DNA of 55,442 nucleotides from an uncultured Chthoniobacterales bacterium. Its GTDB lineage: Bacteria; Verrucomicrobiota; Verrucomicrobiia; Chthoniobacterales; UBA10450. The notes under the pieces are model-generated. The model did no database searches and had not been told where the DNA came from. It worked only from the letters and a program-made list of their open reading frames with translations. Below are positions 1 through 55,442 of this stretch, piece by piece (the stretch's first letter is position 1; every line of letters starts with the position of its first letter). The position numbers and the translations under genes were made by a program. Location of the stretch: assembly GCA_902805675.1 (NCBI GenBank), contig CADCTA010000040.1, positions 1 through 55,442 of the forward strand. The letters run 5' to 3'.

Positions 1-14
1 TGCTCTTCCGATCT
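1..14 (+). other. Illumina adapter remnant
   Basis: The first 14 bases, TGCTCTTCCGATCT, are identical to the 3' end of the common Illumina TruSeq adapter. Genome-like sequence in the frame of the following gene begins at base 15. This is a technical artefact at a contig end and should be trimmed. It also explains why the first gene starts in mid-frame. Confidence 0.93.
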
Positions 15-1601
15 ATCAGCGCCGTCCACGTGGAGCCGGCGTTCTATGTCGAGACGGATGTGACGTTCGATCGTCCGGCGAAAGTCACCGTGGCTGATGC
101 CAAGCTCGGCCACTTCATCTACACGCTGGACGAGCCACTCCAGCCCGGCGACTCGCTGATGCTCAACTTCGAAGTGCGCTTGCAGCCGCGTGGTTTCCGC
201 AACAGCGGAGCAGCCATGCAGATCGTGCGGAACGGCAGCCACTTCAAAAGTGGTGCGCTCCCGGTCATCGGTTACCAGCCGCGCCGCGAGCTCTCGAGTG
301 CGGAGGACCGGCGCAAGCACGGCCTGCCGCGGCAGGTCACCCTCGCGATGGTCGGTGACGTCGCTCCGGATGTGGCGGCCACCCCGGCCGCGACGTTCGA
401 GGCGATCATCGGTACGGCCGGCGATCAGGTCGCGGTCGCGCCGGGCGAGTTGCGTCGCACCTGGAGGGAAGCCGGGCGCCGCTACTTTCATTACGGCAGC
501 GACGTTCCGATCAGCGGCGAGGAGGTCTTCTTCTCCGCAGCCTACGCGGTGCATCGCGAACGATGGAAGCACGTCGACATCCAGGTGTTCCTCCACCCGG
601 CACACACGAAGCACCTCGACCGCTTCCTACGGAGCGTGCGAGCATCGCTGGAGTACTACTCGGCGCAGTTCGGCCCCTACCCATATCGGTTCCTGCAGAT
701 CGTCGAACAGCCGGGCAACTTCCGCGGCATGGGCGTGGACGGCAGCGGCGTCGTCACCGCCGGAGAAGGCATCTTTCTGCTCAATCCCGAGGGCGATGGG
801 TTCGACGCGATCTTCGAAATCGTGGCGCACGAGATGGGGCACCAGTGGTGGGGAATGCAGCTCAAGCCGGCATTCGCGGAGGGAGGGGGCGTCATCTCCG
901 AAAGCCTCGCCTGGTACTCCGCGATGCAGCTGGTGAAGAACGTCAAGGGCCGCGAAGCCCTCCGCCGCTTCATGAGCTTCATGCGCGAGCCGAACCCGTG
1001 GCCGCCGATACGCACCGGCCTGCCACTGCTCCGCGCGATGGATCCGTGGGCGAACTATCGCAAGGGTCCCTACGCGTTCCACGCGCTCAGCGAGTACATC
1101 GGCGAGGATCGTGTGAATGCAGCGTTGCGCAGCCTGCTGGAGAAGAAGGCGACGTCGCTCGCCACCTCGCTCGATCTCTACCGTGAGCTTCAGGCGGTCG
1201 CGCCGGACTCAGCGCGGTCGCTCCTGCACGACCTCTTCGAAGCAAACATCATCTGGATGTTCGACACAAAGCACGCCACCGCGGTGCAGACCGAGGCAGG
1301 CAGCTGGGAGGTGACGCTCGACGTGGAGGCGCGCAAGGTGGCTACGGACAGCGCCGGCGTCGACATGGAGCTGCCGGTTGATGAGTGGGTGGAAATCGGC
1401 GTCTTCGCCGCCGCTGGTCCCGGCGAGGTTCTGGGTCAGCCGCTGTACGTGGAGAAGCATCGCATCCGCTCTGGCCCGCAGACGATCATGGTGACAGTGC
1501 CGCACCGTCCCGCGCGCGGCGGCATTGACCCGTACAACCTGCTCGACTGGGAGGAAGGCGATAACATCGAGCCTATCAAGCTCGGGACCGGCACAAGGTG
1601 A
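15..1601 (+). CDS. M1-family metallopeptidase domain, C-terminal part of an ABC-permease/aminopeptidase fusion (5' partial)
   Basis: The frame is open from base 15, right after the adapter, so the gene is truncated at its 5' end; the GTG at 30 is unlikely to be the true start. It carries the zinc site HEMGHQWW at about bases 828-851, followed by the third ligand in SESLAWYSA. The spacing between the HExxH and this glutamate is 19 residues, one more than in classical M1 enzymes. That spacing and the SESLAxYSA wording match, from memory, the large proteins in which an ABC-transporter permease is fused to an M1 peptidase. In those proteins the peptidase forms the C-terminal half, exposed outside the membrane. 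The visible part has no membrane segment. Stop at 1601; 156 bp separate it from rhlE on the same strand. Whether it acts as a true aminopeptidase cannot be judged from this fragment. Confidence 0.85.
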   Translation: MSAVHVEPAFYVETDVTFDRPAKVTVADAKLGHFIYTLDEPLQPGDSLMLNFEVRLQPRGFRNSGAAMQIVRNGSHFKSGALPVIGYQPRRELSSAEDRRKHGLPRQVTLAMVGDVAPDVAATPAATFEAIIGTAGDQVAVAPGELRRTWREAGRRYFHYGSDVPISGEEVFFSAAYAVHRERWKHVDIQVFLHPAHTKHLDRFLRSVRASLEYYSAQFGPYPYRFLQIVEQPGNFRGMGVDGSGVVTAGEGIFLLNPEGDGFDAIFEIVAHEMGHQWWGMQLKPAFAEGGGVISESLAWYSAMQLVKNVKGREALRRFMSFMREPNPWPPIRTGLPLLRAMDPWANYRKGPYAFHALSEYIGEDRVNAALRSLLEKKATSLATSLDLYRELQAVAPDSARSLLHDLFEANIIWMFDTKHATAVQTEAGSWEVTLDVEARKVATDSAGVDMELPVDEWVEIGVFAAAGPGEVLGQPLYVEKHRIRSGPQTIMVTVPHRPARGGIDPYNLLDWEEGDNIEPIKLGTGTR

Positions 1602-1746
1602 GGAACCGGGCGCAGGGGGCCGGCGACGGCTTAGGGGGCGTAGTGTCGGCGGTTCAGGGCGGCCTGGGTCTGTGCGCGAGATCGACCAAGTCCGGTCCGA
1701 ACTGCGCTAGCTGCATAGTTGCACGTGCGGCAGGGCGTCCGCTCCG

Positions 1747-1752
1747 TATAGT
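1747..1752 (+). promoter_or_regulatory. possible -10 box of rhlE
   Basis: TATAGT ends 5 bp before the GTG start of rhlE. If it is a real -10 element the transcript would start at or very near the start codon (leaderless). No -35 box at normal spacing is evident; a TTGCAC at 1719-1724 is 22 bp away, too far. Confidence 0.25.
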
Positions 1753-1757
1753 GGCGG

Positions 1758-3104
1758 GTGCCATTTCGCTCGTTAGGTCTCGACGACCGCATCTTCAAAG
1801 CAATCAAGGAAGCCGGTTACACTGAGCCGACTCCGATCCAAGCCGCCGCCATCCCGGAGGTGCTCGCAGGACGCGACGTGATCGGCATCGCGCAGACCGG
1901 CACCGGCAAAACGGCAGCGTTCGTCCTGCCGATCCTGCAGCATCTCGCTACACGGCTGAACGACGATGCGAAACGCCGCGGCACTCGCGCGCTTGTGGTC
2001 GCGCCGACGCGTGAGCTCGTCATGCAGATCGAGGAGAACGTGCGCGCGTACGGCAAACATCTGCCGTTCCGGATGGCCACCGTTGTCGGCGGCTTGAGTG
2101 AGCGTCCGCAAATCGAGGCGCTCCGCTCGGGCGTCGAGCTCGTCGTCGCAACACCCGGTCGCCTCATCGATTTGATGGGCCAGCGACACGTCAACTTCAG
2201 CGGCGTCGAGTTCCTCGTCCTCGATGAAGCCGATCGCATGCTCGACATGGGCTTCCTGCCGCCGATGCGCCAGATCGTGCGCGGTCTCCCGCCGAAACGG
2301 CAAACGCTCATGTTCTCCGCTACGCTCTCGCGCGAGATCGAAGCGCTCACGCATGAGTTCCAGAAGTCACCGAAGGTGATCGAGATCGGCCGTCGGGCGA
2401 ATCCGGCCGAGACGGTCACGCAGTTCGTCTACGAGATAAATCAGCACCTGAAGCCATCGCTTCTCCTGCATCTGCTTGCTGATCCTCAGTTCAACACCGT
2501 CCTCGTCTTTACCCGCACCAAGCACGGCGCCGATCGCATCGCGCGTCGGCTCGAGAACGCCGGCATCAAGACCGGCACGATCCACTCGAACCGCTCACAG
2601 AATCAGCGGCTGCGCGCATTGAAGGATTTCAAATCCGGCGCGGTGCGCGTGCTCGTCGCGACAGACATCGCCGCGCGCGGCATCGACGTCGAAGGCATTT
2701 CGCACGTCGTGAACTACGACTTCCCGATGCACTCTGAGGACTATGTGCACCGCATCGGGCGAACTGGCCGCGCTCACGCCGTTGGCGACGCGATTAGCTT
2801 CGTCACCTCCGAGGACCAGGCGACGTTGCGCTCGCTCGAGCGTTTCATCGGGCGCGGGATCGTGCGCAAGCGGGCCGAAGGATTCGACTACGACATGGCT
2901 GCTCCGCCGCGCGAAGACCGGGGCAGGGGACAACCGCGCGGCGATCTGCGTGAGCGTCGGAATCGCCCGCAAGGCGCGGTGCGTGGAAGCCGCTCCTCCA
3001 AACCAGCTGCGCAGCAGACGGCGGCGCCTGCCGCCCGCGAGCCCGCACCTTCGCTGGCTCGCCGGATCTGGGGCCGAGCGCGCGGGCGCAAAACCGCGAG
3101 CTAG
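1758..3104 (+). CDS. rhlE: DEAD-box ATP-dependent RNA helicase RhlE
   Basis: A 448-residue cytosolic DEAD-box helicase that unwinds RNA duplexes, typically in ribosome assembly, cold adaptation and RNA decay. All motifs are present in order: Q motif (GYTEPTPIQ, about 20-28), Walker A AQTGTGKT (45-52), PTRELVMQ, TPGR, DEAD (156-159), SAT (187-189), then in the second RecA domain VLVFTRTK, ATDIAARGID and HRIGRTGRA. After about residue 380 comes a basic, arginine/glycine/proline-rich tail of RhlE type, likely a nonspecific RNA-binding region. It starts with GTG at 1758, which fits the usual family N-terminus (F-x-x-L-G-L). RhlE is preferred over CsdA/DeaD because the protein is short and lacks the RRM-like C-terminal domain. 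Convergent with rsmH; a family A palindrome lies in between. Confidence 0.95.
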   Translation: MPFRSLGLDDRIFKAIKEAGYTEPTPIQAAAIPEVLAGRDVIGIAQTGTGKTAAFVLPILQHLATRLNDDAKRRGTRALVVAPTRELVMQIEENVRAYGKHLPFRMATVVGGLSERPQIEALRSGVELVVATPGRLIDLMGQRHVNFSGVEFLVLDEADRMLDMGFLPPMRQIVRGLPPKRQTLMFSATLSREIEALTHEFQKSPKVIEIGRRANPAETVTQFVYEINQHLKPSLLLHLLADPQFNTVLVFTRTKHGADRIARRLENAGIKTGTIHSNRSQNQRLRALKDFKSGAVRVLVATDIAARGIDVEGISHVVNYDFPMHSEDYVHRIGRTGRAHAVGDAISFVTSEDQATLRSLERFIGRGIVRKRAEGFDYDMAAPPREDRGRGQPRGDLRERRNRPQGAVRGSRSSKPAAQQTAAPAAREPAPSLARRIWGRARGRKTAS

Positions 3105-3121
3105 GAAGCTCGTCGCGCCCT

Positions 3122-3141
3122 AGCGAAGCTTCGCCGAAGCG
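3122..3141 (+). repeat. 20-bp direct repeat, copy 1 (partner at 3285-3304)
   Basis: The 20 bases at 3122-3141 recur at 3285-3304, inside the last codons of rsmH, and both are preceded by CGCCC with one or two differing bases. The unit is itself partly palindromic (CGAAGCTTCG). The copies flank a family A element. The rsmH copy encodes SAKLR, which is a conserved end of RsmH proteins, so this copy could be a partial duplication of the rsmH 3' end, or a separate short repeat. Confidence 0.6.
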
Positions 3142-3148
3142 CCGCATT

Positions 3149-3227
3149 GTCATCCCGAGCGAAGTCGAGGGATCCCGTGGCAGTAATGAACGGTTCCGCC
3201 ACGGGCCTCGACTTCGCTCGGGATGAC
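3149..3227. repeat. family A REP-like inverted repeat, copy A1
   Basis: A 79-bp near-palindrome between convergent rhlE and rsmH. Both arms are of the short type and start GTCATCCCGAGCG. The inner stem has changed from the family norm ATTCC/GGAAT to ATCCC/GGGAT, a compensatory change, in the left arm. It could fold in either transcript and act as a bidirectional terminator or 3'-end protector. Confidence 0.85.
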
Positions 3228-3264
3228 GATGGGGCAGCAGCACTCGTACTTGCCGCGGCCAGCT

Positions 3265-4302
3265 TCACGATACCTTCCGCGCCCAGCGAAGCTTCGCCGA
3301 AGCGGAGCGTGGGTTTGCATTCCGTTCCGTGGCCGTCGGGCGGATGACTTCCTGCGCCACCTCGCTGTAGAAGCCCTCGCGCAGCCCAGCGGCGAACGCC
3401 TTCTTTACGCGGCGATCTTCGCCCGAGTGGAAGGTCAGAACGGCGACGCGCCCGCCGGAGTTGAGGCAATACGGCAGGTTTCGCAGGAACGTGTCGAGCG
3501 CGGTGAACTCGTCGTTTACCGCGATGCGCAGCGCCTGAAACACGCGGCGAACGGAAAGCTCTGCATCTTCCGGTTTGCTGCGCGGTAAAGCTGCTCGCAC
3601 AGCGGCGCTAAGCGAAATCGTCGTCGCGAAGCTCTTGCCGGCCAGCACCGCTGCCAGCGCTGCGGCGTGCGGCTCGTCGGAGTTCTCCCCCAGCAGTTCG
3701 GCGAACGCGTCGACGCTGATTCGCTCGAGCAATGCGGACGCAGGCAGGCCCCGTTGCGGATTCATACGCATGTCCAGTGGCCCCTCCAGCTTCAGTGAAA
3801 AGCCGCGAGCGGGATCATCGATCTGCATCGATGAGACGCCGAGGTCGGCGAGGATGATGTCTGCGCCGCCGAACTTGAGCTTCGCGAGCACCTGCGGTAG
3901 CCCGGCGAAGTTGCTGCGGTGAACGCTGAACGTCTCCGGCCCGAAGCCGAGCGCCCGCAACCGCGCTTCTGTTCGCGGCAGCTGAATGGGATCTGCATCG
4001 AGCCCGAGGAGCCGACCGCCGGGCGCGAGTCGGGCGAGAATCTCCTGCGCATGTCCGCCGTAGCCAAGCGTGCCATCAACTGCGATGCGGCCGGGTTCGG
4101 GTGCGAGCACTTCCAGGATTTCCGCGACCATGATCGGCCGGTGCGTGCCTGCGGGCGTCTTGCCTGACGCGAGCACCTTCGCGAACGTGGCCGCGTAACG
4201 CTGCGGATCACGCTCCTTGTATTTATCGCCGAAGTGCCGCGGATTCTTGCCGCTGTAACGCTTGCGGCGTTTGTGCGGTACGGGAGCGGAATCGTCAGAC
4301 AT
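3265..4302 (-). CDS. rsmH: 16S rRNA (cytosine-1402 N4)-methyltransferase RsmH (MraW)
   Basis: SAM-dependent methyltransferase that modifies C1402 in the decoding centre of 16S rRNA. Family signatures: HRPIMVAEILEVL at the start of the domain, the SAM-binding DGTLGYGGHA, DLGVSS, a GPLDMRM segment, the inserted helical domain, LTFHSGEDR and the ending NPRSASAKLR. I chose the ATG at 4302; a GTG at 4317 adds five residues. About 50 basic residues (HKRRKRYSGKNPRHFGDKYKE) precede the domain, an extension I associate with Verrucomicrobiota and relatives. rsmH normally lies in the dcw division cluster beside mraZ and ftsL; here its neighbours are unrelated, so the cluster has been broken up in this lineage. 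Confidence 0.95.
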   Translation of the reverse strand: MSDDSAPVPHKRRKRYSGKNPRHFGDKYKERDPQRYAATFAKVLASGKTPAGTHRPIMVAEILEVLAPEPGRIAVDGTLGYGGHAQEILARLAPGGRLLGLDADPIQLPRTEARLRALGFGPETFSVHRSNFAGLPQVLAKLKFGGADIILADLGVSSMQIDDPARGFSLKLEGPLDMRMNPQRGLPASALLERISVDAFAELLGENSDEPHAAALAAVLAGKSFATTISLSAAVRAALPRSKPEDAELSVRRVFQALRIAVNDEFTALDTFLRNLPYCLNSGGRVAVLTFHSGEDRRVKKAFAAGLREGFYSEVAQEVIRPTATERNANPRSASAKLRWARKVS

Positions 4303-4352
4303 GCGGAAGGCGCTCACTTGCCACGAGCTCGAGCATCTGATCAGTTCGCAGC

Positions 4353-4688
4353 ATGAATGCTCGACAACTTTGCACCGCTCTCATCGTCACGCTCGCCTTT
4401 GCAGCGAGTGCCTTCAGCGAATCTCGCGCTTCCAAGGGCACGACCAACGGGACGTTCGCAGGGATTGAGCAGGGCGATTATGCGCACTTCCTCGTGAAAA
4501 CGCCGAAGGGACAGGAGTCGTACTTCGTTCTGCGCCCGGACAAATCGGTGCAGTCGTATCTCGACCATCCGAACAAGCTGAAGGGGCGCAAGATTCGCGT
4601 CTATTGGGAGGAACGGAACCAGCACATTCCCGAAGCGGGCGGCAAGCAGAAGATCAAGCTCGTGACGAGAGTCGAGGAGCGGCGGTAG
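4353..4688 (+). CDS. small secreted protein of unknown function
   Basis: 111 residues. Residues 1 to about 22 look like a signal peptide (MNARQLCTALIVTLAFAASAFS), so export to the periplasm or beyond is likely. The mature part is basic and reads like a small beta-rich domain (GTFAGIEQGDYAHFLVKT, SYFVLRPDKSVQSYL, GRKIRVYWEER), with strand-turn-strand patterning reminiscent of an OB-fold, but I do not recognise a named family. It is divergent from rsmH with about 50 bp between starts, so a shared promoter region is likely. Downstream lies the cyclase remnant and then convergent yihY. Confidence 0.75.
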   Translation: MNARQLCTALIVTLAFAASAFSESRASKGTTNGTFAGIEQGDYAHFLVKTPKGQESYFVLRPDKSVQSYLDHPNKLKGRKIRVYWEERNQHIPEAGGKQKIKLVTRVEERR

Positions 4689-4725
4689 GCGAGCGTTCAC
4701 ACGCGGGCGAACGCGGATCGGCCGC

Positions 4726-4800
4726 CAGGCCTTTGTAGGTGATCATGCCGTCTTCGACCGTGTGACTCAGGTCGATGAGCCGCGTCCGTTCGACAGGCAT
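4726..4800 (-). pseudogene. 5' remnant of a cyclase/kynurenine-formamidase-like gene
   Basis: Read on the minus strand from an ATG at 4800, the frame gives MPVERTRLIDLSHTVEDGM then ITYKGL. This matches, from memory, the first 25 residues of cyclase-family metal-dependent hydrolases (LIDLSHT...GM.TY.GLPAP). After GL the similarity stops, where PAP and the HxGTHxD metal site would follow; the frame runs on without family features to a stop at 4654-4656, inside the 3' end of the opposite gene. I read this as a truncated leftover of a deletion. Confidence 0.6.
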
Positions 4801-4814
4801 TCACCGGAGATTTG

Positions 4815-5777
4815 TTAGGGCTTCTTCGTCGCCTCTTTGGAGCTGCGGTCGGCGATCTTGGATTCCGCTTCTTTATCGTCCGCGTCGCGTGCTTCCACCA
4901 CCAGGCGGTTTGCATGCTCCGCGGGCTCGAACCGATTGCCCATAATGCGCGCGCGCACCTGCGCCCACTGCGCGCCGTAGAACAGAATCACGGTCGAGTA
5001 GTAGAGCCACAGGATGAGGACCATGAACGAACCGGCCGCGCCGTACTCGGTGGCGGTCGAACTGTTGCCGAGGTAAACGCCGAGCCCGAGCTGCCCGAGG
5101 TTAAACAGGATCGCAGTCACTGCCGCGCCGACCCACACGTCGCTCCAGCGGATGATCACGTCGGGGATGTACTTGAAGATACAGGCGAAGAGAACGGTCG
5201 TGACACCCACCGCGACGATGAAGTTGACCACGTGCATGAGGAATTCCATCTCAGGCGCGAGGGTTTGGAAGTAACTGCCTAGCGCCGCCAGCAGGGTGCT
5301 GACGCCGAGCGAAACCATGAGCAGGAACGCAAGGCTCGCGACGACAGCCATCGAGAAGAGGCGGGTCTTGATCATGTGCATGATCCCGAGCCCGGACTTT
5401 GCGATCACATTCCAGACGCGGTTGAGCGACGATTGCAGCTGCGCGAACACAGCCGACGCACTAACCAGCAGCACGACAAAGCCGATGATCCCCTGCAACG
5501 TCCCGGTGCTCGGCTTCGTCGCATTGTCGACGATGCCGCGGATCGCTTCCGCGCCAGCGCTGCCGATCAGCCCTTCAGCTTGCGTGATAAAGCTTTGCGA
5601 CGCCTGCTCGCCGAAGATCCAGCCGGCGATTGTCAGCATCACCGTCACGAGCGGCGCCAGCGCGATGACGGTGTAAAGCGCGAGCGCGGCGGCAAGCGTC
5701 ATCGTGTCGTCGTTAAAGAAATCTGACGCTGCTTCTTTCGAGATCTGGAAGAACCGTTTCATGGAGTTGCTGAACAT
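4815..5777 (-). CDS. YihY/BrkB-family inner-membrane protein
   Basis: About 320 residues from an ATG at 5777 (MFSNSMKRFFQISKEA). The frame extends further upstream, but that part reads as non-coding and runs toward the divergent dehydrogenase. The protein has the family's entry segment (AASDFFNDDTMTLAAALALYTVIALAPL) and about six hydrophobic helices, with the typical GAAGSFMVLILWLYYS..ILFYGAQWA near the end and a charged C-terminal tail. The family was once called RNase BN, wrongly; it is now treated as a membrane transporter or structural protein of unknown substrate. It is divergent from the dehydrogenase at 5875, with a 97-bp gap that must hold both promoters. Confidence 0.88.
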   Translation of the reverse strand: MFSNSMKRFFQISKEAASDFFNDDTMTLAAALALYTVIALAPLVTVMLTIAGWIFGEQASQSFITQAEGLIGSAGAEAIRGIVDNATKPSTGTLQGIIGFVVLLVSASAVFAQLQSSLNRVWNVIAKSGLGIMHMIKTRLFSMAVVASLAFLLMVSLGVSTLLAALGSYFQTLAPEMEFLMHVVNFIVAVGVTTVLFACIFKYIPDVIIRWSDVWVGAAVTAILFNLGQLGLGVYLGNSSTATEYGAAGSFMVLILWLYYSTVILFYGAQWAQVRARIMGNRFEPAEHANRLVVEARDADDKEAESKIADRSSKEATKKP

Positions 5778-5874
5778 ACGGACAGCGCGTGGAAATAGGA
5801 TGCCTCGCCGGACCAAGGCGGCGCGCTCCCGTTTCGTCGTCGCCGAGCAGGGCCGTCTGAATATGGTGCTTTGA

Positions 5875-6867
5875 ATGAAAGTCGCCGTCTTCAGCGCGAA
5901 ACAATACGACCGCGCATCCTTCGATAAGGTCAATGCCGGCCGGCATCAGCTTGATTACTTCGAGCCGCATCTCGACTCCGCGACGGCTCCGCTAGCCCAC
6001 GGCCATGATGCCGTTTGCGTGTTCGTGAACGACCGGCTGGACAGTGCCGTGCTCGACGCGCTCGCATCTGACGGCGTAAGGCTCGTCGCTCTCCGCTGCG
6101 CAGGGTTCAACAACGTCGATCTTGCCGCCGCGCGTCGGCTCGGAATCACGGTTGCTCGCGTGCCGGCATACTCACCGCATGCCGTTGCGGAGCACACCGT
6201 CGCGCTGATCCTCGCGCTAAATCGCAAGTTGCACCGCGCCTACAATCGCGTGCGAGAGGGCAACTTCGCGCTCGAGGGGTTGCTCGGCTTCGATCTGAAC
6301 GGCCGCACGGCAGGGATCGTTGGCACCGGGAAGATCGGTGCCGTGGCCGCGCGAATTCTGCATGGCTTTGGCTGCACGGTGCTCGCCTTCGATCCGTATC
6401 CAGCCGAAAGCTGCCGCGCGCTCGGCGTCCGCTACGTAGCGCTCGATGAGCTGCTCGGCGCGTCGGACATCATCACTCTGCATTGCCCGCTCACGCCGGA
6501 GAATCACCACCTCATCAACGCCGACGCGCTCGAGAAGATGAAGCAAGGAGCGATGCTGATTAACACCAGCCGCGGCGGCTTGCTCGACACCCGCGCGGTG
6601 ATCGCCGCGCTCAAATCCGGCAAGCTGGGCCACCTCGGCCTCGATGTTTACGAAGAGGAGAGCGAGCTGTTCTTCGAGGATCTCTCCGGCACGATTTTGC
6701 GCGACGACATCTTCACGCGGCTGCTGACTTTCCCGAACGTCATCATCACTGGGCACCAGGGTTTCTTCACGCGGGAGGCGCTCGACAACATCGCGCGCAC
6801 CACGATGGAGAACATCACGCAATTCGAGGCGACCGGATCGTCGCCGAACGCGGTGGGTGTTAGTTAG
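5875..6867 (+). CDS. D-2-hydroxyacid dehydrogenase, D-lactate dehydrogenase (LdhA-like)
   Basis: 330 residues, NAD-dependent, probably interconverting pyruvate and D-lactate in the cytosol. Sequence evidence: MKVAVFSAKQYD start typical of fermentative D-LDH, LRCAGFNNVDLAAA, VPAYSPHAVAEHTVALIL, the Rossmann motif GTGKIG, INTSRGGLLDT with the catalytic-arginine region, the D-LDH-type DVYEEESELFFED insert, and the catalytic histidine in ITGHQGFFT. The SEL FFED segment separates D-LDH from phosphoglycerate and hydroxypyruvate reductases. Start ATG 5875. A TATGGT at 5862-5867, 7 bp before the ATG, could be a -10 box giving a leaderless mRNA. Followed by a family A element and the convergent sigma-factor gene. 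Confidence 0.9.
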   Translation: MKVAVFSAKQYDRASFDKVNAGRHQLDYFEPHLDSATAPLAHGHDAVCVFVNDRLDSAVLDALASDGVRLVALRCAGFNNVDLAAARRLGITVARVPAYSPHAVAEHTVALILALNRKLHRAYNRVREGNFALEGLLGFDLNGRTAGIVGTGKIGAVAARILHGFGCTVLAFDPYPAESCRALGVRYVALDELLGASDIITLHCPLTPENHHLINADALEKMKQGAMLINTSRGGLLDTRAVIAALKSGKLGHLGLDVYEEESELFFEDLSGTILRDDIFTRLLTFPNVIITGHQGFFTREALDNIARTTMENITQFEATGSSPNAVGVS

Positions 6868-6891
6868 ATTGCTCATGCGCGTTTCCGAGCG

Positions 6892-6983
6892 GTCATTCCG
6901 AGCGCAGCCGAGGAATCCCGTGGCCTGAGTTTAAGGTAACGCCACGGGATTCTTCGACTTCGCTCCGCTGCGCTCAGAATGAC
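6892..6983. repeat. family A REP-like inverted repeat, copy A2
   Basis: A 92-bp inverted repeat between the convergent dehydrogenase and sigma-factor genes. Left arm is the short type, right arm the long type. In the right arm the inner stem is ATTCT/AGAAT instead of ATTCC/GGAAT, a compensatory pair change. Confidence 0.85.
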
Positions 6984-7008
6984 CGCGCGGCAAAGTGCAT
7001 GATAGGCT

Positions 7009-8328
7009 CTAGCCGGTTTCGCTGAGCTCGAGCATGCGCGTGAGGTGCGATTGCTCGGGCGCGAGCTGTGCCAGCTGCAGCGCGCGACGGAAGCTCTCGG
7101 CCGCCGCGCGGTGGTTGCCGAGCTTCAGTTGCAGCTCGCCGGTGACGGCATGCAGCAGGTGATGCGCTTCGAGGCGATGGCGATCCTTCATCGCCGCGAG
7201 CGTGTCGAGCGCCGCCTGCGGTCCTTGCAGGTACGATACTGCGACCGCGCGGTTGAGCGCGACGACGGGCGACGGATTGATGCGCAGCAGCTCGTCGTAG
7301 TGACTCAGAATGCGCGCCCAATCAGTCGAAGCGACGTCAGGAGCCGTGCAATGACACGCCGCGATGCCGGCTTCGAGGTGATAAGCGGTGATCTCGTTAC
7401 CGCGCGCCGCTTCGGCGAGGTGAATCAACCCGCGCTCGATGAGCGACTGGTCCCACTTCGACCGGTCCTGCTCGTCGAGGCGTAGCAAGTCGCCCTCCTC
7501 ATCGAGGCGCGTTGGGAAGCGCGCGCTCGTCAACAGCATCAGCGCGAGCAGTGCGTGTGCTCGCGGCGTGTTAGCGGCAGGATGGGCAACGAGCAACGAG
7601 CCAAGACGGATCGCTTCGTCGCAAAGCTCTTCGCGCAGCAGGCGATCGCCGGCGGAAGCTTTGTAGCCTTCGTTGAACAGAAGATACAATGCGGCCAGCA
7701 CACCGTTGAGCCGCGGCGTGAGGTCTTCGCCTTCCGGGATTTCGAAGCCGATCCCGGCGGCCGCGATGCGCTGCTTGGTGCGCGTGAGTTGTTTCTCGAT
7801 CGCGGCTTCGCTGGTGAGGAACGCCCGCGCGATTTCGCCCGTGCTGAAACCGCAGAGCACCTTGAGCGCGAGCACGACCTGGGCGTCTGGCGCGACCGAT
7901 GGGTGGCAGCAGACAAACATCAGGCGCAGGGCATCGTCACGGATCTCAGGCGCGCCTTCGCCGATCACCGCAGCCTGCGGCGTCATCTGCTCGACGTGCG
8001 TGATGATGTCCGCCTCTTTCGCAGCGGACATGTTGCGATGCCGCAGCGCGTCTTTGGCAAGGTTCATCGCCACGCGCATGATCCACGCCGGCGGATTCGC
8101 GGGGACACCGCCCATCGACCACGCGCGCAATGCACGCAGCATCGCCTCCTGCGCGATGTCTTCGGCGAGCGACAGGTTGTGAACGCCGAGCACGCGGATC
8201 AGCGCGCCATGCAGCCGCCCGGTCTCGTGCCGGAAGAAGTGCTCGACCAATTGCGAAGCCCGTGCGGTCGGCTGCGCATCCGCGACAGCATCGTCCGCTG
8301 CTCTAGCGACTGATTGAAAGCTGGCCAC
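7009..8328 (-). CDS. ECF42-type RNA polymerase sigma factor with C-terminal TPR-like domain
   Basis: About 439 residues (GTG 8328; a TTG at 8331 is also possible). The N-terminal 190 residues are an ECF sigma factor: region 2 (VLGVHNLSLAEDIAQEAMLRAL, PAWIMRVAMNLAKDALRHR) and region 4 (LALKVLCGFSTGEIARAFLTSEAAIEKQLTRTKQRI). A long C-terminal extension (about 190-439) of helical repeats (LYLLFNEGYKAS, ALLALMLLTSARFPTR, NPSPVVALNRAVAVSYLQGP, HLLHAVTGELQLKLGN) is diagnostic of the ECF42 group, which has no classical anti-sigma factor and uses this extension for control. ECF42 genes are known to sit next to YCII/DGPF proteins; the gene 10 bp upstream is exactly that. The two form an operon. Confidence 0.93.
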   Translation of the reverse strand: MASFQSVARAADDAVADAQPTARASQLVEHFFRHETGRLHGALIRVLGVHNLSLAEDIAQEAMLRALRAWSMGGVPANPPAWIMRVAMNLAKDALRHRNMSAAKEADIITHVEQMTPQAAVIGEGAPEIRDDALRLMFVCCHPSVAPDAQVVLALKVLCGFSTGEIARAFLTSEAAIEKQLTRTKQRIAAAGIGFEIPEGEDLTPRLNGVLAALYLLFNEGYKASAGDRLLREELCDEAIRLGSLLVAHPAANTPRAHALLALMLLTSARFPTRLDEEGDLLRLDEQDRSKWDQSLIERGLIHLAEAARGNEITAYHLEAGIAACHCTAPDVASTDWARILSHYDELLRINPSPVVALNRAVAVSYLQGPQAALDTLAAMKDRHRLEAHHLLHAVTGELQLKLGNHRAAAESFRRALQLAQLAPEQSHLTRMLELSETG

Positions 8329-8338
8329 CAACGACCAC

Positions 8339-8776
8339 CTAGACCGCTGACAACTCGTGCGCGGCGTGATGCTGCACGCCGAGATGGCAGCTCGAGGTCA
8401 TCTCGCGCACTTCGATCTCGAGGCCGTATTCCAGCCCGGGATGTTGTTGGGCGACGGCGGTCGCTTCATCCAGGCTGCCGACCATCAACTTCACGTAGCC
8501 GCCGATCGCTTCCTTCGCTTCGGCAAACGGGCCATCGATCACGCGCGCGCCGCCGGAGCCGGAGACGAGACGCGTCTCGAGTTCGAGTGGTTGACCTTCG
8601 ACAGCCTTGCCGCTCTTCGCGAGGCCGTCATACCAGGCGTTCCACTTCTGCATCAGGCGTTGACGTTCGTCAGGCGAGAGATGCGCGTAGTTCTCGGGAC
8701 CTGAGTTCCGGAAGAACAGAATGTAGGGAGTGCGGTTGTTGTCCATGATGTGCGGGTTGTTGTAATCCATCATCAA
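8339..8776 (-). CDS. YCII-related (DGPF) protein, ECF42 partner
   Basis: Up to 145 residues; starts at 8776 (MMMDYNN) or more likely 8746 (MDNNRTPYILFF), which fits the family beginning better. It shows the dimeric alpha-beta ferredoxin-like YCII fold pattern: ILFFRNSGPENYAHLSPDER, the DGPF signature VIDGPFAEAKEAIGGY, then the strand-helix-strand A..AQQHPGLEYGLEIEVREM. DGPF proteins are recurrent targets and partners of ECF42 sigma factors; their biochemical role is unsettled. The stop lies 10 bp before the sigma-factor start on the same strand, so co-transcription is very likely. The histidine-rich end (CHLGVQHHAAHEL) is unusual and could be an accidental extension. Confidence 0.9.
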   Translation of the reverse strand: MMMDYNNPHIMDNNRTPYILFFRNSGPENYAHLSPDERQRLMQKWNAWYDGLAKSGKAVEGQPLELETRLVSGSGGARVIDGPFAEAKEAIGGYVKLMVGSLDEATAVAQQHPGLEYGLEIEVREMTSSCHLGVQHHAAHELSAV

Positions 8777-8906
8777 CTACGACGAACGACAACCGGACTT
8801 CCGACACTGCGGCCTCAGTTTTCTCGTGCCGAAAAATTGTCGTCGAGGCTGTCCGGAACCCGTCGCGTTGTTCGTTGCACGTATGAAACCAGCAACCTCA
8901 GCCAAC

Positions 8907-8912
8907 AAGGAG
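8907..8912 (+). promoter_or_regulatory. ribosome binding site of the DUF1428 gene
   Basis: AAGGAG, 8 bp before the ATG at 8921. It fixes this start over the upstream in-frame extension that begins at 8750. Confidence 0.8.
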
Positions 8913-8920
8913 AACATCAA

Positions 8921-9283
8921 ATGCCCCAATATGTAGATGGATTCGTGCTTCCAATGCCGAAAGAGAACGTCGCCGCTTACAAGCGGATGGCGGAGAAAGG
9001 CTGCAAGATATGGCTCGAACACGGCGCGCTCGACTACCGCGAGTGCATCGCCGAAGACACCGACGCGAAGTTCGGCCTCTCATTCGCCGCCGGTATCAAC
9101 GCCAAGCCAGAGGAAACGGTCGTCTTCGCTTGGATCACCTACCAGTCGCGGGCGCATCGCGACGAGGTGAACGAGAAGGTGATGAAAGACCCGCGCATCG
9201 CCGAAGACATGGAGAACAAGGAGATGCCGTTCGACTGCAAGCGCATGCTTTACGGCGGCTTCGAGACACTTGTGGCGAGCTAA
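8921..9283 (+). CDS. DUF1428 (YbaA-like) family protein
   Basis: 120 residues, complete DUF1428 domain: MPQYVDGFVLPMPKENVAAYKRMA, W.EHGALDYREC, ETVVFAWITYQSRAHRDEVNEKVMKD, and the ending MPFDCKRMLYGGFETLV. This is a small ferredoxin-like dimer family without known activity, in the same broad fold class as the YCII protein next door. The start is set by a good Shine-Dalgarno. It is divergent from the ECF42 operon, with a 144-bp gap, and 27 bp upstream of the SRPBCC gene. Such small alpha-beta barrel proteins are typical members of ECF42 regulons, so it is probably controlled by the neighbouring sigma factor; that link is inference. Confidence 0.9.
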   Translation: MPQYVDGFVLPMPKENVAAYKRMAEKGCKIWLEHGALDYRECIAEDTDAKFGLSFAAGINAKPEETVVFAWITYQSRAHRDEVNEKVMKDPRIAEDMENKEMPFDCKRMLYGGFETLVAS

Positions 9284-9310
9284 CCCTTCGCTAATCCGAG
9301 CGAACACCCA

Positions 9311-9880
9311 ATGATCACAACCATTCTTACCGGCACCGTCGTCCTTGCTGCCGCCTTCGCAGCTGTTGTCGCGAGCCGCCCGTCCGAGTTCCGCATCACG
9401 CGCAGCGCCATCGTTGCAGCCGAGCCCGCCACTCTCTTCGCGCAAGTGAACGACGTGCGGCGATTTCAGGATTGGTCGCCGTGGGCGAAACGCGACCCGC
9501 AGGCGAAGATGTCCTTCGAAGGTCCGGCAGCGGGCGAGGGGGCAGCGTTCCGATGGGCCGGCAACAGAGAGGTCGGTGAGGGCGCGATGACCGTGACCGA
9601 GAGCCAGCCTAACGAGCGGGTTCAGTTTCGGCTCGATTTCCTGAAGCCGATGAAAGCGACCAATACCGCCGCGTTCACCTTCGAGCCCGTCGCGGAAGGA
9701 ACCCGCGTGACGTGGAGCATGCATGGCGAGAGCAAGTTCATGTGCAAGGCGATGGGCTTGTTCATGAACATGGACAAGATGATCGGAGGCGACTTCGAGA
9801 AAGGTCTCGCGGGTCTGAAGCGGATCGCCGAAGCCGGCGCAGCCCGACACACGAACTACGCGCTGGCCGCGGCCCGGTAA
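9311..9880 (+). CDS. SRPBCC-family protein (polyketide cyclase-like) with N-terminal membrane anchor
   Basis: 189 residues. Residues 1-23 (ITTILTGTVVLAAAFAAVVA) form one hydrophobic helix, an anchor or signal, then RPSEFRITRSAIVAAEPATLFAQVNDVRRFQDWSPWAKRDP opens a Bet-v1/START-like hydrophobic-pocket domain, closing with the long C-terminal helix MDKMIGGDFEKGLAGLKRIAE. Family members of this 'DWSPW...GGDFEKGL' type are common but their ligands are unknown. 27 bp after the DUF1428 gene, so probably one transcript and part of the putative ECF42 regulon. Convergent with ligD, whose stop is 9 bp away with no room for a separate terminator. Confidence 0.88.
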   Translation: MITTILTGTVVLAAAFAAVVASRPSEFRITRSAIVAAEPATLFAQVNDVRRFQDWSPWAKRDPQAKMSFEGPAAGEGAAFRWAGNREVGEGAMTVTESQPNERVQFRLDFLKPMKATNTAAFTFEPVAEGTRVTWSMHGESKFMCKAMGLFMNMDKMIGGDFEKGLAGLKRIAEAGAARHTNYALAAAR

Positions 9881-9889
9881 GGCCGCGAC

Positions 9890-12541
9890 CTAAAGTTCGG
9901 CCGTCGGCTCGCGCACAACCTCGCGAGCCGATTTGTCGTCGCGCAGGCCCAGGAAGGTGGCGTGGCGCAGCAGTCCGTAGCTGGTCCACTCAGCGAAGCG
10001 CACCTGCGCGACGAGCTTCGGCTTTAGCCACTTGAGCTTCTTCATGTCCTCCGCGGTGACGCCTTCGCCGAAGTGGCTCTTCTTGCTGCTCGGCAAATTG
10101 GCGAACGGGCAGGTGGTCACGGCGTGCGGCGCGAGGCTCTCGAACAGCTTGCGTCGTGACGTTGGATTGAAACCCTGCCGCACCTTGCCCCCGAAGATCA
10201 GCTTCCGCCCTTCGTAGTAGCCGACGAGCAGTGACTGGAACGTCTCACCGTCCGGATTGTAGCCGCCGATGACGAACTCCTGGGCATGGCCGATGCGCAG
10301 CTTCAGCCAATCCGGCGAACGCGTGCGCGCGAGATATTTCGAATCGCGGCGCTTCGCCATCACACCTTCGAGGCCGGCGCTTTCGATCGAGCGCACGACG
10401 GCTTCCGGATCGCCGGTCAGCTCGGCGCTGTAGCGCACATCCGAATCGGTGACGACTTCCCGCAGCAGCTGCTTCCGTTCGAGCAGCGGCAGCGCGCGCA
10501 GGTCTTTGCCTTCGAGACTCAGCAGATCGAAAGCGTAGTAGACGATGTGCCACTCGCGTCCGGCAGAGCCGCGGTTCTGCAACATCTGGAATGATGGCTT
10601 GCCTTGCGCGTTCACGGCGACAACCTCGCCGTCGATCACGGCCGTATCGGCAGTGAGTCCGCTAACTGCAGCGACGACATCAGGGAAGTCGGCGCCTAGA
10701 GGCTTGTTCTTCAACGAGAGCAGCCGAACCGAACCGCCGTGCTTCAGCGCCTGCGCACGATAGCCGTCCCACTTCACCTCGTAGAGCCACTCATCGCCGC
10801 CCGGGAGCTTCTCGACGGGCGTCGCTTTCATAGGCGGGATGAACGCGGGCGCACGGTGGGGCGAGACTCTGTCGAGCCTGGAGGAGCGCTTCGCCAGGCT
10901 CGAGGGGACTCTCGCCCTACCTGCGTTAGCTTTGCCGCCGCTGCCGTCGCTTCGATTGCTGTGCCACGTCCTTGTCTTCTCGCCGGCGATTTCGTCGAGC
11001 GTGCGGCCGGTCACCGCTGAAGTGTCATCCTGCTTCGCCGTTAGCCGCTTGTTAGGCTTGCCGACCTTGGTGATCAGCCACTTCGTCTTCTCGCCGCCTT
11101 CATCTGTGCGCTGCACGTTCCACTCGCCGCGCAGTTTCTTGCCCGTGAGGAAGACGGTGAGCGCGCCTTTCCAGTAGTTCCCGTCGAGGACTTCATACGT
11201 CCCGATGTCCCAGACCATCACCGTCCCGCCGCCGTATTCGCCCTGCGGGATCACGCCTTCGAAATCGAGGTAATCAATCGGGTGGTCTTCCGTTTGAAAG
11301 CCGCTCCGCACGTCGTCGAGCTTCAAAGGCAGGTTGCGCGGCACGGCCCACGATTTAAGCACGTCGTGCATCTCGAGGCGGAAGTCGTAGTGGAGGTGAC
11401 TTGCCGCGTGCTTTTGCACGACGAAGCGGCGCCGGCTGCCTTGGCGGCTGCGGCGCGGCGCTTCCGGAGCCGGCTCGGCCGTGCGGTTGAAGTTTCGCTT
11501 CGCGTCGTACTCGCGGAGGGCGGGTAGGGACGCCGCGCTGCGGCGTCCGGGAGACGTTGCTGCACCGGCGGCCGTTCGAGCTCCCTGCGTTTTAGCCACA
11601 CCGCTCGGACGTCGCAGCGCGACGTCCCTACCAACGAACTGCTCCGGCAGTCGCTGCTTGGTTTTCAGCACAGGCGCGAACAGATCCCCGAGCTTCTTCA
11701 AGCGCGCGAGCGCCTCGCCGGGCGAGAAGTAGAGCGCGTCGATGTTCTTCTTCCGACACGCCTGACGCAGCTCGTCCCAATCGAGCGGCATCGAAACGAA
11801 TGGTCGCTCTCGTTTCGCCCGCAACGAGTAGACGCCGACGGTCGTCTTGTGATCGGCGTTCTGGCTCCAGTCGATGAACACCTTGTTGTGGCGGAGGTTC
11901 TTCGCCATCTCGGAGACGATCAGCTTCGGATGCTGCCGCTCGAGCATCTGTGCAACGGCGCGGGCGAATGGCTGGGTCGAGTCGTACGTGATGGGCGTGT
12001 TCAGCGGCACGTAAACCTGCAGGCCTTTCGACCCGGAGACTTTCACCCACGACTTCAGCTGCAGCTGCTCGAGGAGATCGCGCAGGAGGAACGCCGTCTC
12101 CGCGCAGCTGAGAATGTCTGCGCCTTCGCCCGGATCGAGATCGAAGACGATCCACGTGGGCCGCTCGATCTCGGGCGCGCGATGCAGGAACGGATGCAGC
12201 TCGATGCTGCCGATGTTCGCGCACCAGCCGAGCGTCGCGACGTCGTTGATCATGATGTAGCGGATGTCGGGTCCGCCTTCCCGCCGCGGCACCGGTGTGG
12301 TCTCCACCCAGGCCGGCGTGAAGCCCGGCGCGTCCTTTTCGTAGAAGAAGTCGCCGTGCACGCCCGTCGGATACCGCTTCAACGTCACCGGCCGCTGCGC
12401 GAAGTGCGGTAGGAGATAACGCGAGACGTTCACGTAATACTCGATCACCTGCGCCTTCGTGAAGCGGCCCGCAGGGTAGAGGACTCGGTCCGGATTCGTG
12501 ATCACGAGCTCGGGGTGCCGCGTCGCGCGTTTCGCTGCCAT
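9890..12541 (-). CDS. ligD: ATP-dependent DNA ligase D (LigD), POL-PE-LIG architecture
   Basis: 883 residues from ATG 12541 (MAAKRATRHPELV). Multifunctional end-joining enzyme that acts with Ku on double-strand breaks. Order of domains: primase-polymerase about 10-290 with the metal-binding FDLDPGEG and SGSKGLQVYVPL; 3'-phosphoesterase about 365-510 with HYDFRLE and the GVIPQGEYGGG segment; ligase about 565-883 with the nucleotidyl-lysine motif KWDGYR near residue 590, IDGEVVA and EGVMAKR. This order is the mycobacterial one, not the Pseudomonas PE-LIG-POL order. No Ku gene lies within the window. The two interdomain linkers are odd: residues about 304-339 are encoded by a family B element and about 541-562 by a family C element, both in frame. 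The long frame upstream of 12541 is another family B element read through and is not part of the protein. Confidence 0.95.
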   Translation of the reverse strand: MAAKRATRHPELVITNPDRVLYPAGRFTKAQVIEYYVNVSRYLLPHFAQRPVTLKRYPTGVHGDFFYEKDAPGFTPAWVETTPVPRREGGPDIRYIMINDVATLGWCANIGSIELHPFLHRAPEIERPTWIVFDLDPGEGADILSCAETAFLLRDLLEQLQLKSWVKVSGSKGLQVYVPLNTPITYDSTQPFARAVAQMLERQHPKLIVSEMAKNLRHNKVFIDWSQNADHKTTVGVYSLRAKRERPFVSMPLDWDELRQACRKKNIDALYFSPGEALARLKKLGDLFAPVLKTKQRLPEQFVGRDVALRRPSGVAKTQGARTAAGAATSPGRRSAASLPALREYDAKRNFNRTAEPAPEAPRRSRQGSRRRFVVQKHAASHLHYDFRLEMHDVLKSWAVPRNLPLKLDDVRSGFQTEDHPIDYLDFEGVIPQGEYGGGTVMVWDIGTYEVLDGNYWKGALTVFLTGKKLRGEWNVQRTDEGGEKTKWLITKVGKPNKRLTAKQDDTSAVTGRTLDEIAGEKTRTWHSNRSDGSGGKANAGRARVPSSLAKRSSRLDRVSPHRAPAFIPPMKATPVEKLPGGDEWLYEVKWDGYRAQALKHGGSVRLLSLKNKPLGADFPDVVAAVSGLTADTAVIDGEVVAVNAQGKPSFQMLQNRGSAGREWHIVYYAFDLLSLEGKDLRALPLLERKQLLREVVTDSDVRYSAELTGDPEAVVRSIESAGLEGVMAKRRDSKYLARTRSPDWLKLRIGHAQEFVIGGYNPDGETFQSLLVGYYEGRKLIFGGKVRQGFNPTSRRKLFESLAPHAVTTCPFANLPSSKKSHFGEGVTAEDMKKLKWLKPKLVAQVRFAEWTSYGLLRHATFLGLRDDKSAREVVREPTAEL
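10856..10920. repeat. family C inverted repeat inside ligD
   Basis: 65 bp. The plus strand begins GTGGGGCGAGACTC and the reverse complement of its right end begins GTAGGGCGAGAGTC; both arms continue to CGAGCCTGG around a 13-base centre. Each arm begins with GTRG and has a short local hairpin (CGAG/CTCG), the layout of a REP unit. On the ligD strand it encodes about 21 residues of the PE-LIG linker, rich in serine and arginine. The only copy in the window. Confidence 0.75.
11524..11631. repeat. family B REP pair (BIME-like), copy B1, inside ligD
   Basis: 108 bp starting GTAGGGAC and ending GTCCCTAC. Each end forms its own hairpin: a 9-bp stem with variable triplet GCC/GGC and loop GCT on the left, GTC/GAC and loop AGC on the right. 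The inverted middle retains traces of the AGCGTGGC/GCCACGCT core. It has no stop codon in the ligD frame and encodes 36 residues of the POL-PE linker. Confidence 0.9.
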
Positions 12542-12576
12542 GCAGAAGGTAATCGCGCGCTCGTGCTGCGGCGATG

Positions 12577-12685
12577 GTAGGGACGGCGCGCCGCGCCGTC
12601 CGAGCGGCGTGGCTTGGCTGAGAGATACTGCGGTGCCGGCATGCGCGAGCGACGCGTCTCGGACGCCGCAGCGCGGCGTCCCTAC
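12577..12685. repeat. family B REP pair, copy B2, in the ligD/permease divergent region
   Basis: 109 bp with GTAGGGAC ends. Left hairpin has the triplet pair GGC/GCC and loop GCC, right hairpin GCC/GGC and loop AGC. It fills most of the 181-bp gap between the divergent ligD and permease starts, so both promoters must overlap or squeeze beside it. Confidence 0.9.
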
Positions 12686-12722
12686 CTTGACGCGCATTGC
12701 ATGCCCAACTAAATGCTGCGCG

Positions 12723-14054
12723 GTGAACTCCGAATCCGCCGGGACCGCCCGCAAGGTCTCGCTGCTGACCGCGACCTGCATCGTGATCGCGAACATGATC
12801 GGCACCGGCATCTTCACCAGCCTCGGTTTTCAGGTCGGCGATCTCCCGAGCGGCTTCGCGATCGCCACGTTGTGGGCTGTGGGCGGGCTCTGCGCGATGT
12901 GCGGTGCGCTTTGTTATGCGGAGCTCGGAGCCGCGCTGCCGCGATCCGGCGGTGAGTATAATTTCCTGCGCGAGATCTACCATCCGGCGATCGGATTCCT
13001 CGCGGGGTTCGTCTCGGCGACGGTCGGGTTTGCCGCGCCGGTGGCGATCGCCGCCATGCCATTCGGCACGTATGTCTCGGAGTTCCTGCCGGGAACGAAC
13101 CCGCTGATCTGGGCCTTCGCTGTCGTCTGGATCACGACCGCCGTGCTGCTCTTCGATCTGCGACTCGGCAGCATTTTTCAGGTCGGCTCAACGCTGCTCA
13201 AGGTCGCGCTCATCGTCGTGATGATCGCCGCCGGCTTCTACGTCGTCGGCTCGCAGCCGATCACATTCCTGCCGGTCGCCGGTGATGCGGCGTTAATCAC
13301 GAGCGCGCCATTCGCCGTCAGCCTCTACTTCGTCATGTTCGCCTACTCGGGCTGGAACGCGTCGACCTACATCGCAAGCGAAGTGCGGAACCCGACGCGC
13401 AACATTCCGCTTTCGTTAGGCGTCGGCACGTTGATCGTCACGGTGCTCTACATTGGCGTGAACGCCGCCTTCATGCGCACGACTCCGATTCCGGAGATGG
13501 TCGGGAAACAACAGGTCGCCCTCGTCGCCGGCACGCACATTTTCGGTGAGGCCGGAGGCCGGGTGATGGCGCTATTTATCTGCCTCGGCCTGATCTCGAC
13601 CGTGAGCGCGATGATGTGGATTGGGCCGCGCGTGACCGTCGCGATGGGCGAAGACCTGCGCATGCTGAGCTGGCTGGCGCGCAAAAACAGCCGCGGAATT
13701 CCGGTGAATGCAACGCTGACGCAGTTCGTCGTAGTGAACATCATGCTGCTGACGGCGACGTTCCAGACCGTGGTGAACTACGTGCAGTTCGCGCTCACGC
13801 TTTGCACGACCCTGGCCGTCGCGGGCGTATTCGTGCTGCGGTGGCGCCGGCCTGATCTGCCTCGGCCGTATAAAGTCTGGGGCTACCCGGTCACGCCGCT
13901 GATTTTTCTAACGATCGAGGGGTGGATGATGTCGAATCTGCTCACCAATGCTTCCACACGCATTCCATCGTTGCTCGGCCTCGGCACGGCGCTGCTCGGT
14001 CTCGTGATCTACTTCGTGTCGCCGAAAACAGCGCCCGCGGCGTCTTATAACTGA
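12723..14054 (+). CDS. APC-family amino-acid/polyamine permease
   Basis: 443 residues from a GTG at 12723 (VNSESAGTARKVSLLTATCIVIANM). The frame is open back to 12498, but that extension is the family B element read through, so I excluded it. About 12 hydrophobic helices. Helix 1 carries the APC substrate-binding motif IGTGIF; further hallmarks are GGLCAMCGALCYAELGAALPRSGGEYNFL and SGWNASTYIASEVRNPTRNIP. The nearest type is the LAT/serine-threonine-exchanger-like or amino-acid/polyamine antiporter branch; the substrate cannot be read from sequence alone. No obvious Shine-Dalgarno, so the start is moderately sure. Followed by a family A element. Confidence 0.9.
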   Translation: MNSESAGTARKVSLLTATCIVIANMIGTGIFTSLGFQVGDLPSGFAIATLWAVGGLCAMCGALCYAELGAALPRSGGEYNFLREIYHPAIGFLAGFVSATVGFAAPVAIAAMPFGTYVSEFLPGTNPLIWAFAVVWITTAVLLFDLRLGSIFQVGSTLLKVALIVVMIAAGFYVVGSQPITFLPVAGDAALITSAPFAVSLYFVMFAYSGWNASTYIASEVRNPTRNIPLSLGVGTLIVTVLYIGVNAAFMRTTPIPEMVGKQQVALVAGTHIFGEAGGRVMALFICLGLISTVSAMMWIGPRVTVAMGEDLRMLSWLARKNSRGIPVNATLTQFVVVNIMLLTATFQTVVNYVQFALTLCTTLAVAGVFVLRWRRPDLPRPYKVWGYPVTPLIFLTIEGWMMSNLLTNASTRIPSLLGLGTALLGLVIYFVSPKTAPAASYN

Positions 14055-14076
14055 ATTCGATGATCAATCTCCTGCC

Positions 14077-14178
14077 GTCATTCCGACCGGAGCGCAGCGA
14101 AGTGGAGGAATCCCGTGGCAGTAATGCTCGGCCGCTCCACGGGATCCTTCGACTCCGCTCCGCTACGCTCAGGATGAC
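14077..14178. repeat. family A REP-like inverted repeat, copy A3 (supplies a start codon)
   Basis: 102 bp, long arms on both sides. The right arm has stem ATCCT/AGGAT, another compensated variant. Its terminal ATGAC contains the ATG at 14174 that best starts the next secreted protein. Lies between two tandem genes. Confidence 0.85.
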
Positions 14179-15325
14179 CGCGCTCTTGTCGCTGTTGTTT
14201 TGCAGCCCTGCGACGATGTTCGGCCAAGTCCAAGTCACCGTCGACGAAACCGCGCGCTTCCTCGCGGGCCTGCCGGTAAATGGTGCACTCGCGCCATTGA
14301 TGCAGACGCCGGGCTGGCAGCAGCACGCGCGCGAGATGGACGAAGCCTGGGCGAAGAAGATGTCGCAGCAGATTCTGCCCATCCGCCAGTGGATGTGGGC
14401 GAACGCCGACCAATACTTCACCAGCGGCGGCCCGATGTTCTACATGTTCGGCGGGCCCGATGTGCTCTACGCGAACGTCTTCTTCCCGTACGCGAGCAGT
14501 TACATCCTCGCGGGCCTTGAGCCGGTCGGGCAGGTCCCGAATCTCGCGGCCATGCATCCCGACCAGGTCACGGCGGAGCTAGCCACCATGCGTGGCTCGA
14601 TGAGCACCATCCTGCGCTTCCAGTATTTCATCACCAAAGATATGCGCACGGAGCTTGGCCGCGGGAACGTCGCCGGCACGCTGCCGATCATGTATGTGTT
14701 CCTCGCGCGCCTGGGATACTTCATCATGGATGCCACGCCGGTAACGAGCCCGGCGCGCGGCGTAAAGATCACCTTCAAGGATCCGGCGCGGCAGCAGCCG
14801 CAGACGCTTTACTACTTCACGACGGATCTCTCCGGCGGCGGTCAGAGCGCGTTTCTGAAATGGTGCGCCGCGAAAGGCAAGGGCGTGAGCCTGCTGAAAG
14901 CCGCGTCATACCTCATGCACACGGAAGGCTTCAACGGCGTGCGCAGTTTCCTGCTCAACAACAGCCGGGTCATCATCCAGGACGACACCGGGGTTCCGCT
15001 TCGCGCCTTTCCGAGATCGTGGGCGGTGAGTTGCTATGGGCGCTACGTTCAACACGGCGAGATGTTTGGTAAATATTGGCAGCCCGATCTCGCCGCCGTG
15101 TATCAGCAGAATCCGCCGGCGGAACTAGGCTTCGCGTTTGGTTACCACTGGCAGCCGGATCGCGGCATTCTGATGCTTGCGCAGCCGGACGCGGGTGGTG
15201 CTGTTCCGGTGAATGCCGCGCCGATATCCGCGCCGCAACCGCCCGTGATGAAGGCTTTGCCGCCTACGCCGCAACAGGCGCCTCGGAGCCGATCAACTGC
15301 CCCTGGCAAGGCGAAGAAGCGCTAG
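14174..15325 (+). CDS. secreted protein of unknown function, paralogue 1 of a tandem pair
   Basis: 383 residues from ATG 14174, giving a short signal peptide (TALLSLLFCSPATMFGQ) and an exported protein. The frame opens at 14060, but the extra residues are just the translated family A element. Shared with the next gene: a beginning ETARFLAGL, PMFYMFGGPDVLYANVFFPYA, YILAGLEPVG, an FITKDM segment, GTLPIMYVFLARLGY, TLYYFTTDLS, LLKAASYLMH, VIIQDDTGVP, GRYV and FGYHWQPDRG. The conserved tyrosine/aspartate-rich motifs suggest one globular domain of about 340 residues. The C-terminal 40 residues are proline- and serine-rich and basic. I do not recognise a named family; unknown secreted family. Confidence 0.8.
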   Translation: MTALLSLLFCSPATMFGQVQVTVDETARFLAGLPVNGALAPLMQTPGWQQHAREMDEAWAKKMSQQILPIRQWMWANADQYFTSGGPMFYMFGGPDVLYANVFFPYASSYILAGLEPVGQVPNLAAMHPDQVTAELATMRGSMSTILRFQYFITKDMRTELGRGNVAGTLPIMYVFLARLGYFIMDATPVTSPARGVKITFKDPARQQPQTLYYFTTDLSGGGQSAFLKWCAAKGKGVSLLKAASYLMHTEGFNGVRSFLLNNSRVIIQDDTGVPLRAFPRSWAVSCYGRYVQHGEMFGKYWQPDLAAVYQQNPPAELGFAFGYHWQPDRGILMLAQPDAGGAVPVNAAPISAPQPPVMKALPPTPQQAPRSRSTAPGKAKKR

Positions 15326-15360
15326 GTTGCCGAGTGGAGATTGCTGCGCTCAACCAGGCT

Positions 15361-15451
15361 GTCATTCCGAGCGAAGTCGAGGAATCCCGTGGCAATACCT
15401 CCCGTGTCGCCACGGGATTCCTCCACTTCGCTTCGCTCCGGTCGGAATGAC
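15361..15451. repeat. family A REP-like inverted repeat, copy A4
   Basis: 91 bp, short left arm and long right arm, both with ATTCC/GGAAT inner stems. Lies between the two secreted paralogues, 35 bp after the first stop and 27 bp before the second start. Confidence 0.88.
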
Positions 15452-15478
15452 AGCTAGTCCTTAGCCGCCCATAACCGC

Positions 15479-16639
15479 ATGCTGAAGCGCCTCATCCTCT
15501 GCGCTGCCGTTGCACTGTGCGGCAGCGTGCATGCGGCCGCCCCCAGCCCGAACGCGACGGCGAAGTTTCTTGCCGGCTTATCGACAGGTGGCGGCGAGAC
15601 TGAGAATTACGTCAGTCGCGCCGTCTGGGCCGAACACGCCGCGCAATTCGACAAAGGATGGGCGCAACTCGAGCGGCGCCAGCTCTCGATGATCCGCGAG
15701 TGGGGCCCGCAATTCCTCGGAGGCTCCTACGAGTCCGAGGCGCCGATGTTCTACATGTTCAGCGGCCCGGATTTTCTCTACGCGAACGCTTTCTTCCCCT
15801 ACGCGCGCACTTACATCCTGTGCGGCATTGAGCCGGTGGGCACGCTGCCGGATGTCACGCGCATCGCGCCCGAGGTATTGCCCTCCGCGCTCGCGAACCT
15901 GCGCAAGAGCATGGAGTCGGTGCTGAGCTTCAGCTTCTTCATCACGAAGAACATGAAGATCGATCTCCAGCAGACGCAGCTCAACGGCACGCTGCCGGTG
16001 CTGTATGTCTTCCTCGCGCGCGCCGGCTACACGATCGATGAGGTGGAGTTCGTCGCACTCGATCGCTCCGGCAATTTCACCAGCGCGGGCAAAGGCAACA
16101 CGCCGGGTGTGCGCATCGACTTCAGCTCCGACGAAGGCGGCACGCAGACGCTCTACTACTTCGCGAGCGATCTCTCTGACTGGGCCACACAGTCGAACCC
16201 GGGATTCGTGCGATTCCTCGAAGCGCAGGGTCGCGGCCTCACGCTGCTCAAAGCCGCGTCCTACCTGATGCACGGGCAGAACTTCGATCGCGTCCGTGAG
16301 TTCCTGATGAACAACAGCAGCGTCATCGTGCAGGACGACTCCGGGGTTCCGTATCGCTTCTTCGATCCCGACCAGTGGATCCTGCGGCTCTGCGGTCGCT
16401 ATGTGGGGCCGATCGACATCTTCAAACAGCATGTGCAGCCGGCGCTCGCGAACGCCTTCAACGCACGCGTGCCGGCGCCACTCGATTTCGGGTTCGGTTA
16501 TCAATGGCAACCGAACCGCTCCGGACTGGTGATCGCGCACCCGCGCGCCGCCTCAGCGCTCCCGCCCGAGGAGGAGCCGGAGGAACCGCGCATCCGAGAA
16601 CGTGCCCCCGTTTCCATGCCGGACGACGACGAGGCCTAA
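15479..16639 (+). CDS. secreted protein of unknown function, paralogue 2 of a tandem pair
   Basis: 386 residues, start ATG 15479, with a clear signal peptide (MLKRLILCAAVALCGSVHAA). Colinear with the preceding gene: TAKFLAGLS, PMFYMFSGPDFLYANAFFPYA, YILCGIEPVG, FITKNM, GTLPVLYVFLARAGYTIDEVEF, TLYYFASDLSD, LLKAASYLMHG, VIVQDDSGVPYRFF, LRLCGRYVGPI and DFGFGYQWQPNRSG. Side chains of the shared motifs are better conserved than the linkers, as expected of an old duplication with retained function. The tail is acidic (EEEPEEPRIRE, PDDDEA), in contrast to the basic tail of paralogue 1. Its 3' end overlaps the convergent serine-hydrolase gene by 87 bp. Function unknown. Confidence 0.85.
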   Translation: MLKRLILCAAVALCGSVHAAAPSPNATAKFLAGLSTGGGETENYVSRAVWAEHAAQFDKGWAQLERRQLSMIREWGPQFLGGSYESEAPMFYMFSGPDFLYANAFFPYARTYILCGIEPVGTLPDVTRIAPEVLPSALANLRKSMESVLSFSFFITKNMKIDLQQTQLNGTLPVLYVFLARAGYTIDEVEFVALDRSGNFTSAGKGNTPGVRIDFSSDEGGTQTLYYFASDLSDWATQSNPGFVRFLEAQGRGLTLLKAASYLMHGQNFDRVREFLMNNSSVIVQDDSGVPYRFFDPDQWILRLCGRYVGPIDIFKQHVQPALANAFNARVPAPLDFGFGYQWQPNRSGLVIAHPRAASALPPEEEPEEPRIRERAPVSMPDDDEA

Positions 16640-17554
16640 CGAAGGGATCGCGTAGAGCCGCTGATAACGCGAGCCGACGCACATGACGAGATCGCTCGGC
16701 GCGGCGTTGCAGATGGCGGCGTTGCTCCAGCTTTGCGAGTGCCACTTCGGCGTCAGCGCCGCTTCAAAATCAAACTCTCGTCCGCCGGGCGCGTTGCCGT
16801 TGTTCCACCAGCCGAAGCTGTAGGCCTGATTTGCTGATGAGCCGCGCACAGCCTGCGAAAACGTGCCGGTGGAAACAACAGGCGAGCCTCCGTTGACGGC
16901 GAGTTGCCCGATCTTCGCCCATTGCCGCGCACTTAAGGCCCAGCCCGCAGCGAGGAGGGGATTGCCCGCGCTGTCCTTCAGGTAACGCTGACGGCCGAGC
17001 CCCAGCCGACTGAGCACACGTCGCTCGAGATAGGCAGTCGGGTCTTTGCCGCCCAGCTTCGATTTGAGGACCCGATGAAAAACCTGCAGCTGACTCGGCC
17101 CGTAAATGAAGGCACTGCCCGGTTCCGCCAGGATCGGCAGCTTGACTGCGATCGCGTCGCGATCACCAGGATTGTCGCGATGCAGTCGCAGCCCCTGCTC
17201 CAGGCCGGCGGAGAAATCGAGCAACTGGCGAATCGTCACGCGTGCCTTACGCGGGTCGTTGCGCCACTCCGGGATCGTCTCCGCGACTCGCTCATCCAGA
17301 TTCAGCAACCCGTCCTGCGCCGCAGCGAGGCCAGCGAGACACCAGAACGCCTTCGTCCCGCTAAAGATCCTCCGCGCCTCGTTAGCGCCCTGTTCGTGCA
17401 GCGTCTTGCCATTCTGAATGACGAGGAGCGAAGCGCCTTTGCGGCTTGCGGAGTAAGCGGCGGCGGCGCGAACGGATTCAGGGTTAACTTCGCCGAACGC
17501 CGAGGATGTCGTCGAGGCGACGAGAAGAAGCGCGAGAGCCGTCCGCATTCTCAT
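16553..17554 (-). CDS. secreted serine hydrolase, beta-lactamase/PBP-like (class C fold)
   Basis: 333 residues with a signal peptide (RTALALLLVASTTSSAFG). The nucleophile motif SxxK is SGTK in RRIFSGTKAFWCLAG, preceded by LLVIQNGKTLHEQGA; the second motif is the tyrosine in FIYGPSQLQVF, and the basic triad near the end is RHG in VVVRHGNGG. Length and layout fit Pfam Beta-lactamase (PF00144): peptidases and esterases of the cell envelope rather than true resistance enzymes. Start ATG 17554 overlaps the stop of the YkgJ-like gene (ATGA), which points to translational coupling. Its last 87 bp overlap the convergent secreted paralogue. Confidence 0.88.
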   Translation of the reverse strand: MRMRTALALLLVASTTSSAFGEVNPESVRAAAAYSASRKGASLLVIQNGKTLHEQGANEARRIFSGTKAFWCLAGLAAAQDGLLNLDERVAETIPEWRNDPRKARVTIRQLLDFSAGLEQGLRLHRDNPGDRDAIAVKLPILAEPGSAFIYGPSQLQVFHRVLKSKLGGKDPTAYLERRVLSRLGLGRQRYLKDSAGNPLLAAGWALSARQWAKIGQLAVNGGSPVVSTGTFSQAVRGSSANQAYSFGWWNNGNAPGGREFDFEAALTPKWHSQSWSNAAICNAAPSDLVMCVGSRYQRLYAIPSLGLVVVRHGNGGTFSDARFLRLLLGRER

Positions 17555-18000
17555 CGCAACTGCTTAACCGCTTCACGGACGGCGTGCGGCAACGCGCTCG
17601 CGCCATTTCCACCAAGCTCCGCATCGATTGTCTCGAGCCGCTGGATGAGATCCGCCACTTCGCGTCTCGCGTATGGCCCGCCAGCAGCGGCGCAGAAGTG
17701 TGTGCGGCAACCGAACGGTCGGTCAGCGTAGATCAGGCATTTACCCGCGCGCTGGTCGAGCAGGGGACAAGCTCCGTCCGCCGACACGGGCAGATCCTTG
17801 CGTCCACTCGCGCGTAGACCCTTCGCCGCGACGAGCGCTTCCCCGCGAGTGAGAAACGGCGTTCGTCCTGTGAGCTTGAACTGGCAGCATTCATTTAAGC
17901 GCATGCAGCTGCGCTCGATCGGGCGCTCCGCGAGGTCGGCGTAAATCTGCCGCACTCTGCTTATCGCCGCATCGCGCCCGCCGTGTGGTTCTCGTGCCAT
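17551..18000 (-). CDS. YkgJ-like cysteine-cluster protein (putative zinc/iron chelator)
   Basis: 149 residues from ATG 18000. The frame continues 27 codons upstream into a family B element, which I excluded. The cysteines have the usual family pattern: CMRLNECCQF near residue 33, ACPLLD, then KCLIYADRPFGCRTHFC. This corresponds to the YkgJ/Fe-S or zinc-binding cluster family, with a conserved 'R.GACPFL....C.IY..RP..CR.F.C' layout. The metal and role are not established. Overlaps the serine-hydrolase start by 4 bp. Confidence 0.88.
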   Translation of the reverse strand: MAREPHGGRDAAISRVRQIYADLAERPIERSCMRLNECCQFKLTGRTPFLTRGEALVAAKGLRASGRKDLPVSADGACPLLDQRAGKCLIYADRPFGCRTHFCAAAGGPYARREVADLIQRLETIDAELGGNGASALPHAVREAVKQLR

Positions 18001-18010
18001 CGGTGTTACG

Positions 18011-18118
18011 GTAGGGACGCCGCGCTGCGGCGTCCGAGCAGCGTGGCTGTGCCTACGGATACAGCATGCGCACAAATGCACACCACGCGCCTCGGACAGC
18101 GCAGCGCGCTGTCCCTAC
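18011..18118. repeat. family B REP pair, copy B3
   Basis: 108 bp, GTAGGGAC ends. Left hairpin triplet GCC/GGC with loop GCT, right hairpin AGC/GCT with loop AGC. It lies directly upstream of the YkgJ-like gene, 10 bp from its ATG, and after the stop of the flavoprotein gene. Confidence 0.9.
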
Positions 18119-18142
18119 CAGGCTGTCCGTGAAGCCGCGCGT

Positions 18143-19378
18143 TCATCCGATGTCGCCATCCGCCATCGCGTGTCCGGCGATCCAGCCGGTCGTCCACGCA
18201 GCTTGGAAATTGAAGCCGCCCGTGATGCCGTCGATATCGAGCAACTCGCCCGCGAAGTAAAGATGCGGCACGATCCGGCTTTCCATTGTCTTAAAATTCA
18301 CTTCGCGCAGGCTCACGCCGCCGCACGTGACAAATTCATCCTTGTTGAGCGATTTGCCGTTCACCGGTAGCTCGGTGCGCGTGAGCAATGCGGCAAGCGC
18401 GAGTCCTTGCGGACGCGTCAGGGTTGTCCAAAGCGTGTCGCGGGTGACGCCCGCTTCGAGGACGAGCTGCTCCCACAGGCGCGCCGGAATGGGAGAAATC
18501 GGCGAGCTCACGATGTGACGCTTCGGCTGTGTCGTGCGTCGCGCTTGCAGCTCCGCCGCGACATCCGCTTCGCTCATGTCTGGCAGCCAGTTAACGCGGA
18601 GCGGGAACTCGTAGTCCTTTTCGGCGAGCACCCTCGCGCCCCACGCTGAAATGCGCAGAACGCCCGGGCCGCTGACGCCATTATGCGTGATCAGGAGCGG
18701 CCCGCGTTCGCGCAGCGACGTGCCGGGAACCGCCAGCTCGACGTCCGGCATTGAAACGCCTGGCAGCTCACGTAGCCACGGCGTCGCGATGTGGAGTGAG
18801 AACAATGACGGCACCGGCGGCTCGATCGTGTGTCCGAGATCGCGCGCGATGACTGCGCCGGCGACATCACGCGCCCCCCCGGTTGCGAGGAGGAGCCGAT
18901 CGCACGGAAGAAATTCGCCGCTCGTTAGCCGCACGATGAAGCCGTCACCGCAGCGCTCCGCGCCTTCGATGCCGTTGCGCGCGATCAGTTGAACGCCGGC
19001 CCCTTTCGCTTCGAACATCAGGCAATCGATCACTGTGGCAGACGAATCGGTGACCGGAAACATGCGGCCATCCTCTTCCGTTTTCAGATTGACCCCGCGG
19101 CGCTGAAACCACGCGACGGTATCCTCAGCCGAGAATCGATGCAGCGCGCCGATCAGCGCCCGCTCACCGCGCGGATAACGGCTGCTGAATGTGCGCGGCT
19201 CCAGCGCGGTGTGCGTCACGTTGCAGCGACCGCCACCGGAAATGCGCACCTTGGTCAGGAAATGCGAAGCGCGCTCGTAGATCCGCACATCATTCGCAGG
19301 CCGAGCCTGCGCGCATGCGATGGCCGCGAAGAAACCCGCCGCGCCTCCTCCAGCAATCACGATCCGTTCGCTGCTCAC
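18143..19378 (-). CDS. NAD(P)/FAD-dependent oxidoreductase, BaiN/YhiN (HI0933) family
   Basis: About 411 residues. I prefer the GTG at 19378 (VSSERIVIAGGGAAG) so that the dinucleotide-binding strand comes first; a GTG at 19396 adds six residues. FAD site GGGAAGFFAA, the family signature KVRISGGGRCNVTH, LLLATGG, FSLH and the closing GELLDIDGITGGFNFQAAWTTGWIAG. The family includes BaiN, a bile-acid-modifying reductase of gut bacteria, but most members are uncharacterised; the substrate here is unknown. A TATCCT 6 bp before the GTG could be a -10 box. Confidence 0.92.
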   Translation of the reverse strand: MSSERIVIAGGGAAGFFAAIACAQARPANDVRIYERASHFLTKVRISGGGRCNVTHTALEPRTFSSRYPRGERALIGALHRFSAEDTVAWFQRRGVNLKTEEDGRMFPVTDSSATVIDCLMFEAKGAGVQLIARNGIEGAERCGDGFIVRLTSGEFLPCDRLLLATGGARDVAGAVIARDLGHTIEPPVPSLFSLHIATPWLRELPGVSMPDVELAVPGTSLRERGPLLITHNGVSGPGVLRISAWGARVLAEKDYEFPLRVNWLPDMSEADVAAELQARRTTQPKRHIVSSPISPIPARLWEQLVLEAGVTRDTLWTTLTRPQGLALAALLTRTELPVNGKSLNKDEFVTCGGVSLREVNFKTMESRIVPHLYFAGELLDIDGITGGFNFQAAWTTGWIAGHAMADGDIG

Positions 19379-19439
19379 TCCCACAGGATAGCGCACCGCG
19401 TGTGTCCGCGCGCCGCATCATCGCGGTTGCGCGCAGCTC

Positions 19440-20300
19440 TTAGCGTTCGCTTGGGGCCCGATCGCGGCTTCTCACCACCAGGGTGATGCCACCGAGGATC
19501 GCTGCCGACGCCAGGATCGATCGAAGGGTCAGCGCCTCGCCTAGCAACAGGACGCCTGCGACCGCCGTGAGCACCGGCACGCTCAACTGCACCGTCGCCG
19601 CGCTGGCGGCTTTCAGCCCCCGTAGGGCCGTATACCAGATGGCGTAGCCGACGCCCGACGCGAGCGCGCCAGACAGCAGCGCATACACGGCGCCCGCCAA
19701 ATCAATGCGAGCCCACGGGAGCAGCACGGCGCCGAGCGCAGTCGCAAACGGCACCGCGAAGAGGAAATTGCCGGCGGTCGCGGCGATTGGATCAGCGGCA
19801 CCTTTACCGCGCAGCGAATAGATGCCCCACGCGATCCCTGCGACGAGCATCAGGATGGAAGGGACCAGCGGCGGCGCCGCGAGGCCGGGAAACACGAGCA
19901 CAACCAGACCACAGATCGCGAGCAGCAAGCCAACTACCTGCAGGCGTCGCAGCGCTTCGCCCTGACCGAGTCCCCACAGAATCATGGTCGCCTGCACGGC
20001 GCCGAAGAGGAGCAGCGCGCCAGTTCCCGCCGAGAGGCTCGTGTAGGCGAACGAGAATGCAGCCGCGTACCCGAAGAGCGCGAGCGCCGATCGCCAGCTG
20101 CCGGCCCGTGTCGCTGACGTGCCGCCTGCGCGCAGGCGAACGATCAACCAGAGGACGAGCGCGCCGGAGACGATGCGAATCGCGGTGAAGCTCGCCGGAT
20201 CGATGCGCGTCTCGCGCAACGCAAAGCGGCAGAGCAGGGAGTTTGACGCGAACGCGATCATCGCGAGCGCTGTGAGGAAGAAGACTCGAGCAGCGCTCAC
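19440..20300 (-). CDS. EamA/DMT-superfamily membrane transporter
   Basis: 286 residues, GTG start at 20300. Ten hydrophobic helices in two halves of the EamA type: FLTALAMIAFASNSLLCRFALRE at the start, FTAIRIVSGALVLWLI, ALLLFGAVQATMILWGL, then a second half including GAVYALLSGALASGVGYAIWYTALRGLKA and TVQLSVPVLTAVAGVLLLGEALTLRSILA. These proteins usually export metabolites or amino acids; no substrate can be given. 43 bp after the frame of the flavoprotein starts; the MOSC gene lies 19 bp upstream on the same strand, so MOSC and EamA are probably one operon. Confidence 0.92.
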   Translation of the reverse strand: MSAARVFFLTALAMIAFASNSLLCRFALRETRIDPASFTAIRIVSGALVLWLIVRLRAGGTSATRAGSWRSALALFGYAAAFSFAYTSLSAGTGALLLFGAVQATMILWGLGQGEALRRLQVVGLLLAICGLVVLVFPGLAAPPLVPSILMLVAGIAWGIYSLRGKGAADPIAATAGNFLFAVPFATALGAVLLPWARIDLAGAVYALLSGALASGVGYAIWYTALRGLKAASAATVQLSVPVLTAVAGVLLLGEALTLRSILASAAILGGITLVVRSRDRAPSER

Positions 20301-20319
20301 GCAGTTCCGCTGGCTGCGA

Positions 20320-21039
20320 TCAGTCTAACAACTCGACCGCATCACCTTTGCGCACGGCGCCTTCCACAACGACACCGCCATAGATTCCGGCGGTGCCACC
20401 GTGCGCCTGCGCAATTTGCTTTAACAGCACCGGCGCCTTGATCGCGGTGTCCGGGTCGAGCGTGATCATCGTGCAACGGACGTCCCGCTCCGCCACGGAG
20501 ACAACCACGTCGCGCCCGATCCGCAGCGATCGCCCGACGAACTGATCTTCGCCGTAGCCGTCCGTTCCGGGCAGATCGATGTAGATGTTTGCTCGATATC
20601 GCCGCTTCTCTGGAGTGGTTGCGGTTTCGCGGGCAAGTCGGGCGGGAGTTTGCACGCTCATGATCGAAACAGGATACGCGTCAGTCATTGCCCGCTCCGA
20701 ACGCGTCAACGTGACCTGATGCTTTGGGTCTGCACCGACGCGCAGCCGGTGGATGAGTGCGGGATCATCAATAGCCATCGTTTCACCCTCCGGTGTCTCG
20801 ACATCCACGACACCAGGAGCTTCCCCTGACTTTCGGAATCGCGGCCGGTAAAGCAGCATCTGGCGCTGCTCGCGCCCGGTGAAGTACGGGAAATCCGCAG
20901 GTGCGGCCGAGCTCCTAAACGCGTAAAGCCGGTCACCGGCAACTCCTGCGGCGCCGACAAAGATCTCCTCGAGCTCTTCGCCCCGCATGCTCTTGACGGG
21001 ATAGCGCCAGAGGCTCTCGACTGTTCCCACGCGGCTCAT
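20320..21039 (-). CDS. MOSC-domain protein (molybdenum-cofactor sulfurase C-terminal type)
   Basis: 239 residues, ATG 21039. N-terminal beta-barrel half (VESLWRYPVKSMRGEELEEIF, GVAGDRLYAF) and MOSC half (RYRANIYIDLPG...YGEDQFVGRSLRIG, VSVAERDVRCTMITLDPDT, GTAGIYGGVVVEGAVRKGD). The conserved cysteine of the family is the one in RCTMIT, presumed to carry persulfide sulfur or interact with molybdopterin. Roles of stand-alone bacterial MOSC proteins such as YcbX and YiiM include reduction of N-hydroxylated compounds with molybdopterin. No other molybdenum gene is in the window. Confidence 0.9.
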   Translation of the reverse strand: MSRVGTVESLWRYPVKSMRGEELEEIFVGAAGVAGDRLYAFRSSAAPADFPYFTGREQRQMLLYRPRFRKSGEAPGVVDVETPEGETMAIDDPALIHRLRVGADPKHQVTLTRSERAMTDAYPVSIMSVQTPARLARETATTPEKRRYRANIYIDLPGTDGYGEDQFVGRSLRIGRDVVVSVAERDVRCTMITLDPDTAIKAPVLLKQIAQAHGGTAGIYGGVVVEGAVRKGDAVELLD

Positions 21040-21154
21040 CGCACCAAATGCTTACCGCCAAAGCTCGAGCGATCCACCAGAAACGCGTTCAGCTCGGCAA
21101 GCATCTCGACACGCCAGCGGCGGAGCGTTGTATTTGTAGCCTCAGAAAGCTTCG

Positions 21155-22237
21155 ATGCGAGCTGTGACCGACTTCCGTGGCAGACGCATGATGCACCAGC
21201 GGATATCGAATTCTGCCGCTGCGTCGCCGGTCGAAGTGGTGTCGCACATGGGAGCGATGCAGGCGCAGGATTACCGCAACGCGCTGTGGGCGGTGGGGCT
21301 TCGCACACCAAGCGCCACAGAGGCGGTCGTCGAAGGAGCGATTGCGGTCGGCGCGATCGTGCGCACCTGGCCGATGCGGGGAACGTTGCACTTCGTGGCC
21401 GCGGCCGATGTGCATTGGATGCTCGAGCTGCTGACTCCGCGAGTGATTGCGGCAGCAGCGAAGCGCGCCGAGGTGCATCGGCTCGACGTGGCAACTTTGT
21501 CCCGGTGCCGCGAGCTTTGCGTGGAGCTCCTCTGCGGCGGGCAGCGGCTGACGCGGGCCGCATTGTTCGCTGAACTCAACGCGCGCGGTATCGCAACCGA
21601 AGCACAGCGTGGCTATCACATCCTGTGGCGGCTCGCACAGGAGCGGCTCATCTGCTTCGGCCCGCACGAAGGCAAGCAGCCCACGTTTGTCCTGCTCGAT
21701 GAGTGGGTGCCGCCGACGAAGCGCGCTCGACCGCGCGACCCGCTCGCGGAGCTCGCGCGGCGCTATTTCAGCAGCCATGGGCCGGCGACGCTGCAGGATT
21801 TCGTCTGGTGGTGCGGCCTCAAAGTCGTGGATGCGAGAGCGGCGATCGCAGCGGCGGGGTTGACGCAGGAAAGCATTGATGGAGTTCCGCACTGGACGTC
21901 AGCGCACGGAGCGGCTCCCGCAGGTGACATCGCGGCGGCCGCGCACTTACTTCCGGCATTCGACGAGTATTTGCTCGGCTATCGCGACCGGAGCGCTGCC
22001 CTTGACGCGCTGCACGCAGGAAAGGTCGTGCCGGGCAACAACGGGGTCTTTCAGCCGACCGTGGTGGTGAATGGCCGGATCGTCGGCACTTGGAAGCGAG
22101 CTGTGAAAGCTCGAGCTGTCATCGTGACCATCGAACAATTCGCGCCACTCTCGAGGTCCGCCCGAAGCGCGATCACGACGGCGGCCGACTCGTACGGACG
22201 GTTCATGTCCGCGCCGGTTGAACTCAGGTTTGCGTAG
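21155..22237 (+). CDS. AlkZ/YcaQ-type winged-helix DNA glycosylase (HTH_42)
   Basis: 360 residues, ATG 21155 (a second ATG at 21188 leaves a more typical start). Pfam HTH_42 domain: three winged-helix units with the QxQ catalytic motif in MGAMQAQDYRNALWAVGLR, RTWPMRGTLHFVAAADV, GYHILWRLAQERLICFGP, DPLAELARRYFSSHGPATLQDFVWWCGLK and the ending LLPAFDEYLLGYRDR...VNGRIVGTWKR. In Streptomyces AlkZ and E. coli YcaQ this family removes bulky alkylated bases and unhooks DNA crosslinks; the QxQ form is the AlkZ-like class. Distribution in Verrucomicrobiota suggests a general repair or self-resistance role. A weak stem, GCGTAG/CTACGC at 22232-22248, spans the stop codon. Confidence 0.88.
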   Translation: MRAVTDFRGRRMMHQRISNSAAASPVEVVSHMGAMQAQDYRNALWAVGLRTPSATEAVVEGAIAVGAIVRTWPMRGTLHFVAAADVHWMLELLTPRVIAAAAKRAEVHRLDVATLSRCRELCVELLCGGQRLTRAALFAELNARGIATEAQRGYHILWRLAQERLICFGPHEGKQPTFVLLDEWVPPTKRARPRDPLAELARRYFSSHGPATLQDFVWWCGLKVVDARAAIAAAGLTQESIDGVPHWTSAHGAAPAGDIAAAAHLLPAFDEYLLGYRDRSAALDALHAGKVVPGNNGVFQPTVVVNGRIVGTWKRAVKARAVIVTIEQFAPLSRSARSAITTAADSYGRFMSAPVELRFA

Positions 22238-22328
22238 CCAACCTACGCTTCAGGCGAGGCGGCGGCGCAAAGGAGATCTCGTGCCGACCGGTTCCGAAGG
22301 AAATAGTTAGTTCGCGTAAGGAAAGGCA

Positions 22329-24821
22329 TTGATTATCTATGGACTCGCCGCTCATACTGCCGGTCACGTGATTACCTATTCAAGACGCTGCACGAACTGG
22401 ATTCTGACATACACCACGGCTCTTTGTGCGCTGTCCAACACCGGCTACACGGCGCCGAACCGACTCATCTCCGCTGCCCGCGCAGCCGAGACACCCCATT
22501 GGGCTACTGCACAGGCGCGCCACGAAAAGCGAGGGCGGATGGCGGAGTTCGACCCAGAACAGCTTGGCAGAATTTCCCGGGCGCTCTCCTCCGGCGGAAA
22601 GAATGAGCCGTTGGAGCTCCAGCTGCTCGATGATGTGGCCGTCACCGTGTACCCGACGCAGGTCGAGTGGTACGGCGCTGGGCGGTACGTGATCCGGGGG
22701 CGTCTGAAACAGGGCGGTGGCGCGGGCGATGGGCTGGCGTTGCTGTCGGTGGTCGACGGTGTTCTTCAGGCGCAAGTCGTCACGCCCGACGCCCGGAAGT
22801 TTTCGATCGCTTCTGCCGGCGGAAAGCTGTGCCGCGTGAGCGAAGTCGATCCGCAAGCGCACGCTGCGTCCTGTGCAAACGACGGGAAGGCGGCGACGGA
22901 TTCGCAACACGCCAGCGCGGCGACTGCTGAACAGGCGCCAACTTCATCTGCTGCCGTTATCGCGCCGGATGGCATCGACTCTTCCGCAGCTGCGGGCGAG
23001 GGCGCGGTGGTCGATGTGATGATTCTCTACACGCAGGCCTTCCTGAACACGATGGGAAGTGTGGCGGCAGTCGAGGCGCGTTGTCAGCTCGCGGTCGACC
23101 TGGCGAACACCATGTTCGCGGACAGCCAGATCAATCCGCGTGTGCGGTTCGTCAATGCCACGCTGGTGAACTACGTCGAATCAGGCGAGCCCGGTATCGA
23201 CCTTTCGCGCTTGATGAATCCGAGCGACGGCTTTCTCGATGAAGTGAGCGCGCTGCGCGAGCAGCATCAGGCCGATGTGGTGCATCTGTTTGGCGATGGC
23301 CGCCGGCTCGGCATGGCGAACCTCTACCCGAGCGATTACTTCGCCGTTGTGCAGACCGGATATCCGGAGCTCTTCGTGCATGAGCTCGGTCACAACTTCG
23401 GTTGCCAGCACGATCGGCCGGCGGCCGGAAACTTCGGGACCACTTTCGCCTACGGCCACGTCTTCCCGACGGACGACGGATCGAAGTACGGCTGTGTCAT
23501 GTCCTACGCGGGCAACCAGGGCGCCAAGGTAATTCCGCTGTTTTCCAATCCGAACATCGCCTACAAAGGCGCACCGACTGGCGTGCCGAAGGGACGCAGC
23601 GACAGCGCTGACAATGCGCGGATGGTAAACCTCACCGGGCCCGTGCTGGCGGCATATCGCAACGGCGATGGCTCGAGCAGCCGCGTTCCCGTTTCGGCTA
23701 AGCCGCCGCGAGCGTCATTCCCTGCCACGCCGGCGGGTTCCACCAGCGCGGAGCAGAACATCACGTTGTCCTACATTGGCTTCGGCAGGCAGCGCTCGAT
23801 CCAGATCAGCAACTTCCGCGTCCACGGTGCGGCCGAGGCTTTCTCAGTGCAGGTCTACGATCCGGCTTCGGGGCAGTTTGTCTCTGGCGACAGCTTCACC
23901 GTCAATCCGCCCGGCGTGACGCTGGTGGTCCGGTTCACGCCGAGCAGCGACGCCACAGCGCATGCGAATATCACGTTCAATGTAGATGACTTCGGGCATC
24001 GCTACTCGCCGCCGCCGATCCGTTTGGTCGGCAACGCCACCGCGCCGCTGCTCAAGAACATCTCCACCCGCGTACAGGTCGGCCACGGCGAGAACGCAAT
24101 GATTGGTGGATTTATCGTCGGCGGAAGCGCGCCACGCGAGATCATCGTGCGGGCGATCGGACCTTCTCTGGCCGCGCGGGGCGTGCCGGGCGCGATGGTC
24201 GACCCGGTGCTCGAGCTTTATCGAGGGTCCGACTTGATTGCGGAGAACGACGACTGGGAACCGGGGGTGGCGCGCGAATCGGTTCAGTGGACGGGAGTCG
24301 CGCCCGCGATGCACCTGGAGTCCGCCGTCGTGGCTCGGCTCGAGCCCGGTAGCTACACGGCGGTGGTGCGGGGTTATCAGAATGCCACCGGCGTCGGCTT
24401 GATCGAAGCGTATGACCTCGATGCAGACGATCAGACGCAATTCCTGAATATCTCGACGCGTGGGCAGGTCAGCGTGGGCGAAGACGTCATGATCGGCGGG
24501 TTCATTCTCGGCGGGGCGTCGCCGAGCCGTGTTCTTGTGCGAGCGCTGGGGCCATCATTGGCGCGCTCGGGCGTGGAGGGCTCGCTCGGCGATCCGACCC
24601 TCGAGGTGCATGACGGTCAGGGTGCTCGCGTGGACGCGAACGACAACTGGCGCAGCGACAATGAGGCAGCGATTACATTGACCGGTGCCGCACCGCAGGA
24701 TGAACGCGAAGCCGCGATCGTCGCGGTACTACAGCCCGGCGCGTATACCGCGATCGTCCGCGGCGTGAACGACACGCGAGGAGTTGGCTTGGTCGAGGTC
24801 TACAAGCTCCAGGTGGAGTAG
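22329..24821 (+). CDS. secreted reprolysin-like (M12-type) metalloprotease with two verrucomicrobial C-terminal repeats
   Basis: 830 residues from TTG 22329, which has AAGGA six bases before it; a GTG at 22368 is an alternative. Residues about 14-45 contain a hydrophobic stretch (NWILTYTTALCAL) that could be an atypical signal peptide. About 50-215 is a low-similarity propeptide. The protease core at about 220-445 has the zinc site HELGHNFGCQHD near residue 351 and a Met-turn CVMSYAGNQG near 391, as in the adamalysin/reprolysin group. A beta-sandwich-like segment (ITLSYIGFGRQRSIQI) follows, then two tandem repeats of about 120 residues starting near 574 and 703, each NISTRxQV..GE..MIGGFI.GG..PR..VRA.GPSLA, ending in NDxW and ..VV/IVRGYxx.TGVGLIE. 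These repeats are typical of verrucomicrobial and planctomycetal secreted proteins. Confidence 0.85.
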   Translation: MIIYGLAAHTAGHVITYSRRCTNWILTYTTALCALSNTGYTAPNRLISAARAAETPHWATAQARHEKRGRMAEFDPEQLGRISRALSSGGKNEPLELQLLDDVAVTVYPTQVEWYGAGRYVIRGRLKQGGGAGDGLALLSVVDGVLQAQVVTPDARKFSIASAGGKLCRVSEVDPQAHAASCANDGKAATDSQHASAATAEQAPTSSAAVIAPDGIDSSAAAGEGAVVDVMILYTQAFLNTMGSVAAVEARCQLAVDLANTMFADSQINPRVRFVNATLVNYVESGEPGIDLSRLMNPSDGFLDEVSALREQHQADVVHLFGDGRRLGMANLYPSDYFAVVQTGYPELFVHELGHNFGCQHDRPAAGNFGTTFAYGHVFPTDDGSKYGCVMSYAGNQGAKVIPLFSNPNIAYKGAPTGVPKGRSDSADNARMVNLTGPVLAAYRNGDGSSSRVPVSAKPPRASFPATPAGSTSAEQNITLSYIGFGRQRSIQISNFRVHGAAEAFSVQVYDPASGQFVSGDSFTVNPPGVTLVVRFTPSSDATAHANITFNVDDFGHRYSPPPIRLVGNATAPLLKNISTRVQVGHGENAMIGGFIVGGSAPREIIVRAIGPSLAARGVPGAMVDPVLELYRGSDLIAENDDWEPGVARESVQWTGVAPAMHLESAVVARLEPGSYTAVVRGYQNATGVGLIEAYDLDADDQTQFLNISTRGQVSVGEDVMIGGFILGGASPSRVLVRALGPSLARSGVEGSLGDPTLEVHDGQGARVDANDNWRSDNEAAITLTGAAPQDEREAAIVAVLQPGAYTAIVRGVNDTRGVGLVEVYKLQVE

Positions 24822-24853
24822 GGAGCGTTCGACGCGGCAGTGCAGTGCAGGAG

Positions 24854-26173
24854 CTACCGCTCGTGCTTGTGAACTTTCCCGTCTCGCATGACGAAGCCGA
24901 CCTTCTTCAGCACCGTCACGTCAGCGAGGGGATCGCCTTGCACCGCGACGATGTCGGCACTCTTTCCGGGCTCGAGCGAGCCGACTTGATCGGCCACGCC
25001 TAACAAGTCTGCTGCGTTTACCGTGGCGGCCTGGATCGCGCTTGCGGGCGTCATGCCGTGTTTCACCATGAGCTCGAATTCATCGGCATTTCGGCCGTGC
25101 TTCGAGACGCCCGCGTCCGTGCCAAAGGCGATCTTCACGCCAGCGCCAACAGCCTTGCGCAGCGCCTCGCCGGTGATGCTGATCCGCCAATCGATCTTCT
25201 TGCGCACTTCAGGTGCGTAGGCGTTTGGATTCGCGGCGATGCGCTCCAGGTAACCGTTGATCGTCGAGAGCGTCGGCACGTAGTACGCGCCTGAGGATTT
25301 GAAGAGCTTAAGCGATTCGTCATCGATCAACGTGCCGTGCTCGATCGAGTCGGCGCCTGCGTGGAGGGCGATGTTGATGCCATCTGCGCCATGCGCATGC
25401 ACCGCAACCTTCTTGCCGTATTGGTGCGCCGTCTCGATGATCGCCTTCGCCTCGTCGTCCATCATCTGCGCCCCGAGCCCGAGGCCGATGCGGCTGTTCA
25501 CGCCGCCAGTGGTGGCGATCTTGATCAAATCAGCGCCGCGGCTGATCTGCTTGCGCGCGGCGCGGCGGCAATCATCCGCGCCGTCGCAGGTTGTCTCGCC
25601 GGATGCGAGCACCGGGTGGAGTTCCTCGCGGAAGCCGAGCGTCTGGTCCATGTGGCCCGAGGTCGTCGAGATCCCGCTGCCGGCGTCGACGATGCGCGGA
25701 CCGATGGTCCAGCCTTTCGCAATCGCATCGCGCAGCGCGAGCGTCACGCCATCACCGCTGCCGAGATTGCGCACCGTGGTGAAGCCGGCGTCGAGCGTCT
25801 TGCGTGCATTCCAGGCGGCTTCGTAGGCGCTATTCGCGGGACTGTCGGTGACACTCGCGAGCTGGCCCTCGATGCCTGCGCGGTCGGAATCGAGATGGAC
25901 ATGCGAGTCGATCAAGCCCGGCAGGACGAAGCGATCGCGCAGATCGATGACCGTCGCGCCCGCAGCCGGTTTGCTGAAGCCGTCCTGCACCGAGGTGATC
26001 TTGCCGTTCTGGATCACGATCGTCGCATTCCGGCGAGGATCTCGCCCGGGCCGGTCGAGCAACGTTCCCGCGTGGATGACGACTTCATTCTGCAGCGCCG
26101 GAGAAGGCGCAGGTGTTTGGGCGTGAGCAGATCCGGCCACGGCGGCGCAGAGGAGAAGAGCGGGGACGCGCAT
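24854..26173 (-). CDS. secreted amidohydrolase-family enzyme (imidazolonepropionase-like)
   Basis: 439 residues from ATG 26173 (MRVPALLLCAAVAGSAHAQ, a clean signal peptide). Metal-dependent amidohydrolase: ATIVIQNGKI beta-sandwich, the zinc pair HVHLD in LPGLIDSHVHLD, a lysine in ADLIKIATTGG, HAHGADGI, SIEHGTLID and the metal-binding aspartate in IAFGTDAGVSKHGRNADEF; the closing LGVADQVGSLEPGKSADIVAV is standard. Many secreted members are Xaa-Pro or Xaa-Arg dipeptidases. Convergent with the metalloprotease gene, 32 bp apart, which suggests but does not prove a shared role in extracellular peptide use. Confidence 0.93.
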   Translation of the reverse strand: MRVPALLLCAAVAGSAHAQTPAPSPALQNEVVIHAGTLLDRPGRDPRRNATIVIQNGKITSVQDGFSKPAAGATVIDLRDRFVLPGLIDSHVHLDSDRAGIEGQLASVTDSPANSAYEAAWNARKTLDAGFTTVRNLGSGDGVTLALRDAIAKGWTIGPRIVDAGSGISTTSGHMDQTLGFREELHPVLASGETTCDGADDCRRAARKQISRGADLIKIATTGGVNSRIGLGLGAQMMDDEAKAIIETAHQYGKKVAVHAHGADGINIALHAGADSIEHGTLIDDESLKLFKSSGAYYVPTLSTINGYLERIAANPNAYAPEVRKKIDWRISITGEALRKAVGAGVKIAFGTDAGVSKHGRNADEFELMVKHGMTPASAIQAATVNAADLLGVADQVGSLEPGKSADIVAVQGDPLADVTVLKKVGFVMRDGKVHKHER

Positions 26174-26217
26174 GACGAGAACAGTCCAGCCGCCCACCGC
26201 GGGCCGCAACTCGCAGG

Positions 26218-27021
26218 CTACCGCCGGATTCCCGCTCGCAGCCGCTCAAACTCGGCCGGGGCCATGGCGTGATTCGTCGCGATCTTGAAGCGGCGGCGCA
26301 GATAATCTTCGAACGAGACCCACTCCCCCTGGTACTCGATGGTCCGCGAGTAGGCACACATTTTGACGAATGGCTCCACCTTCGACAGTCGTCGCAAAAG
26401 GTAGAACAGCGTCGCGCTACAGAGGACACTTGCGCCGAGCAGCGTGAAGAGCAGGACGGTGTTTCGCCCCGCCTGGCGCGAAGCTTCTCGTTTGTGCATC
26501 CAGAGAAGGCGATGCTCCTCGTCGCCCATCACTTGCAGGAGCCCGCGGATCCGATCCATCGAGTTCTTGCCGCGGTCGCTGTTCACCATCTCCAGGGCCG
26601 CGTCATGTTCTCCACGCCGCCCGAGCGCGATGGTTTCATCGAGCAGCGCCACGCGTTCTCTGATCAGCGGCTGCAACTCATCGAGCCTTTGCTGCTGCGC
26701 CGGATCGCCGGCGCTGAGCGCGCGGAGGTCGCTCACGTTTTGGCCCAGGCGCGCTCGACCGGTCTCGTAAGGCTGGAGGTAAACGTCGCGCCGTGTCAGG
26801 AGGAACCCGCGCTGACCGGTCTCCGCATCGACAAGGCTGGAGACGAGACTCTGGACCGCGCGCTCCACCGCAAACGCGCGCGTCACCATCTCAAAGGACC
26901 GCTCGAGCTCGTGTTCGGCACGAAAGGCGAGCCATGCCGGGATGCCGATGAGCGCGATCGGCAGCAGCAGGGCGACCGCGATTGCAGTCTTGGATAAACG
27001 GGCAATGAGGTTCGGGACCAT
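26218..27021 (-). CDS. CHASE3-domain membrane protein without kinase output
   Basis: 267 residues from ATG 27021 (MVPNLIARLSKTAIAVALLLPIALIGIPAW); frames at 27066 and 27117 are also open. Helix 1 is followed by a periplasmic four-helix CHASE3 domain (ERAVQSLVSSLVDAETGQRGFLLTRRDVYLQPY, VALLDETIALGRRGEHDAA, ...GDEEHRLL) and helix 2 (TVLLFTLLGASVLCSATLFYLL). The cytoplasmic end is only about 50 residues: VEPFVKMCAYSRTIEYQGEWVSFEDYLRRRF...TNHAMAPAEFERL. That resembles the small tail that follows PAS or kinase domains with C..C zinc-type pairs (CAWCKxIRxxxGYW...SHGICPEC), but three of the four cysteines are replaced. The signal is sensed, yet no kinase or cyclase domain is present. Stop 45 bp after the amidohydrolase start region. 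Confidence 0.82.
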   Translation of the reverse strand: MVPNLIARLSKTAIAVALLLPIALIGIPAWLAFRAEHELERSFEMVTRAFAVERAVQSLVSSLVDAETGQRGFLLTRRDVYLQPYETGRARLGQNVSDLRALSAGDPAQQQRLDELQPLIRERVALLDETIALGRRGEHDAALEMVNSDRGKNSMDRIRGLLQVMGDEEHRLLWMHKREASRQAGRNTVLLFTLLGASVLCSATLFYLLRRLSKVEPFVKMCAYSRTIEYQGEWVSFEDYLRRRFKIATNHAMAPAEFERLRAGIRR

Positions 27022-27125
27022 CGCGGCAACTCTGTAGCCACCATAATCGCTCGCACAAGTGTTCATCGCTTGCCCGCTCTGAAGCCGCGCGCTTGGCTTT
27101 GCCGCTGCCTCTGGCATCGTCCGCT

Positions 27126-27767
27126 ATGAGAAACACATTGCTGTTAGCGACAGTGGGGGTTCTGGCCGTGACTGCGCTTCGCGCGGCGGCAGAGACGAAG
27201 GCCTCCGCCGGGACGGCGACGCTGACGGAGCAGGAGCGCGAGCGTGGGGTGAGCTACCTCGAGGAGACGCGGAGGGAATTCCTCTCCGCCGTCGCCGGGC
27301 TCTCCGAAGAGCAGTGGAAGTTCAAGTCGGCGCCCGAGCGCTGGTCGATTGCCGAGACCGCGGAGCACATCGCGGTCAGCGAGGGCACGATCTGGCAGCT
27401 GGTGAGCGAGAAATTGATGAAAATGCCGCCTACTCCGGATCGCCGCGGAGAGACAAAGGCGAAAGACGAGATCATCCTGAACGCGGTGCCCGACCGCTCA
27501 CGCACGGCTCAGGCGCCGGAGCGCCTCCAACCGACGGGACGCTGGGCTGATCGCGCGGAGCTGCTGAAGGCGTTCGAGACGACGCGTGCGGCGGAGCTTG
27601 CGCTCCTGAAAGAGACGAAGGAGGACATGCGGAGCCGTTTCGAGGAGCATCCGTTTCTCAAGACGATCGATGCCTATCAATGGCTGCTCTTCAACGCCGC
27701 GCACGGCAAGCGCCACACCGCGCAGATCCTCGAAGTGAAAGCCGATCCGAACTTTCCGAAGAGCTGA
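27126..27767 (+). CDS. exported DinB-family protein
   Basis: 213 residues from ATG 27126 (MRNTLLLATVGVLAVTALRAAA), a signal peptide, so it works outside the cytoplasm. The four-helix DinB fold is visible: YLEETRREFLSAVAGLSEEQWKFKSAPERWSIAETAEHIAVSE gives the first metal-binding histidine and HGKRHTAQI near the end supplies the other two. The family covers thiol-dependent metalloenzymes such as bacillithiol transferases, but secreted Verrucomicrobiota/Acidobacteriota members are uncharacterised. It is divergent from the CHASE3 gene with about 100 bp between starts. Confidence 0.9.
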   Translation: MRNTLLLATVGVLAVTALRAAAETKASAGTATLTEQERERGVSYLEETRREFLSAVAGLSEEQWKFKSAPERWSIAETAEHIAVSEGTIWQLVSEKLMKMPPTPDRRGETKAKDEIILNAVPDRSRTAQAPERLQPTGRWADRAELLKAFETTRAAELALLKETKEDMRSRFEEHPFLKTIDAYQWLLFNAAHGKRHTAQILEVKADPNFPKS

Positions 27768-27781
27768 GCAGCCTTCGCGGC

Positions 27782-27881
27782 GTCATTCGGAGCGAAGCCG
27801 AGGAATCCCGTGGCAGCACTGACCGTAGCGCCACGGGATTCCTCCACTCCACTTCGCTGCGCTCCGCTCCGGTCGGAATGC
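27782..27881. repeat. family A REP-like inverted repeat, copy A5
   Basis: 100 bp between convergent DinB and TPR genes. Short left arm, long right arm. The outer pairs are slightly decayed (ATTCG in the left arm; the right end reads GAATGCC instead of GAATGAC). Confidence 0.82.
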
Positions 27882-27913
27882 CAGACTCGCTGCGGCGCGC
27901 ACAGAGCAATCGC

Positions 27914-29035
27914 CTAACGGCCAGCCAGGTTCGAGCGCGCGGCGGGCAGGGAGCGAGCGCGCGCGTCGGCACGGGCGGCTTCGGCCGATTGGCCAAGCGC
28001 GCGGTAGCTCTGCGCGAGGTGCTCCCAGCTCGGCCGGTAAGCCGGCATTAGCTTTGTCGCGCGCTCAAAGGCTTTAGCCGCATCGCGCTGCTTCCCTTGT
28101 TTCGCATAAGCGACGCCGAGGTGTTCCCACACCATCCCATACTGTGGGCTGAGGCTGGCGCCTTTGCGGAGATGCGTCACGGCCGCACCGACCTGGCCAG
28201 TTTGTTGCAGGCAGTAGCCGAGCTGCGCATGGACAAGGCCGTCGTTAGGCATGAGCCGGGCCGCGCGGGTGAGGGGCGGGATGGCTTGTGAGATTCGGTT
28301 CAGGTTGATGTAGCTGTAGCCGACGCTGGCCAGCATCACTCCACTGTCCGGCGACACATCGGCGGCGCGCGTCAGCGCCTTGAGGGTGCCTTCCTGGTTG
28401 CCGACGGCCCGTTCCGCGCGCGCGAGCTGCACCCACGCCAGAGCGTCGGAAGGAGCCAGCGCGGCTGCTTTCCGCGCATAGGTCACGCTCTCCGCTTTCC
28501 TTCCGACACGCTGCGCGCAGTCGCTGAGGGCGAACCATCCGACCGCGGCGTTCGGTTCCATCTTCACGTAGCGCTGCAGATGTGGAATCGCCGCGGCCGC
28601 CCGACCCTGCACGGCCTCGACTTGTGCCAGCCCGAGGTGTGTGGCGGAAAGGTTCGGCTGCAAAGAGGCCGCCGTCTTGTAAGACGTGCGCGCGTCGTTG
28701 AACTGCTGCACGGCGCTGGCGATTGCGCCGCGCAGGATGAACGCGCCGGCACTGCGCGGGTGGCGCTCGGTTAACTGCCGAGCGAGAGAGTAAGCGCGGT
28801 TTCCGTTGCCCCCTTTGAGAGCGGTGAAGATTCCCTGCACGAGCGGATCACGGCCCGCCGGATCGGCCGATTGCATCGCGCTGCTCGGCGCCGGTTTCAC
28901 GATCTTTTCCGGCGGAGGCAGCTTGCTCAGGAGCCGGTCGATCGTTGGATCCGGCTGCTGGCCCTGTGCGGTCGCGGAGACGAAGATCAACGACGCTGCC
29001 AGCAGCTTCGTGGCGTACGACAAGCGCAGGAGCAT
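27914..29035 (-). CDS. secreted tetratricopeptide-repeat protein
   Basis: 373 residues. Residues 1-25 are a signal peptide (LLRLSYATKLLAASLIFVSATAQG). After a proline-rich spacer come about eight TPR units from residue 75 to 365, for instance SYKTAASLQPNLSATHLGLAQVEAVQG and AAKAFERATKLMPAYRPSWEHLAQSYRALGQ, each with the W/L-G-Y-A-P pattern. TPR proteins are protein-interaction scaffolds; no partner can be named. It is divergent from TraB/GumN across about 100 bp. Confidence 0.9.
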   Translation of the reverse strand: MLLRLSYATKLLAASLIFVSATAQGQQPDPTIDRLLSKLPPPEKIVKPAPSSAMQSADPAGRDPLVQGIFTALKGGNGNRAYSLARQLTERHPRSAGAFILRGAIASAVQQFNDARTSYKTAASLQPNLSATHLGLAQVEAVQGRAAAAIPHLQRYVKMEPNAAVGWFALSDCAQRVGRKAESVTYARKAAALAPSDALAWVQLARAERAVGNQEGTLKALTRAADVSPDSGVMLASVGYSYINLNRISQAIPPLTRAARLMPNDGLVHAQLGYCLQQTGQVGAAVTHLRKGASLSPQYGMVWEHLGVAYAKQGKQRDAAKAFERATKLMPAYRPSWEHLAQSYRALGQSAEAARADARARSLPAARSNLAGR

Positions 29036-29041
29036 CGACGT

Positions 29042-29070
29042 TTTGTAGATGAACCTCCTACGTCATCCAA
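29042..29070 (-). promoter_or_regulatory. candidate promoter of the TPR gene
   Basis: On the minus strand TTGGAT (29070-29065), a 17-bp spacer, then TACAAA (29047-29042), which ends 6 bp before the ATG at 29035. If used, the mRNA would have almost no 5' leader. An AGGAGG within the spacer is 18 bases from the ATG, too far to act as a normal ribosome binding site. Confidence 0.35.
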
Positions 29071-29135
29071 GCAGAATGTCGGTCGACAAGACAGCTGCGC
29101 CTTGCCCGCCCAAGAGTCTGCGGCTAAACGGTAGA

Positions 29136-30002
29136 ATGGTGTCGTTAGGTTCCCCGAAGCGCTGGGCTTTTGTCGCGCTGTTGCTGATTGCTGGGCTTCC
29201 CGAAACCGACGCGGCTGCGGTGTGGAAGGTCACAGGACCGAATGGCGGAACGATGTATCTCGGCGGTTCCATCCACGCCTTGCGCAGCACGGATTACCCG
29301 CTGCCGCCCGCCTTTAACCGCGCCTTCGATGCCTCCTCGCATCTGGTGTTCGAGGTGGACGACAAAGGGATGTCCGGCACGAGCAAGAGTCTCCTGAAAG
29401 CGGGCGCGTATCCGAAAGGCGACAGCCTGAAGAACCACGTCGACCCGCGCACCTATGAGTACGTGAAGCGGGTCTTCGCGCTCATGCAGGTGCCGGAGGC
29501 GAAGTGGGCCCGCTACCGTCCGTGGTTCCTCGTCCTCATGCTGCAGTCGCAGGGAATGGGCAACTTCTCGGGCCAGCTCGGCGTCGACCAGTTCCTCTCG
29601 AATCGCGCCAAGGCGAACAAGAAGCCGGTCTCCGGCTTGGAGAGTGGTCCCGAGCACGCGGCGGTCTACTCCGGATTGAGTGACCGACAAGGCGAGGCGC
29701 TGCTGCTCCACATGTTCATCCCGCAAAGTCAGGAGCGTGGCGATTCGCCCAGCTGGATGGGCGCGTGGCGCCGCGGTGACGCGGACGCGATTGCCGCGAG
29801 CATGCACCAGGCGTATCGCGAGTTTCCGGCCTGGGCGGTGCGCATCCTCGATGAACGCAACCGGCGCTGGATGCCGAAGATCGAAGGCTATCTGCGGAGC
29901 GGCGAAACGCACTACGTCATCGTCGGCGCGGCGCACCTCGGCGGTCCGAATGGTCTGCTCACGATGCTGCGGGCCAGGGGCTACCAGGCGGCGCAACTCT
30001 GA
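29136..30002 (+). CDS. secreted TraB/GumN-family protein
   Basis: 288 residues from ATG 29136 (MVSLGSPKRWAFVALLLIAGLPETDAAA), a signal peptide; the frame also opens at 29049, but the extra part has no signal features. TraB/GumN hallmarks: VWKVTGPNGGTMYLGGSIHALRSTDYPLPPAFNRAF, HLVFEVD, LGVDQFLSNRA, SGLESGPEHAAVYSGLSDR and the ending RNRRWMPKIEGYLRSGETHYVIVGAAHLGGPNGLLTMLRARGY. Two conserved GxxH-type motifs are considered putative metal or catalytic sites of an erythromycin-esterase-like/Tiki-like fold. DUF1697 follows 8 bp later. Confidence 0.9.
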   Translation: MVSLGSPKRWAFVALLLIAGLPETDAAAVWKVTGPNGGTMYLGGSIHALRSTDYPLPPAFNRAFDASSHLVFEVDDKGMSGTSKSLLKAGAYPKGDSLKNHVDPRTYEYVKRVFALMQVPEAKWARYRPWFLVLMLQSQGMGNFSGQLGVDQFLSNRAKANKKPVSGLESGPEHAAVYSGLSDRQGEALLLHMFIPQSQERGDSPSWMGAWRRGDADAIAASMHQAYREFPAWAVRILDERNRRWMPKIEGYLRSGETHYVIVGAAHLGGPNGLLTMLRARGYQAAQL

Positions 30003-30010
30003 CGCGCGAG

Positions 30011-30550
30011 ATGCCGCGTTACATTGCGTTTCTGCGCGCCATCAATGTTGGCGGGCACGTGGTGAAGATGCAGGTGCTGAAGGCGCTCTTCCAAGGGCTC
30101 GGCTTTGCGAACGTAGAGACGTTTATCGCGAGTGGGAACGTCATCTTTCAGTCGCCGGCGAAAAGCACGGCTGCCATCGAAGAGAAAATCGAGCGGCTTC
30201 TGGAGAAGGAGCTCGGCTATGCTGTGCAGACGTTCGTCCGCTCAGATGCAGAGGTGGCCAGGGTTGCGACGTTCGAGCCGTTCGAAGAGGTGAGTGAGGG
30301 CTCGACTTTGTACATCGGCCTGCTCAAGAGTCCGCCGGATCGTGAGGTCGAGAAGCGGCTGCTTGCGGCGCAAACCGAGCGGGACGATTTCCGGCTCGAT
30401 GGACGCGAGCTTTACTGGCGCTGCCGAGGGCCGTCGAGCGAGTCAACGTTCTCCGGGGCGAAGCTCGAGAAGACGCTCGGAATGGCTACGACCCTGCGCA
30501 ACGTGAACACCGTGCGCCGCCTCGCCGCGAAGTACGCGCCGGAATACTGA
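30011..30550 (+). CDS. DUF1697-family protein
   Basis: 179 residues and complete. Family text: MPRYIAFLRAINVGGH..VKM..LKALFQGLGFANVETFIASGNVIF, GYAVQTFVRS, and near the end STFSGAKLEKTLGMATTLRNVNTVRRLA. Two small alpha-beta domains; activity unknown. Starts 8 bp after the TraB/GumN stop, so co-transcribed. Convergent with the zinc-ribbon gene across a family A element. Confidence 0.92.
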   Translation: MPRYIAFLRAINVGGHVVKMQVLKALFQGLGFANVETFIASGNVIFQSPAKSTAAIEEKIERLLEKELGYAVQTFVRSDAEVARVATFEPFEEVSEGSTLYIGLLKSPPDREVEKRLLAAQTERDDFRLDGRELYWRCRGPSSESTFSGAKLEKTLGMATTLRNVNTVRRLAAKYAPEY

Positions 30551-30580
30551 CGCCGCGTTCAGCGGTGGCGTCGCCAGTCC

Positions 30581-30671
30581 GTCATTCCGACCGGAGCGAA
30601 GCGCAGTGGAGGAATCCCGTGGCGACACCATCCGGTAAGCCACGGGATTCCTCGACTTCGCTCGGAATGAC
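30581..30671. repeat. family A REP-like inverted repeat, copy A6
   Basis: 91 bp between convergent DUF1697 and zinc-ribbon genes. Long left arm, short right arm, with ATTCC/GGAAT stems in both. Confidence 0.88.
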
Positions 30672-30715
30672 GCGCGGCTTTACGCAGAATACTTTGGCCG
30701 ACGCTAAGCGATGCG

Positions 30716-31822
30716 CTACCCGCCGCCGCCTTCCGCGAAGCCGAAGATGATCGCCATCATGATGAGGATGAAGATCACGAGCAGCGCGACTTTGATCCAG
30801 CTCTTCGGATACTTGCCCGCCACCGTCCCGGTGAAGCCGTTGCAAACGATGCGGAATGTCTTTGCGCCGTACTGGTAGGTCAGCAGCCAGAGCGGAAGCA
30901 GGACGTGCTTGAACGTTTGCCCGCTGTAATCCGCATCGACCTGCAGGTTCCGATGCGTGTCGCCCGGCACCTGCGCCGCGCAAAGCTCGCGGAGCTTCGC
31001 GTCCATCGCTTCGCGTGAATGCTGCGCCGCGGCCACGAGGTCGATCTGGTACTGCTCGACGACCCAGCCGGAGACATAGCCCGCGTCGTACGGGACCACC
31101 TCGGGCGTGGGGAATGGCTCCACCTTGCGCAGGAGCTCCGGCGGAACGCCCTTTGATGCGGGCACCAGCTCGTCATCGAAGAAGTGCTCGAGCGCGCCGC
31201 TCGCCGGCTCCCATCGCGTGTGCTGGACCTGACGTGTTTGGGTGCGGCCGTTCGAGTCGCGGTAGCTCTCCGTCGTGTAGTAATAATGTCCGGCGTCCGC
31301 AGTCCACTGTGCCGAGACCTGCGCGTCGAAGGTCCAGTACGGCAGGTAGACGCCGTGCAATGTGTCGGTAAAAGCGCGGTTCTTGAAACGATTCGGCGCG
31401 AGCCAGCGGCTGCGATACCAGGCGCGCACTTTGTCGCGCACATCGCCCTCGCCGAGCTTGAACGGGAGCACGCTCTCGGGCCGGATCGGCGATTTGATCT
31501 CGTCGTATTCGACCAGCGCCGGTGAACCGCAGAAGTCGCAGTTCTGCGCGACGCGTTCCGGTTTGAAGACCGAGATCGCCTCGCAGCTCTTGCACTTCAC
31601 CGAGCGCGTCGCGATCTCCCAGCCGCGCTCGCTTTGCGGGATGTTGCGGAGCGCGGTGACGAGGTCGTATTCCTGCACGCCGCCTGCCGCCGCGCCGTCT
31701 GCTTTCATCGGCGAGACCGTGCCGCAAAATGGGCAGACGAGTGCCTGCTTGGCCGCCGACCACTCCGCAGCGCCGCCGCAGGCCGGACAATCGAAGCGTT
31801 GCCGCGCAGTTACGTCGGCCAT
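30716..31822 (-). CDS. double zinc-ribbon membrane protein (YdjG-like partner of SPFH protein)
   Basis: 368 residues, ATG 31822. Two CxxC-CxxC zinc ribbons: CPACGG with CPFCGT (about 12-33) and CKSCEA with CDFCGS (about 76-97). Then a long domain of the TFIIB-zinc-finger/'primosomal-N-like' type (VLPFKLGEGDVRDKVRAWYRSRWLAPN, GVYLPYWTFDAQVSAQWTADAGHYYYTT, LLPLWLLTYQYGAKTFRIVCNGFTG) and one C-terminal membrane helix (VALLVIFILIMMAIIFGF). Bacillus YdjG/YdjI are the best-known relatives: a membrane zinc-ribbon protein that recruits an SPFH protein and a PspA homologue in membrane-stress response. The SPFH gene is immediately upstream here; PspA is not in the window. Confidence 0.85.
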   Translation of the reverse strand: MADVTARQRFDCPACGGAAEWSAAKQALVCPFCGTVSPMKADGAAAGGVQEYDLVTALRNIPQSERGWEIATRSVKCKSCEAISVFKPERVAQNCDFCGSPALVEYDEIKSPIRPESVLPFKLGEGDVRDKVRAWYRSRWLAPNRFKNRAFTDTLHGVYLPYWTFDAQVSAQWTADAGHYYYTTESYRDSNGRTQTRQVQHTRWEPASGALEHFFDDELVPASKGVPPELLRKVEPFPTPEVVPYDAGYVSGWVVEQYQIDLVAAAQHSREAMDAKLRELCAAQVPGDTHRNLQVDADYSGQTFKHVLLPLWLLTYQYGAKTFRIVCNGFTGTVAGKYPKSWIKVALLVIFILIMMAIIFGFAEGGGG

Positions 31823-31837
31823 CGGGGGATGCTCAGG

Positions 31838-31944
31838 GTAGGGACAGCGCGCTGCGCTGTCCGGGACGCGTGGCTACGTCGTGGGTGGTGCGCAGCGTAG
31901 CGCGCGAGCCACGCACATCGGACGCCGCAGCGCGGCGTCCCTAC
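31838..31944. repeat. family B REP pair, copy B4
   Basis: 107 bp. Left hairpin triplet AGC/GCT with loop GCT, right hairpin GCC/GGC with loop AGC. It sits between the SPFH stop and the zinc-ribbon start, 15 bp before the latter's ATG, and could uncouple their expression. Confidence 0.9.
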
Positions 31945-31958
31945 CACGTCAGCCTGCA

Positions 31959-33020
31959 TCAGCTCTGAAGGAACTCGTTCAGAGCTTTGCGCGTGATGCG
32001 GTAGGTCGAGCCGATCTTCTTCGCCTTCAGATCGCCGCTTTCGATGCTGGCCAGGATGTCGCCTTCGCTCACCCCGAGCTCCTGCGCGACCACGCCGGGA
32101 GCCAGCATCTCCGGCGGTCCGCTGCTTGCCGGGGCGGCAGCCGCCCCTGCGGCGGATGGCGCGGTCGATTGCGGCGAATTTTGCTGCTGCATGATCTGCT
32201 GCGCCATCGCCATGCCGACCGCCATCTCGGTCGCGACACCACCCGCGCTGCCGCCTTTCTCCATGCCCTGCGCCATCTGGAATTTCACGAAGTCGTTGAG
32301 ATTGCCGACCGCCGCCATGCTCGAACGCTTGTCGATCGCCTGCTCGACCTCCGGCGGAACGGAAACGTTCTCGAGCACGAAGCTGGCGAGCTCGATCCCG
32401 TACTTCGCCTGGATGATTGGGTTAATGATCGGCAGGAGCGCTTCGCCGACTTCCTGGTATCGCGATGCAACGTCGAGCACCGGCACCTTCGCCGTCGCGA
32501 GCGCATCGGTGAAGATGCTGACGATCCGGGAGCGCATCGTTTCCGCGAATTCATCGAGCCGGAAATTGTGATCCGAGCCGGCGACTTCCTTCAGCATCAA
32601 CTTCGGATCGCTGACGCGGAAGTCGTAGGTGCCGAACGCTCGCACGCGCACGATCCCGAAATCCTGGTCGCGCAGCATGATCGGGTTCGACGTGCCCCAC
32701 TTGTTGCCGGTGAATAGCCGCGTGGTGACGAAGTAGACATCCGCCTTGAACGGCGACTGGAAGCCGTACTTCCACGACTTGAGCGACGTGAGGATCGGGA
32801 TGTTGTCCGTCGTAAGCGTGTGCTTGCCGGGCCCGAAGGTGTCGCCGAACTCGCCGAGATAAACGAACTGCGCCACCTGCGATTCGCGCACGATGAGTTG
32901 CGCGCCGTTCTTGATCTCGGCGTCGTTATCCGGAAAGCGGAACGAGATCGTATCGCGCGAATCGTCGGTCCACTCGATGATGTCGATGAGCTGGCCGCGG
33001 AGATAATCCATCAATCCCAT
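31959..33020 (-). CDS. SPFH-domain protein (YdjI/virion-core type) with C-terminal excisionase-like helix-turn-helix
   Basis: 353 residues, ATG 33020 with AAAGGA 9 bases upstream. Residues 1-235 form the SPFH/Band-7 domain of the 'virion core protein' type (FRFPDNDAEIKNGAQLIVRESQVAQFVYLGEFGDTFGPGKHTLTT, NPIMLRDQDFGIVRVRAFGTYDFRVSDP, YGIELASFVLENVSVPPEVEQAIDKRSSMAAVG). A glutamine- and alanine-rich linker follows (about 265-300), then MLAPGVVAQELGVSEGDILASIESGDLKAKKIGSTYRITRKALNEF, which reads as a helix-turn-helix of the excisionase/MerR-type (HTH_17). YdjI relatives usually end in a zinc ribbon, SHOCT or GYF-like tail instead. The zinc ribbon is here on the adjacent protein. Confidence 0.87.
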   Translation of the reverse strand: MGLMDYLRGQLIDIIEWTDDSRDTISFRFPDNDAEIKNGAQLIVRESQVAQFVYLGEFGDTFGPGKHTLTTDNIPILTSLKSWKYGFQSPFKADVYFVTTRLFTGNKWGTSNPIMLRDQDFGIVRVRAFGTYDFRVSDPKLMLKEVAGSDHNFRLDEFAETMRSRIVSIFTDALATAKVPVLDVASRYQEVGEALLPIINPIIQAKYGIELASFVLENVSVPPEVEQAIDKRSSMAAVGNLNDFVKFQMAQGMEKGGSAGGVATEMAVGMAMAQQIMQQQNSPQSTAPSAAGAAAAPASSGPPEMLAPGVVAQELGVSEGDILASIESGDLKAKKIGSTYRITRKALNEFLQS

Positions 33021-33172
33021 AGTCGTAATCCTTTCAGAGCGTTTGAGTTCGCGGGGACATTAGCGTCTGCGCAGAAAAGGGGAAGAATTCTTGCGAGCGT
33101 GTTCGCGCAGCTTCAGTCGGGCGGATCGCGAACCATTGACCGTAGGCGAGCGCCGTCACAAGCTGGCGGCGT

Positions 33173-34033
33173 ATGCTCTTTCGGCGCCGCTCTCGCGAAC
33201 CAGAGCGCCGCGTCGTGGCGTTCACGGTGCACAAGGCCGGATCGATGGTCCTGCACCGCGTGCTGCGCGACATCTGCGAGCACAACGACATCGAGTATCA
33301 CTCGGAGAACGGTCCGGATCCCAAGTTCCCGGCGAGGAAGATCTTCGCCGGCACTGATTACATCGCGAAACACACCGGCTGCTTCGGCCCCATCCGTTAC
33401 TTTGTCCCGAGTCGCGCGCTGCCCGAGGCTCACATCCTCCTCCATCTGCGAGATCCCCGGGATGTGCTGACCTCGATGTTTTTCTCCTACTGCTTCATGC
33501 ACCGCGGGCCTGAGCCCGGTAACACTGGTCGGCGGAAGGAGGTGGCCGATGCGGGCATCGACAAGTTCGTGCTCGATATGTCGAGCGCCGCCGCCGCGAA
33601 GTATAACGGCGACTATGGAACCGGAGGGCCGTATCTCGAGCACATCGGGAACATGGCGGAGCGCTACGATCGTTATCTGCGCGAAGTGATCGGCCGGCCG
33701 AACACGCTCGCAATCTCCTACGAAGAGATGGTCCTCGATTTCCCGAGCTGGCTCCGGAAAGTCGTCTCGCGTTTCGAGCTAAACGACAGCGAGGAGACTT
33801 ATCGCATCGTGGCGGAGCGCTACGCGGAATCAGTGAAGCCGGGCGCGAGTGAAGACATCTTCTCCCACAAGCGAAAGGTCGTGCCTGGCGACTACAAGGA
33901 GAAGCTGCAACCAGAGACGATCGCCGAGTTGAACCGTCGCCTCCGCCGCGTGCTCGATGCGCTCGGCTATTCGAGCACCGAGTACGAGGCGACCAGCATC
34001 CCGCAGGTGAAAGCCGAAGCGGCGAATCCTTAG
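33173..34033 (+). CDS. sulfotransferase-domain protein
   Basis: 286 residues, cytosolic. It has the PAPS-binding landmarks of the sulfotransferase fold: a 5'-phosphosulfate loop VHKAGSMVLHRVL after strand 1, the 3'-phosphate site LHLRDPRDVLTSMFFSYCF, and the C-terminal RKVVPGDYKEKL that matches the RKGxxGDWK loop. The residue set implies use of PAPS to sulfate an acceptor, perhaps a polysaccharide or lipid; the acceptor is unknown. Start ATG 33173; divergent from the SPFH gene with a 152-bp gap that shows a TTGACC at 33136 but no fitting -10 box. Followed by a family A element. Confidence 0.85.
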   Translation: MLFRRRSREPERRVVAFTVHKAGSMVLHRVLRDICEHNDIEYHSENGPDPKFPARKIFAGTDYIAKHTGCFGPIRYFVPSRALPEAHILLHLRDPRDVLTSMFFSYCFMHRGPEPGNTGRRKEVADAGIDKFVLDMSSAAAAKYNGDYGTGGPYLEHIGNMAERYDRYLREVIGRPNTLAISYEEMVLDFPSWLRKVVSRFELNDSEETYRIVAERYAESVKPGASEDIFSHKRKVVPGDYKEKLQPETIAELNRRLRRVLDALGYSSTEYEATSIPQVKAEAANP

Positions 34034-34086
34034 GCGATCCCTGCCTGCGTTCGGCGCGCGATCTCTCGCACGCAGTCGCAGGAGCA

Positions 34087-34178
34087 GTCATTCCGACCGG
34101 AGCGAAGCGCAGTGGAGGAATCCCGCGGCGCGACCCGATGGTCAAGCAACGGGATTCCTCGACTTCGCTCTGAATGAC
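34087..34178. repeat. family A REP-like inverted repeat, copy A7
   Basis: 92 bp between convergent sulfotransferase and cysteine-desulfurase-like genes. Long left arm, short right arm; a few pairs have decayed (CCGCGGC in place of CCGTGGC, ATTCA in the right stem). Confidence 0.82.
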
Positions 34179-34215
34179 AAGCTGGTGATTACACGTCGGC
34201 GTACATCGAAAACCA

Positions 34216-35460
34216 CTACACGCCGCGCGCGATTTCCCGCACGCCATCGATCAGGCGCTGGACCTCGTCAGTCGTGGTGTAGCAAGCGCATCCCGCGCGC
34301 ACCATTCCGTCCTTCGCCTGTCCAAGGCGATCGACCAGCGTCGTCGCATAGAAGTCCCCGTTTGAGACGAACACAGCACGCTCCGCGAGTTGCTGCGCGA
34401 CAGCTATCGACGACACGCCGCGCACCGTAAACGCCACCGTGGGCGTGCGCGGGGCGGATGGGGGCACGCCGTACATGCAGACGCCGTCAATCGCGGACAA
34501 GCCGTTCCAAAGCTGTGTCACCAGCGCGGTGCCGCGCGCATGCAATGCTCCAAACGCGGCGCGAAGCTGCTCGCGCCGTGATTCACCCGGAGCAATCGAG
34601 GCGAGGAACTCCACCGCGGCAGCCGCCCCGGCCATCCCTTCGTGGTTCTGCGTGCCCGTCTCGGCGCGCTCCGGCGCGGTGTTGGGCGAGGGGAGCAGCT
34701 TGGGAAAGTCGATCTCCGCGAGCAGCTCGTGCTTCCCGTAGAGCACACCGATGTGCGGCCCGTAGAACTTGTAGGCCGAGCAGCCGAGGAAATCGCAGTC
34801 GATCGCCCGCACGTCGACCAGCTCATGCGGCGCATAGTGCACTGCGTCCACGAACACCTGAGCACCGACGCCATGCGCCATCTCCGCTGCGCGGGCGACG
34901 TCGGTGATCGTGCCGAGCGCGTTCGACGCGGCACCGATTGCTACGAGCTTCGTGCGCGAGCTGAGTTGAGCCGCAAAGTCATCCCAGTCCAGCTCCCCCG
35001 GCGCCGTCATTTTGACCACACGAATGGTGACGCCGCGGTCTTTCTCCAGCGCCGTCCACGGCGCGATGTTCGCGTGGTGATCCAGCTCGGTCACTACGAC
35101 CTCATCGCCCCGCTCAAACTTGCGCCCGAGCGCGCGCGCGAGATGGAACGTGAGCGTGGTCATGTTCGCTCCGAAAGCGATCTCGTCCGGCGCCGCTCCC
35201 AGGAAATCGCCGAGCGCTTCGCGCGCGTGAGCAATGATCGCGTCCGTCTCGTGGCTCGTCGGGAACGCCCAGTGCGTATTCGCATTGTGGTTGAACAGGT
35301 AGTCGCTAATCGCCTCGGGCACGGCACGCGGTACCTGCGTGCCGCCCGGACCATCGAAGTAGGCGACCGGGCTGCCGTTGTGCGCGCGCTGGAGCGCTGG
35401 GAAATGTGCGCGGATCTCTCCGGTGGAGGATACGTCGACCGCTGTGGCTGATTGGTGCAT
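34216..35460 (-). CDS. cysteine-desulfurase-like PLP enzyme (VC1184 subfamily)
   Basis: 414 residues, fold type I aminotransferase class V. Landmarks: YFDGPGGTQVPRAV at the N-terminus, NTHWAFPTSHETD, ANMTTLTFHLARALG, TELDHHANIAPW, VDAVHYAPHELVD and the PLP lysine in CSAYKFYGPHIGVLYG; the end shows VRAGCACYTT. The 'AYKFYGPHIG' wording fits the cysteine-desulfurase-like VC1184 group rather than IscS or SufS, and the cysteine loop of true desulfurases is not obvious. No Fe-S assembly genes nearby. Starts 8 bp after the nucleotidyltransferase stop; last gene of the probable operon. Confidence 0.9.
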   Translation of the reverse strand: MHQSATAVDVSSTGEIRAHFPALQRAHNGSPVAYFDGPGGTQVPRAVPEAISDYLFNHNANTHWAFPTSHETDAIIAHAREALGDFLGAAPDEIAFGANMTTLTFHLARALGRKFERGDEVVVTELDHHANIAPWTALEKDRGVTIRVVKMTAPGELDWDDFAAQLSSRTKLVAIGAASNALGTITDVARAAEMAHGVGAQVFVDAVHYAPHELVDVRAIDCDFLGCSAYKFYGPHIGVLYGKHELLAEIDFPKLLPSPNTAPERAETGTQNHEGMAGAAAAVEFLASIAPGESRREQLRAAFGALHARGTALVTQLWNGLSAIDGVCMYGVPPSAPRTPTVAFTVRGVSSIAVAQQLAERAVFVSNGDFYATTLVDRLGQAKDGMVRAGCACYTTTDEVQRLIDGVREIARGV

Positions 35461-35468
35461 GGGGGCAA

Positions 35469-36224
35469 CTACCGCACGAACTGGCGAAACAGCTCGTTAG
35501 CCTCTGCGAGCGTCTCTTTGCTCCCGATGTCGAACCAGGTGCCTTGGATCTGGTGCGTCTTCACCGGCCTGCGCGTGTAGAGCCATTGGATGAAGCGGCC
35601 GGGCTGGTCGGGGTTGTTCCCCTCCTCGATGTAGGTGCGGAACATCGGGATCGTGGCGCGCGAGAAGTAGTAAAGCGCGATGCCCGTCAGCGTGCTTTTC
35701 GGCTGCTGCGGCTTTTCTTCGAACGAGGTGATCACACCCTCGTCGTTCATCGTGATGGCGCTGTATTTCTTGATCGCTTCGAGGTCGCCAACGTCGTAGG
35801 TGGCGAGCGTCGCTTCGGAACTGCGCGCGTGCGCCACGAACTCGGTCAGCGGTTCGCTGAATAGGTTGTCACCGGCGACTACGATGAGGTCGTCGTTTGC
35901 GGCCGCGGTCTCGCGTGAGAGGACGAAGTTGATGTCGCCGATCGCGCCAAGCTTGTCGGAGTCATCCGTCGATCCGTCGTTGATGATGCTAAAGCTGCGG
36001 TTCGGATTGCGCTGGCGATAGCCGTCCGCCCACGCTTGAAAATCTTTCGCGAACTTGTTGTTCGTCACGATGTAGATCGTGTCGATGTCCGGCACGGGCG
36101 CGAGATTGTCGATCACCCACTCGAGCATCGGTTTGCCGGCCACTTCGAGCAGCGGCTTCGCCTTGGTGAGCGTGAGCGGGTAGAGGCGGGTGGCGTATCC
36201 CGCAGCAAGGATGAGGACGTTCAT
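35469..36224 (-). CDS. sugar-phosphate nucleotidyltransferase
   Basis: 251 residues. Nucleotidyltransferase signature at the start, LILAAGYATRLYPLTLTKAKPLLEVAGKPMLEWVI, followed by VVAGDNLFSEP, EEKPQQPKSTLTGIALYYFS and the ending QIQGTWFDIGSKETLAEA, all typical of glucose-1-phosphate thymidylyl-/uridylyl-/cytidylyltransferase-like enzymes. It makes an NDP-sugar for envelope or glycan synthesis; the sugar and nucleotide cannot be specified. 37 bp after glnD on the same strand. With pgi at the head of the same cluster this gives two sugar-phosphate enzymes in one presumed operon. Confidence 0.9.
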   Translation of the reverse strand: MNVLILAAGYATRLYPLTLTKAKPLLEVAGKPMLEWVIDNLAPVPDIDTIYIVTNNKFAKDFQAWADGYRQRNPNRSFSIINDGSTDDSDKLGAIGDINFVLSRETAAANDDLIVVAGDNLFSEPLTEFVAHARSSEATLATYDVGDLEAIKKYSAITMNDEGVITSFEEKPQQPKSTLTGIALYYFSRATIPMFRTYIEEGNNPDQPGRFIQWLYTRRPVKTHQIQGTWFDIGSKETLAEANELFRQFVR

Positions 36225-36261
36225 AATCGCTCTACATTCGCGCTTCGCGGCGCCCGCGCGC

Positions 36262-39027
36262 CTACGCAGCTCGGGGCAGGAGAAGCGCGGAACGTTTCAG
36301 CGCTTCCTGCAATGCGGCGATGCGGTGCGCATCCGTGATTTTGCCGCGGGTAAAGCTGTCCACGACATAGAAGGTGTCGATCGCTGCGCCTTTCTCGGTG
36401 CTGATGCGTGAGAGGGAAATCGAAATGCCCTCACGGCCGAAGACCGAGAGAAGGTCGAAGAGCAAGCCGAGCCGATCCGGCGTCTCGATCTGGATCAGCG
36501 TGTAGGCAGGGTGCGCCTTGTTATCGGTGATGATTTTGGTCGGGAACTCGAGGTCCATCGCTACCCGCGGCGGCACCTTGCGCCGCGCTTTCTCGAGCAA
36601 CGGCCCAAAGTCGAATGCAGGATCGCTCAGCGCCTTCTGCAGCGTCGACTCGACGAGCGCAAACTGCGCCTCATCCGTGACGGCGCGCGACCTCAGGTCG
36701 CAAACGCGAAACGTGTCGAGCACCACGCTGTCGCCCCGCGTGTAGATGTCGGCGCCGAGAATGTTCAGCGGTATGACGGAGAAGGAGCCCGCGATTTTCG
36801 CGAGGAGTTGCGCCGCATCCCACGTGCAGACACTGGCGGTGCTGTGGCCTTTCTCAGGATACGCCTGCCAGCTCAGGATCGGGCGAAGGGGCGGCCCGTT
36901 CTCGATGTAGAGGTTGAGCAGAAAACGCCGGAAGAGCTCAGCATGCGAGACGATCTCTTCCACGCCGAAAGCGCGGAAGTAGTTGTCCGGCATGAACTCG
37001 AAGTGCGCTTCGATTTCTTCGGCGAAATCGGCGGGCAATCTCTGCGCGACCTCCGCCTGCAACGTGTCTCGTTTGATCTGCTGTTCTTCGTAGAACGCCG
37101 ATTGGTCGGTCAGATACTGCGACGTGCGATGGTAGAGCTGCCAGACGAGCGTCTCCTTCCAATCGGACCAGCCCTCCGCGCTCGTGCCCTGGCCATCGGC
37201 CAGCGTCAGAAGCATCAGGGCGTCGAGATTCTTCTGGTTACGAACGATGCGGCCGAACTCCACGATCGTCTCGGGGTCGTCGAGGTTTCGCTGCTGCGCC
37301 ATGTTCGACATCGTGACGTGATGATCGACAAGCAGGATGAGCGACTTCCGCTGCTCGGACGATAGCTGCAGGCGCAACGCGGCGCGCTGCGCGAAGACGG
37401 CGCTCGCTTCTGAGTGCGGCCGCGCCCCGACCGCCTTGCCGGTATCGTGCATGAGGAGCGCGAGATAGAGCACGAAGGGATCTTCGAGTTTCTCGAACAG
37501 CTCGCGATACGCGATCAGCTTCGGATTATCCGTCGTGGTGAGCGCGTCGAGTTTCTCGATGCAGACGAGCGTGTGCTCGTCGGCCGTGTAGCGATGGAAA
37601 AACTCGTGCTGCACCAGGCAGGTGAGGGGATCGAATTCCGGCATGTAGCGGCCGAGGAAATTGACCTCGTGCATCATGCGCAGCACGCAGCCGGCCTGCC
37701 CTTTGCGCGAGAGCATCGCCTGGAAAATCTCCCGTGGACCTTTCGCGTAGCGGAAAGTTTTGGTTACGAACCGGAGGCTGCGACTAACGAGATCCTCGAG
37801 CTCAGGGCTCAGCGCGAGGTGTTGCTCCTGTGCGAGTTGGAAGACACGCATGAGCAGCTCCGGATTGCGCTGGAACTGCTTGTTGTGCTTGGCGTGGAGC
37901 TGGCCGCCGCGACTGAGGAAGTCGCCGAGATCCGTCTCTTCGAGATTGGCGCGCGTGCGCAGGCGGAAAAGAGAGCTCGCCCCGTTTGTCGCCGCGCCGG
38001 CAGCGAATTGCTCCGTAATGCGCTCGGTCACCCGGAAGATGTTGCGCGTGTGCTGGTAGTAATCGCGCATGAGCGCTTCGCTGCGGAGCTGCGCCGCCCG
38101 ATGGGAGTAATGGAGCCGCTTTGCGATCTGCTCCTGGAAGTTCAGATGCAGAACGTCGGTCGCGCGTCCGCTGGCGTAGTGGAGATCGGTGCGCACGCGG
38201 AGCAGAAAGTCGTACGCCGCCTCGATGCGACGCTGATCGGCTTCGCTCAGCCAGTCTTTGCCGACAAGCTGATTGGTCGTTAGGGCGCCCTCCTGGAAGA
38301 AGGTGATCCAGAGGAGGTTCTGGTAATCGCGCAGCCCGCCGCAGCCGCTCTTCACGTTCGGCTCCTGCATGTAAACGCTGTTGCCGAACTTGGCGTGACG
38401 CGCCACCTGGTCATCCATGCGCGCCGCGACATACTCGCGCTCCAAACCGGTCACGCATTCTGCCCGAAACCGACCGCGGAAGAGTCGCGCCACGGCGGAG
38501 TCGCCGGCCAGATGCCGCGCCTCGAGCATGGCGGTCTTGGTCAGCATGTCGTGATTCGCCTGCTGGATCGCATCGGTCACAGAGCGCGTGGAGTGCCCGA
38601 CCTTGAAGCCGATGTCCCAGAGGAGATAGAGAACCTGCTGCACGACCTCGCCGACATAGGGCGAGATCTCGCCGGAGTTCTGCCCATGCACGAACATGAC
38701 GTCGACGTCGCTGAAGGGGTTCAGCTCGCCGCGCCCGTAGCCGCCGAGGGCGAATAACGCGAGCGGCGTCGGCTCGGACCCGCCTTGCTCGCGCGCAAAA
38801 CGCGCCGCCGCTCCAAAGACGTGACGCAGCAGGACATCGACCAAGTCGACACGGCGCGCGCAGATCTCGCGACCGCCACCGCCCGCCTGGTGTTTGAGGC
38901 GAAGGCGATGCTCCTCGATGCGGAGGAACTTCTTGTAGAGGGGAAGGACGTCCGTCGGGCGGCTGGCACCGGCGGGAGCGAGTTGCCGCTCCGCGTGGGC
39001 GAGCACTTTCTCGAGATGACGCGACAT
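36262..39027 (-). CDS. glnD: [protein-PII] uridylyltransferase/uridylyl-removing enzyme GlnD
   Basis: 921 residues, full length. Central nitrogen sensor: uridylylates PII when glutamine is low and removes UMP when it is high. Domains in order: nucleotidyltransferase (LFALGGYGRGELNPFSDVDVMF, near 90-115), the GlnD/GlnE helical domain (CGGLRDYQNLLWITFF), HD hydrolase (HRYTADEHTLVCIEKLD; ALLMHDTGKAVG; LVDHHVTMSNMAQQRNLDDPET), and two C-terminal ACT glutamine-sensing domains (near 730-790 and 840-915, e.g. YTLIQIETPDRLGLLFDLLSVFGREGISI). ATG 39027. Placed directly after a sigma-54-type regulator gene on the same strand; no glnB is in the window. Confidence 0.95.
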   Translation of the reverse strand: MSRHLEKVLAHAERQLAPAGASRPTDVLPLYKKFLRIEEHRLRLKHQAGGGGREICARRVDLVDVLLRHVFGAAARFAREQGGSEPTPLALFALGGYGRGELNPFSDVDVMFVHGQNSGEISPYVGEVVQQVLYLLWDIGFKVGHSTRSVTDAIQQANHDMLTKTAMLEARHLAGDSAVARLFRGRFRAECVTGLEREYVAARMDDQVARHAKFGNSVYMQEPNVKSGCGGLRDYQNLLWITFFQEGALTTNQLVGKDWLSEADQRRIEAAYDFLLRVRTDLHYASGRATDVLHLNFQEQIAKRLHYSHRAAQLRSEALMRDYYQHTRNIFRVTERITEQFAAGAATNGASSLFRLRTRANLEETDLGDFLSRGGQLHAKHNKQFQRNPELLMRVFQLAQEQHLALSPELEDLVSRSLRFVTKTFRYAKGPREIFQAMLSRKGQAGCVLRMMHEVNFLGRYMPEFDPLTCLVQHEFFHRYTADEHTLVCIEKLDALTTTDNPKLIAYRELFEKLEDPFVLYLALLMHDTGKAVGARPHSEASAVFAQRAALRLQLSSEQRKSLILLVDHHVTMSNMAQQRNLDDPETIVEFGRIVRNQKNLDALMLLTLADGQGTSAEGWSDWKETLVWQLYHRTSQYLTDQSAFYEEQQIKRDTLQAEVAQRLPADFAEEIEAHFEFMPDNYFRAFGVEEIVSHAELFRRFLLNLYIENGPPLRPILSWQAYPEKGHSTASVCTWDAAQLLAKIAGSFSVIPLNILGADIYTRGDSVVLDTFRVCDLRSRAVTDEAQFALVESTLQKALSDPAFDFGPLLEKARRKVPPRVAMDLEFPTKIITDNKAHPAYTLIQIETPDRLGLLFDLLSVFGREGISISLSRISTEKGAAIDTFYVVDSFTRGKITDAHRIAALQEALKRSALLLPRAA

Positions 39028-39092
39028 CGAAGCCCTAACGTCGCGCTAAAGTCGCGCAGCGCCAGCTTCGGGCACCGCGAGCGATCGAAGCA

Positions 39093-40487
39093 TCAAAGCT
39101 CGATCGCGTAACGCTTCATCTTGTTGTAGAGCGTCGGCCGCTGAATCCCGAGCACCTGCGCGGCTTTCTTCTTGTTCCCGTGGCACTGCGCGAGCGCAGC
39201 GAGGATCGCGTTGCGCTCCAGGTCGTCGAGATTCTGGGCGCCACCGTTCATGTGAGCCTTGCGTTCACTCTTCTGCAGCGCGACGGGCAATTGCACCTCC
39301 GCCGGTAGTTCCTTCACGCTGATCTGTCCCTGCCGCGCAAGCACGACGGCGTATTCCATCGCGTTCTGCAGCTCGCGCACGTTGCCGGGCCACTGGTAGT
39401 CGAGCAGCTTTTGGAAGGCTTCGGGCATGATCTCGGGCTCGGCCTTGCCGAGCTGTTGCGCGAAGCGTTTCAAAAACGATGTGACCAGCGGCGGGATGTC
39501 TTCCTTCCGCTCGCGCAGCGGCGGGATCTCGATCTGAAACGTGTTCAGCCGGTAATACAAATCAGCGCGCAGCCGGTTATCGGCGAGTGCTTCGGGGATC
39601 GGACGATTGGTCGCGGCGACGACGCGGAAGTCTGCTTTCAACGTTTTCGTGCTCCCAAGCGGGCGATATTCGCGCTCCTGGAGCACGCGCAGAAAACGCG
39701 TCTGCAGCTCCGGCGGCATCTCCGAAATTTCGTCGAGGAACAATGTGCTGCCGCTCGCTTCGGCGATCATCCCGGGGAAGTCGTTCATCGCGCCGGTGAA
39801 CGCGCCGCGCACGTAGCCGAACAGCTCCGACTCGATCATCGCCTGCGGGAAGGCCGCGCAGTTCAGCTTCACCATCGGCTTGCTGGCGCGGAGGCTGCGC
39901 GTGTGGATGACGTTTGCGATCACTTCCTTGCCCACGCCGCTTTCGCCAGTGATGAGCACGTTCGCTTCGGACGGCGCCATCGCGTTGATGAGCTCCTGTA
40001 GCTCCTGCATCGCCTTGCTCTTGATCACTGGCGCGAGGCGTGTTTCGGCAATCTCGAGCCGCTTCTCGAGTTGCTGCGTTTTCTCGCGCAGCGCCTCCGT
40101 CTCGCGGAGCAGCGATCGTTTTTCGAGCGCCTTCTCCACCAGGCTCAACAGCTCTTCGGGTGCGTACGGCTTGCTGATGAAGTGATACGCGCCGCGCTTG
40201 ATCGACTCGATCGCGTTACTCAACGAGTCGTGCGCGGTCAGGATGATGACCTGCGTCTCGGGATGCTCCTGTTTGATCTGGTCGAGCATCGTCAAGCCAT
40301 CCGCGTCGGGCAGCTGCAGATCGAGAAGGACGAGCGCGGGCGGGTTGTTCTTCAGCACGCGTAAGCCGTAGGCGGCGGTCGCTGCCGTTTCGGGCTGGTA
40401 GCCGTGTCGCCCGAGCAGGGCTTCCAGCGTGAGCAGAATCGGCCGCTCGTCGTCGATGATCAGGATTCGACGATTATCCGCGCTCAT
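39093..40487 (-). CDS. NtrC-family sigma-54-dependent response regulator
   Basis: 464 residues, complete. Receiver (1-120) with phospho-acceptor D56 in LVLLDLQLPDADG and the acidic pair IIDDE; coiled linker (KRSLLRETEALREKTQQLEKRLE); AAA+ sigma-54 domain with Walker A GESGVGKE, the sigma-54 contact loop GAFTGA in ELFGYVRGAFTGAMND, Walker B TLFLDEISEM and an arginine finger region; Fis-type helix-turn-helix at the end (LERNAILAALAQCHGNKKKAAQVLGIQRPTLYNKMKRY). It needs RpoN to act. Its partner histidine kinase is 63 bp upstream and glnD follows after 65 bp, which makes an NtrC-like nitrogen role plausible but unproven. Confidence 0.95.
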   Translation of the reverse strand: MSADNRRILIIDDERPILLTLEALLGRHGYQPETAATAAYGLRVLKNNPPALVLLDLQLPDADGLTMLDQIKQEHPETQVIILTAHDSLSNAIESIKRGAYHFISKPYAPEELLSLVEKALEKRSLLRETEALREKTQQLEKRLEIAETRLAPVIKSKAMQELQELINAMAPSEANVLITGESGVGKEVIANVIHTRSLRASKPMVKLNCAAFPQAMIESELFGYVRGAFTGAMNDFPGMIAEASGSTLFLDEISEMPPELQTRFLRVLQEREYRPLGSTKTLKADFRVVAATNRPIPEALADNRLRADLYYRLNTFQIEIPPLRERKEDIPPLVTSFLKRFAQQLGKAEPEIMPEAFQKLLDYQWPGNVRELQNAMEYAVVLARQGQISVKELPAEVQLPVALQKSERKAHMNGGAQNLDDLERNAILAALAQCHGNKKKAAQVLGIQRPTLYNKMKRYAIEL

Positions 40488-40550
40488 CGCTGGAGCTTGC
40501 AGCAGGCGCGGTGCCCCGCAGCGGAGAGGTATGCGCGACGACGGCTCACG

Positions 40551-41261
40551 TTATTCAAAGATCGGGAGCGTCACCGTCGTAACCAGCGCGCCGGCCGCCG
40601 AATCGTGCTGCGCGGTGAGATCTCCGCCGTGCGCTTCGATGATGCCGCGCGCGCGATGCAGGCCGACGCCGTAGTGGCCGTGCTTCACATGCTTGAATGG
40701 CTCGCGACCCCACTCCGCAGTCGATCCGTCGAAGGCATTCTTCGGCTCGCGGAGGGTCAGCGCGAGTTTGCCATCGGCCGCTGCGGCCGAGACGGCGATC
40801 GGTCCCTCGCCCCGGCCGTGCCGCAGCCCGTTCGAGAGCAGCTCGAGGAGCGCTTGCTGCAGCAGCTGAGGGTCGATGTTCAACATGCCGCTCGCTACGC
40901 CCACATTCCACTGAAAGGCGGCCGCATCCGCGCCAAAATCGTTCTGCACCTTTTGTTGGAAATCCTCCAGGAACACCGGTGCGCCATACGGCATCTGGGT
41001 TAGCTTCGCCGGCGCGAGTGCAACTGTGAGCTTCTGCAGGGTCGATCCGAGCTCCGAGAGCATTCCGCGAAGCCGCTGGATTTCGCTTTTCACTTCCGCG
41101 TCCTCGGCAATCTCCTTCAGAAAGGCCGACTGCAACTCAGCCGCATTCAGGTGATTCCGAAGATCGTGGCTTAGCTGACGGATGAACCGCACAACTACGG
41201 GCATCGGGACCTGAAGGTCCGCAGGGGCGGCGTTCGTTGGTTGTTCGTGCGTTGCAGACAT
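40551..41261 (-). CDS. soluble sensor histidine kinase (NtrB-like)
   Basis: 236 residues from ATG 41261, with GGAG about 10 bases before it; a TTG at 41279 is less likely. No membrane helix and no PAS or other sensor domain. H-box RQLSHDLRNHLNAAELQ with the phospho-accepting histidine near residue 32, a long dimerisation helix, and an HATPase_c domain with the N-box LLELLSNGLRHGRG and GVGLHRARGIIEAHGGDL. It is therefore a minimal cytosolic kinase, shorter than NtrB, which needs an input partner. PII from the GlnD pathway is a reasonable candidate because the genes adjoin. Confidence 0.9.
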   Translation of the reverse strand: MSATHEQPTNAAPADLQVPMPVVVRFIRQLSHDLRNHLNAAELQSAFLKEIAEDAEVKSEIQRLRGMLSELGSTLQKLTVALAPAKLTQMPYGAPVFLEDFQQKVQNDFGADAAAFQWNVGVASGMLNIDPQLLQQALLELLSNGLRHGRGEGPIAVSAAAADGKLALTLREPKNAFDGSTAEWGREPFKHVKHGHYGVGLHRARGIIEAHGGDLTAQHDSAAGALVTTVTLPIFE

Positions 41262-41303
41262 CTTGGGAGCTCCGGCCAACAGTAGCTACGGCACCCGACT
41301 GCG

Positions 41304-42878
41304 CTAGCGCCTGCGATAGAATTTCTGCTCGCCAGGCCGGTCGGCCGGTGCCGTCACGATGTCAGGATCGTTCGCTGCGAGATGCCGCAGAAGGTGGAAC
41401 ACGTCTTCGGCGTCGGCACCGATCGTCTGCGCGATCTCGGCAGCGCTGCTTCCGGGCGCATCTCCGATGGCGGAGGTGATCCGGCGTTGCAGATCGAGAA
41501 TCGCCGTTGCCGCTTTCTTACCCGCCTCGACACCCGGCTGGTGATAGGCGTTGATGTTCACGAGCGACGCGTAGAAGCCGACCGCGCGCTCATAGAGCGC
41601 GATCAGCGCGCCGACCGTGAAGGCATTCACCTCCGAGATGCTGATCGTGATCGATTCGCGCCCGTTCTCATACAGGGCGGCGCGGGTGCCGCGCAGGAAG
41701 CCGTGCAGGTAATCGCCGCTCGTCCGATCTTCCTCCACTTCGAATCGTTGCCCGGCCCGATCTTTGCGCACTTCGATGAAGGTGACGAAGAAGTTAAGCA
41801 CGCCATCGCGCAGCTGCTGCACGTAGGCGTGCTGATCGGTGGAGCCTTTGTTGCCGTAAACCGCGATGCCCTGGTGAACCAGCTTGCCGTCGAGGTCCTT
41901 CTCTTTGCCTAACGACTCCATCACCAGCTGCTGCAGGTAACGGCTGAAGAGCATCAGCCGGTCTTTGTAGGGCAGGATGACCATGTCCTTTTCGCCGCGC
42001 CCGTTTCCGGCGTAATGCCACATCAGGGCGAGGAGCATTGCGGCGTTGCGCGCGGTGGTCGGTTGGCGCGTCTGCGCGTCCATGGCGGCGGCGCCTCCGA
42101 GGAAGGCATCGATGTCGATCCCTTGCAGCGCTGCGGGCACCAGGCCGACCGCGCTCATCACGGAGGTGCGCCCGCCGATCCAGTCGAACATCGGAAAACG
42201 CGCCAGCCAGCCATTCTTCTCCGCGTGACGATCCAGCTCGCTGCCGACGCCGGTCACGGCGACCGCGTGCTGGCGGAACGAAAGGCCTGCGGCCGTGAAC
42301 CACGCCTCGGCCTCGAGCATGCCATTGCGCGTCTCCTTCGTCCCGCCGGATTTAGAGATTACGACTACTAGCGTCGCCGCGAGCTCAGCTCCGAGACGCG
42401 CGAAGACGCGGTCGAAACCATCCGGGTCCGTGTTGTCGAAGAAGTGGATCGCCAGCTTGTCGATCGGCCGGCCGAGGGCGTCGGCGACAAATTGCGGCCC
42501 GAGCGCCGAGCCGCCGATTCCGATCAGGAGGAGATTTCGGAACCGGCCGCCTTTCGAGCCTGCGGATTCGCCGCTGTGGACCTGCGCTGCGAACTCCTGG
42601 ATGCGGCGCTTCGTCTCATCGACGTCGTGGCGCAGCTGCTCGTTAGGGGCAAGGCGGCTGTCGCGCAGCCAGTAGTGGCCGACCATCCGCTCTTCGTCCG
42701 GGTTCGCGATTGCGCCCCCCTCCAGCTCGCCCATGGAAGCGAACGCGCGCTGCGCCGCCGGCTCCATCTCGGCGAGGAAGCCGTCGGCAAACCGCATCCG
42801 GCTGATATCGAGCGACAGACCGATCTCAGGATACTCGAGAAAGTGCTTCTGGAACCGATCCCACAACGACGAGGACAT
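41304..42878 (-). CDS. pgi: glucose-6-phosphate isomerase
   Basis: 524 residues. Interconverts glucose-6-phosphate and fructose-6-phosphate in glycolysis and gluconeogenesis. Family motifs: [78 protein letters not shown] and [15 protein letters not shown]. The last 55 residues form an extra module ([29 protein letters not shown], then a strand pair) that looks like a small winged helix not present in E. coli Pgi. AGGAGG lies just one base before the ATG at 42878, unusually close. Probably heads a six-gene minus-strand transcript. Confidence 0.95.
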
Positions 42879-42999
42879 GCCTCCTCAGCTACCGGAAAAC
42901 GCGCGAGCGCGAAATCATATTCGATGCAGACGGAGCGACGCGTCGCTGCCGGCAAGCGGCAGTTGAGGTTTGGCCGGTTTGCACCACAATGTCCGCCGC

Positions 43000-44676
43000 G
43001 TGCGTTCGTTCCGTCTGCTCTTTCTGCTCGTCGCGCTCGCGCTCTCAGCGTCAGCGGCGAGTCCGCACCGCGAGGTCCTCACGTTCTCGTACAACGGAAA
43101 CGTGGGCTTCGGCAACAGCGTCTTCGTTGTCGGTAATCATCCGGATCTCGGCGCGTGGGATCCAAGCCAGGCGGTGAAGCTGCGACCCGCCGCGGAGAAC
43201 GTCTGGACTGGGCAGATCGCGATCCAGTCCGGCACGCAGCTGCAGTACAAGTTCATCCGGAGAAGCACCTTCCCGGGCGAATGGTGCATCGACGGCAACG
43301 CAGTCGAGCTGACTGGTCTCCTGACCAGGAAAGTGCCCGCGCAGCCGCCGGCGCCTTTCAGCGGCAAAGCGGTCTATTACTTCAGCTCGTGGAGCGCGCC
43401 GAATCTGTTCTACCGCAGCGGCGGCGATTGGGTAACTGCGCCGATGCAGCGCGCCGGTCCAGGCCGCGCAGCCGGAGAGTCGCTCTGGCAGCTCCGCGGC
43501 ATCGGCGAAGCGGGTGAACCGCTCGAGTTCGTCTTCAATAACGGGGCCGGCAGCTGGGACAATCCCCTCGGCGGCGGGAATTACCTGACTACGCTCGACG
43601 TGCTGCACGTGCAGGACGGCAACGTCTATTCGTATCAGCCGGAGCCGCAGATTTCCGCCCCGCAGATCGTCTCGCAATTCATCAACTCGACCGCGCCGAA
43701 CATCGACGGTCGAAACATCCGGATCTACCTGCCGCGCGGTTACGTGCAGAACAGCGCGAAGCGATACCCCGTGCTTTACCTGCACGACGGCCAGAACGTT
43801 TTCGATCCCGGTGGGTCGAATGGCTCATGGAGCGCGGATGCGACCGCCACGAGAGAGATGGCGCGCGGCCGTATGCGGGAGGCAATCCTCGTGGCGATCG
43901 ACAATACCCCTGCGCGGATCGCGGAGTATCAGCCGCCGACCGACAAGTTCAGCGGAACGCCCGGACGCGCTGATGCCTACGCCAGTTTCGTGATCAACAA
44001 CGTGCGGCCCTACGTGGACACACACTTCCGGACCCTCAACGATCCGGAAAATACGCTGACCCTCGGCTCATCGATGGGCGGCCTGGTTTCACTTTACCTT
44101 GGACGCGAGTTCACCACCTTCGGAAAAATCGGTGTGATTTCGCCGGCGTTCTGGACCTCCACGAATTATGTCGCGCACGTAAACAGCACGCCGAAGAGAC
44201 AGATCCGCGTCTACCTGGATTACGGAACGGCGGAAGACGACTCGCCCGATGACTGGGATCGCGCGCTCAGCATGTACGACACGCACCTTGCTCAGGGCTA
44301 TGCCGCGAATGGCGACGTCACGTTTGTGTCTGGCTGCGGCCACGGCCACGATGAGGCAGCGTGGAAAGAGCGGCTCCCTGGCATCCTTCATTACCTGCTG
44401 CCGGAAGGTGAAGAGCCGGCGCTGCTGACGATGCGGGAGCATCCGCCGACGGTCGTCGAGACGGCGGTGAATCGCCCCGCGAATCGCGCGAGCTTTATCT
44501 ACACGGGCCAGTTCGGTTTGCTGTACACGCTCGAGCGTTCTGCGGATTTTGTCAGCTGGAGCACGATTTCAACGACACCGCGCGAGACGCTGCCGTGGTC
44601 CCGGCGGACAATCGAAGACGCTGACGTTCCGCCGGGAAGCAAGATGTTTTGGCGGGTGCGCGCGATTGCTCCGTAA
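43000..44676 (+). CDS. secreted esterase with N-terminal starch-binding modules
   Basis: 558 residues from GTG 43000 (signal peptide RSFRLLFLLVALALSASA); a TTG at 42970 adds ten residues. A CBM20-type starch-binding module comes first (FSYNGNVGFGNSVFVVGNHPDLGAWDPSQAVKL, LQYKFI). Next a CBM25-like module (AVYYFSSWSAPNLFYRSGGDWVTAPM, LEFVFNNGAGSWDNPLGGGNYL). Then an esterase-D-type alpha/beta hydrolase: IRIYLPRGY, YPVLYLHDGQNVFDP, the nucleophile GSSMGG and a histidine in GCGHGHDEAAW. The C-terminal 70 residues are a small 'LLYTLERSADFVSWS...FWRVRAI' domain usual in verrucomicrobial secreted proteins. Substrate inference: an ester linked to, or bound with, alpha-glucan. Confidence 0.88.
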   Translation: MRSFRLLFLLVALALSASAASPHREVLTFSYNGNVGFGNSVFVVGNHPDLGAWDPSQAVKLRPAAENVWTGQIAIQSGTQLQYKFIRRSTFPGEWCIDGNAVELTGLLTRKVPAQPPAPFSGKAVYYFSSWSAPNLFYRSGGDWVTAPMQRAGPGRAAGESLWQLRGIGEAGEPLEFVFNNGAGSWDNPLGGGNYLTTLDVLHVQDGNVYSYQPEPQISAPQIVSQFINSTAPNIDGRNIRIYLPRGYVQNSAKRYPVLYLHDGQNVFDPGGSNGSWSADATATREMARGRMREAILVAIDNTPARIAEYQPPTDKFSGTPGRADAYASFVINNVRPYVDTHFRTLNDPENTLTLGSSMGGLVSLYLGREFTTFGKIGVISPAFWTSTNYVAHVNSTPKRQIRVYLDYGTAEDDSPDDWDRALSMYDTHLAQGYAANGDVTFVSGCGHGHDEAAWKERLPGILHYLLPEGEEPALLTMREHPPTVVETAVNRPANRASFIYTGQFGLLYTLERSADFVSWSTISTTPRETLPWSRRTIEDADVPPGSKMFWRVRAIAP

Positions 44677-44733
44677 CCCGCGGGTGCTGTAGAGCAGTTG
44701 GCAACGGCCCGACAGCTTTCGCTTATCACGCGT

Positions 44734-44825
44734 GTCATTCCGAGCGCAGCCGAGGAATCCCGTGGCACGACCGGCCGATAGTGCCACGGGATTCCTCCAC
44801 TGCGCTTCGCTGCGGTCGGAATGAC
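44734..44825. repeat. family A REP-like inverted repeat, copy A8
   Basis: 92 bp between convergent esterase and icd genes. Short left arm, long right arm, ATTCC/GGAAT stems in both. Confidence 0.88.
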
Positions 44826-44867
44826 AGCTGCGTGAGCCGACCGTCGCGGGCGCCTCGCAGCACCAAC

Positions 44868-46181
44868 TTACATGTGATCGATGATGTTCTGCCCGAACTC
44901 GGAGCACTTGATCTTCGTCGCGCCTTCCATGAGGCGCGCGAAGTCGTAGGTGACTCGCTTGCTGCCGATCGCGCCGTTCAGGCCTTTGACGATCAAGTCC
45001 GCGGCTTCCGTCCAACCCATGTAGCGGAACATCATTTCGCCTGAGAGCACGACGGAACCCGGATTCACCATGTCCTTGTCCGCGTACTTCGGCGCTGTGC
45101 CGTGGGTCGCTTCGAAGACGGCGTGGCCGGTGATGTAGTTAATGTTCCCGCCCGGCGCGATGCCGATGCCGCCCACCTGCGCCGCGAGCGCGTCGCTCAG
45201 GTAATCGCCATTGAGGTTCAGTGTCGCGATGACGTCGAAGTCTTCCGGCCGCGTGAGGACCTGTTGAAGCGTGATGTCGGCGATCGCGTCCTTGATGATG
45301 ATGCCGGCCCCCGGCTTGCCCATCGGGATCTGGCACCATGGTCCGCCATCGATCTCCTCGGCACCGAAGTATTGCTTCGCAATCTCGTAGCCCCAGTCGC
45401 GGAAAGCGCCTTCCGTGAACTTCATGATGTTCCCCTTGTGCACGAGCGTGACGCTCTTGCGCTGGTTCTTGATCGCGTAGGCGATGGCGCTGTGGATCAG
45501 GCGCACGCTGCCGGCACGGCTGACCGGCTTCAAACCAAGCCCGACCATGACGTCGCTGCCTTCCGGCGCGCCCACCATTTTCCAGAACGCCGCCGCTTTT
45601 TCCTTCGTGCCGAAGCGGATCTTCTCGAACTCCTTCGGAAACTCCTTCTCGAAAAACGCGAGGATCTTCGCGGCTTCGTCGCTGCCGGCGGCGTAGTCGA
45701 TGCCGGCGTAGATGTCCTCGGTGTTCTCGCGGAAGATCACCATGTCCACCTTCTCCGGGCGCTTCACGGGTGAGGGGACGCCCTCGAAGTACTGCACTGG
45801 GCGCAGGCAGACGAACAAATCGAGCATCTGCCGCAGCGCGACATTGAGCGAGCGAATGCCGCCGCCGACCGGCGTGGTCAGCGGCCCTTTGATGCCGACC
45901 AGATACTCGCGGAACGCCTCGACCGTTTCGTCCGGCAGCCAGTTATCGAATTTATCCTTCGCCGCCTGGCCTGCGAATACCTCGAACCACGCAATCTTCT
46001 TCTGCCCGCCATACGCCTTCTCGACGGCCGCATCGAGCACGCGCTCACTGGCCGCCCAGATGTCGCGGCCGGTCCCGTCGCCGCGGATGAACGGGATCAC
46101 CGGACGATCCGGGACCGTCAATTTGCCTTCTGCGATCGAAATTTTGTCGCCAGCGGGCGGTGTGATGTCTTTGTACGGCAT
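44868..46181 (-). CDS. icd: NADP-dependent isocitrate dehydrogenase
   Basis: 437 residues. TCA-cycle enzyme that turns isocitrate into 2-oxoglutarate, CO2 and NADPH. Family motifs: [14 protein letters not shown], the substrate loop [13 protein letters not shown] with the regulatory serine, [71 protein letters not shown] and [19 protein letters not shown]. The lysine-tyrosine pair in HGTAPKYA marks NADP rather than NAD use. It feeds 2-oxoglutarate, the carbon signal read by PII, which ties it in function to the nearby glnD group though it is not in that operon. ATG 46181 with a candidate promoter directly before it. Confidence 0.96.
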
Positions 46182-46187
46182 AGCGGG

Positions 46188-46217
46188 TGAATAGAGGCAA
46201 AGCGGTCGCGATCACAA
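46188..46217 (-). promoter_or_regulatory. candidate icd promoter
   Basis: On the minus strand TTGTGA (46217-46212), an 18-bp spacer and TATTCA (46193-46188), 6 bp before the icd ATG. Sigma-70-like, but the transcript would be leaderless or nearly so. Confidence 0.4.
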
Positions 46218-46357
46218 GGGCACATTTTGTCACCTAGCCACCGCGGCCGTGACTGCGAGCGACAGGCATTTGCCCCAGACAATCTGTCTTTCGTAGGTAG
46301 TCACCGTAGGCGCGTGTACGGGAAATTCCCGAGGTGGCACGGCAAACGCTCTAGCGA

Positions 46358-49300
46358 GTGTCCCCTATGTGTCTCCGACTGCCAGCTGGACCTGGCGGCG
46401 CGGTGCCTTGCCAGCATTTCCGTTCCGCCTTAGAGCGCTTCCGCATCCTGCGCAGGGCGACGAGCTGTGCCCTATTCGCCGCCGTTCTCCTGCTGATCTG
46501 TTCTGCCACCGACGCGGCGACCGTTCGTAAAGCAAACAACAACAACGCGCTAAACAAAAACAACAGCTGGTCCACTGGTGTCCCGACCTCCGCCGACATC
46601 GCGTCGTGGGACTCACTGGTGACCAGCGCGAACACCGCCGCGATCGGCGGAAACCTGAGCTGGCTCGGTATTCAGATCACGAACCCCGGCGGCCTTGTCA
46701 CGATCAACGGAACGGCCGGCCGAACTCTCACGCTCGGCAGCGGCGGCATCAACATGAGCGCCGCAACGCAAAATCTGAACCTCAACGCCGCAATCATGCT
46801 CGGCGCCGCACAGACATGGGACGTCGCTGCCAACCGCACGATCTCAGCCGCCGGTATCATCGGTGGCGGCGGGCGCCTCACAAAGGCAGGAGCTGGCACC
46901 CTGAGCCTGACGGGCGTCAACACCTACACGAACGGCACGATCATCAATGGCGGTATCGTGCAGATCAACACCGCGAGCAGCCTCGGCGCCAGCACAAGCG
47001 GCGTCGCGATCAATAGCGCAACCCTCCAGCTGCTTGCCGGCAACACGGTGTCGAACACGCGCGGCTACTATCTCGGCAGCGCAAGCAGCACGATCCAGGT
47101 CGACACGGGCTCGACGTTCACGCTTAGCGGCACCGTCGCGAACTACACATCCACCGGCAGCCTGGTGAAGACCGGCGCGGGCACGCTCATCCTCTCGGCG
47201 GGAGGCGCTAACACCTACGGTGGCGCCGGTCACACGACCGCGATCAACGGCGGCATCCTGCAAGTCGCGAACGACGGCCTGCTCGGCAACAGTGCGAACA
47301 CGATCAGCTTCAACGGCGGCACCCTGCAGCTTTCGGCCGCGTTCAGCAGCGCGCGCAGTGTGCTGATGAATGGTCTCGGGACGATCAACACGAACAACAA
47401 CTCCGTTGCCCTCTCCGGTGTGGTAAGCGGCACCGGTGCGCTCACCAAAGCCGGTGCCGGCACGCTCACGCTCTCCGGCAACAACACCTTCTCAGGCGGC
47501 ACGACCGTCAGCGGTGGGTCGACAAGCGTTTTGAGTGTCAGCTCTGCCAGCAATCTTGGCACGGGCACCGTGACGTTGAACGGCGGCTCCGAGCTCATGA
47601 CCACCGGCACGATGAGCTGGTCGAACGGGGCAGTCCTCGGCGCGCAAGGTGGTTCACTGCAGGGCGACGGCAGGACCGTCTCTGGGCGCATCAATACCGC
47701 GAGCGGCACCACCCTCACGCTGAATGGCACCGGAATCACCGAAACGACGGCCGGCACCGGGCGGCTGGAAAAGACCGGCGCGGGCACGTTGGTCATGAAT
47801 ACGGCCAACAATCACACCGGCGGCACTTACATCCACGAGGGCGTGTTCGTTTTCGGTAACACGCTCGCGCTCGGGCCTCAGCCTTCGAACGATCCGTCGT
47901 TCAATCAGCTGACGATCGACAACGGCGCCGAACTGCGCTTGACCCTCGGCGGCGCCTTCCGCCGCAACGTCAACATCGGCACCGGCGGTGCTGTCCTCGG
48001 TGCGACCACGTCGACAAACATCGCCTACCGCAACGGTGTGCTCGCCAACGTCACAGGTCAGAGCGGCGGCGTCACAGTCGCGTCAGGCGTCAACGGCTTC
48101 GGTGGCAACAACACTTTCACCGGCAGCGTCATCGTTCAGGCCGGCGCGGTGGCAGCGATCAGCCGCGATGCCAACCTTGGCGCAGCGGCGAACCAGCTGT
48201 TTCTGAACGGTGGAACACTGCGCGTCGAAGACGGCGTGGACATCACCGGCAACGGCGGGACCAGCACCAGCACGGTCCTGGCGACGTTCACCACGAACCG
48301 GCAGATCAACCTCGGTGCGGGCACCAACACCATCGAGGTAAAGAATTACGCCGACACGAATCCGAGCTTCGACACGAGCACCAGCAATCCGGTCGTGCCT
48401 GCCGGCGGTCGCCCTGCGTCGCACATGAACACTCTCACCGTAGGCGGCGCAATCTCTGGAGCAGGCGCGCTCGTTAAAGCCGGCGACGGCACACTTGTGC
48501 TCACGAACACGGGCAACAGCTACAGCGGCGGCACCATCATCAATGGCGGTGTCCTCAGCAGCTCTGATCCTGCCGCGCTTGGCCTGGCGACCAGCTCGAT
48601 GACGATCAACCCGACGGGCGTGCTGCAGGCGACTGGCTCCTACACCACTTCGCGGGCGGTCAGCCTCGGCGGCTCAGGCGGAGCGAACAGCGGTGGCACG
48701 TTAGATATCACCAGCGGCGCAGCCGTGACGCGTTCCGGCGTGATCAGCGGCACGGGCAGCCTGACGAAGATCGGCAGCGGCACCCTCACACTTTCGGGCG
48801 TGAACACCTACACAGGCGAAACGTTCATCAACAGCGGCAGAGTCAATATCACCAACAACCAGGCGCTCGGCCAGCAGCCGACGCCCGGTAGCTCGCTCTA
48901 CGCTGTTCACCTCGCGAACGGTGTGACGCTTGGCTACAGCTTCAGCAACAGTGCCAATAGTCGTCAGGTTGAGCTCGCAGGCGGCGCGGCCACCGTCGAC
49001 GTAGCCGGCGGGTTTTCGCAGCAACAGAACGGGCTGGTTTACGGGGCGGGCGGATTGATCAAAACCGGCGCCGGCACCCAGTTGCTGACGAACGCGAACA
49101 CCTACAGCGGCGGCACCACGATCAATGGCGGCGTGCTGCAGGTGAACAACAGCACCGGCAGCGGCACGGGCAGCGGCGCCGTGACGGTGAACAGCGGCGG
49201 AACCTTGAGCGGGCTTCCCACGGCTGCCGGGTTTGCAGCACCGGGCACGATCTCCGGATCCGTCGCCGTGAACAGCGGTGGAACCGTCGTGGCTCAAAGC

Positions 49301-52300
49301 GGCGGCACCTTCACTTTTGGCGGGCTCGCGCTGAACGCCGGCGCGCTCACCACCTTTCATCTCGGCGCGCCGACTGACACGCCGGCGATCAGCATCAGCA
49401 GTGTGAACGGCCTCAGCCTCAGTGGTCCTTCCACCGTCAGCATCATCAATCTCGGCGGCCTCGGTGCCGGCAGCTATCGCTTGTTCGATTACTCCGGCAC
49501 CGCGCTGTCGAGTATCGCGAACCTGCAGCTTGGCAGCACGCCTGGCGGCGGCTTCAGCTACTCACTCTCGAACAACACCACTGACAGCTCGATCGATCTA
49601 CTCGTCTCGACGTCGGATCAACAGTGGGCTCACGATGCCAGCGGCAACTGGAGCCTGGCCACGAACTGGACGAACGGCGTAACGCCAAATGCTGTCGGCG
49701 CGCAGGCGAACTTCTTCGGTGCAATCAACAACGCGCAGACCGTCACGGTCGACGGCGCGTACACCGTCGGCACGATGACGTTCGATAGCGCACACAGCTA
49801 CACCATCGCGGCCAGCGGAGTCGCCGGTCAGGGCCTGACCCTGAATAACAGTGGCACCGCAACAATCAGCGTCCTGCAAGGCTCGCATACGATTTCGGCA
49901 CCGCTGACGCTCGCCAATAACCTGCAGATCAGCGCGAAATCCGGCACCGCGCTCGACCTGAGTGGCGTGCTTAGCGGTGGTGCGACGGCGTGGAGCATCC
50001 TCAGCGACGGGTCTGGTTCGGTGACGCTTAGCGGATCGGCCGCGAACACCTACTCCGGCTTGCTGACCGTTAGTGCGGGTACGTTGAACTTGAACAAGAA
50101 CTCCGGCGTTGACGCCGTCGGCACCGGCGGTTTGCAGGTGGATGCTGGCGCCACAACCAACCTGCTCGCGTCGCAACAGATCGCTGACGCGGCATCACTC
50201 ACCGTCAACGGCACGCTTGCGCTGGTTGGCGGATCGGAAACAGTCGGCGCGCTGAGTGGTATTGGAAACGTGAGTCTGGGCGAGGGCCGCGTATTAACGA
50301 TCGGCGCTTCGAACAACCTGGACTCGCAATTCGATGGCGTCATCAGCGGCGCCGGCACGATCAGCAAAACAGGCGCCGGAACGCTCGCGCTGACCGCCGC
50401 GAACACATTCGGCGGGGCGGGCCAGACTGTGACCCTGACAAGCGGAAGCCTTCAGGTGTCAGCCGACCAAAACCTCGGGCACGCGGGCAACAGTCTGACG
50501 TTCAACGGCGGCACAGCGCTCTTTTCGGCCGGATTCGACAGCGCTCGGTCGGTTGTTCTCGCCAGCAGCGGCACGTTCAACACCAACAACAACTCCGCGA
50601 CCCTCAGTGGTGTGATTAGCGGCGCCGGCGCCCTCACGAAAGCCGGAGCCGGAACGCTGACACTCAGTGGCAACAACACCTATTCCGGCGGGACGCAGAT
50701 CACCGGTGGCAGCAGCAGCGCAATCTCAATCTCCAGCGCGGCGAATGTCGGCTCGGGAGCGGTGACAATCAGCGGCGGATCGATGCTCACCGGGACGAGC
50801 AGCCTCACGTTATCCAACGGGATCGTTCTCGGAGCGACCGGCGGCAGCACGCAGTCGGATGGCAGCCTTGTTTCCGGAATCGTGAACGTCGCCGCGGGCA
50901 GCACCTTAACCGTCAGTGGCACCGGAATTAGCGAGCTCACCAGCGGCGGCGGCCGACTCGAGAAAACAGGCGACGGCACGCTCTACGTGAACACCGCGAA
51001 CAGCTACAGCGGTGGCACTTTCCTGCATGGAGGCACACTCGTGTTTGCAAACTCCCTCGCGCTCGGGCCCCAGCCTCTCGACAGCCCCACGCAAAACGCG
51101 CTCACCATCAGCAACGGTGCTCACCTGGTTCTTGCCCTCGGTGGGGCGTTCAAGCGCAACGTCTACATCGGCAACGGCGGCGCTGCTTTCGGCGCTCTGG
51201 ATGCAAACACCGTTGCCTTCCGCAACGGCGTCATCTCGAACGTGGCCGCGCAGAGCGGCGGCGTCACGTCCACCAGCGGCACGAACGGCTTCGGCGGTGC
51301 GAACACCTTTAGCGGCAACGTCGTCGTAAGCAGCGGCTCCGCGATCAGCATGAGCCGCGATGTGAATCTCGGTGCCGCCGCAAATGAGATCTTCCTGAAC
51401 AACAACTCGACCCTGAAGATCGAAGATGGCGTCAACATCGTGACAAACTCCGCGGTTCAGGCGACCTTCTCGACCTCGCGCGGAATCAACCTGGTCGGCG
51501 GTCAGGCGACGATCGAGGTCAGCAATACCAACAATGCCGGCAACCCATTGCCGAGCGCACTAGCGGCCCACACGAACACGTTAACGGCGGACGGTCTCGT
51601 CGCCGGCTCCGGCGGACTGGTGAAGTCTGGCGCCGGCACTTTGATCCTCGGAAATTCAGGAAACAGCTACTCCGGCGGCACGACGATCAACGCTGGCACG
51701 TTGAGCGTTGGCGACAATGCGGCGCTCGGCGGAGCAAGCGGTGCGCTGACGATCAACCCGACCGGCACCTTCCAAACGACAGGCACGTTCACCACGTCGC
51801 GCACCGTGACTCTGGGCGGAACGGGCGGTGCGTCGAGCGGCGGCACCTTCGATGTGACATCGACCAATGCGGTCACGCGCACCGGCACAATCGACGGCAC
51901 CGGGAGCCTGACGAAAACCGGAACAGGGACGCTGAGCCTCCTCGGATCGAACAGCTACACCGGCGGCACGTATATTGACGCCGGCACCGTCGCCATTAAC
52001 AGCAGCTCGAGCCTCGGCAGCGTGAGCGGAGCCGCGACGATCGGCAACGCCACCCTCCAGGTGGTGAACGACATCACGTCCAGCCGAAACATCTCCCTCG
52101 CGAACGCGAACAGCACGATGAATGTAAACGCCGGCGCGTCGTATTCGCTGAGCGGCACCCTCAGCGGATCGGGCGTGCTCAACAAGGCCGGCGACGGCGT
52201 CCTGGCGCTCACCGGCACGAATACGTATACCGGTGGAAGCACGATCAACGGCGGCACAGTCGTGGTAAACAGCGGTGCAAGCCTTGGCAACGGCGGCGCG

Positions 52301-53104
52301 CTCACGCTTAACGCCGCCACGCTGAACGTTGCTACCGGCTATACGACCAGCCGCAACATGACCCTCGGCAACGCTGCCAGCACGATCGATGTCGATAGTG
52401 GACAAGCCTACACCGCCAGCGGCGTGTTGAGCGGGAGCGGAGCTCTGAACAAACACGGCAGCGGCACACTGATGCTGACGACGGCGAACACTTTCACTGG
52501 CGCGACGACAGTAAACGCCGGAACTCTGACGGCGGCATCAAACTCTGGAAGCGCGCTCGGCACGACCTCGGCCGTGGTGGTGAATAGCGGTGGCACGCTT
52601 CTCCTCGGCGCCAGCAATCAGGTGAACAACGCCGCGCCGGTGACCCTCGGTGGCGGCACGATCGCCAAAGACAACTTCAGCGAAGGCAGCGCTAGCGCCG
52701 CTGGACTCGGCGCGCTCACTCTCACCGCGAATTCCATCCTGAACTTCGGCACCGGCACCGTCGGCGTTCTCAGCTTCGCCGGCTTCACGCCAGGCGTTGA
52801 TTCCGAGCTTTTCCGCCTCACGGTCGACAACTGGACGGGCCAGGCGAACACAGTCGGTACCGCCAGCAGCGACCGCCTCATCTTCAACTCCGACCAGACT
52901 TCCAACCTGTCGAGCTTCAGCTTCACCGGCTACGCCGACGGCGCGACGCAGTTTAACCTCGGCGGCGGCTACTACGAGATCGCCCCGATGACTCCGGTCC
53001 CGGAGCCATCGACCTACGCTGCTGCAGCGCTCGCGGCCGCGGTCATCGGTCAGCACCTCCTTCGTCGTCGGCGCCGCCAGCGCCTGGCTCGGTCAGCTCC
53101 GTAA
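46358..53104 (+). CDS. giant autotransporter-associated beta-strand-repeat protein with PEP-CTERM sorting signal
   Basis: 2248 residues from GTG 46358 (ATG 46367 is also in frame). N-terminal signal segment about 30-54 (RATSCALFAAVLLLICSATDA), then a very long glycine/threonine/serine/asparagine-rich right-handed beta-helix. I count 14 copies of the passenger-associated repeat, K.G.GTL.L.G.NTY.GGT, at roughly 46.89, 47.17, 47.45, 47.76, 48.47, 48.77, 49.06, 50.36, 50.63, 50.96, 51.62, 51.91, 52.18 and 52.45 kb. The C-terminus carries a PEP-CTERM sorting tail: VPEPST, a hydrophobic helix, then RRRRR. There is no autotransporter beta-barrel, so the tail, cut by an exosortase, is the likely route to the surface or matrix. 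A block of about 1.65 kb is duplicated internally. Probably a surface adhesin or matrix fibre. Confidence 0.92.
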   Translation: MSPMCLRLPAGPGGAVPCQHFRSALERFRILRRATSCALFAAVLLLICSATDAATVRKANNNNALNKNNSWSTGVPTSADIASWDSLVTSANTAAIGGNLSWLGIQITNPGGLVTINGTAGRTLTLGSGGINMSAATQNLNLNAAIMLGAAQTWDVAANRTISAAGIIGGGGRLTKAGAGTLSLTGVNTYTNGTIINGGIVQINTASSLGASTSGVAINSATLQLLAGNTVSNTRGYYLGSASSTIQVDTGSTFTLSGTVANYTSTGSLVKTGAGTLILSAGGANTYGGAGHTTAINGGILQVANDGLLGNSANTISFNGGTLQLSAAFSSARSVLMNGLGTINTNNNSVALSGVVSGTGALTKAGAGTLTLSGNNTFSGGTTVSGGSTSVLSVSSASNLGTGTVTLNGGSELMTTGTMSWSNGAVLGAQGGSLQGDGRTVSGRINTASGTTLTLNGTGITETTAGTGRLEKTGAGTLVMNTANNHTGGTYIHEGVFVFGNTLALGPQPSNDPSFNQLTIDNGAELRLTLGGAFRRNVNIGTGGAVLGATTSTNIAYRNGVLANVTGQSGGVTVASGVNGFGGNNTFTGSVIVQAGAVAAISRDANLGAAANQLFLNGGTLRVEDGVDITGNGGTSTSTVLATFTTNRQINLGAGTNTIEVKNYADTNPSFDTSTSNPVVPAGGRPASHMNTLTVGGAISGAGALVKAGDGTLVLTNTGNSYSGGTIINGGVLSSSDPAALGLATSSMTINPTGVLQATGSYTTSRAVSLGGSGGANSGGTLDITSGAAVTRSGVISGTGSLTKIGSGTLTLSGVNTYTGETFINSGRVNITNNQALGQQPTPGSSLYAVHLANGVTLGYSFSNSANSRQVELAGGAATVDVAGGFSQQQNGLVYGAGGLIKTGAGTQLLTNANTYSGGTTINGGVLQVNNSTGSGTGSGAVTVNSGGTLSGLPTAAGFAAPGTISGSVAVNSGGTVVAQSGGTFTFGGLALNAGALTTFHLGAPTDTPAISISSVNGLSLSGPSTVSIINLGGLGAGSYRLFDYSGTALSSIANLQLGSTPGGGFSYSLSNNTTDSSIDLLVSTSDQQWAHDASGNWSLATNWTNGVTPNAVGAQANFFGAINNAQTVTVDGAYTVGTMTFDSAHSYTIAASGVAGQGLTLNNSGTATISVLQGSHTISAPLTLANNLQISAKSGTALDLSGVLSGGATAWSILSDGSGSVTLSGSAANTYSGLLTVSAGTLNLNKNSGVDAVGTGGLQVDAGATTNLLASQQIADAASLTVNGTLALVGGSETVGALSGIGNVSLGEGRVLTIGASNNLDSQFDGVISGAGTISKTGAGTLALTAANTFGGAGQTVTLTSGSLQVSADQNLGHAGNSLTFNGGTALFSAGFDSARSVVLASSGTFNTNNNSATLSGVISGAGALTKAGAGTLTLSGNNTYSGGTQITGGSSSAISISSAANVGSGAVTISGGSMLTGTSSLTLSNGIVLGATGGSTQSDGSLVSGIVNVAAGSTLTVSGTGISELTSGGGRLEKTGDGTLYVNTANSYSGGTFLHGGTLVFANSLALGPQPLDSPTQNALTISNGAHLVLALGGAFKRNVYIGNGGAAFGALDANTVAFRNGVISNVAAQSGGVTSTSGTNGFGGANTFSGNVVVSSGSAISMSRDVNLGAAANEIFLNNNSTLKIEDGVNIVTNSAVQATFSTSRGINLVGGQATIEVSNTNNAGNPLPSALAAHTNTLTADGLVAGSGGLVKSGAGTLILGNSGNSYSGGTTINAGTLSVGDNAALGGASGALTINPTGTFQTTGTFTTSRTVTLGGTGGASSGGTFDVTSTNAVTRTGTIDGTGSLTKTGTGTLSLLGSNSYTGGTYIDAGTVAINSSSSLGSVSGAATIGNATLQVVNDITSSRNISLANANSTMNVNAGASYSLSGTLSGSGVLNKAGDGVLALTGTNTYTGGSTINGGTVVVNSGASLGNGGALTLNAATLNVATGYTTSRNMTLGNAASTIDVDSGQAYTASGVLSGSGALNKHGSGTLMLTTANTFTGATTVNAGTLTAASNSGSALGTTSAVVVNSGGTLLLGASNQVNNAAPVTLGGGTIAKDNFSEGSASAAGLGALTLTANSILNFGTGTVGVLSFAGFTPGVDSELFRLTVDNWTGQANTVGTASSDRLIFNSDQTSNLSSFSFTGYADGATQFNLGGGYYEIAPMTPVPEPSTYAAAALAAAVIGQHLLRRRRRQRLARSAP
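47156..48849 (+). repeat. internal coding duplication, copy 1
   Basis: About 565 residues that run colinear with 50354-51999. Shared landmarks in order: NTYGGAG, SFNGGTLQ, the GALTKAGAGTLTLSGNNT block, GRLEKTGAGTLV, LALGPQP, LGGAFRRNV, NGFGGNNTF, RDANLGAAAN, EDGV, TINPTGVLQ, SLGGSGGANSGGTLD and GSLTKIGSGTL. Confidence 0.85.
50354..51999 (+). repeat. internal coding duplication, copy 2
   Basis: Partner of 47156-48849, with matching landmarks NTFGGAG, TFNGGTAL, GALTKAGAGTLTLSGNNT, GRLEKTGDGTLY, LALGPQP, LGGAFKRNV, NGFGGANTF, RDVNLGAAAN, EDGV, TINPTGTFQ, TLGGTGGASSGGTFD and GSLTKTGTGTL. Slightly shorter. The copies have diverged at DNA level, so the duplication is not recent. Confidence 0.85.
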
Positions 53105-53330
53105 TCGCCCAGTCGCCAGGCACACTGCTCGACCGAGCGCGGTATGACGAGCTGTGGCCGCGCGCGGATTACCTGCGCGATTGTGCTCCTTGCGCCGCTA
53201 CTCAGACCTCTTCGCGGGAAAACTTCGCACGCGCGCGGCGTATTACTACCGAGTTGGTGAGCGGGTAAATACGTAGGTTGGCATGCCAGCGGCTATAGCC
53301 ACTGCCGCTGTGACGTGGCGCACCCCAATC

Positions 53331-55442
53331 ATGAGCGCCCCCGCGGCGTTGGCATATCGCGTGGCAAGATGCCTCGCACTCGTCTGCCTGACCGCGCTTT
53401 GCTGCGGCCGGGCGGCGGCAAACACCCACACCTGGAACGGGAACGGCGGCAGCCTTCTCTTCAATCTCGGCACCAACTGGACTGGCGGCATACCGCTCAG
53501 CCTCGCCTCCACGAATCTCGCTTTTGCGGGGACGAATAACACCGGCACCCTCGGCAGCCCCGTCTCGCAGAACATCGGCCTCGGCGGCTTCGCGCTCAAT
53601 TCGATCGCCTTCAATAGCGGCGCGAGCAGCTTCTTCCTGGGCGGCGGCGCCTTTGCCTTCAGCGGGACCGCTGCCAGCAGCAACACCATCACGCAGCACG
53701 GGTCGAGCGCCCACAGCGTCGCAAACGCCATCACCACGTCAGGGACAAAAGCCCCGACGATCACCCTGACGGGTGACGGGACTGGCGTCATCACCCTCAG
53801 CGGCCAGATCACGCCGGGGAGCCGAGACTTCGCGATCGTGAAAACCGGCAGCAGCACTTACAGCCTCGCCGGAGCGAACACCTACGGAGGAGCGACGAGC
53901 GTGAACGCCGGCGTGTTGAACATCCAGCACGCGCAGGCGTTGGGATCAACGTCTGGGGCAACGGCGGTGGCAAGCGGCGCCGCCCTCCAGATGCAGGGAG
54001 GCATCGCCGTCGGAGCGGAAGCGCTTACGCTCAACGGCTCCGGCGTTAACAACACCGGCGCGCTCCGCAATATCAGCGGCAACAACTCTTTTGGCGGTGC
54101 CATCGCTCTCGGCTCCGCCACGACGATCGGCTCTGATTCCGGCAATCTGACGCTCGGCGGAGCGATCTCTGGCAACTTCAGCCTCACAAAAGTGGGCGCT
54201 GGCACTGTCACCGTGACCGGCGCGAACACGTTCACGGGCACAGTCACAATCCAGAATGGTACGCTCAGCCTCTCGACCGACGCCTTCGGCAATACCGCGA
54301 ACACCGTGGTAATGGGTGGAAGCGGCACGGCCGGCGCCCTGCAATACACTGGCTCGATCGGAGGCACCACGATGCGGAGCTTTTCGATGGCGGCTGGTGG
54401 CACTGGCATTTTCGACATCACGGCGAGCGCCGCCGCTCTCACCGTAGGCAATGTCATCAACGGCGGCGGTGCCCTCACAAAAACCGGCGCCGGCACCCTC
54501 GTGCTTTCAGCCGTGAACACCTACACCGGCGGTACGACCGTTGCCGCAGGCACGCTGCGACTCAGCGCCGATCAACGTCTCGCCAGTTCCGGCGCCCTCA
54601 CCATCTCGGGCGGAACGCTCGATCTCCAGACGTTCGGCCAATCCGTCGGCGTCCTCACCATGACCGGCGGCTCCGTCACCGGCACCGGGACCCTGACAGC
54701 TTTGTCCTACAACCTGCAAGGCGGCTCGATCACTGCAGCGATGGGCGGTTCCGCGTCGGTCATTAAAAATACTTCAGGAACATTGACGCTGAATTCTGCC
54801 AACACCTACACCGGCAGCACTGCTGTGAACGCGGGCGTGCTTCAGGTGAACATGAACAACGCGCTCGGCACGGCAGCGAATGGCACCACGGTCGCGGCCG
54901 GCGCCGCGCTCCGGCTGAATGCGGTTAACTACTCAACTCTCGAGACATTGACGCTGAACGGCAGCGGCATCGCCAACGGCGGAGCGCTGGTCAACAGCGG
55001 CACGAGCACTTACGCGGGCGCGATCAGCGCCGCGACCCACGCCACGATCAACGCGGGCGGCGGCGTATTGAACCTCACTGGCGGCGTAGCGAAAAATGGC
55101 ACCACCCTGACCATCGCCGGCGGCGGCACCGTGAACATCAACAACAAGGGAATCACCGGCAGCTCGCCAAATTCTGACCTTGTCGTCGACGGCACGACGG
55201 TCGTGCTGAACGCCGCGAGCACTTACAACGGGCCGACCACCATCCAGAACAGCGGGACGTTGCAGCTTGGCGCGAACAATGTCCTGCCCTCATCGCCTCA
55301 GACTGCACTGACCATCAACACCTCGAGCGCGCTGAACCTCGCAGGCTACAGCGACGGTGTCGCGTCGCTCAGCGGCGACACCACCGGCACCGTGCGAAAC
55401 AGCGCAGCGACGACGACCAGCACTCTAACCGTCAACCCAGCC
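53331..55442 (+). CDS. second autotransporter-associated beta-strand-repeat protein (3' partial)
   Basis: An open frame from ATG 53331 to the last base of the window (704 codons, no stop), so the gene is cut by the window edge. An ATG at 53283 is in frame too, but 53331 gives a neat signal peptide (AYRVARCLALVCLTALCCGRAAA). The mature start NTHTWNGNGGSLLFNLGTNWTGGIPLS is the usual beginning of this class (TWNG...NW..G..P). Repeats follow: KTGSSTYSLAGANTYGGATSVNAG, LTKVGAGTVTVTGANTFTG, LTKTGAGTLVLSAVNTYTGGTTVAAG, IKNTSGTLTLNSANTYTGSTAVNAG. It has the same orientation as the 2248-residue protein and begins 226 bp after it. Whether it ends in a PEP-CTERM tail or a barrel is outside the window. 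Confidence 0.88.
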   Translation, partial: MSAPAALAYRVARCLALVCLTALCCGRAAANTHTWNGNGGSLLFNLGTNWTGGIPLSLASTNLAFAGTNNTGTLGSPVSQNIGLGGFALNSIAFNSGASSFFLGGGAFAFSGTAASSNTITQHGSSAHSVANAITTSGTKAPTITLTGDGTGVITLSGQITPGSRDFAIVKTGSSTYSLAGANTYGGATSVNAGVLNIQHAQALGSTSGATAVASGAALQMQGGIAVGAEALTLNGSGVNNTGALRNISGNNSFGGAIALGSATTIGSDSGNLTLGGAISGNFSLTKVGAGTVTVTGANTFTGTVTIQNGTLSLSTDAFGNTANTVVMGGSGTAGALQYTGSIGGTTMRSFSMAAGGTGIFDITASAAALTVGNVINGGGALTKTGAGTLVLSAVNTYTGGTTVAAGTLRLSADQRLASSGALTISGGTLDLQTFGQSVGVLTMTGGSVTGTGTLTALSYNLQGGSITAAMGGSASVIKNTSGTLTLNSANTYTGSTAVNAGVLQVNMNNALGTAANGTTVAAGAALRLNAVNYSTLETLTLNGSGIANGGALVNSGTSTYAGAISAATHATINAGGGVLNLTGGVAKNGTTLTIAGGGTVNINNKGITGSSPNSDLVVDGTTVVLNAASTYNGPTTIQNSGTLQLGANNVLPSSPQTALTINTSSALNLAGYSDGVASLSGDTTGTVRNSAATTTSTLTVNPA

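Follow-up and report, generated by a model that had tools for sequence, protein, structure and literature searches.

The window, a stretch of 55,442 nucleotides from the genome of an uncultured Chthoniobacterales bacterium (contig CADCTA010000040.1), carries four closely related elements, B1 to B4, in or beside protein-coding genes. Each of them has GTAGGGAC at its 5' end and GTCCCTAC at its 3' end, and contains two hairpins in inverted orientation, separated by a spacer of about 57 bp; each hairpin has a stem of 9 bp closed by a 3-nt loop and carries a GTAG on its outward side. B1 (11524-11631, 108 bp) consists of a GCC arm (11524-11548, +) and a GTC arm (11607-11631, -), B2 (12577-12685, 109 bp) of a GGC arm (12577-12601, +) and a GCC arm (12661-12685, -), B3 (18011-18118, 108 bp) of a GCC arm (18011-18035, +) and an AGC arm (18094-18118, -), and B4 (31838-31944, 107 bp) of an AGC arm (31838-31862, +) and a GCC arm (31920-31944, -). 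A sequence-only reading of this DNA had described four elements of 107-109 bp with shared inverted ends and had listed the stem triplets of their eight self-pairing arms; positions, lengths, ends and triplets have all been reproduced exactly. The stems are perfect in all eight arms, and the left arm of B2 differs in its loop too, which reads GCC where the other arms have GCT. Outside the starts of B1 to B4, the window holds no further + strand copy of GTAGGGAC, and one extra copy of GTCCCTAC is located at 1066, outside every element.

The host gene of B1 is ligD (9890..12541, -; its start, ATG 12541, is a call made in this analysis), which encodes primase-polymerase, phosphoesterase and ATP-dependent ligase domains. 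B1 lies in frame within this reading frame and encodes residues 304-340, which sit between the polymerase and the phosphoesterase domain of LigD. In three same-genus homologues the aligned linker is 8-17 residues shorter than the linker with B1, a difference which suggests that B1 may have replaced part of an existing linker and which offers no clean empty site. The next linker of ligD holds an in-frame pair of a second repeat family, that of the distant C108 RAYT described below. B2 separates ligD from a divergently oriented amino-acid permease gene, lying between their two starts; B3 extends over the 5' end of a reading frame with a CxxCxxCC domain (17551-18081, -), and B4 lies between the genes 30716-31822 and 31959-33020, both on the - strand. 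In the alignment with the same-genus genome G004, a single base separates the two neighbour genes of B4 and the element is missing, the flanks being too diverged for an exact junction or a target duplication to be read; this empty site is the nearest evidence for mobility. The genomes G005 and G006 have unrelated spacers at the same place.

Copies of the arm and the pair in the genome

The hairpin consensus read from the window recurs in the 3.53-Mb genome, a single draft of 93.1% completeness, in which the arm GTAGGGACNNCGCNNNGCGNNGTCC has 54 + 54 exact matches on the two strands (108 in total), as compared with none in the reversed control. A census of pairs has been taken around 100 of these 108 arms, the remaining 8 lying on later contigs, with anchor arms chosen as exact and partner arms permitted up to 4 mismatches. 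The window and the stretches around the 100 arms listed hold at least 53 real pairs and 7 partnerless arms; one of 54 computed pairs (L075, 266 bp) has been dropped because its right arm is used a second time and its left arm is a chance match. Extra whole-element matches, outside the 53 pairs, are present at C4, C9, C94, C112, C113 and C120.

The pairs are of nearly constant size, with a length of 106-109 bp in 50 of the 53 and a spacer length of 57.1 bp (sd 0.7, 50 elements). Among 45 oriented elements, the identity between copies amounts to 97-99% at the fixed positions of the arms, compared with 48% in the spacer and 33% in its middle third. As mismatches had been allowed in the partner arms, this contrast is not solely a product of match selection. 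The arms and their distance are conserved, and the sequence that fills the distance is not. Orienting the spacers by their GCC arm, as a test of the inheritance of a directed unit, has turned out to be of little use, the spacer itself being nearly palindromic. With up to 3 mismatches the arm count rises to 209 matches (11 in the control), a figure that is inflated by a shifted palindrome on the opposite strand and has therefore not been used for decay rates.

RAYT genes of the genome and of its relatives

Regarding the origin of such pairs, the sequence-only reading had taken them for GTAG-type REP units arranged as BIMEs and had expected the corresponding RAYT elsewhere in the genome. Indeed, a search of the genome with the Y1 transposase family has returned two genes (on C68 and C91), the first of which (C68:45408-45845) stands between two pairs of this kind. 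Its product of 145 aa scores 95.8 bits to NCBIfam REP_Tyr_transpos (cut-off 80). The upstream pair (C68:45286-45392) ends 15 bp before the RAYT start, a GTG called in this analysis, and the downstream pair (C68:45842-46064), with a long spacer built of a repeated unit, provides in its first GTAG the stop codon TAG of the RAYT. An IS200/IS605 insertion sequence has been considered for this locus and rejected, the transposase reaching 20.2 bits to transpos_IS200 against a cut-off of 55. Compared with the PDB, the C68 RAYT has TnpAREP from E. coli (4er8) as its sole match with E up to 1 (E 9.4e-13). The alignment keeps the HxH motif, has a tyrosine at chain residue 115, which we take to be the nucleophile of 4er8, and is identical at W94, Q95, R104 and N119. 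For TnpAREP, the first three of these have been described as GTAG-contact residues and N119 as essential (PMC6006769). The C91 gene, with 63.2 bits to REP_Tyr_transpos, remains below the cut-off of 80; in the downstream direction the first exact arm follows at a distance of 2.5 kb, and the contig starts 341 bp upstream. A third, distant RAYT (36% identity) on C108 has a repeat family of its own, GTAGGGCGAGACTC, which occupies 26 places in the genome at up to 2 mismatches.

A scan of named genomes has yielded 28 RAYT relatives, 27 of them from Verrucomicrobiota or Lentisphaerae and 1 from Planctomycetota, which together with 27 others, the own locus included and duplicates dropped, make up a set of 55 loci. 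The density of GTAG hairpins is 4.30 per kb in the 350-bp flanks of these RAYTs; at more than 1 kb from the RAYT, in the same 55 loci, 14 hairpins are spread over 112.8 kb (0.124 per kb). After removal of 4 loci in which the frame is broken or cut, 51 loci remain, again with the own one; the hairpins are found on both flanks in 36, on one flank in 11 and on none in 4. GTAG hairpins thus accompany the RAYT in at least one flank at 47 of the 51 loci, and the RAYTs of the whole set have the HxH motif in 51/51 and the tyrosine motif in 49/51. The stems are wholly changed among the RAYT loci (GGACNNCGC, GGACGGCTC, CCGGGGTC, GGGCGATTG), with a constant GTAG that the search itself demanded, and the distance between stems is correlated with that between the RAYTs (Mantel rho 0.579, n = 47, none of 5000 permutations as high).

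Of 73 genomes belonging to the window's family, 45 contain the exact arm; among 44 genomes from the order's other families it has no match. Six same-genus genomes (G001-G006) carry 3, 0, 1, 0, 0 and 0 exact copies, and their RAYTs are distant only, or none has been found. Several genomes hold many exact arms yet no close RAYT (G011 with 57, G065 with 17, G018 with 15 and G071 with 12), G040 has 149 exact arms and a RAYT split over three frames, and in G020 and G098 a RAYT with 60% identity is accompanied by no exact arm. Copy number does not strictly track RAYT presence, which counts against the reading given below.

Altogether, the exact arms, the flanked RAYT, the joint divergence of stems and RAYTs and the empty site of B4 identify a GTAG REP/BIME family with a cognate RAYT, i.e., a REPtron. 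We consider it very probable that each of the elements B1 to B4 is made up of two REP hairpins in inverted orientation, headed by GTAG, and is likely copied by the RAYT of C68:45408-45845. This enzyme, encoded elsewhere in the genome, would copy the element as single-stranded DNA, is predicted to recognise each GTAG with its hairpin on its own, and would cut and join these arms; the two arms would be kept unlike so that each folds alone rather than annealing to its partner. Cutting and joining of single-stranded REP DNA by RAYTs has been described for the enzymes of E. coli, S. maltophilia and Marinomonas (PMC8266576). The same observations bear on the idea that the hairpins are host transcription terminators or RNA stability elements spread by recombination, the RAYT having no role. 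Strong hairpins between genes or at gene edges, as in B2, B3 and B4, would fit such a function, which is at odds with the flanking of RAYTs, the stem and RAYT co-divergence, the position of B1 inside a coding frame and the empty site of B4; on this evidence we have rejected it as highly improbable.

Compensation within the arm and avoidance across the pair

Stem variation is mostly confined to two adjacent base pairs, which read GC, AT, GG, AG or rarely GT, and 93 of the 100 arms with exact fixed positions are self-complementary at these two variable positions. For 22 distinct arms, taken without four decayed ones (L033:854, L041, L058, L080) and the chance match L075, 96.5% of the stem cells are paired as against 89.7% in shuffles, and the stem covariation score is 0.250 as against 0.114, with none of 500 shuffles as high; sliding the stem partner abolishes the covariation signal. 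The excess of compensatory changes, proposed from eight arms in the window, has thus been found genome-wide. Pairing within the arm reaches 8.79 of 9 positions and decreases to 7.73 after re-dealing the 3' halves (100 arms of 50 elements; 0/5000), and complementarity across the pair is lower than in swapped controls, in agreement with the earlier view that the single hairpin is maintained and not the long inverted repeat. Changes are compensated within the hairpin in which they occur, and complementarity between the two hairpins of a pair is avoided.

The sequence-only reading had noted that left and right arms often fail to match, and the effect is stronger than it claimed. The stem types of the two arms differ in 51 of the 53 pairs and are alike in 2, and exactly one GCC arm is present in 46. 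With the chance pair L075 included, 52 of 54 pairs are unlike, compared with a mean of 37.5 in re-dealt arms, and none of 20000 trials reached the observed number. The arm-to-arm mismatches recur at the same positions, counted from the end (9-10, 20-21, 27 and 29-30), and the longest unbroken helix between the arms is consequently 9 bp in 41 of 50 elements. A helix of at least 16 bp is possible in 2 of 50, where re-dealing leads one to expect 14.2 (0/3000 as low). The tendency continues into the spacer, the ends of which are complementary at 7.84 of 13 positions, compared with 8.35 when swapped within side and arm type (45 elements, 1/5000 as low).

In related genomes, where arm types have been assigned by eye, unlike pairs make up 15/16 in G011, 20/24 in G029 and 18/20 in nine others pooled, the last value not being significant alone (2161/20000 as high). 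In G040, the genome with the broken RAYT, 27 of 41 pairs are unlike and 14 match, in a count that includes two near-duplicate neighbours (C14, C41); this single case suggests that like pairs may become commoner after loss of an intact RAYT. A search of the 54 other RAYT loci has given 44 readable pairs at 30 loci, with unlike stems in 42 of the 44 and in 34 of 36 distinct stem pairs. As a control, arms on the same side of adjacent pairs within a locus have been compared, and 15 of 28 comparisons show identity.

These data permit the possible causes of the unlike arms to be weighed. According to one reading, the elements would be ordinary REPINs as defined by Bertels and Rainey, with a single long hairpin as the unit of copying and selection. 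The fixed spacing and the length of the pairs would speak for it, as would the predicted fold of the whole element (DNA parameters), in which the long arm-to-arm hairpin is the more stable one in 45 of 50 elements. The unlike arms and the low complementarity across the pair stand against such a unit, and the reading, rather doubtful in our estimation, has been rejected on these grounds. Making the arms alike is predicted to add about 13 kcal/mol to the advantage of the long fold. The predicted predominance of that fold also counts against the reading that we favor and against a purely thermodynamic account of the unlike arms.

Alternatively, the arms may be unlike merely by descent of all copies from one mismatched ancestor, so that selection is unneeded. 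The single GCC arm of most pairs and a weak common orientation of the spacers relative to it (29 forward, 15 reverse and 1 tie in 45 elements) would be expected from this history. The partner arm, however, is of several types (AT, GG, AG, GT) and yet is GC in only two pairs, and the pairs at the 30 other RAYT loci are unlike in nearly all cases, many of them with other stem sequences; we regard common descent as unlikely.

A further explanation, compatible with copying by the RAYT and addressing only why the arms differ, is that a long inverted repeat without mismatches is either deleted or brings replication to a halt, so that matching pairs are lost and the RAYT itself is indifferent. This idea, with the SbcCD nuclease, goes back to Di Nocera et al. 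(2013; PMC3733652), who stated that the preference for unlike over like pairs of REPs "has no obvious explanation" and suggested protection from SbcCD. The shortness of the arm-to-arm helices, with few of at least 16 bp, and the reduced complementarity of the spacer ends favor it. On the other hand, SbcD (TIGR00619) has no match in the genome, in a search to which 13 of 14 controls respond, 8 of them with a score above the cut-off, SbcC has a weak match only (51 profile positions), and G040 tolerates its matching pairs. Given the completeness of the genome, SbcD may have been missed; an enforcer other than SbcD in this genome is the likelier case, the other being an sbcD gene within the missing 7%. 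Palindrome loss is in our view a possible cause that falls short of being probable.

We tentatively propose that in verrucomicrobial RAYT systems the arms are forced to be unlike through spaced, compensated changes which limit the arm-to-arm helix to about one stem, that many stem families have reached this state separately, and that, as the unlike-arm rule holds in a genome where no SbcD has been found, it may be dictated either by the RAYT reaction, in which each arm would fold alone, or by replication.

Relation to known REP systems

The family is close to the GTAG REP families and REPtrons of Di Nocera et al. (2013; PMC3733652), and its kind is therefore already known. As far as the text of that source is concerned, the two have in common the GTAG head with a stem of 6-13 bp, head-out inverted pairs mostly 20-100 bp apart, repeat-flanked RAYTs with a TAG stop supplied by the repeat, pairs of unlike arms (heterodimers), spacers which are sometimes similar in length and not in sequence, and copies inside repair genes, including a DNA ligase of the verrucomicrobium O. 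terrae. The string GGGAC has no match in its main text, the consensus sequences being given in its figures. Compared with the published description, the unlike-arm rule has here been put to a test with re-dealt arms and is seen to reach into the spacer as well. In the titles and abstract openings searched, no REP/RAYT system of the verrucomicrobial group has been found besides that of O. terrae (Di Nocera et al., 2013).

The REPINs of P. fluorescens SBW25 share a fixed-spacing inverted REP doublet linked to a RAYT, with conserved arms and a less conserved spacer (Bertels and Rainey, 2011; PMC3116915). As described there, the two REPs of a doublet are typically identical, and changes in one are compensated in the other along the long hairpin, whereas here the arms are unlike and cross-compensation is absent. 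The BIMEs of E. coli with TnpAREP (4er8; PMC8266576) resemble the present family in their unlike inverted REP types, GTAG recognition and homologous nuclease; most stems here are perfect, in contrast to the bulge which the E. coli enzyme needs (PMC8266576). RAYTs flanked by inverted REPs, the abundance of which goes with the presence of their RAYT, have likewise been described for Stenotrophomonas and other bacteria (Nunvar et al., 2010; PMC2817692), in systems that differ in their stems and in phylum.

The most interesting part of the family is its unusually clear unlike-arm rule. At least 53 pairs of near-constant length, together with 30 other RAYT loci, provide a clean set on which the cause of this rule, be it a requirement of the RAYT, palindrome loss or descent, can be addressed, and the RAYT with its hairpin pairs, originating from an uncultured group, is usable for work on specificity.

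RAYT genes of the first family

For the REP-associated tyrosine transposase (RAYT) gene on contig C68 of the window's own genome, a REP pair with a long spacer, which contains a repeated inner unit, has been found on the 3' side (L033:2343-2565), and the GTAG of this pair supplies the TAG stop of the gene. The RAYT of the related genome G040 has been found split over three frames (L102:3001-3445), despite which 149 exact copies of the first-family hairpin arm have been counted there. Pairs in which both arms carry the same stem make up 14 of 41 in G040, and no other genome for which at least 16 pairs have been read has as high a share.

Other repeats in the window

A further dispersed inverted repeat family, GTCATTCCGAGCG...GAATCCCGTGGC, has been observed at nine places (window 3158-44790), with a length of about 85-100 bp and a sequence unlike that of the GTAG-headed B-element family. 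A 2248-residue reading frame (window 46358-53104), which looks like a putative repeat-rich surface protein, contains numerous internal repeats that have diverged from one another and are each about 84 nt long; these repeats continue in the DNA beyond the frame, up to 54841.

Two REP families in ligD

The RAYT of the second REP family, which is characterized by the stem GGCGAGACTC, sits on contig C108, and in 8/11 neighbouring pairs of this family, on C108 and other contigs of the same genome, one GTAG has been found combined with one GTGG head, so that the arms there differ in head. One second-family pair with GTGG/GTAG heads and the GGCGAGACTC stem lies in frame within ligD (window 10856-10920), in the linker that joins the phosphoesterase domain to the ligase domain. 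The first-family element B1 (window 11524-11631) is likewise in frame within ligD and encodes 37 linker residues; at its position, the linker is 8 to 17 residues shorter in three same-genus homologues. With the second-family pair in the phosphoesterase-ligase linker, ligD therefore has REPs of two families in two interdomain linkers.
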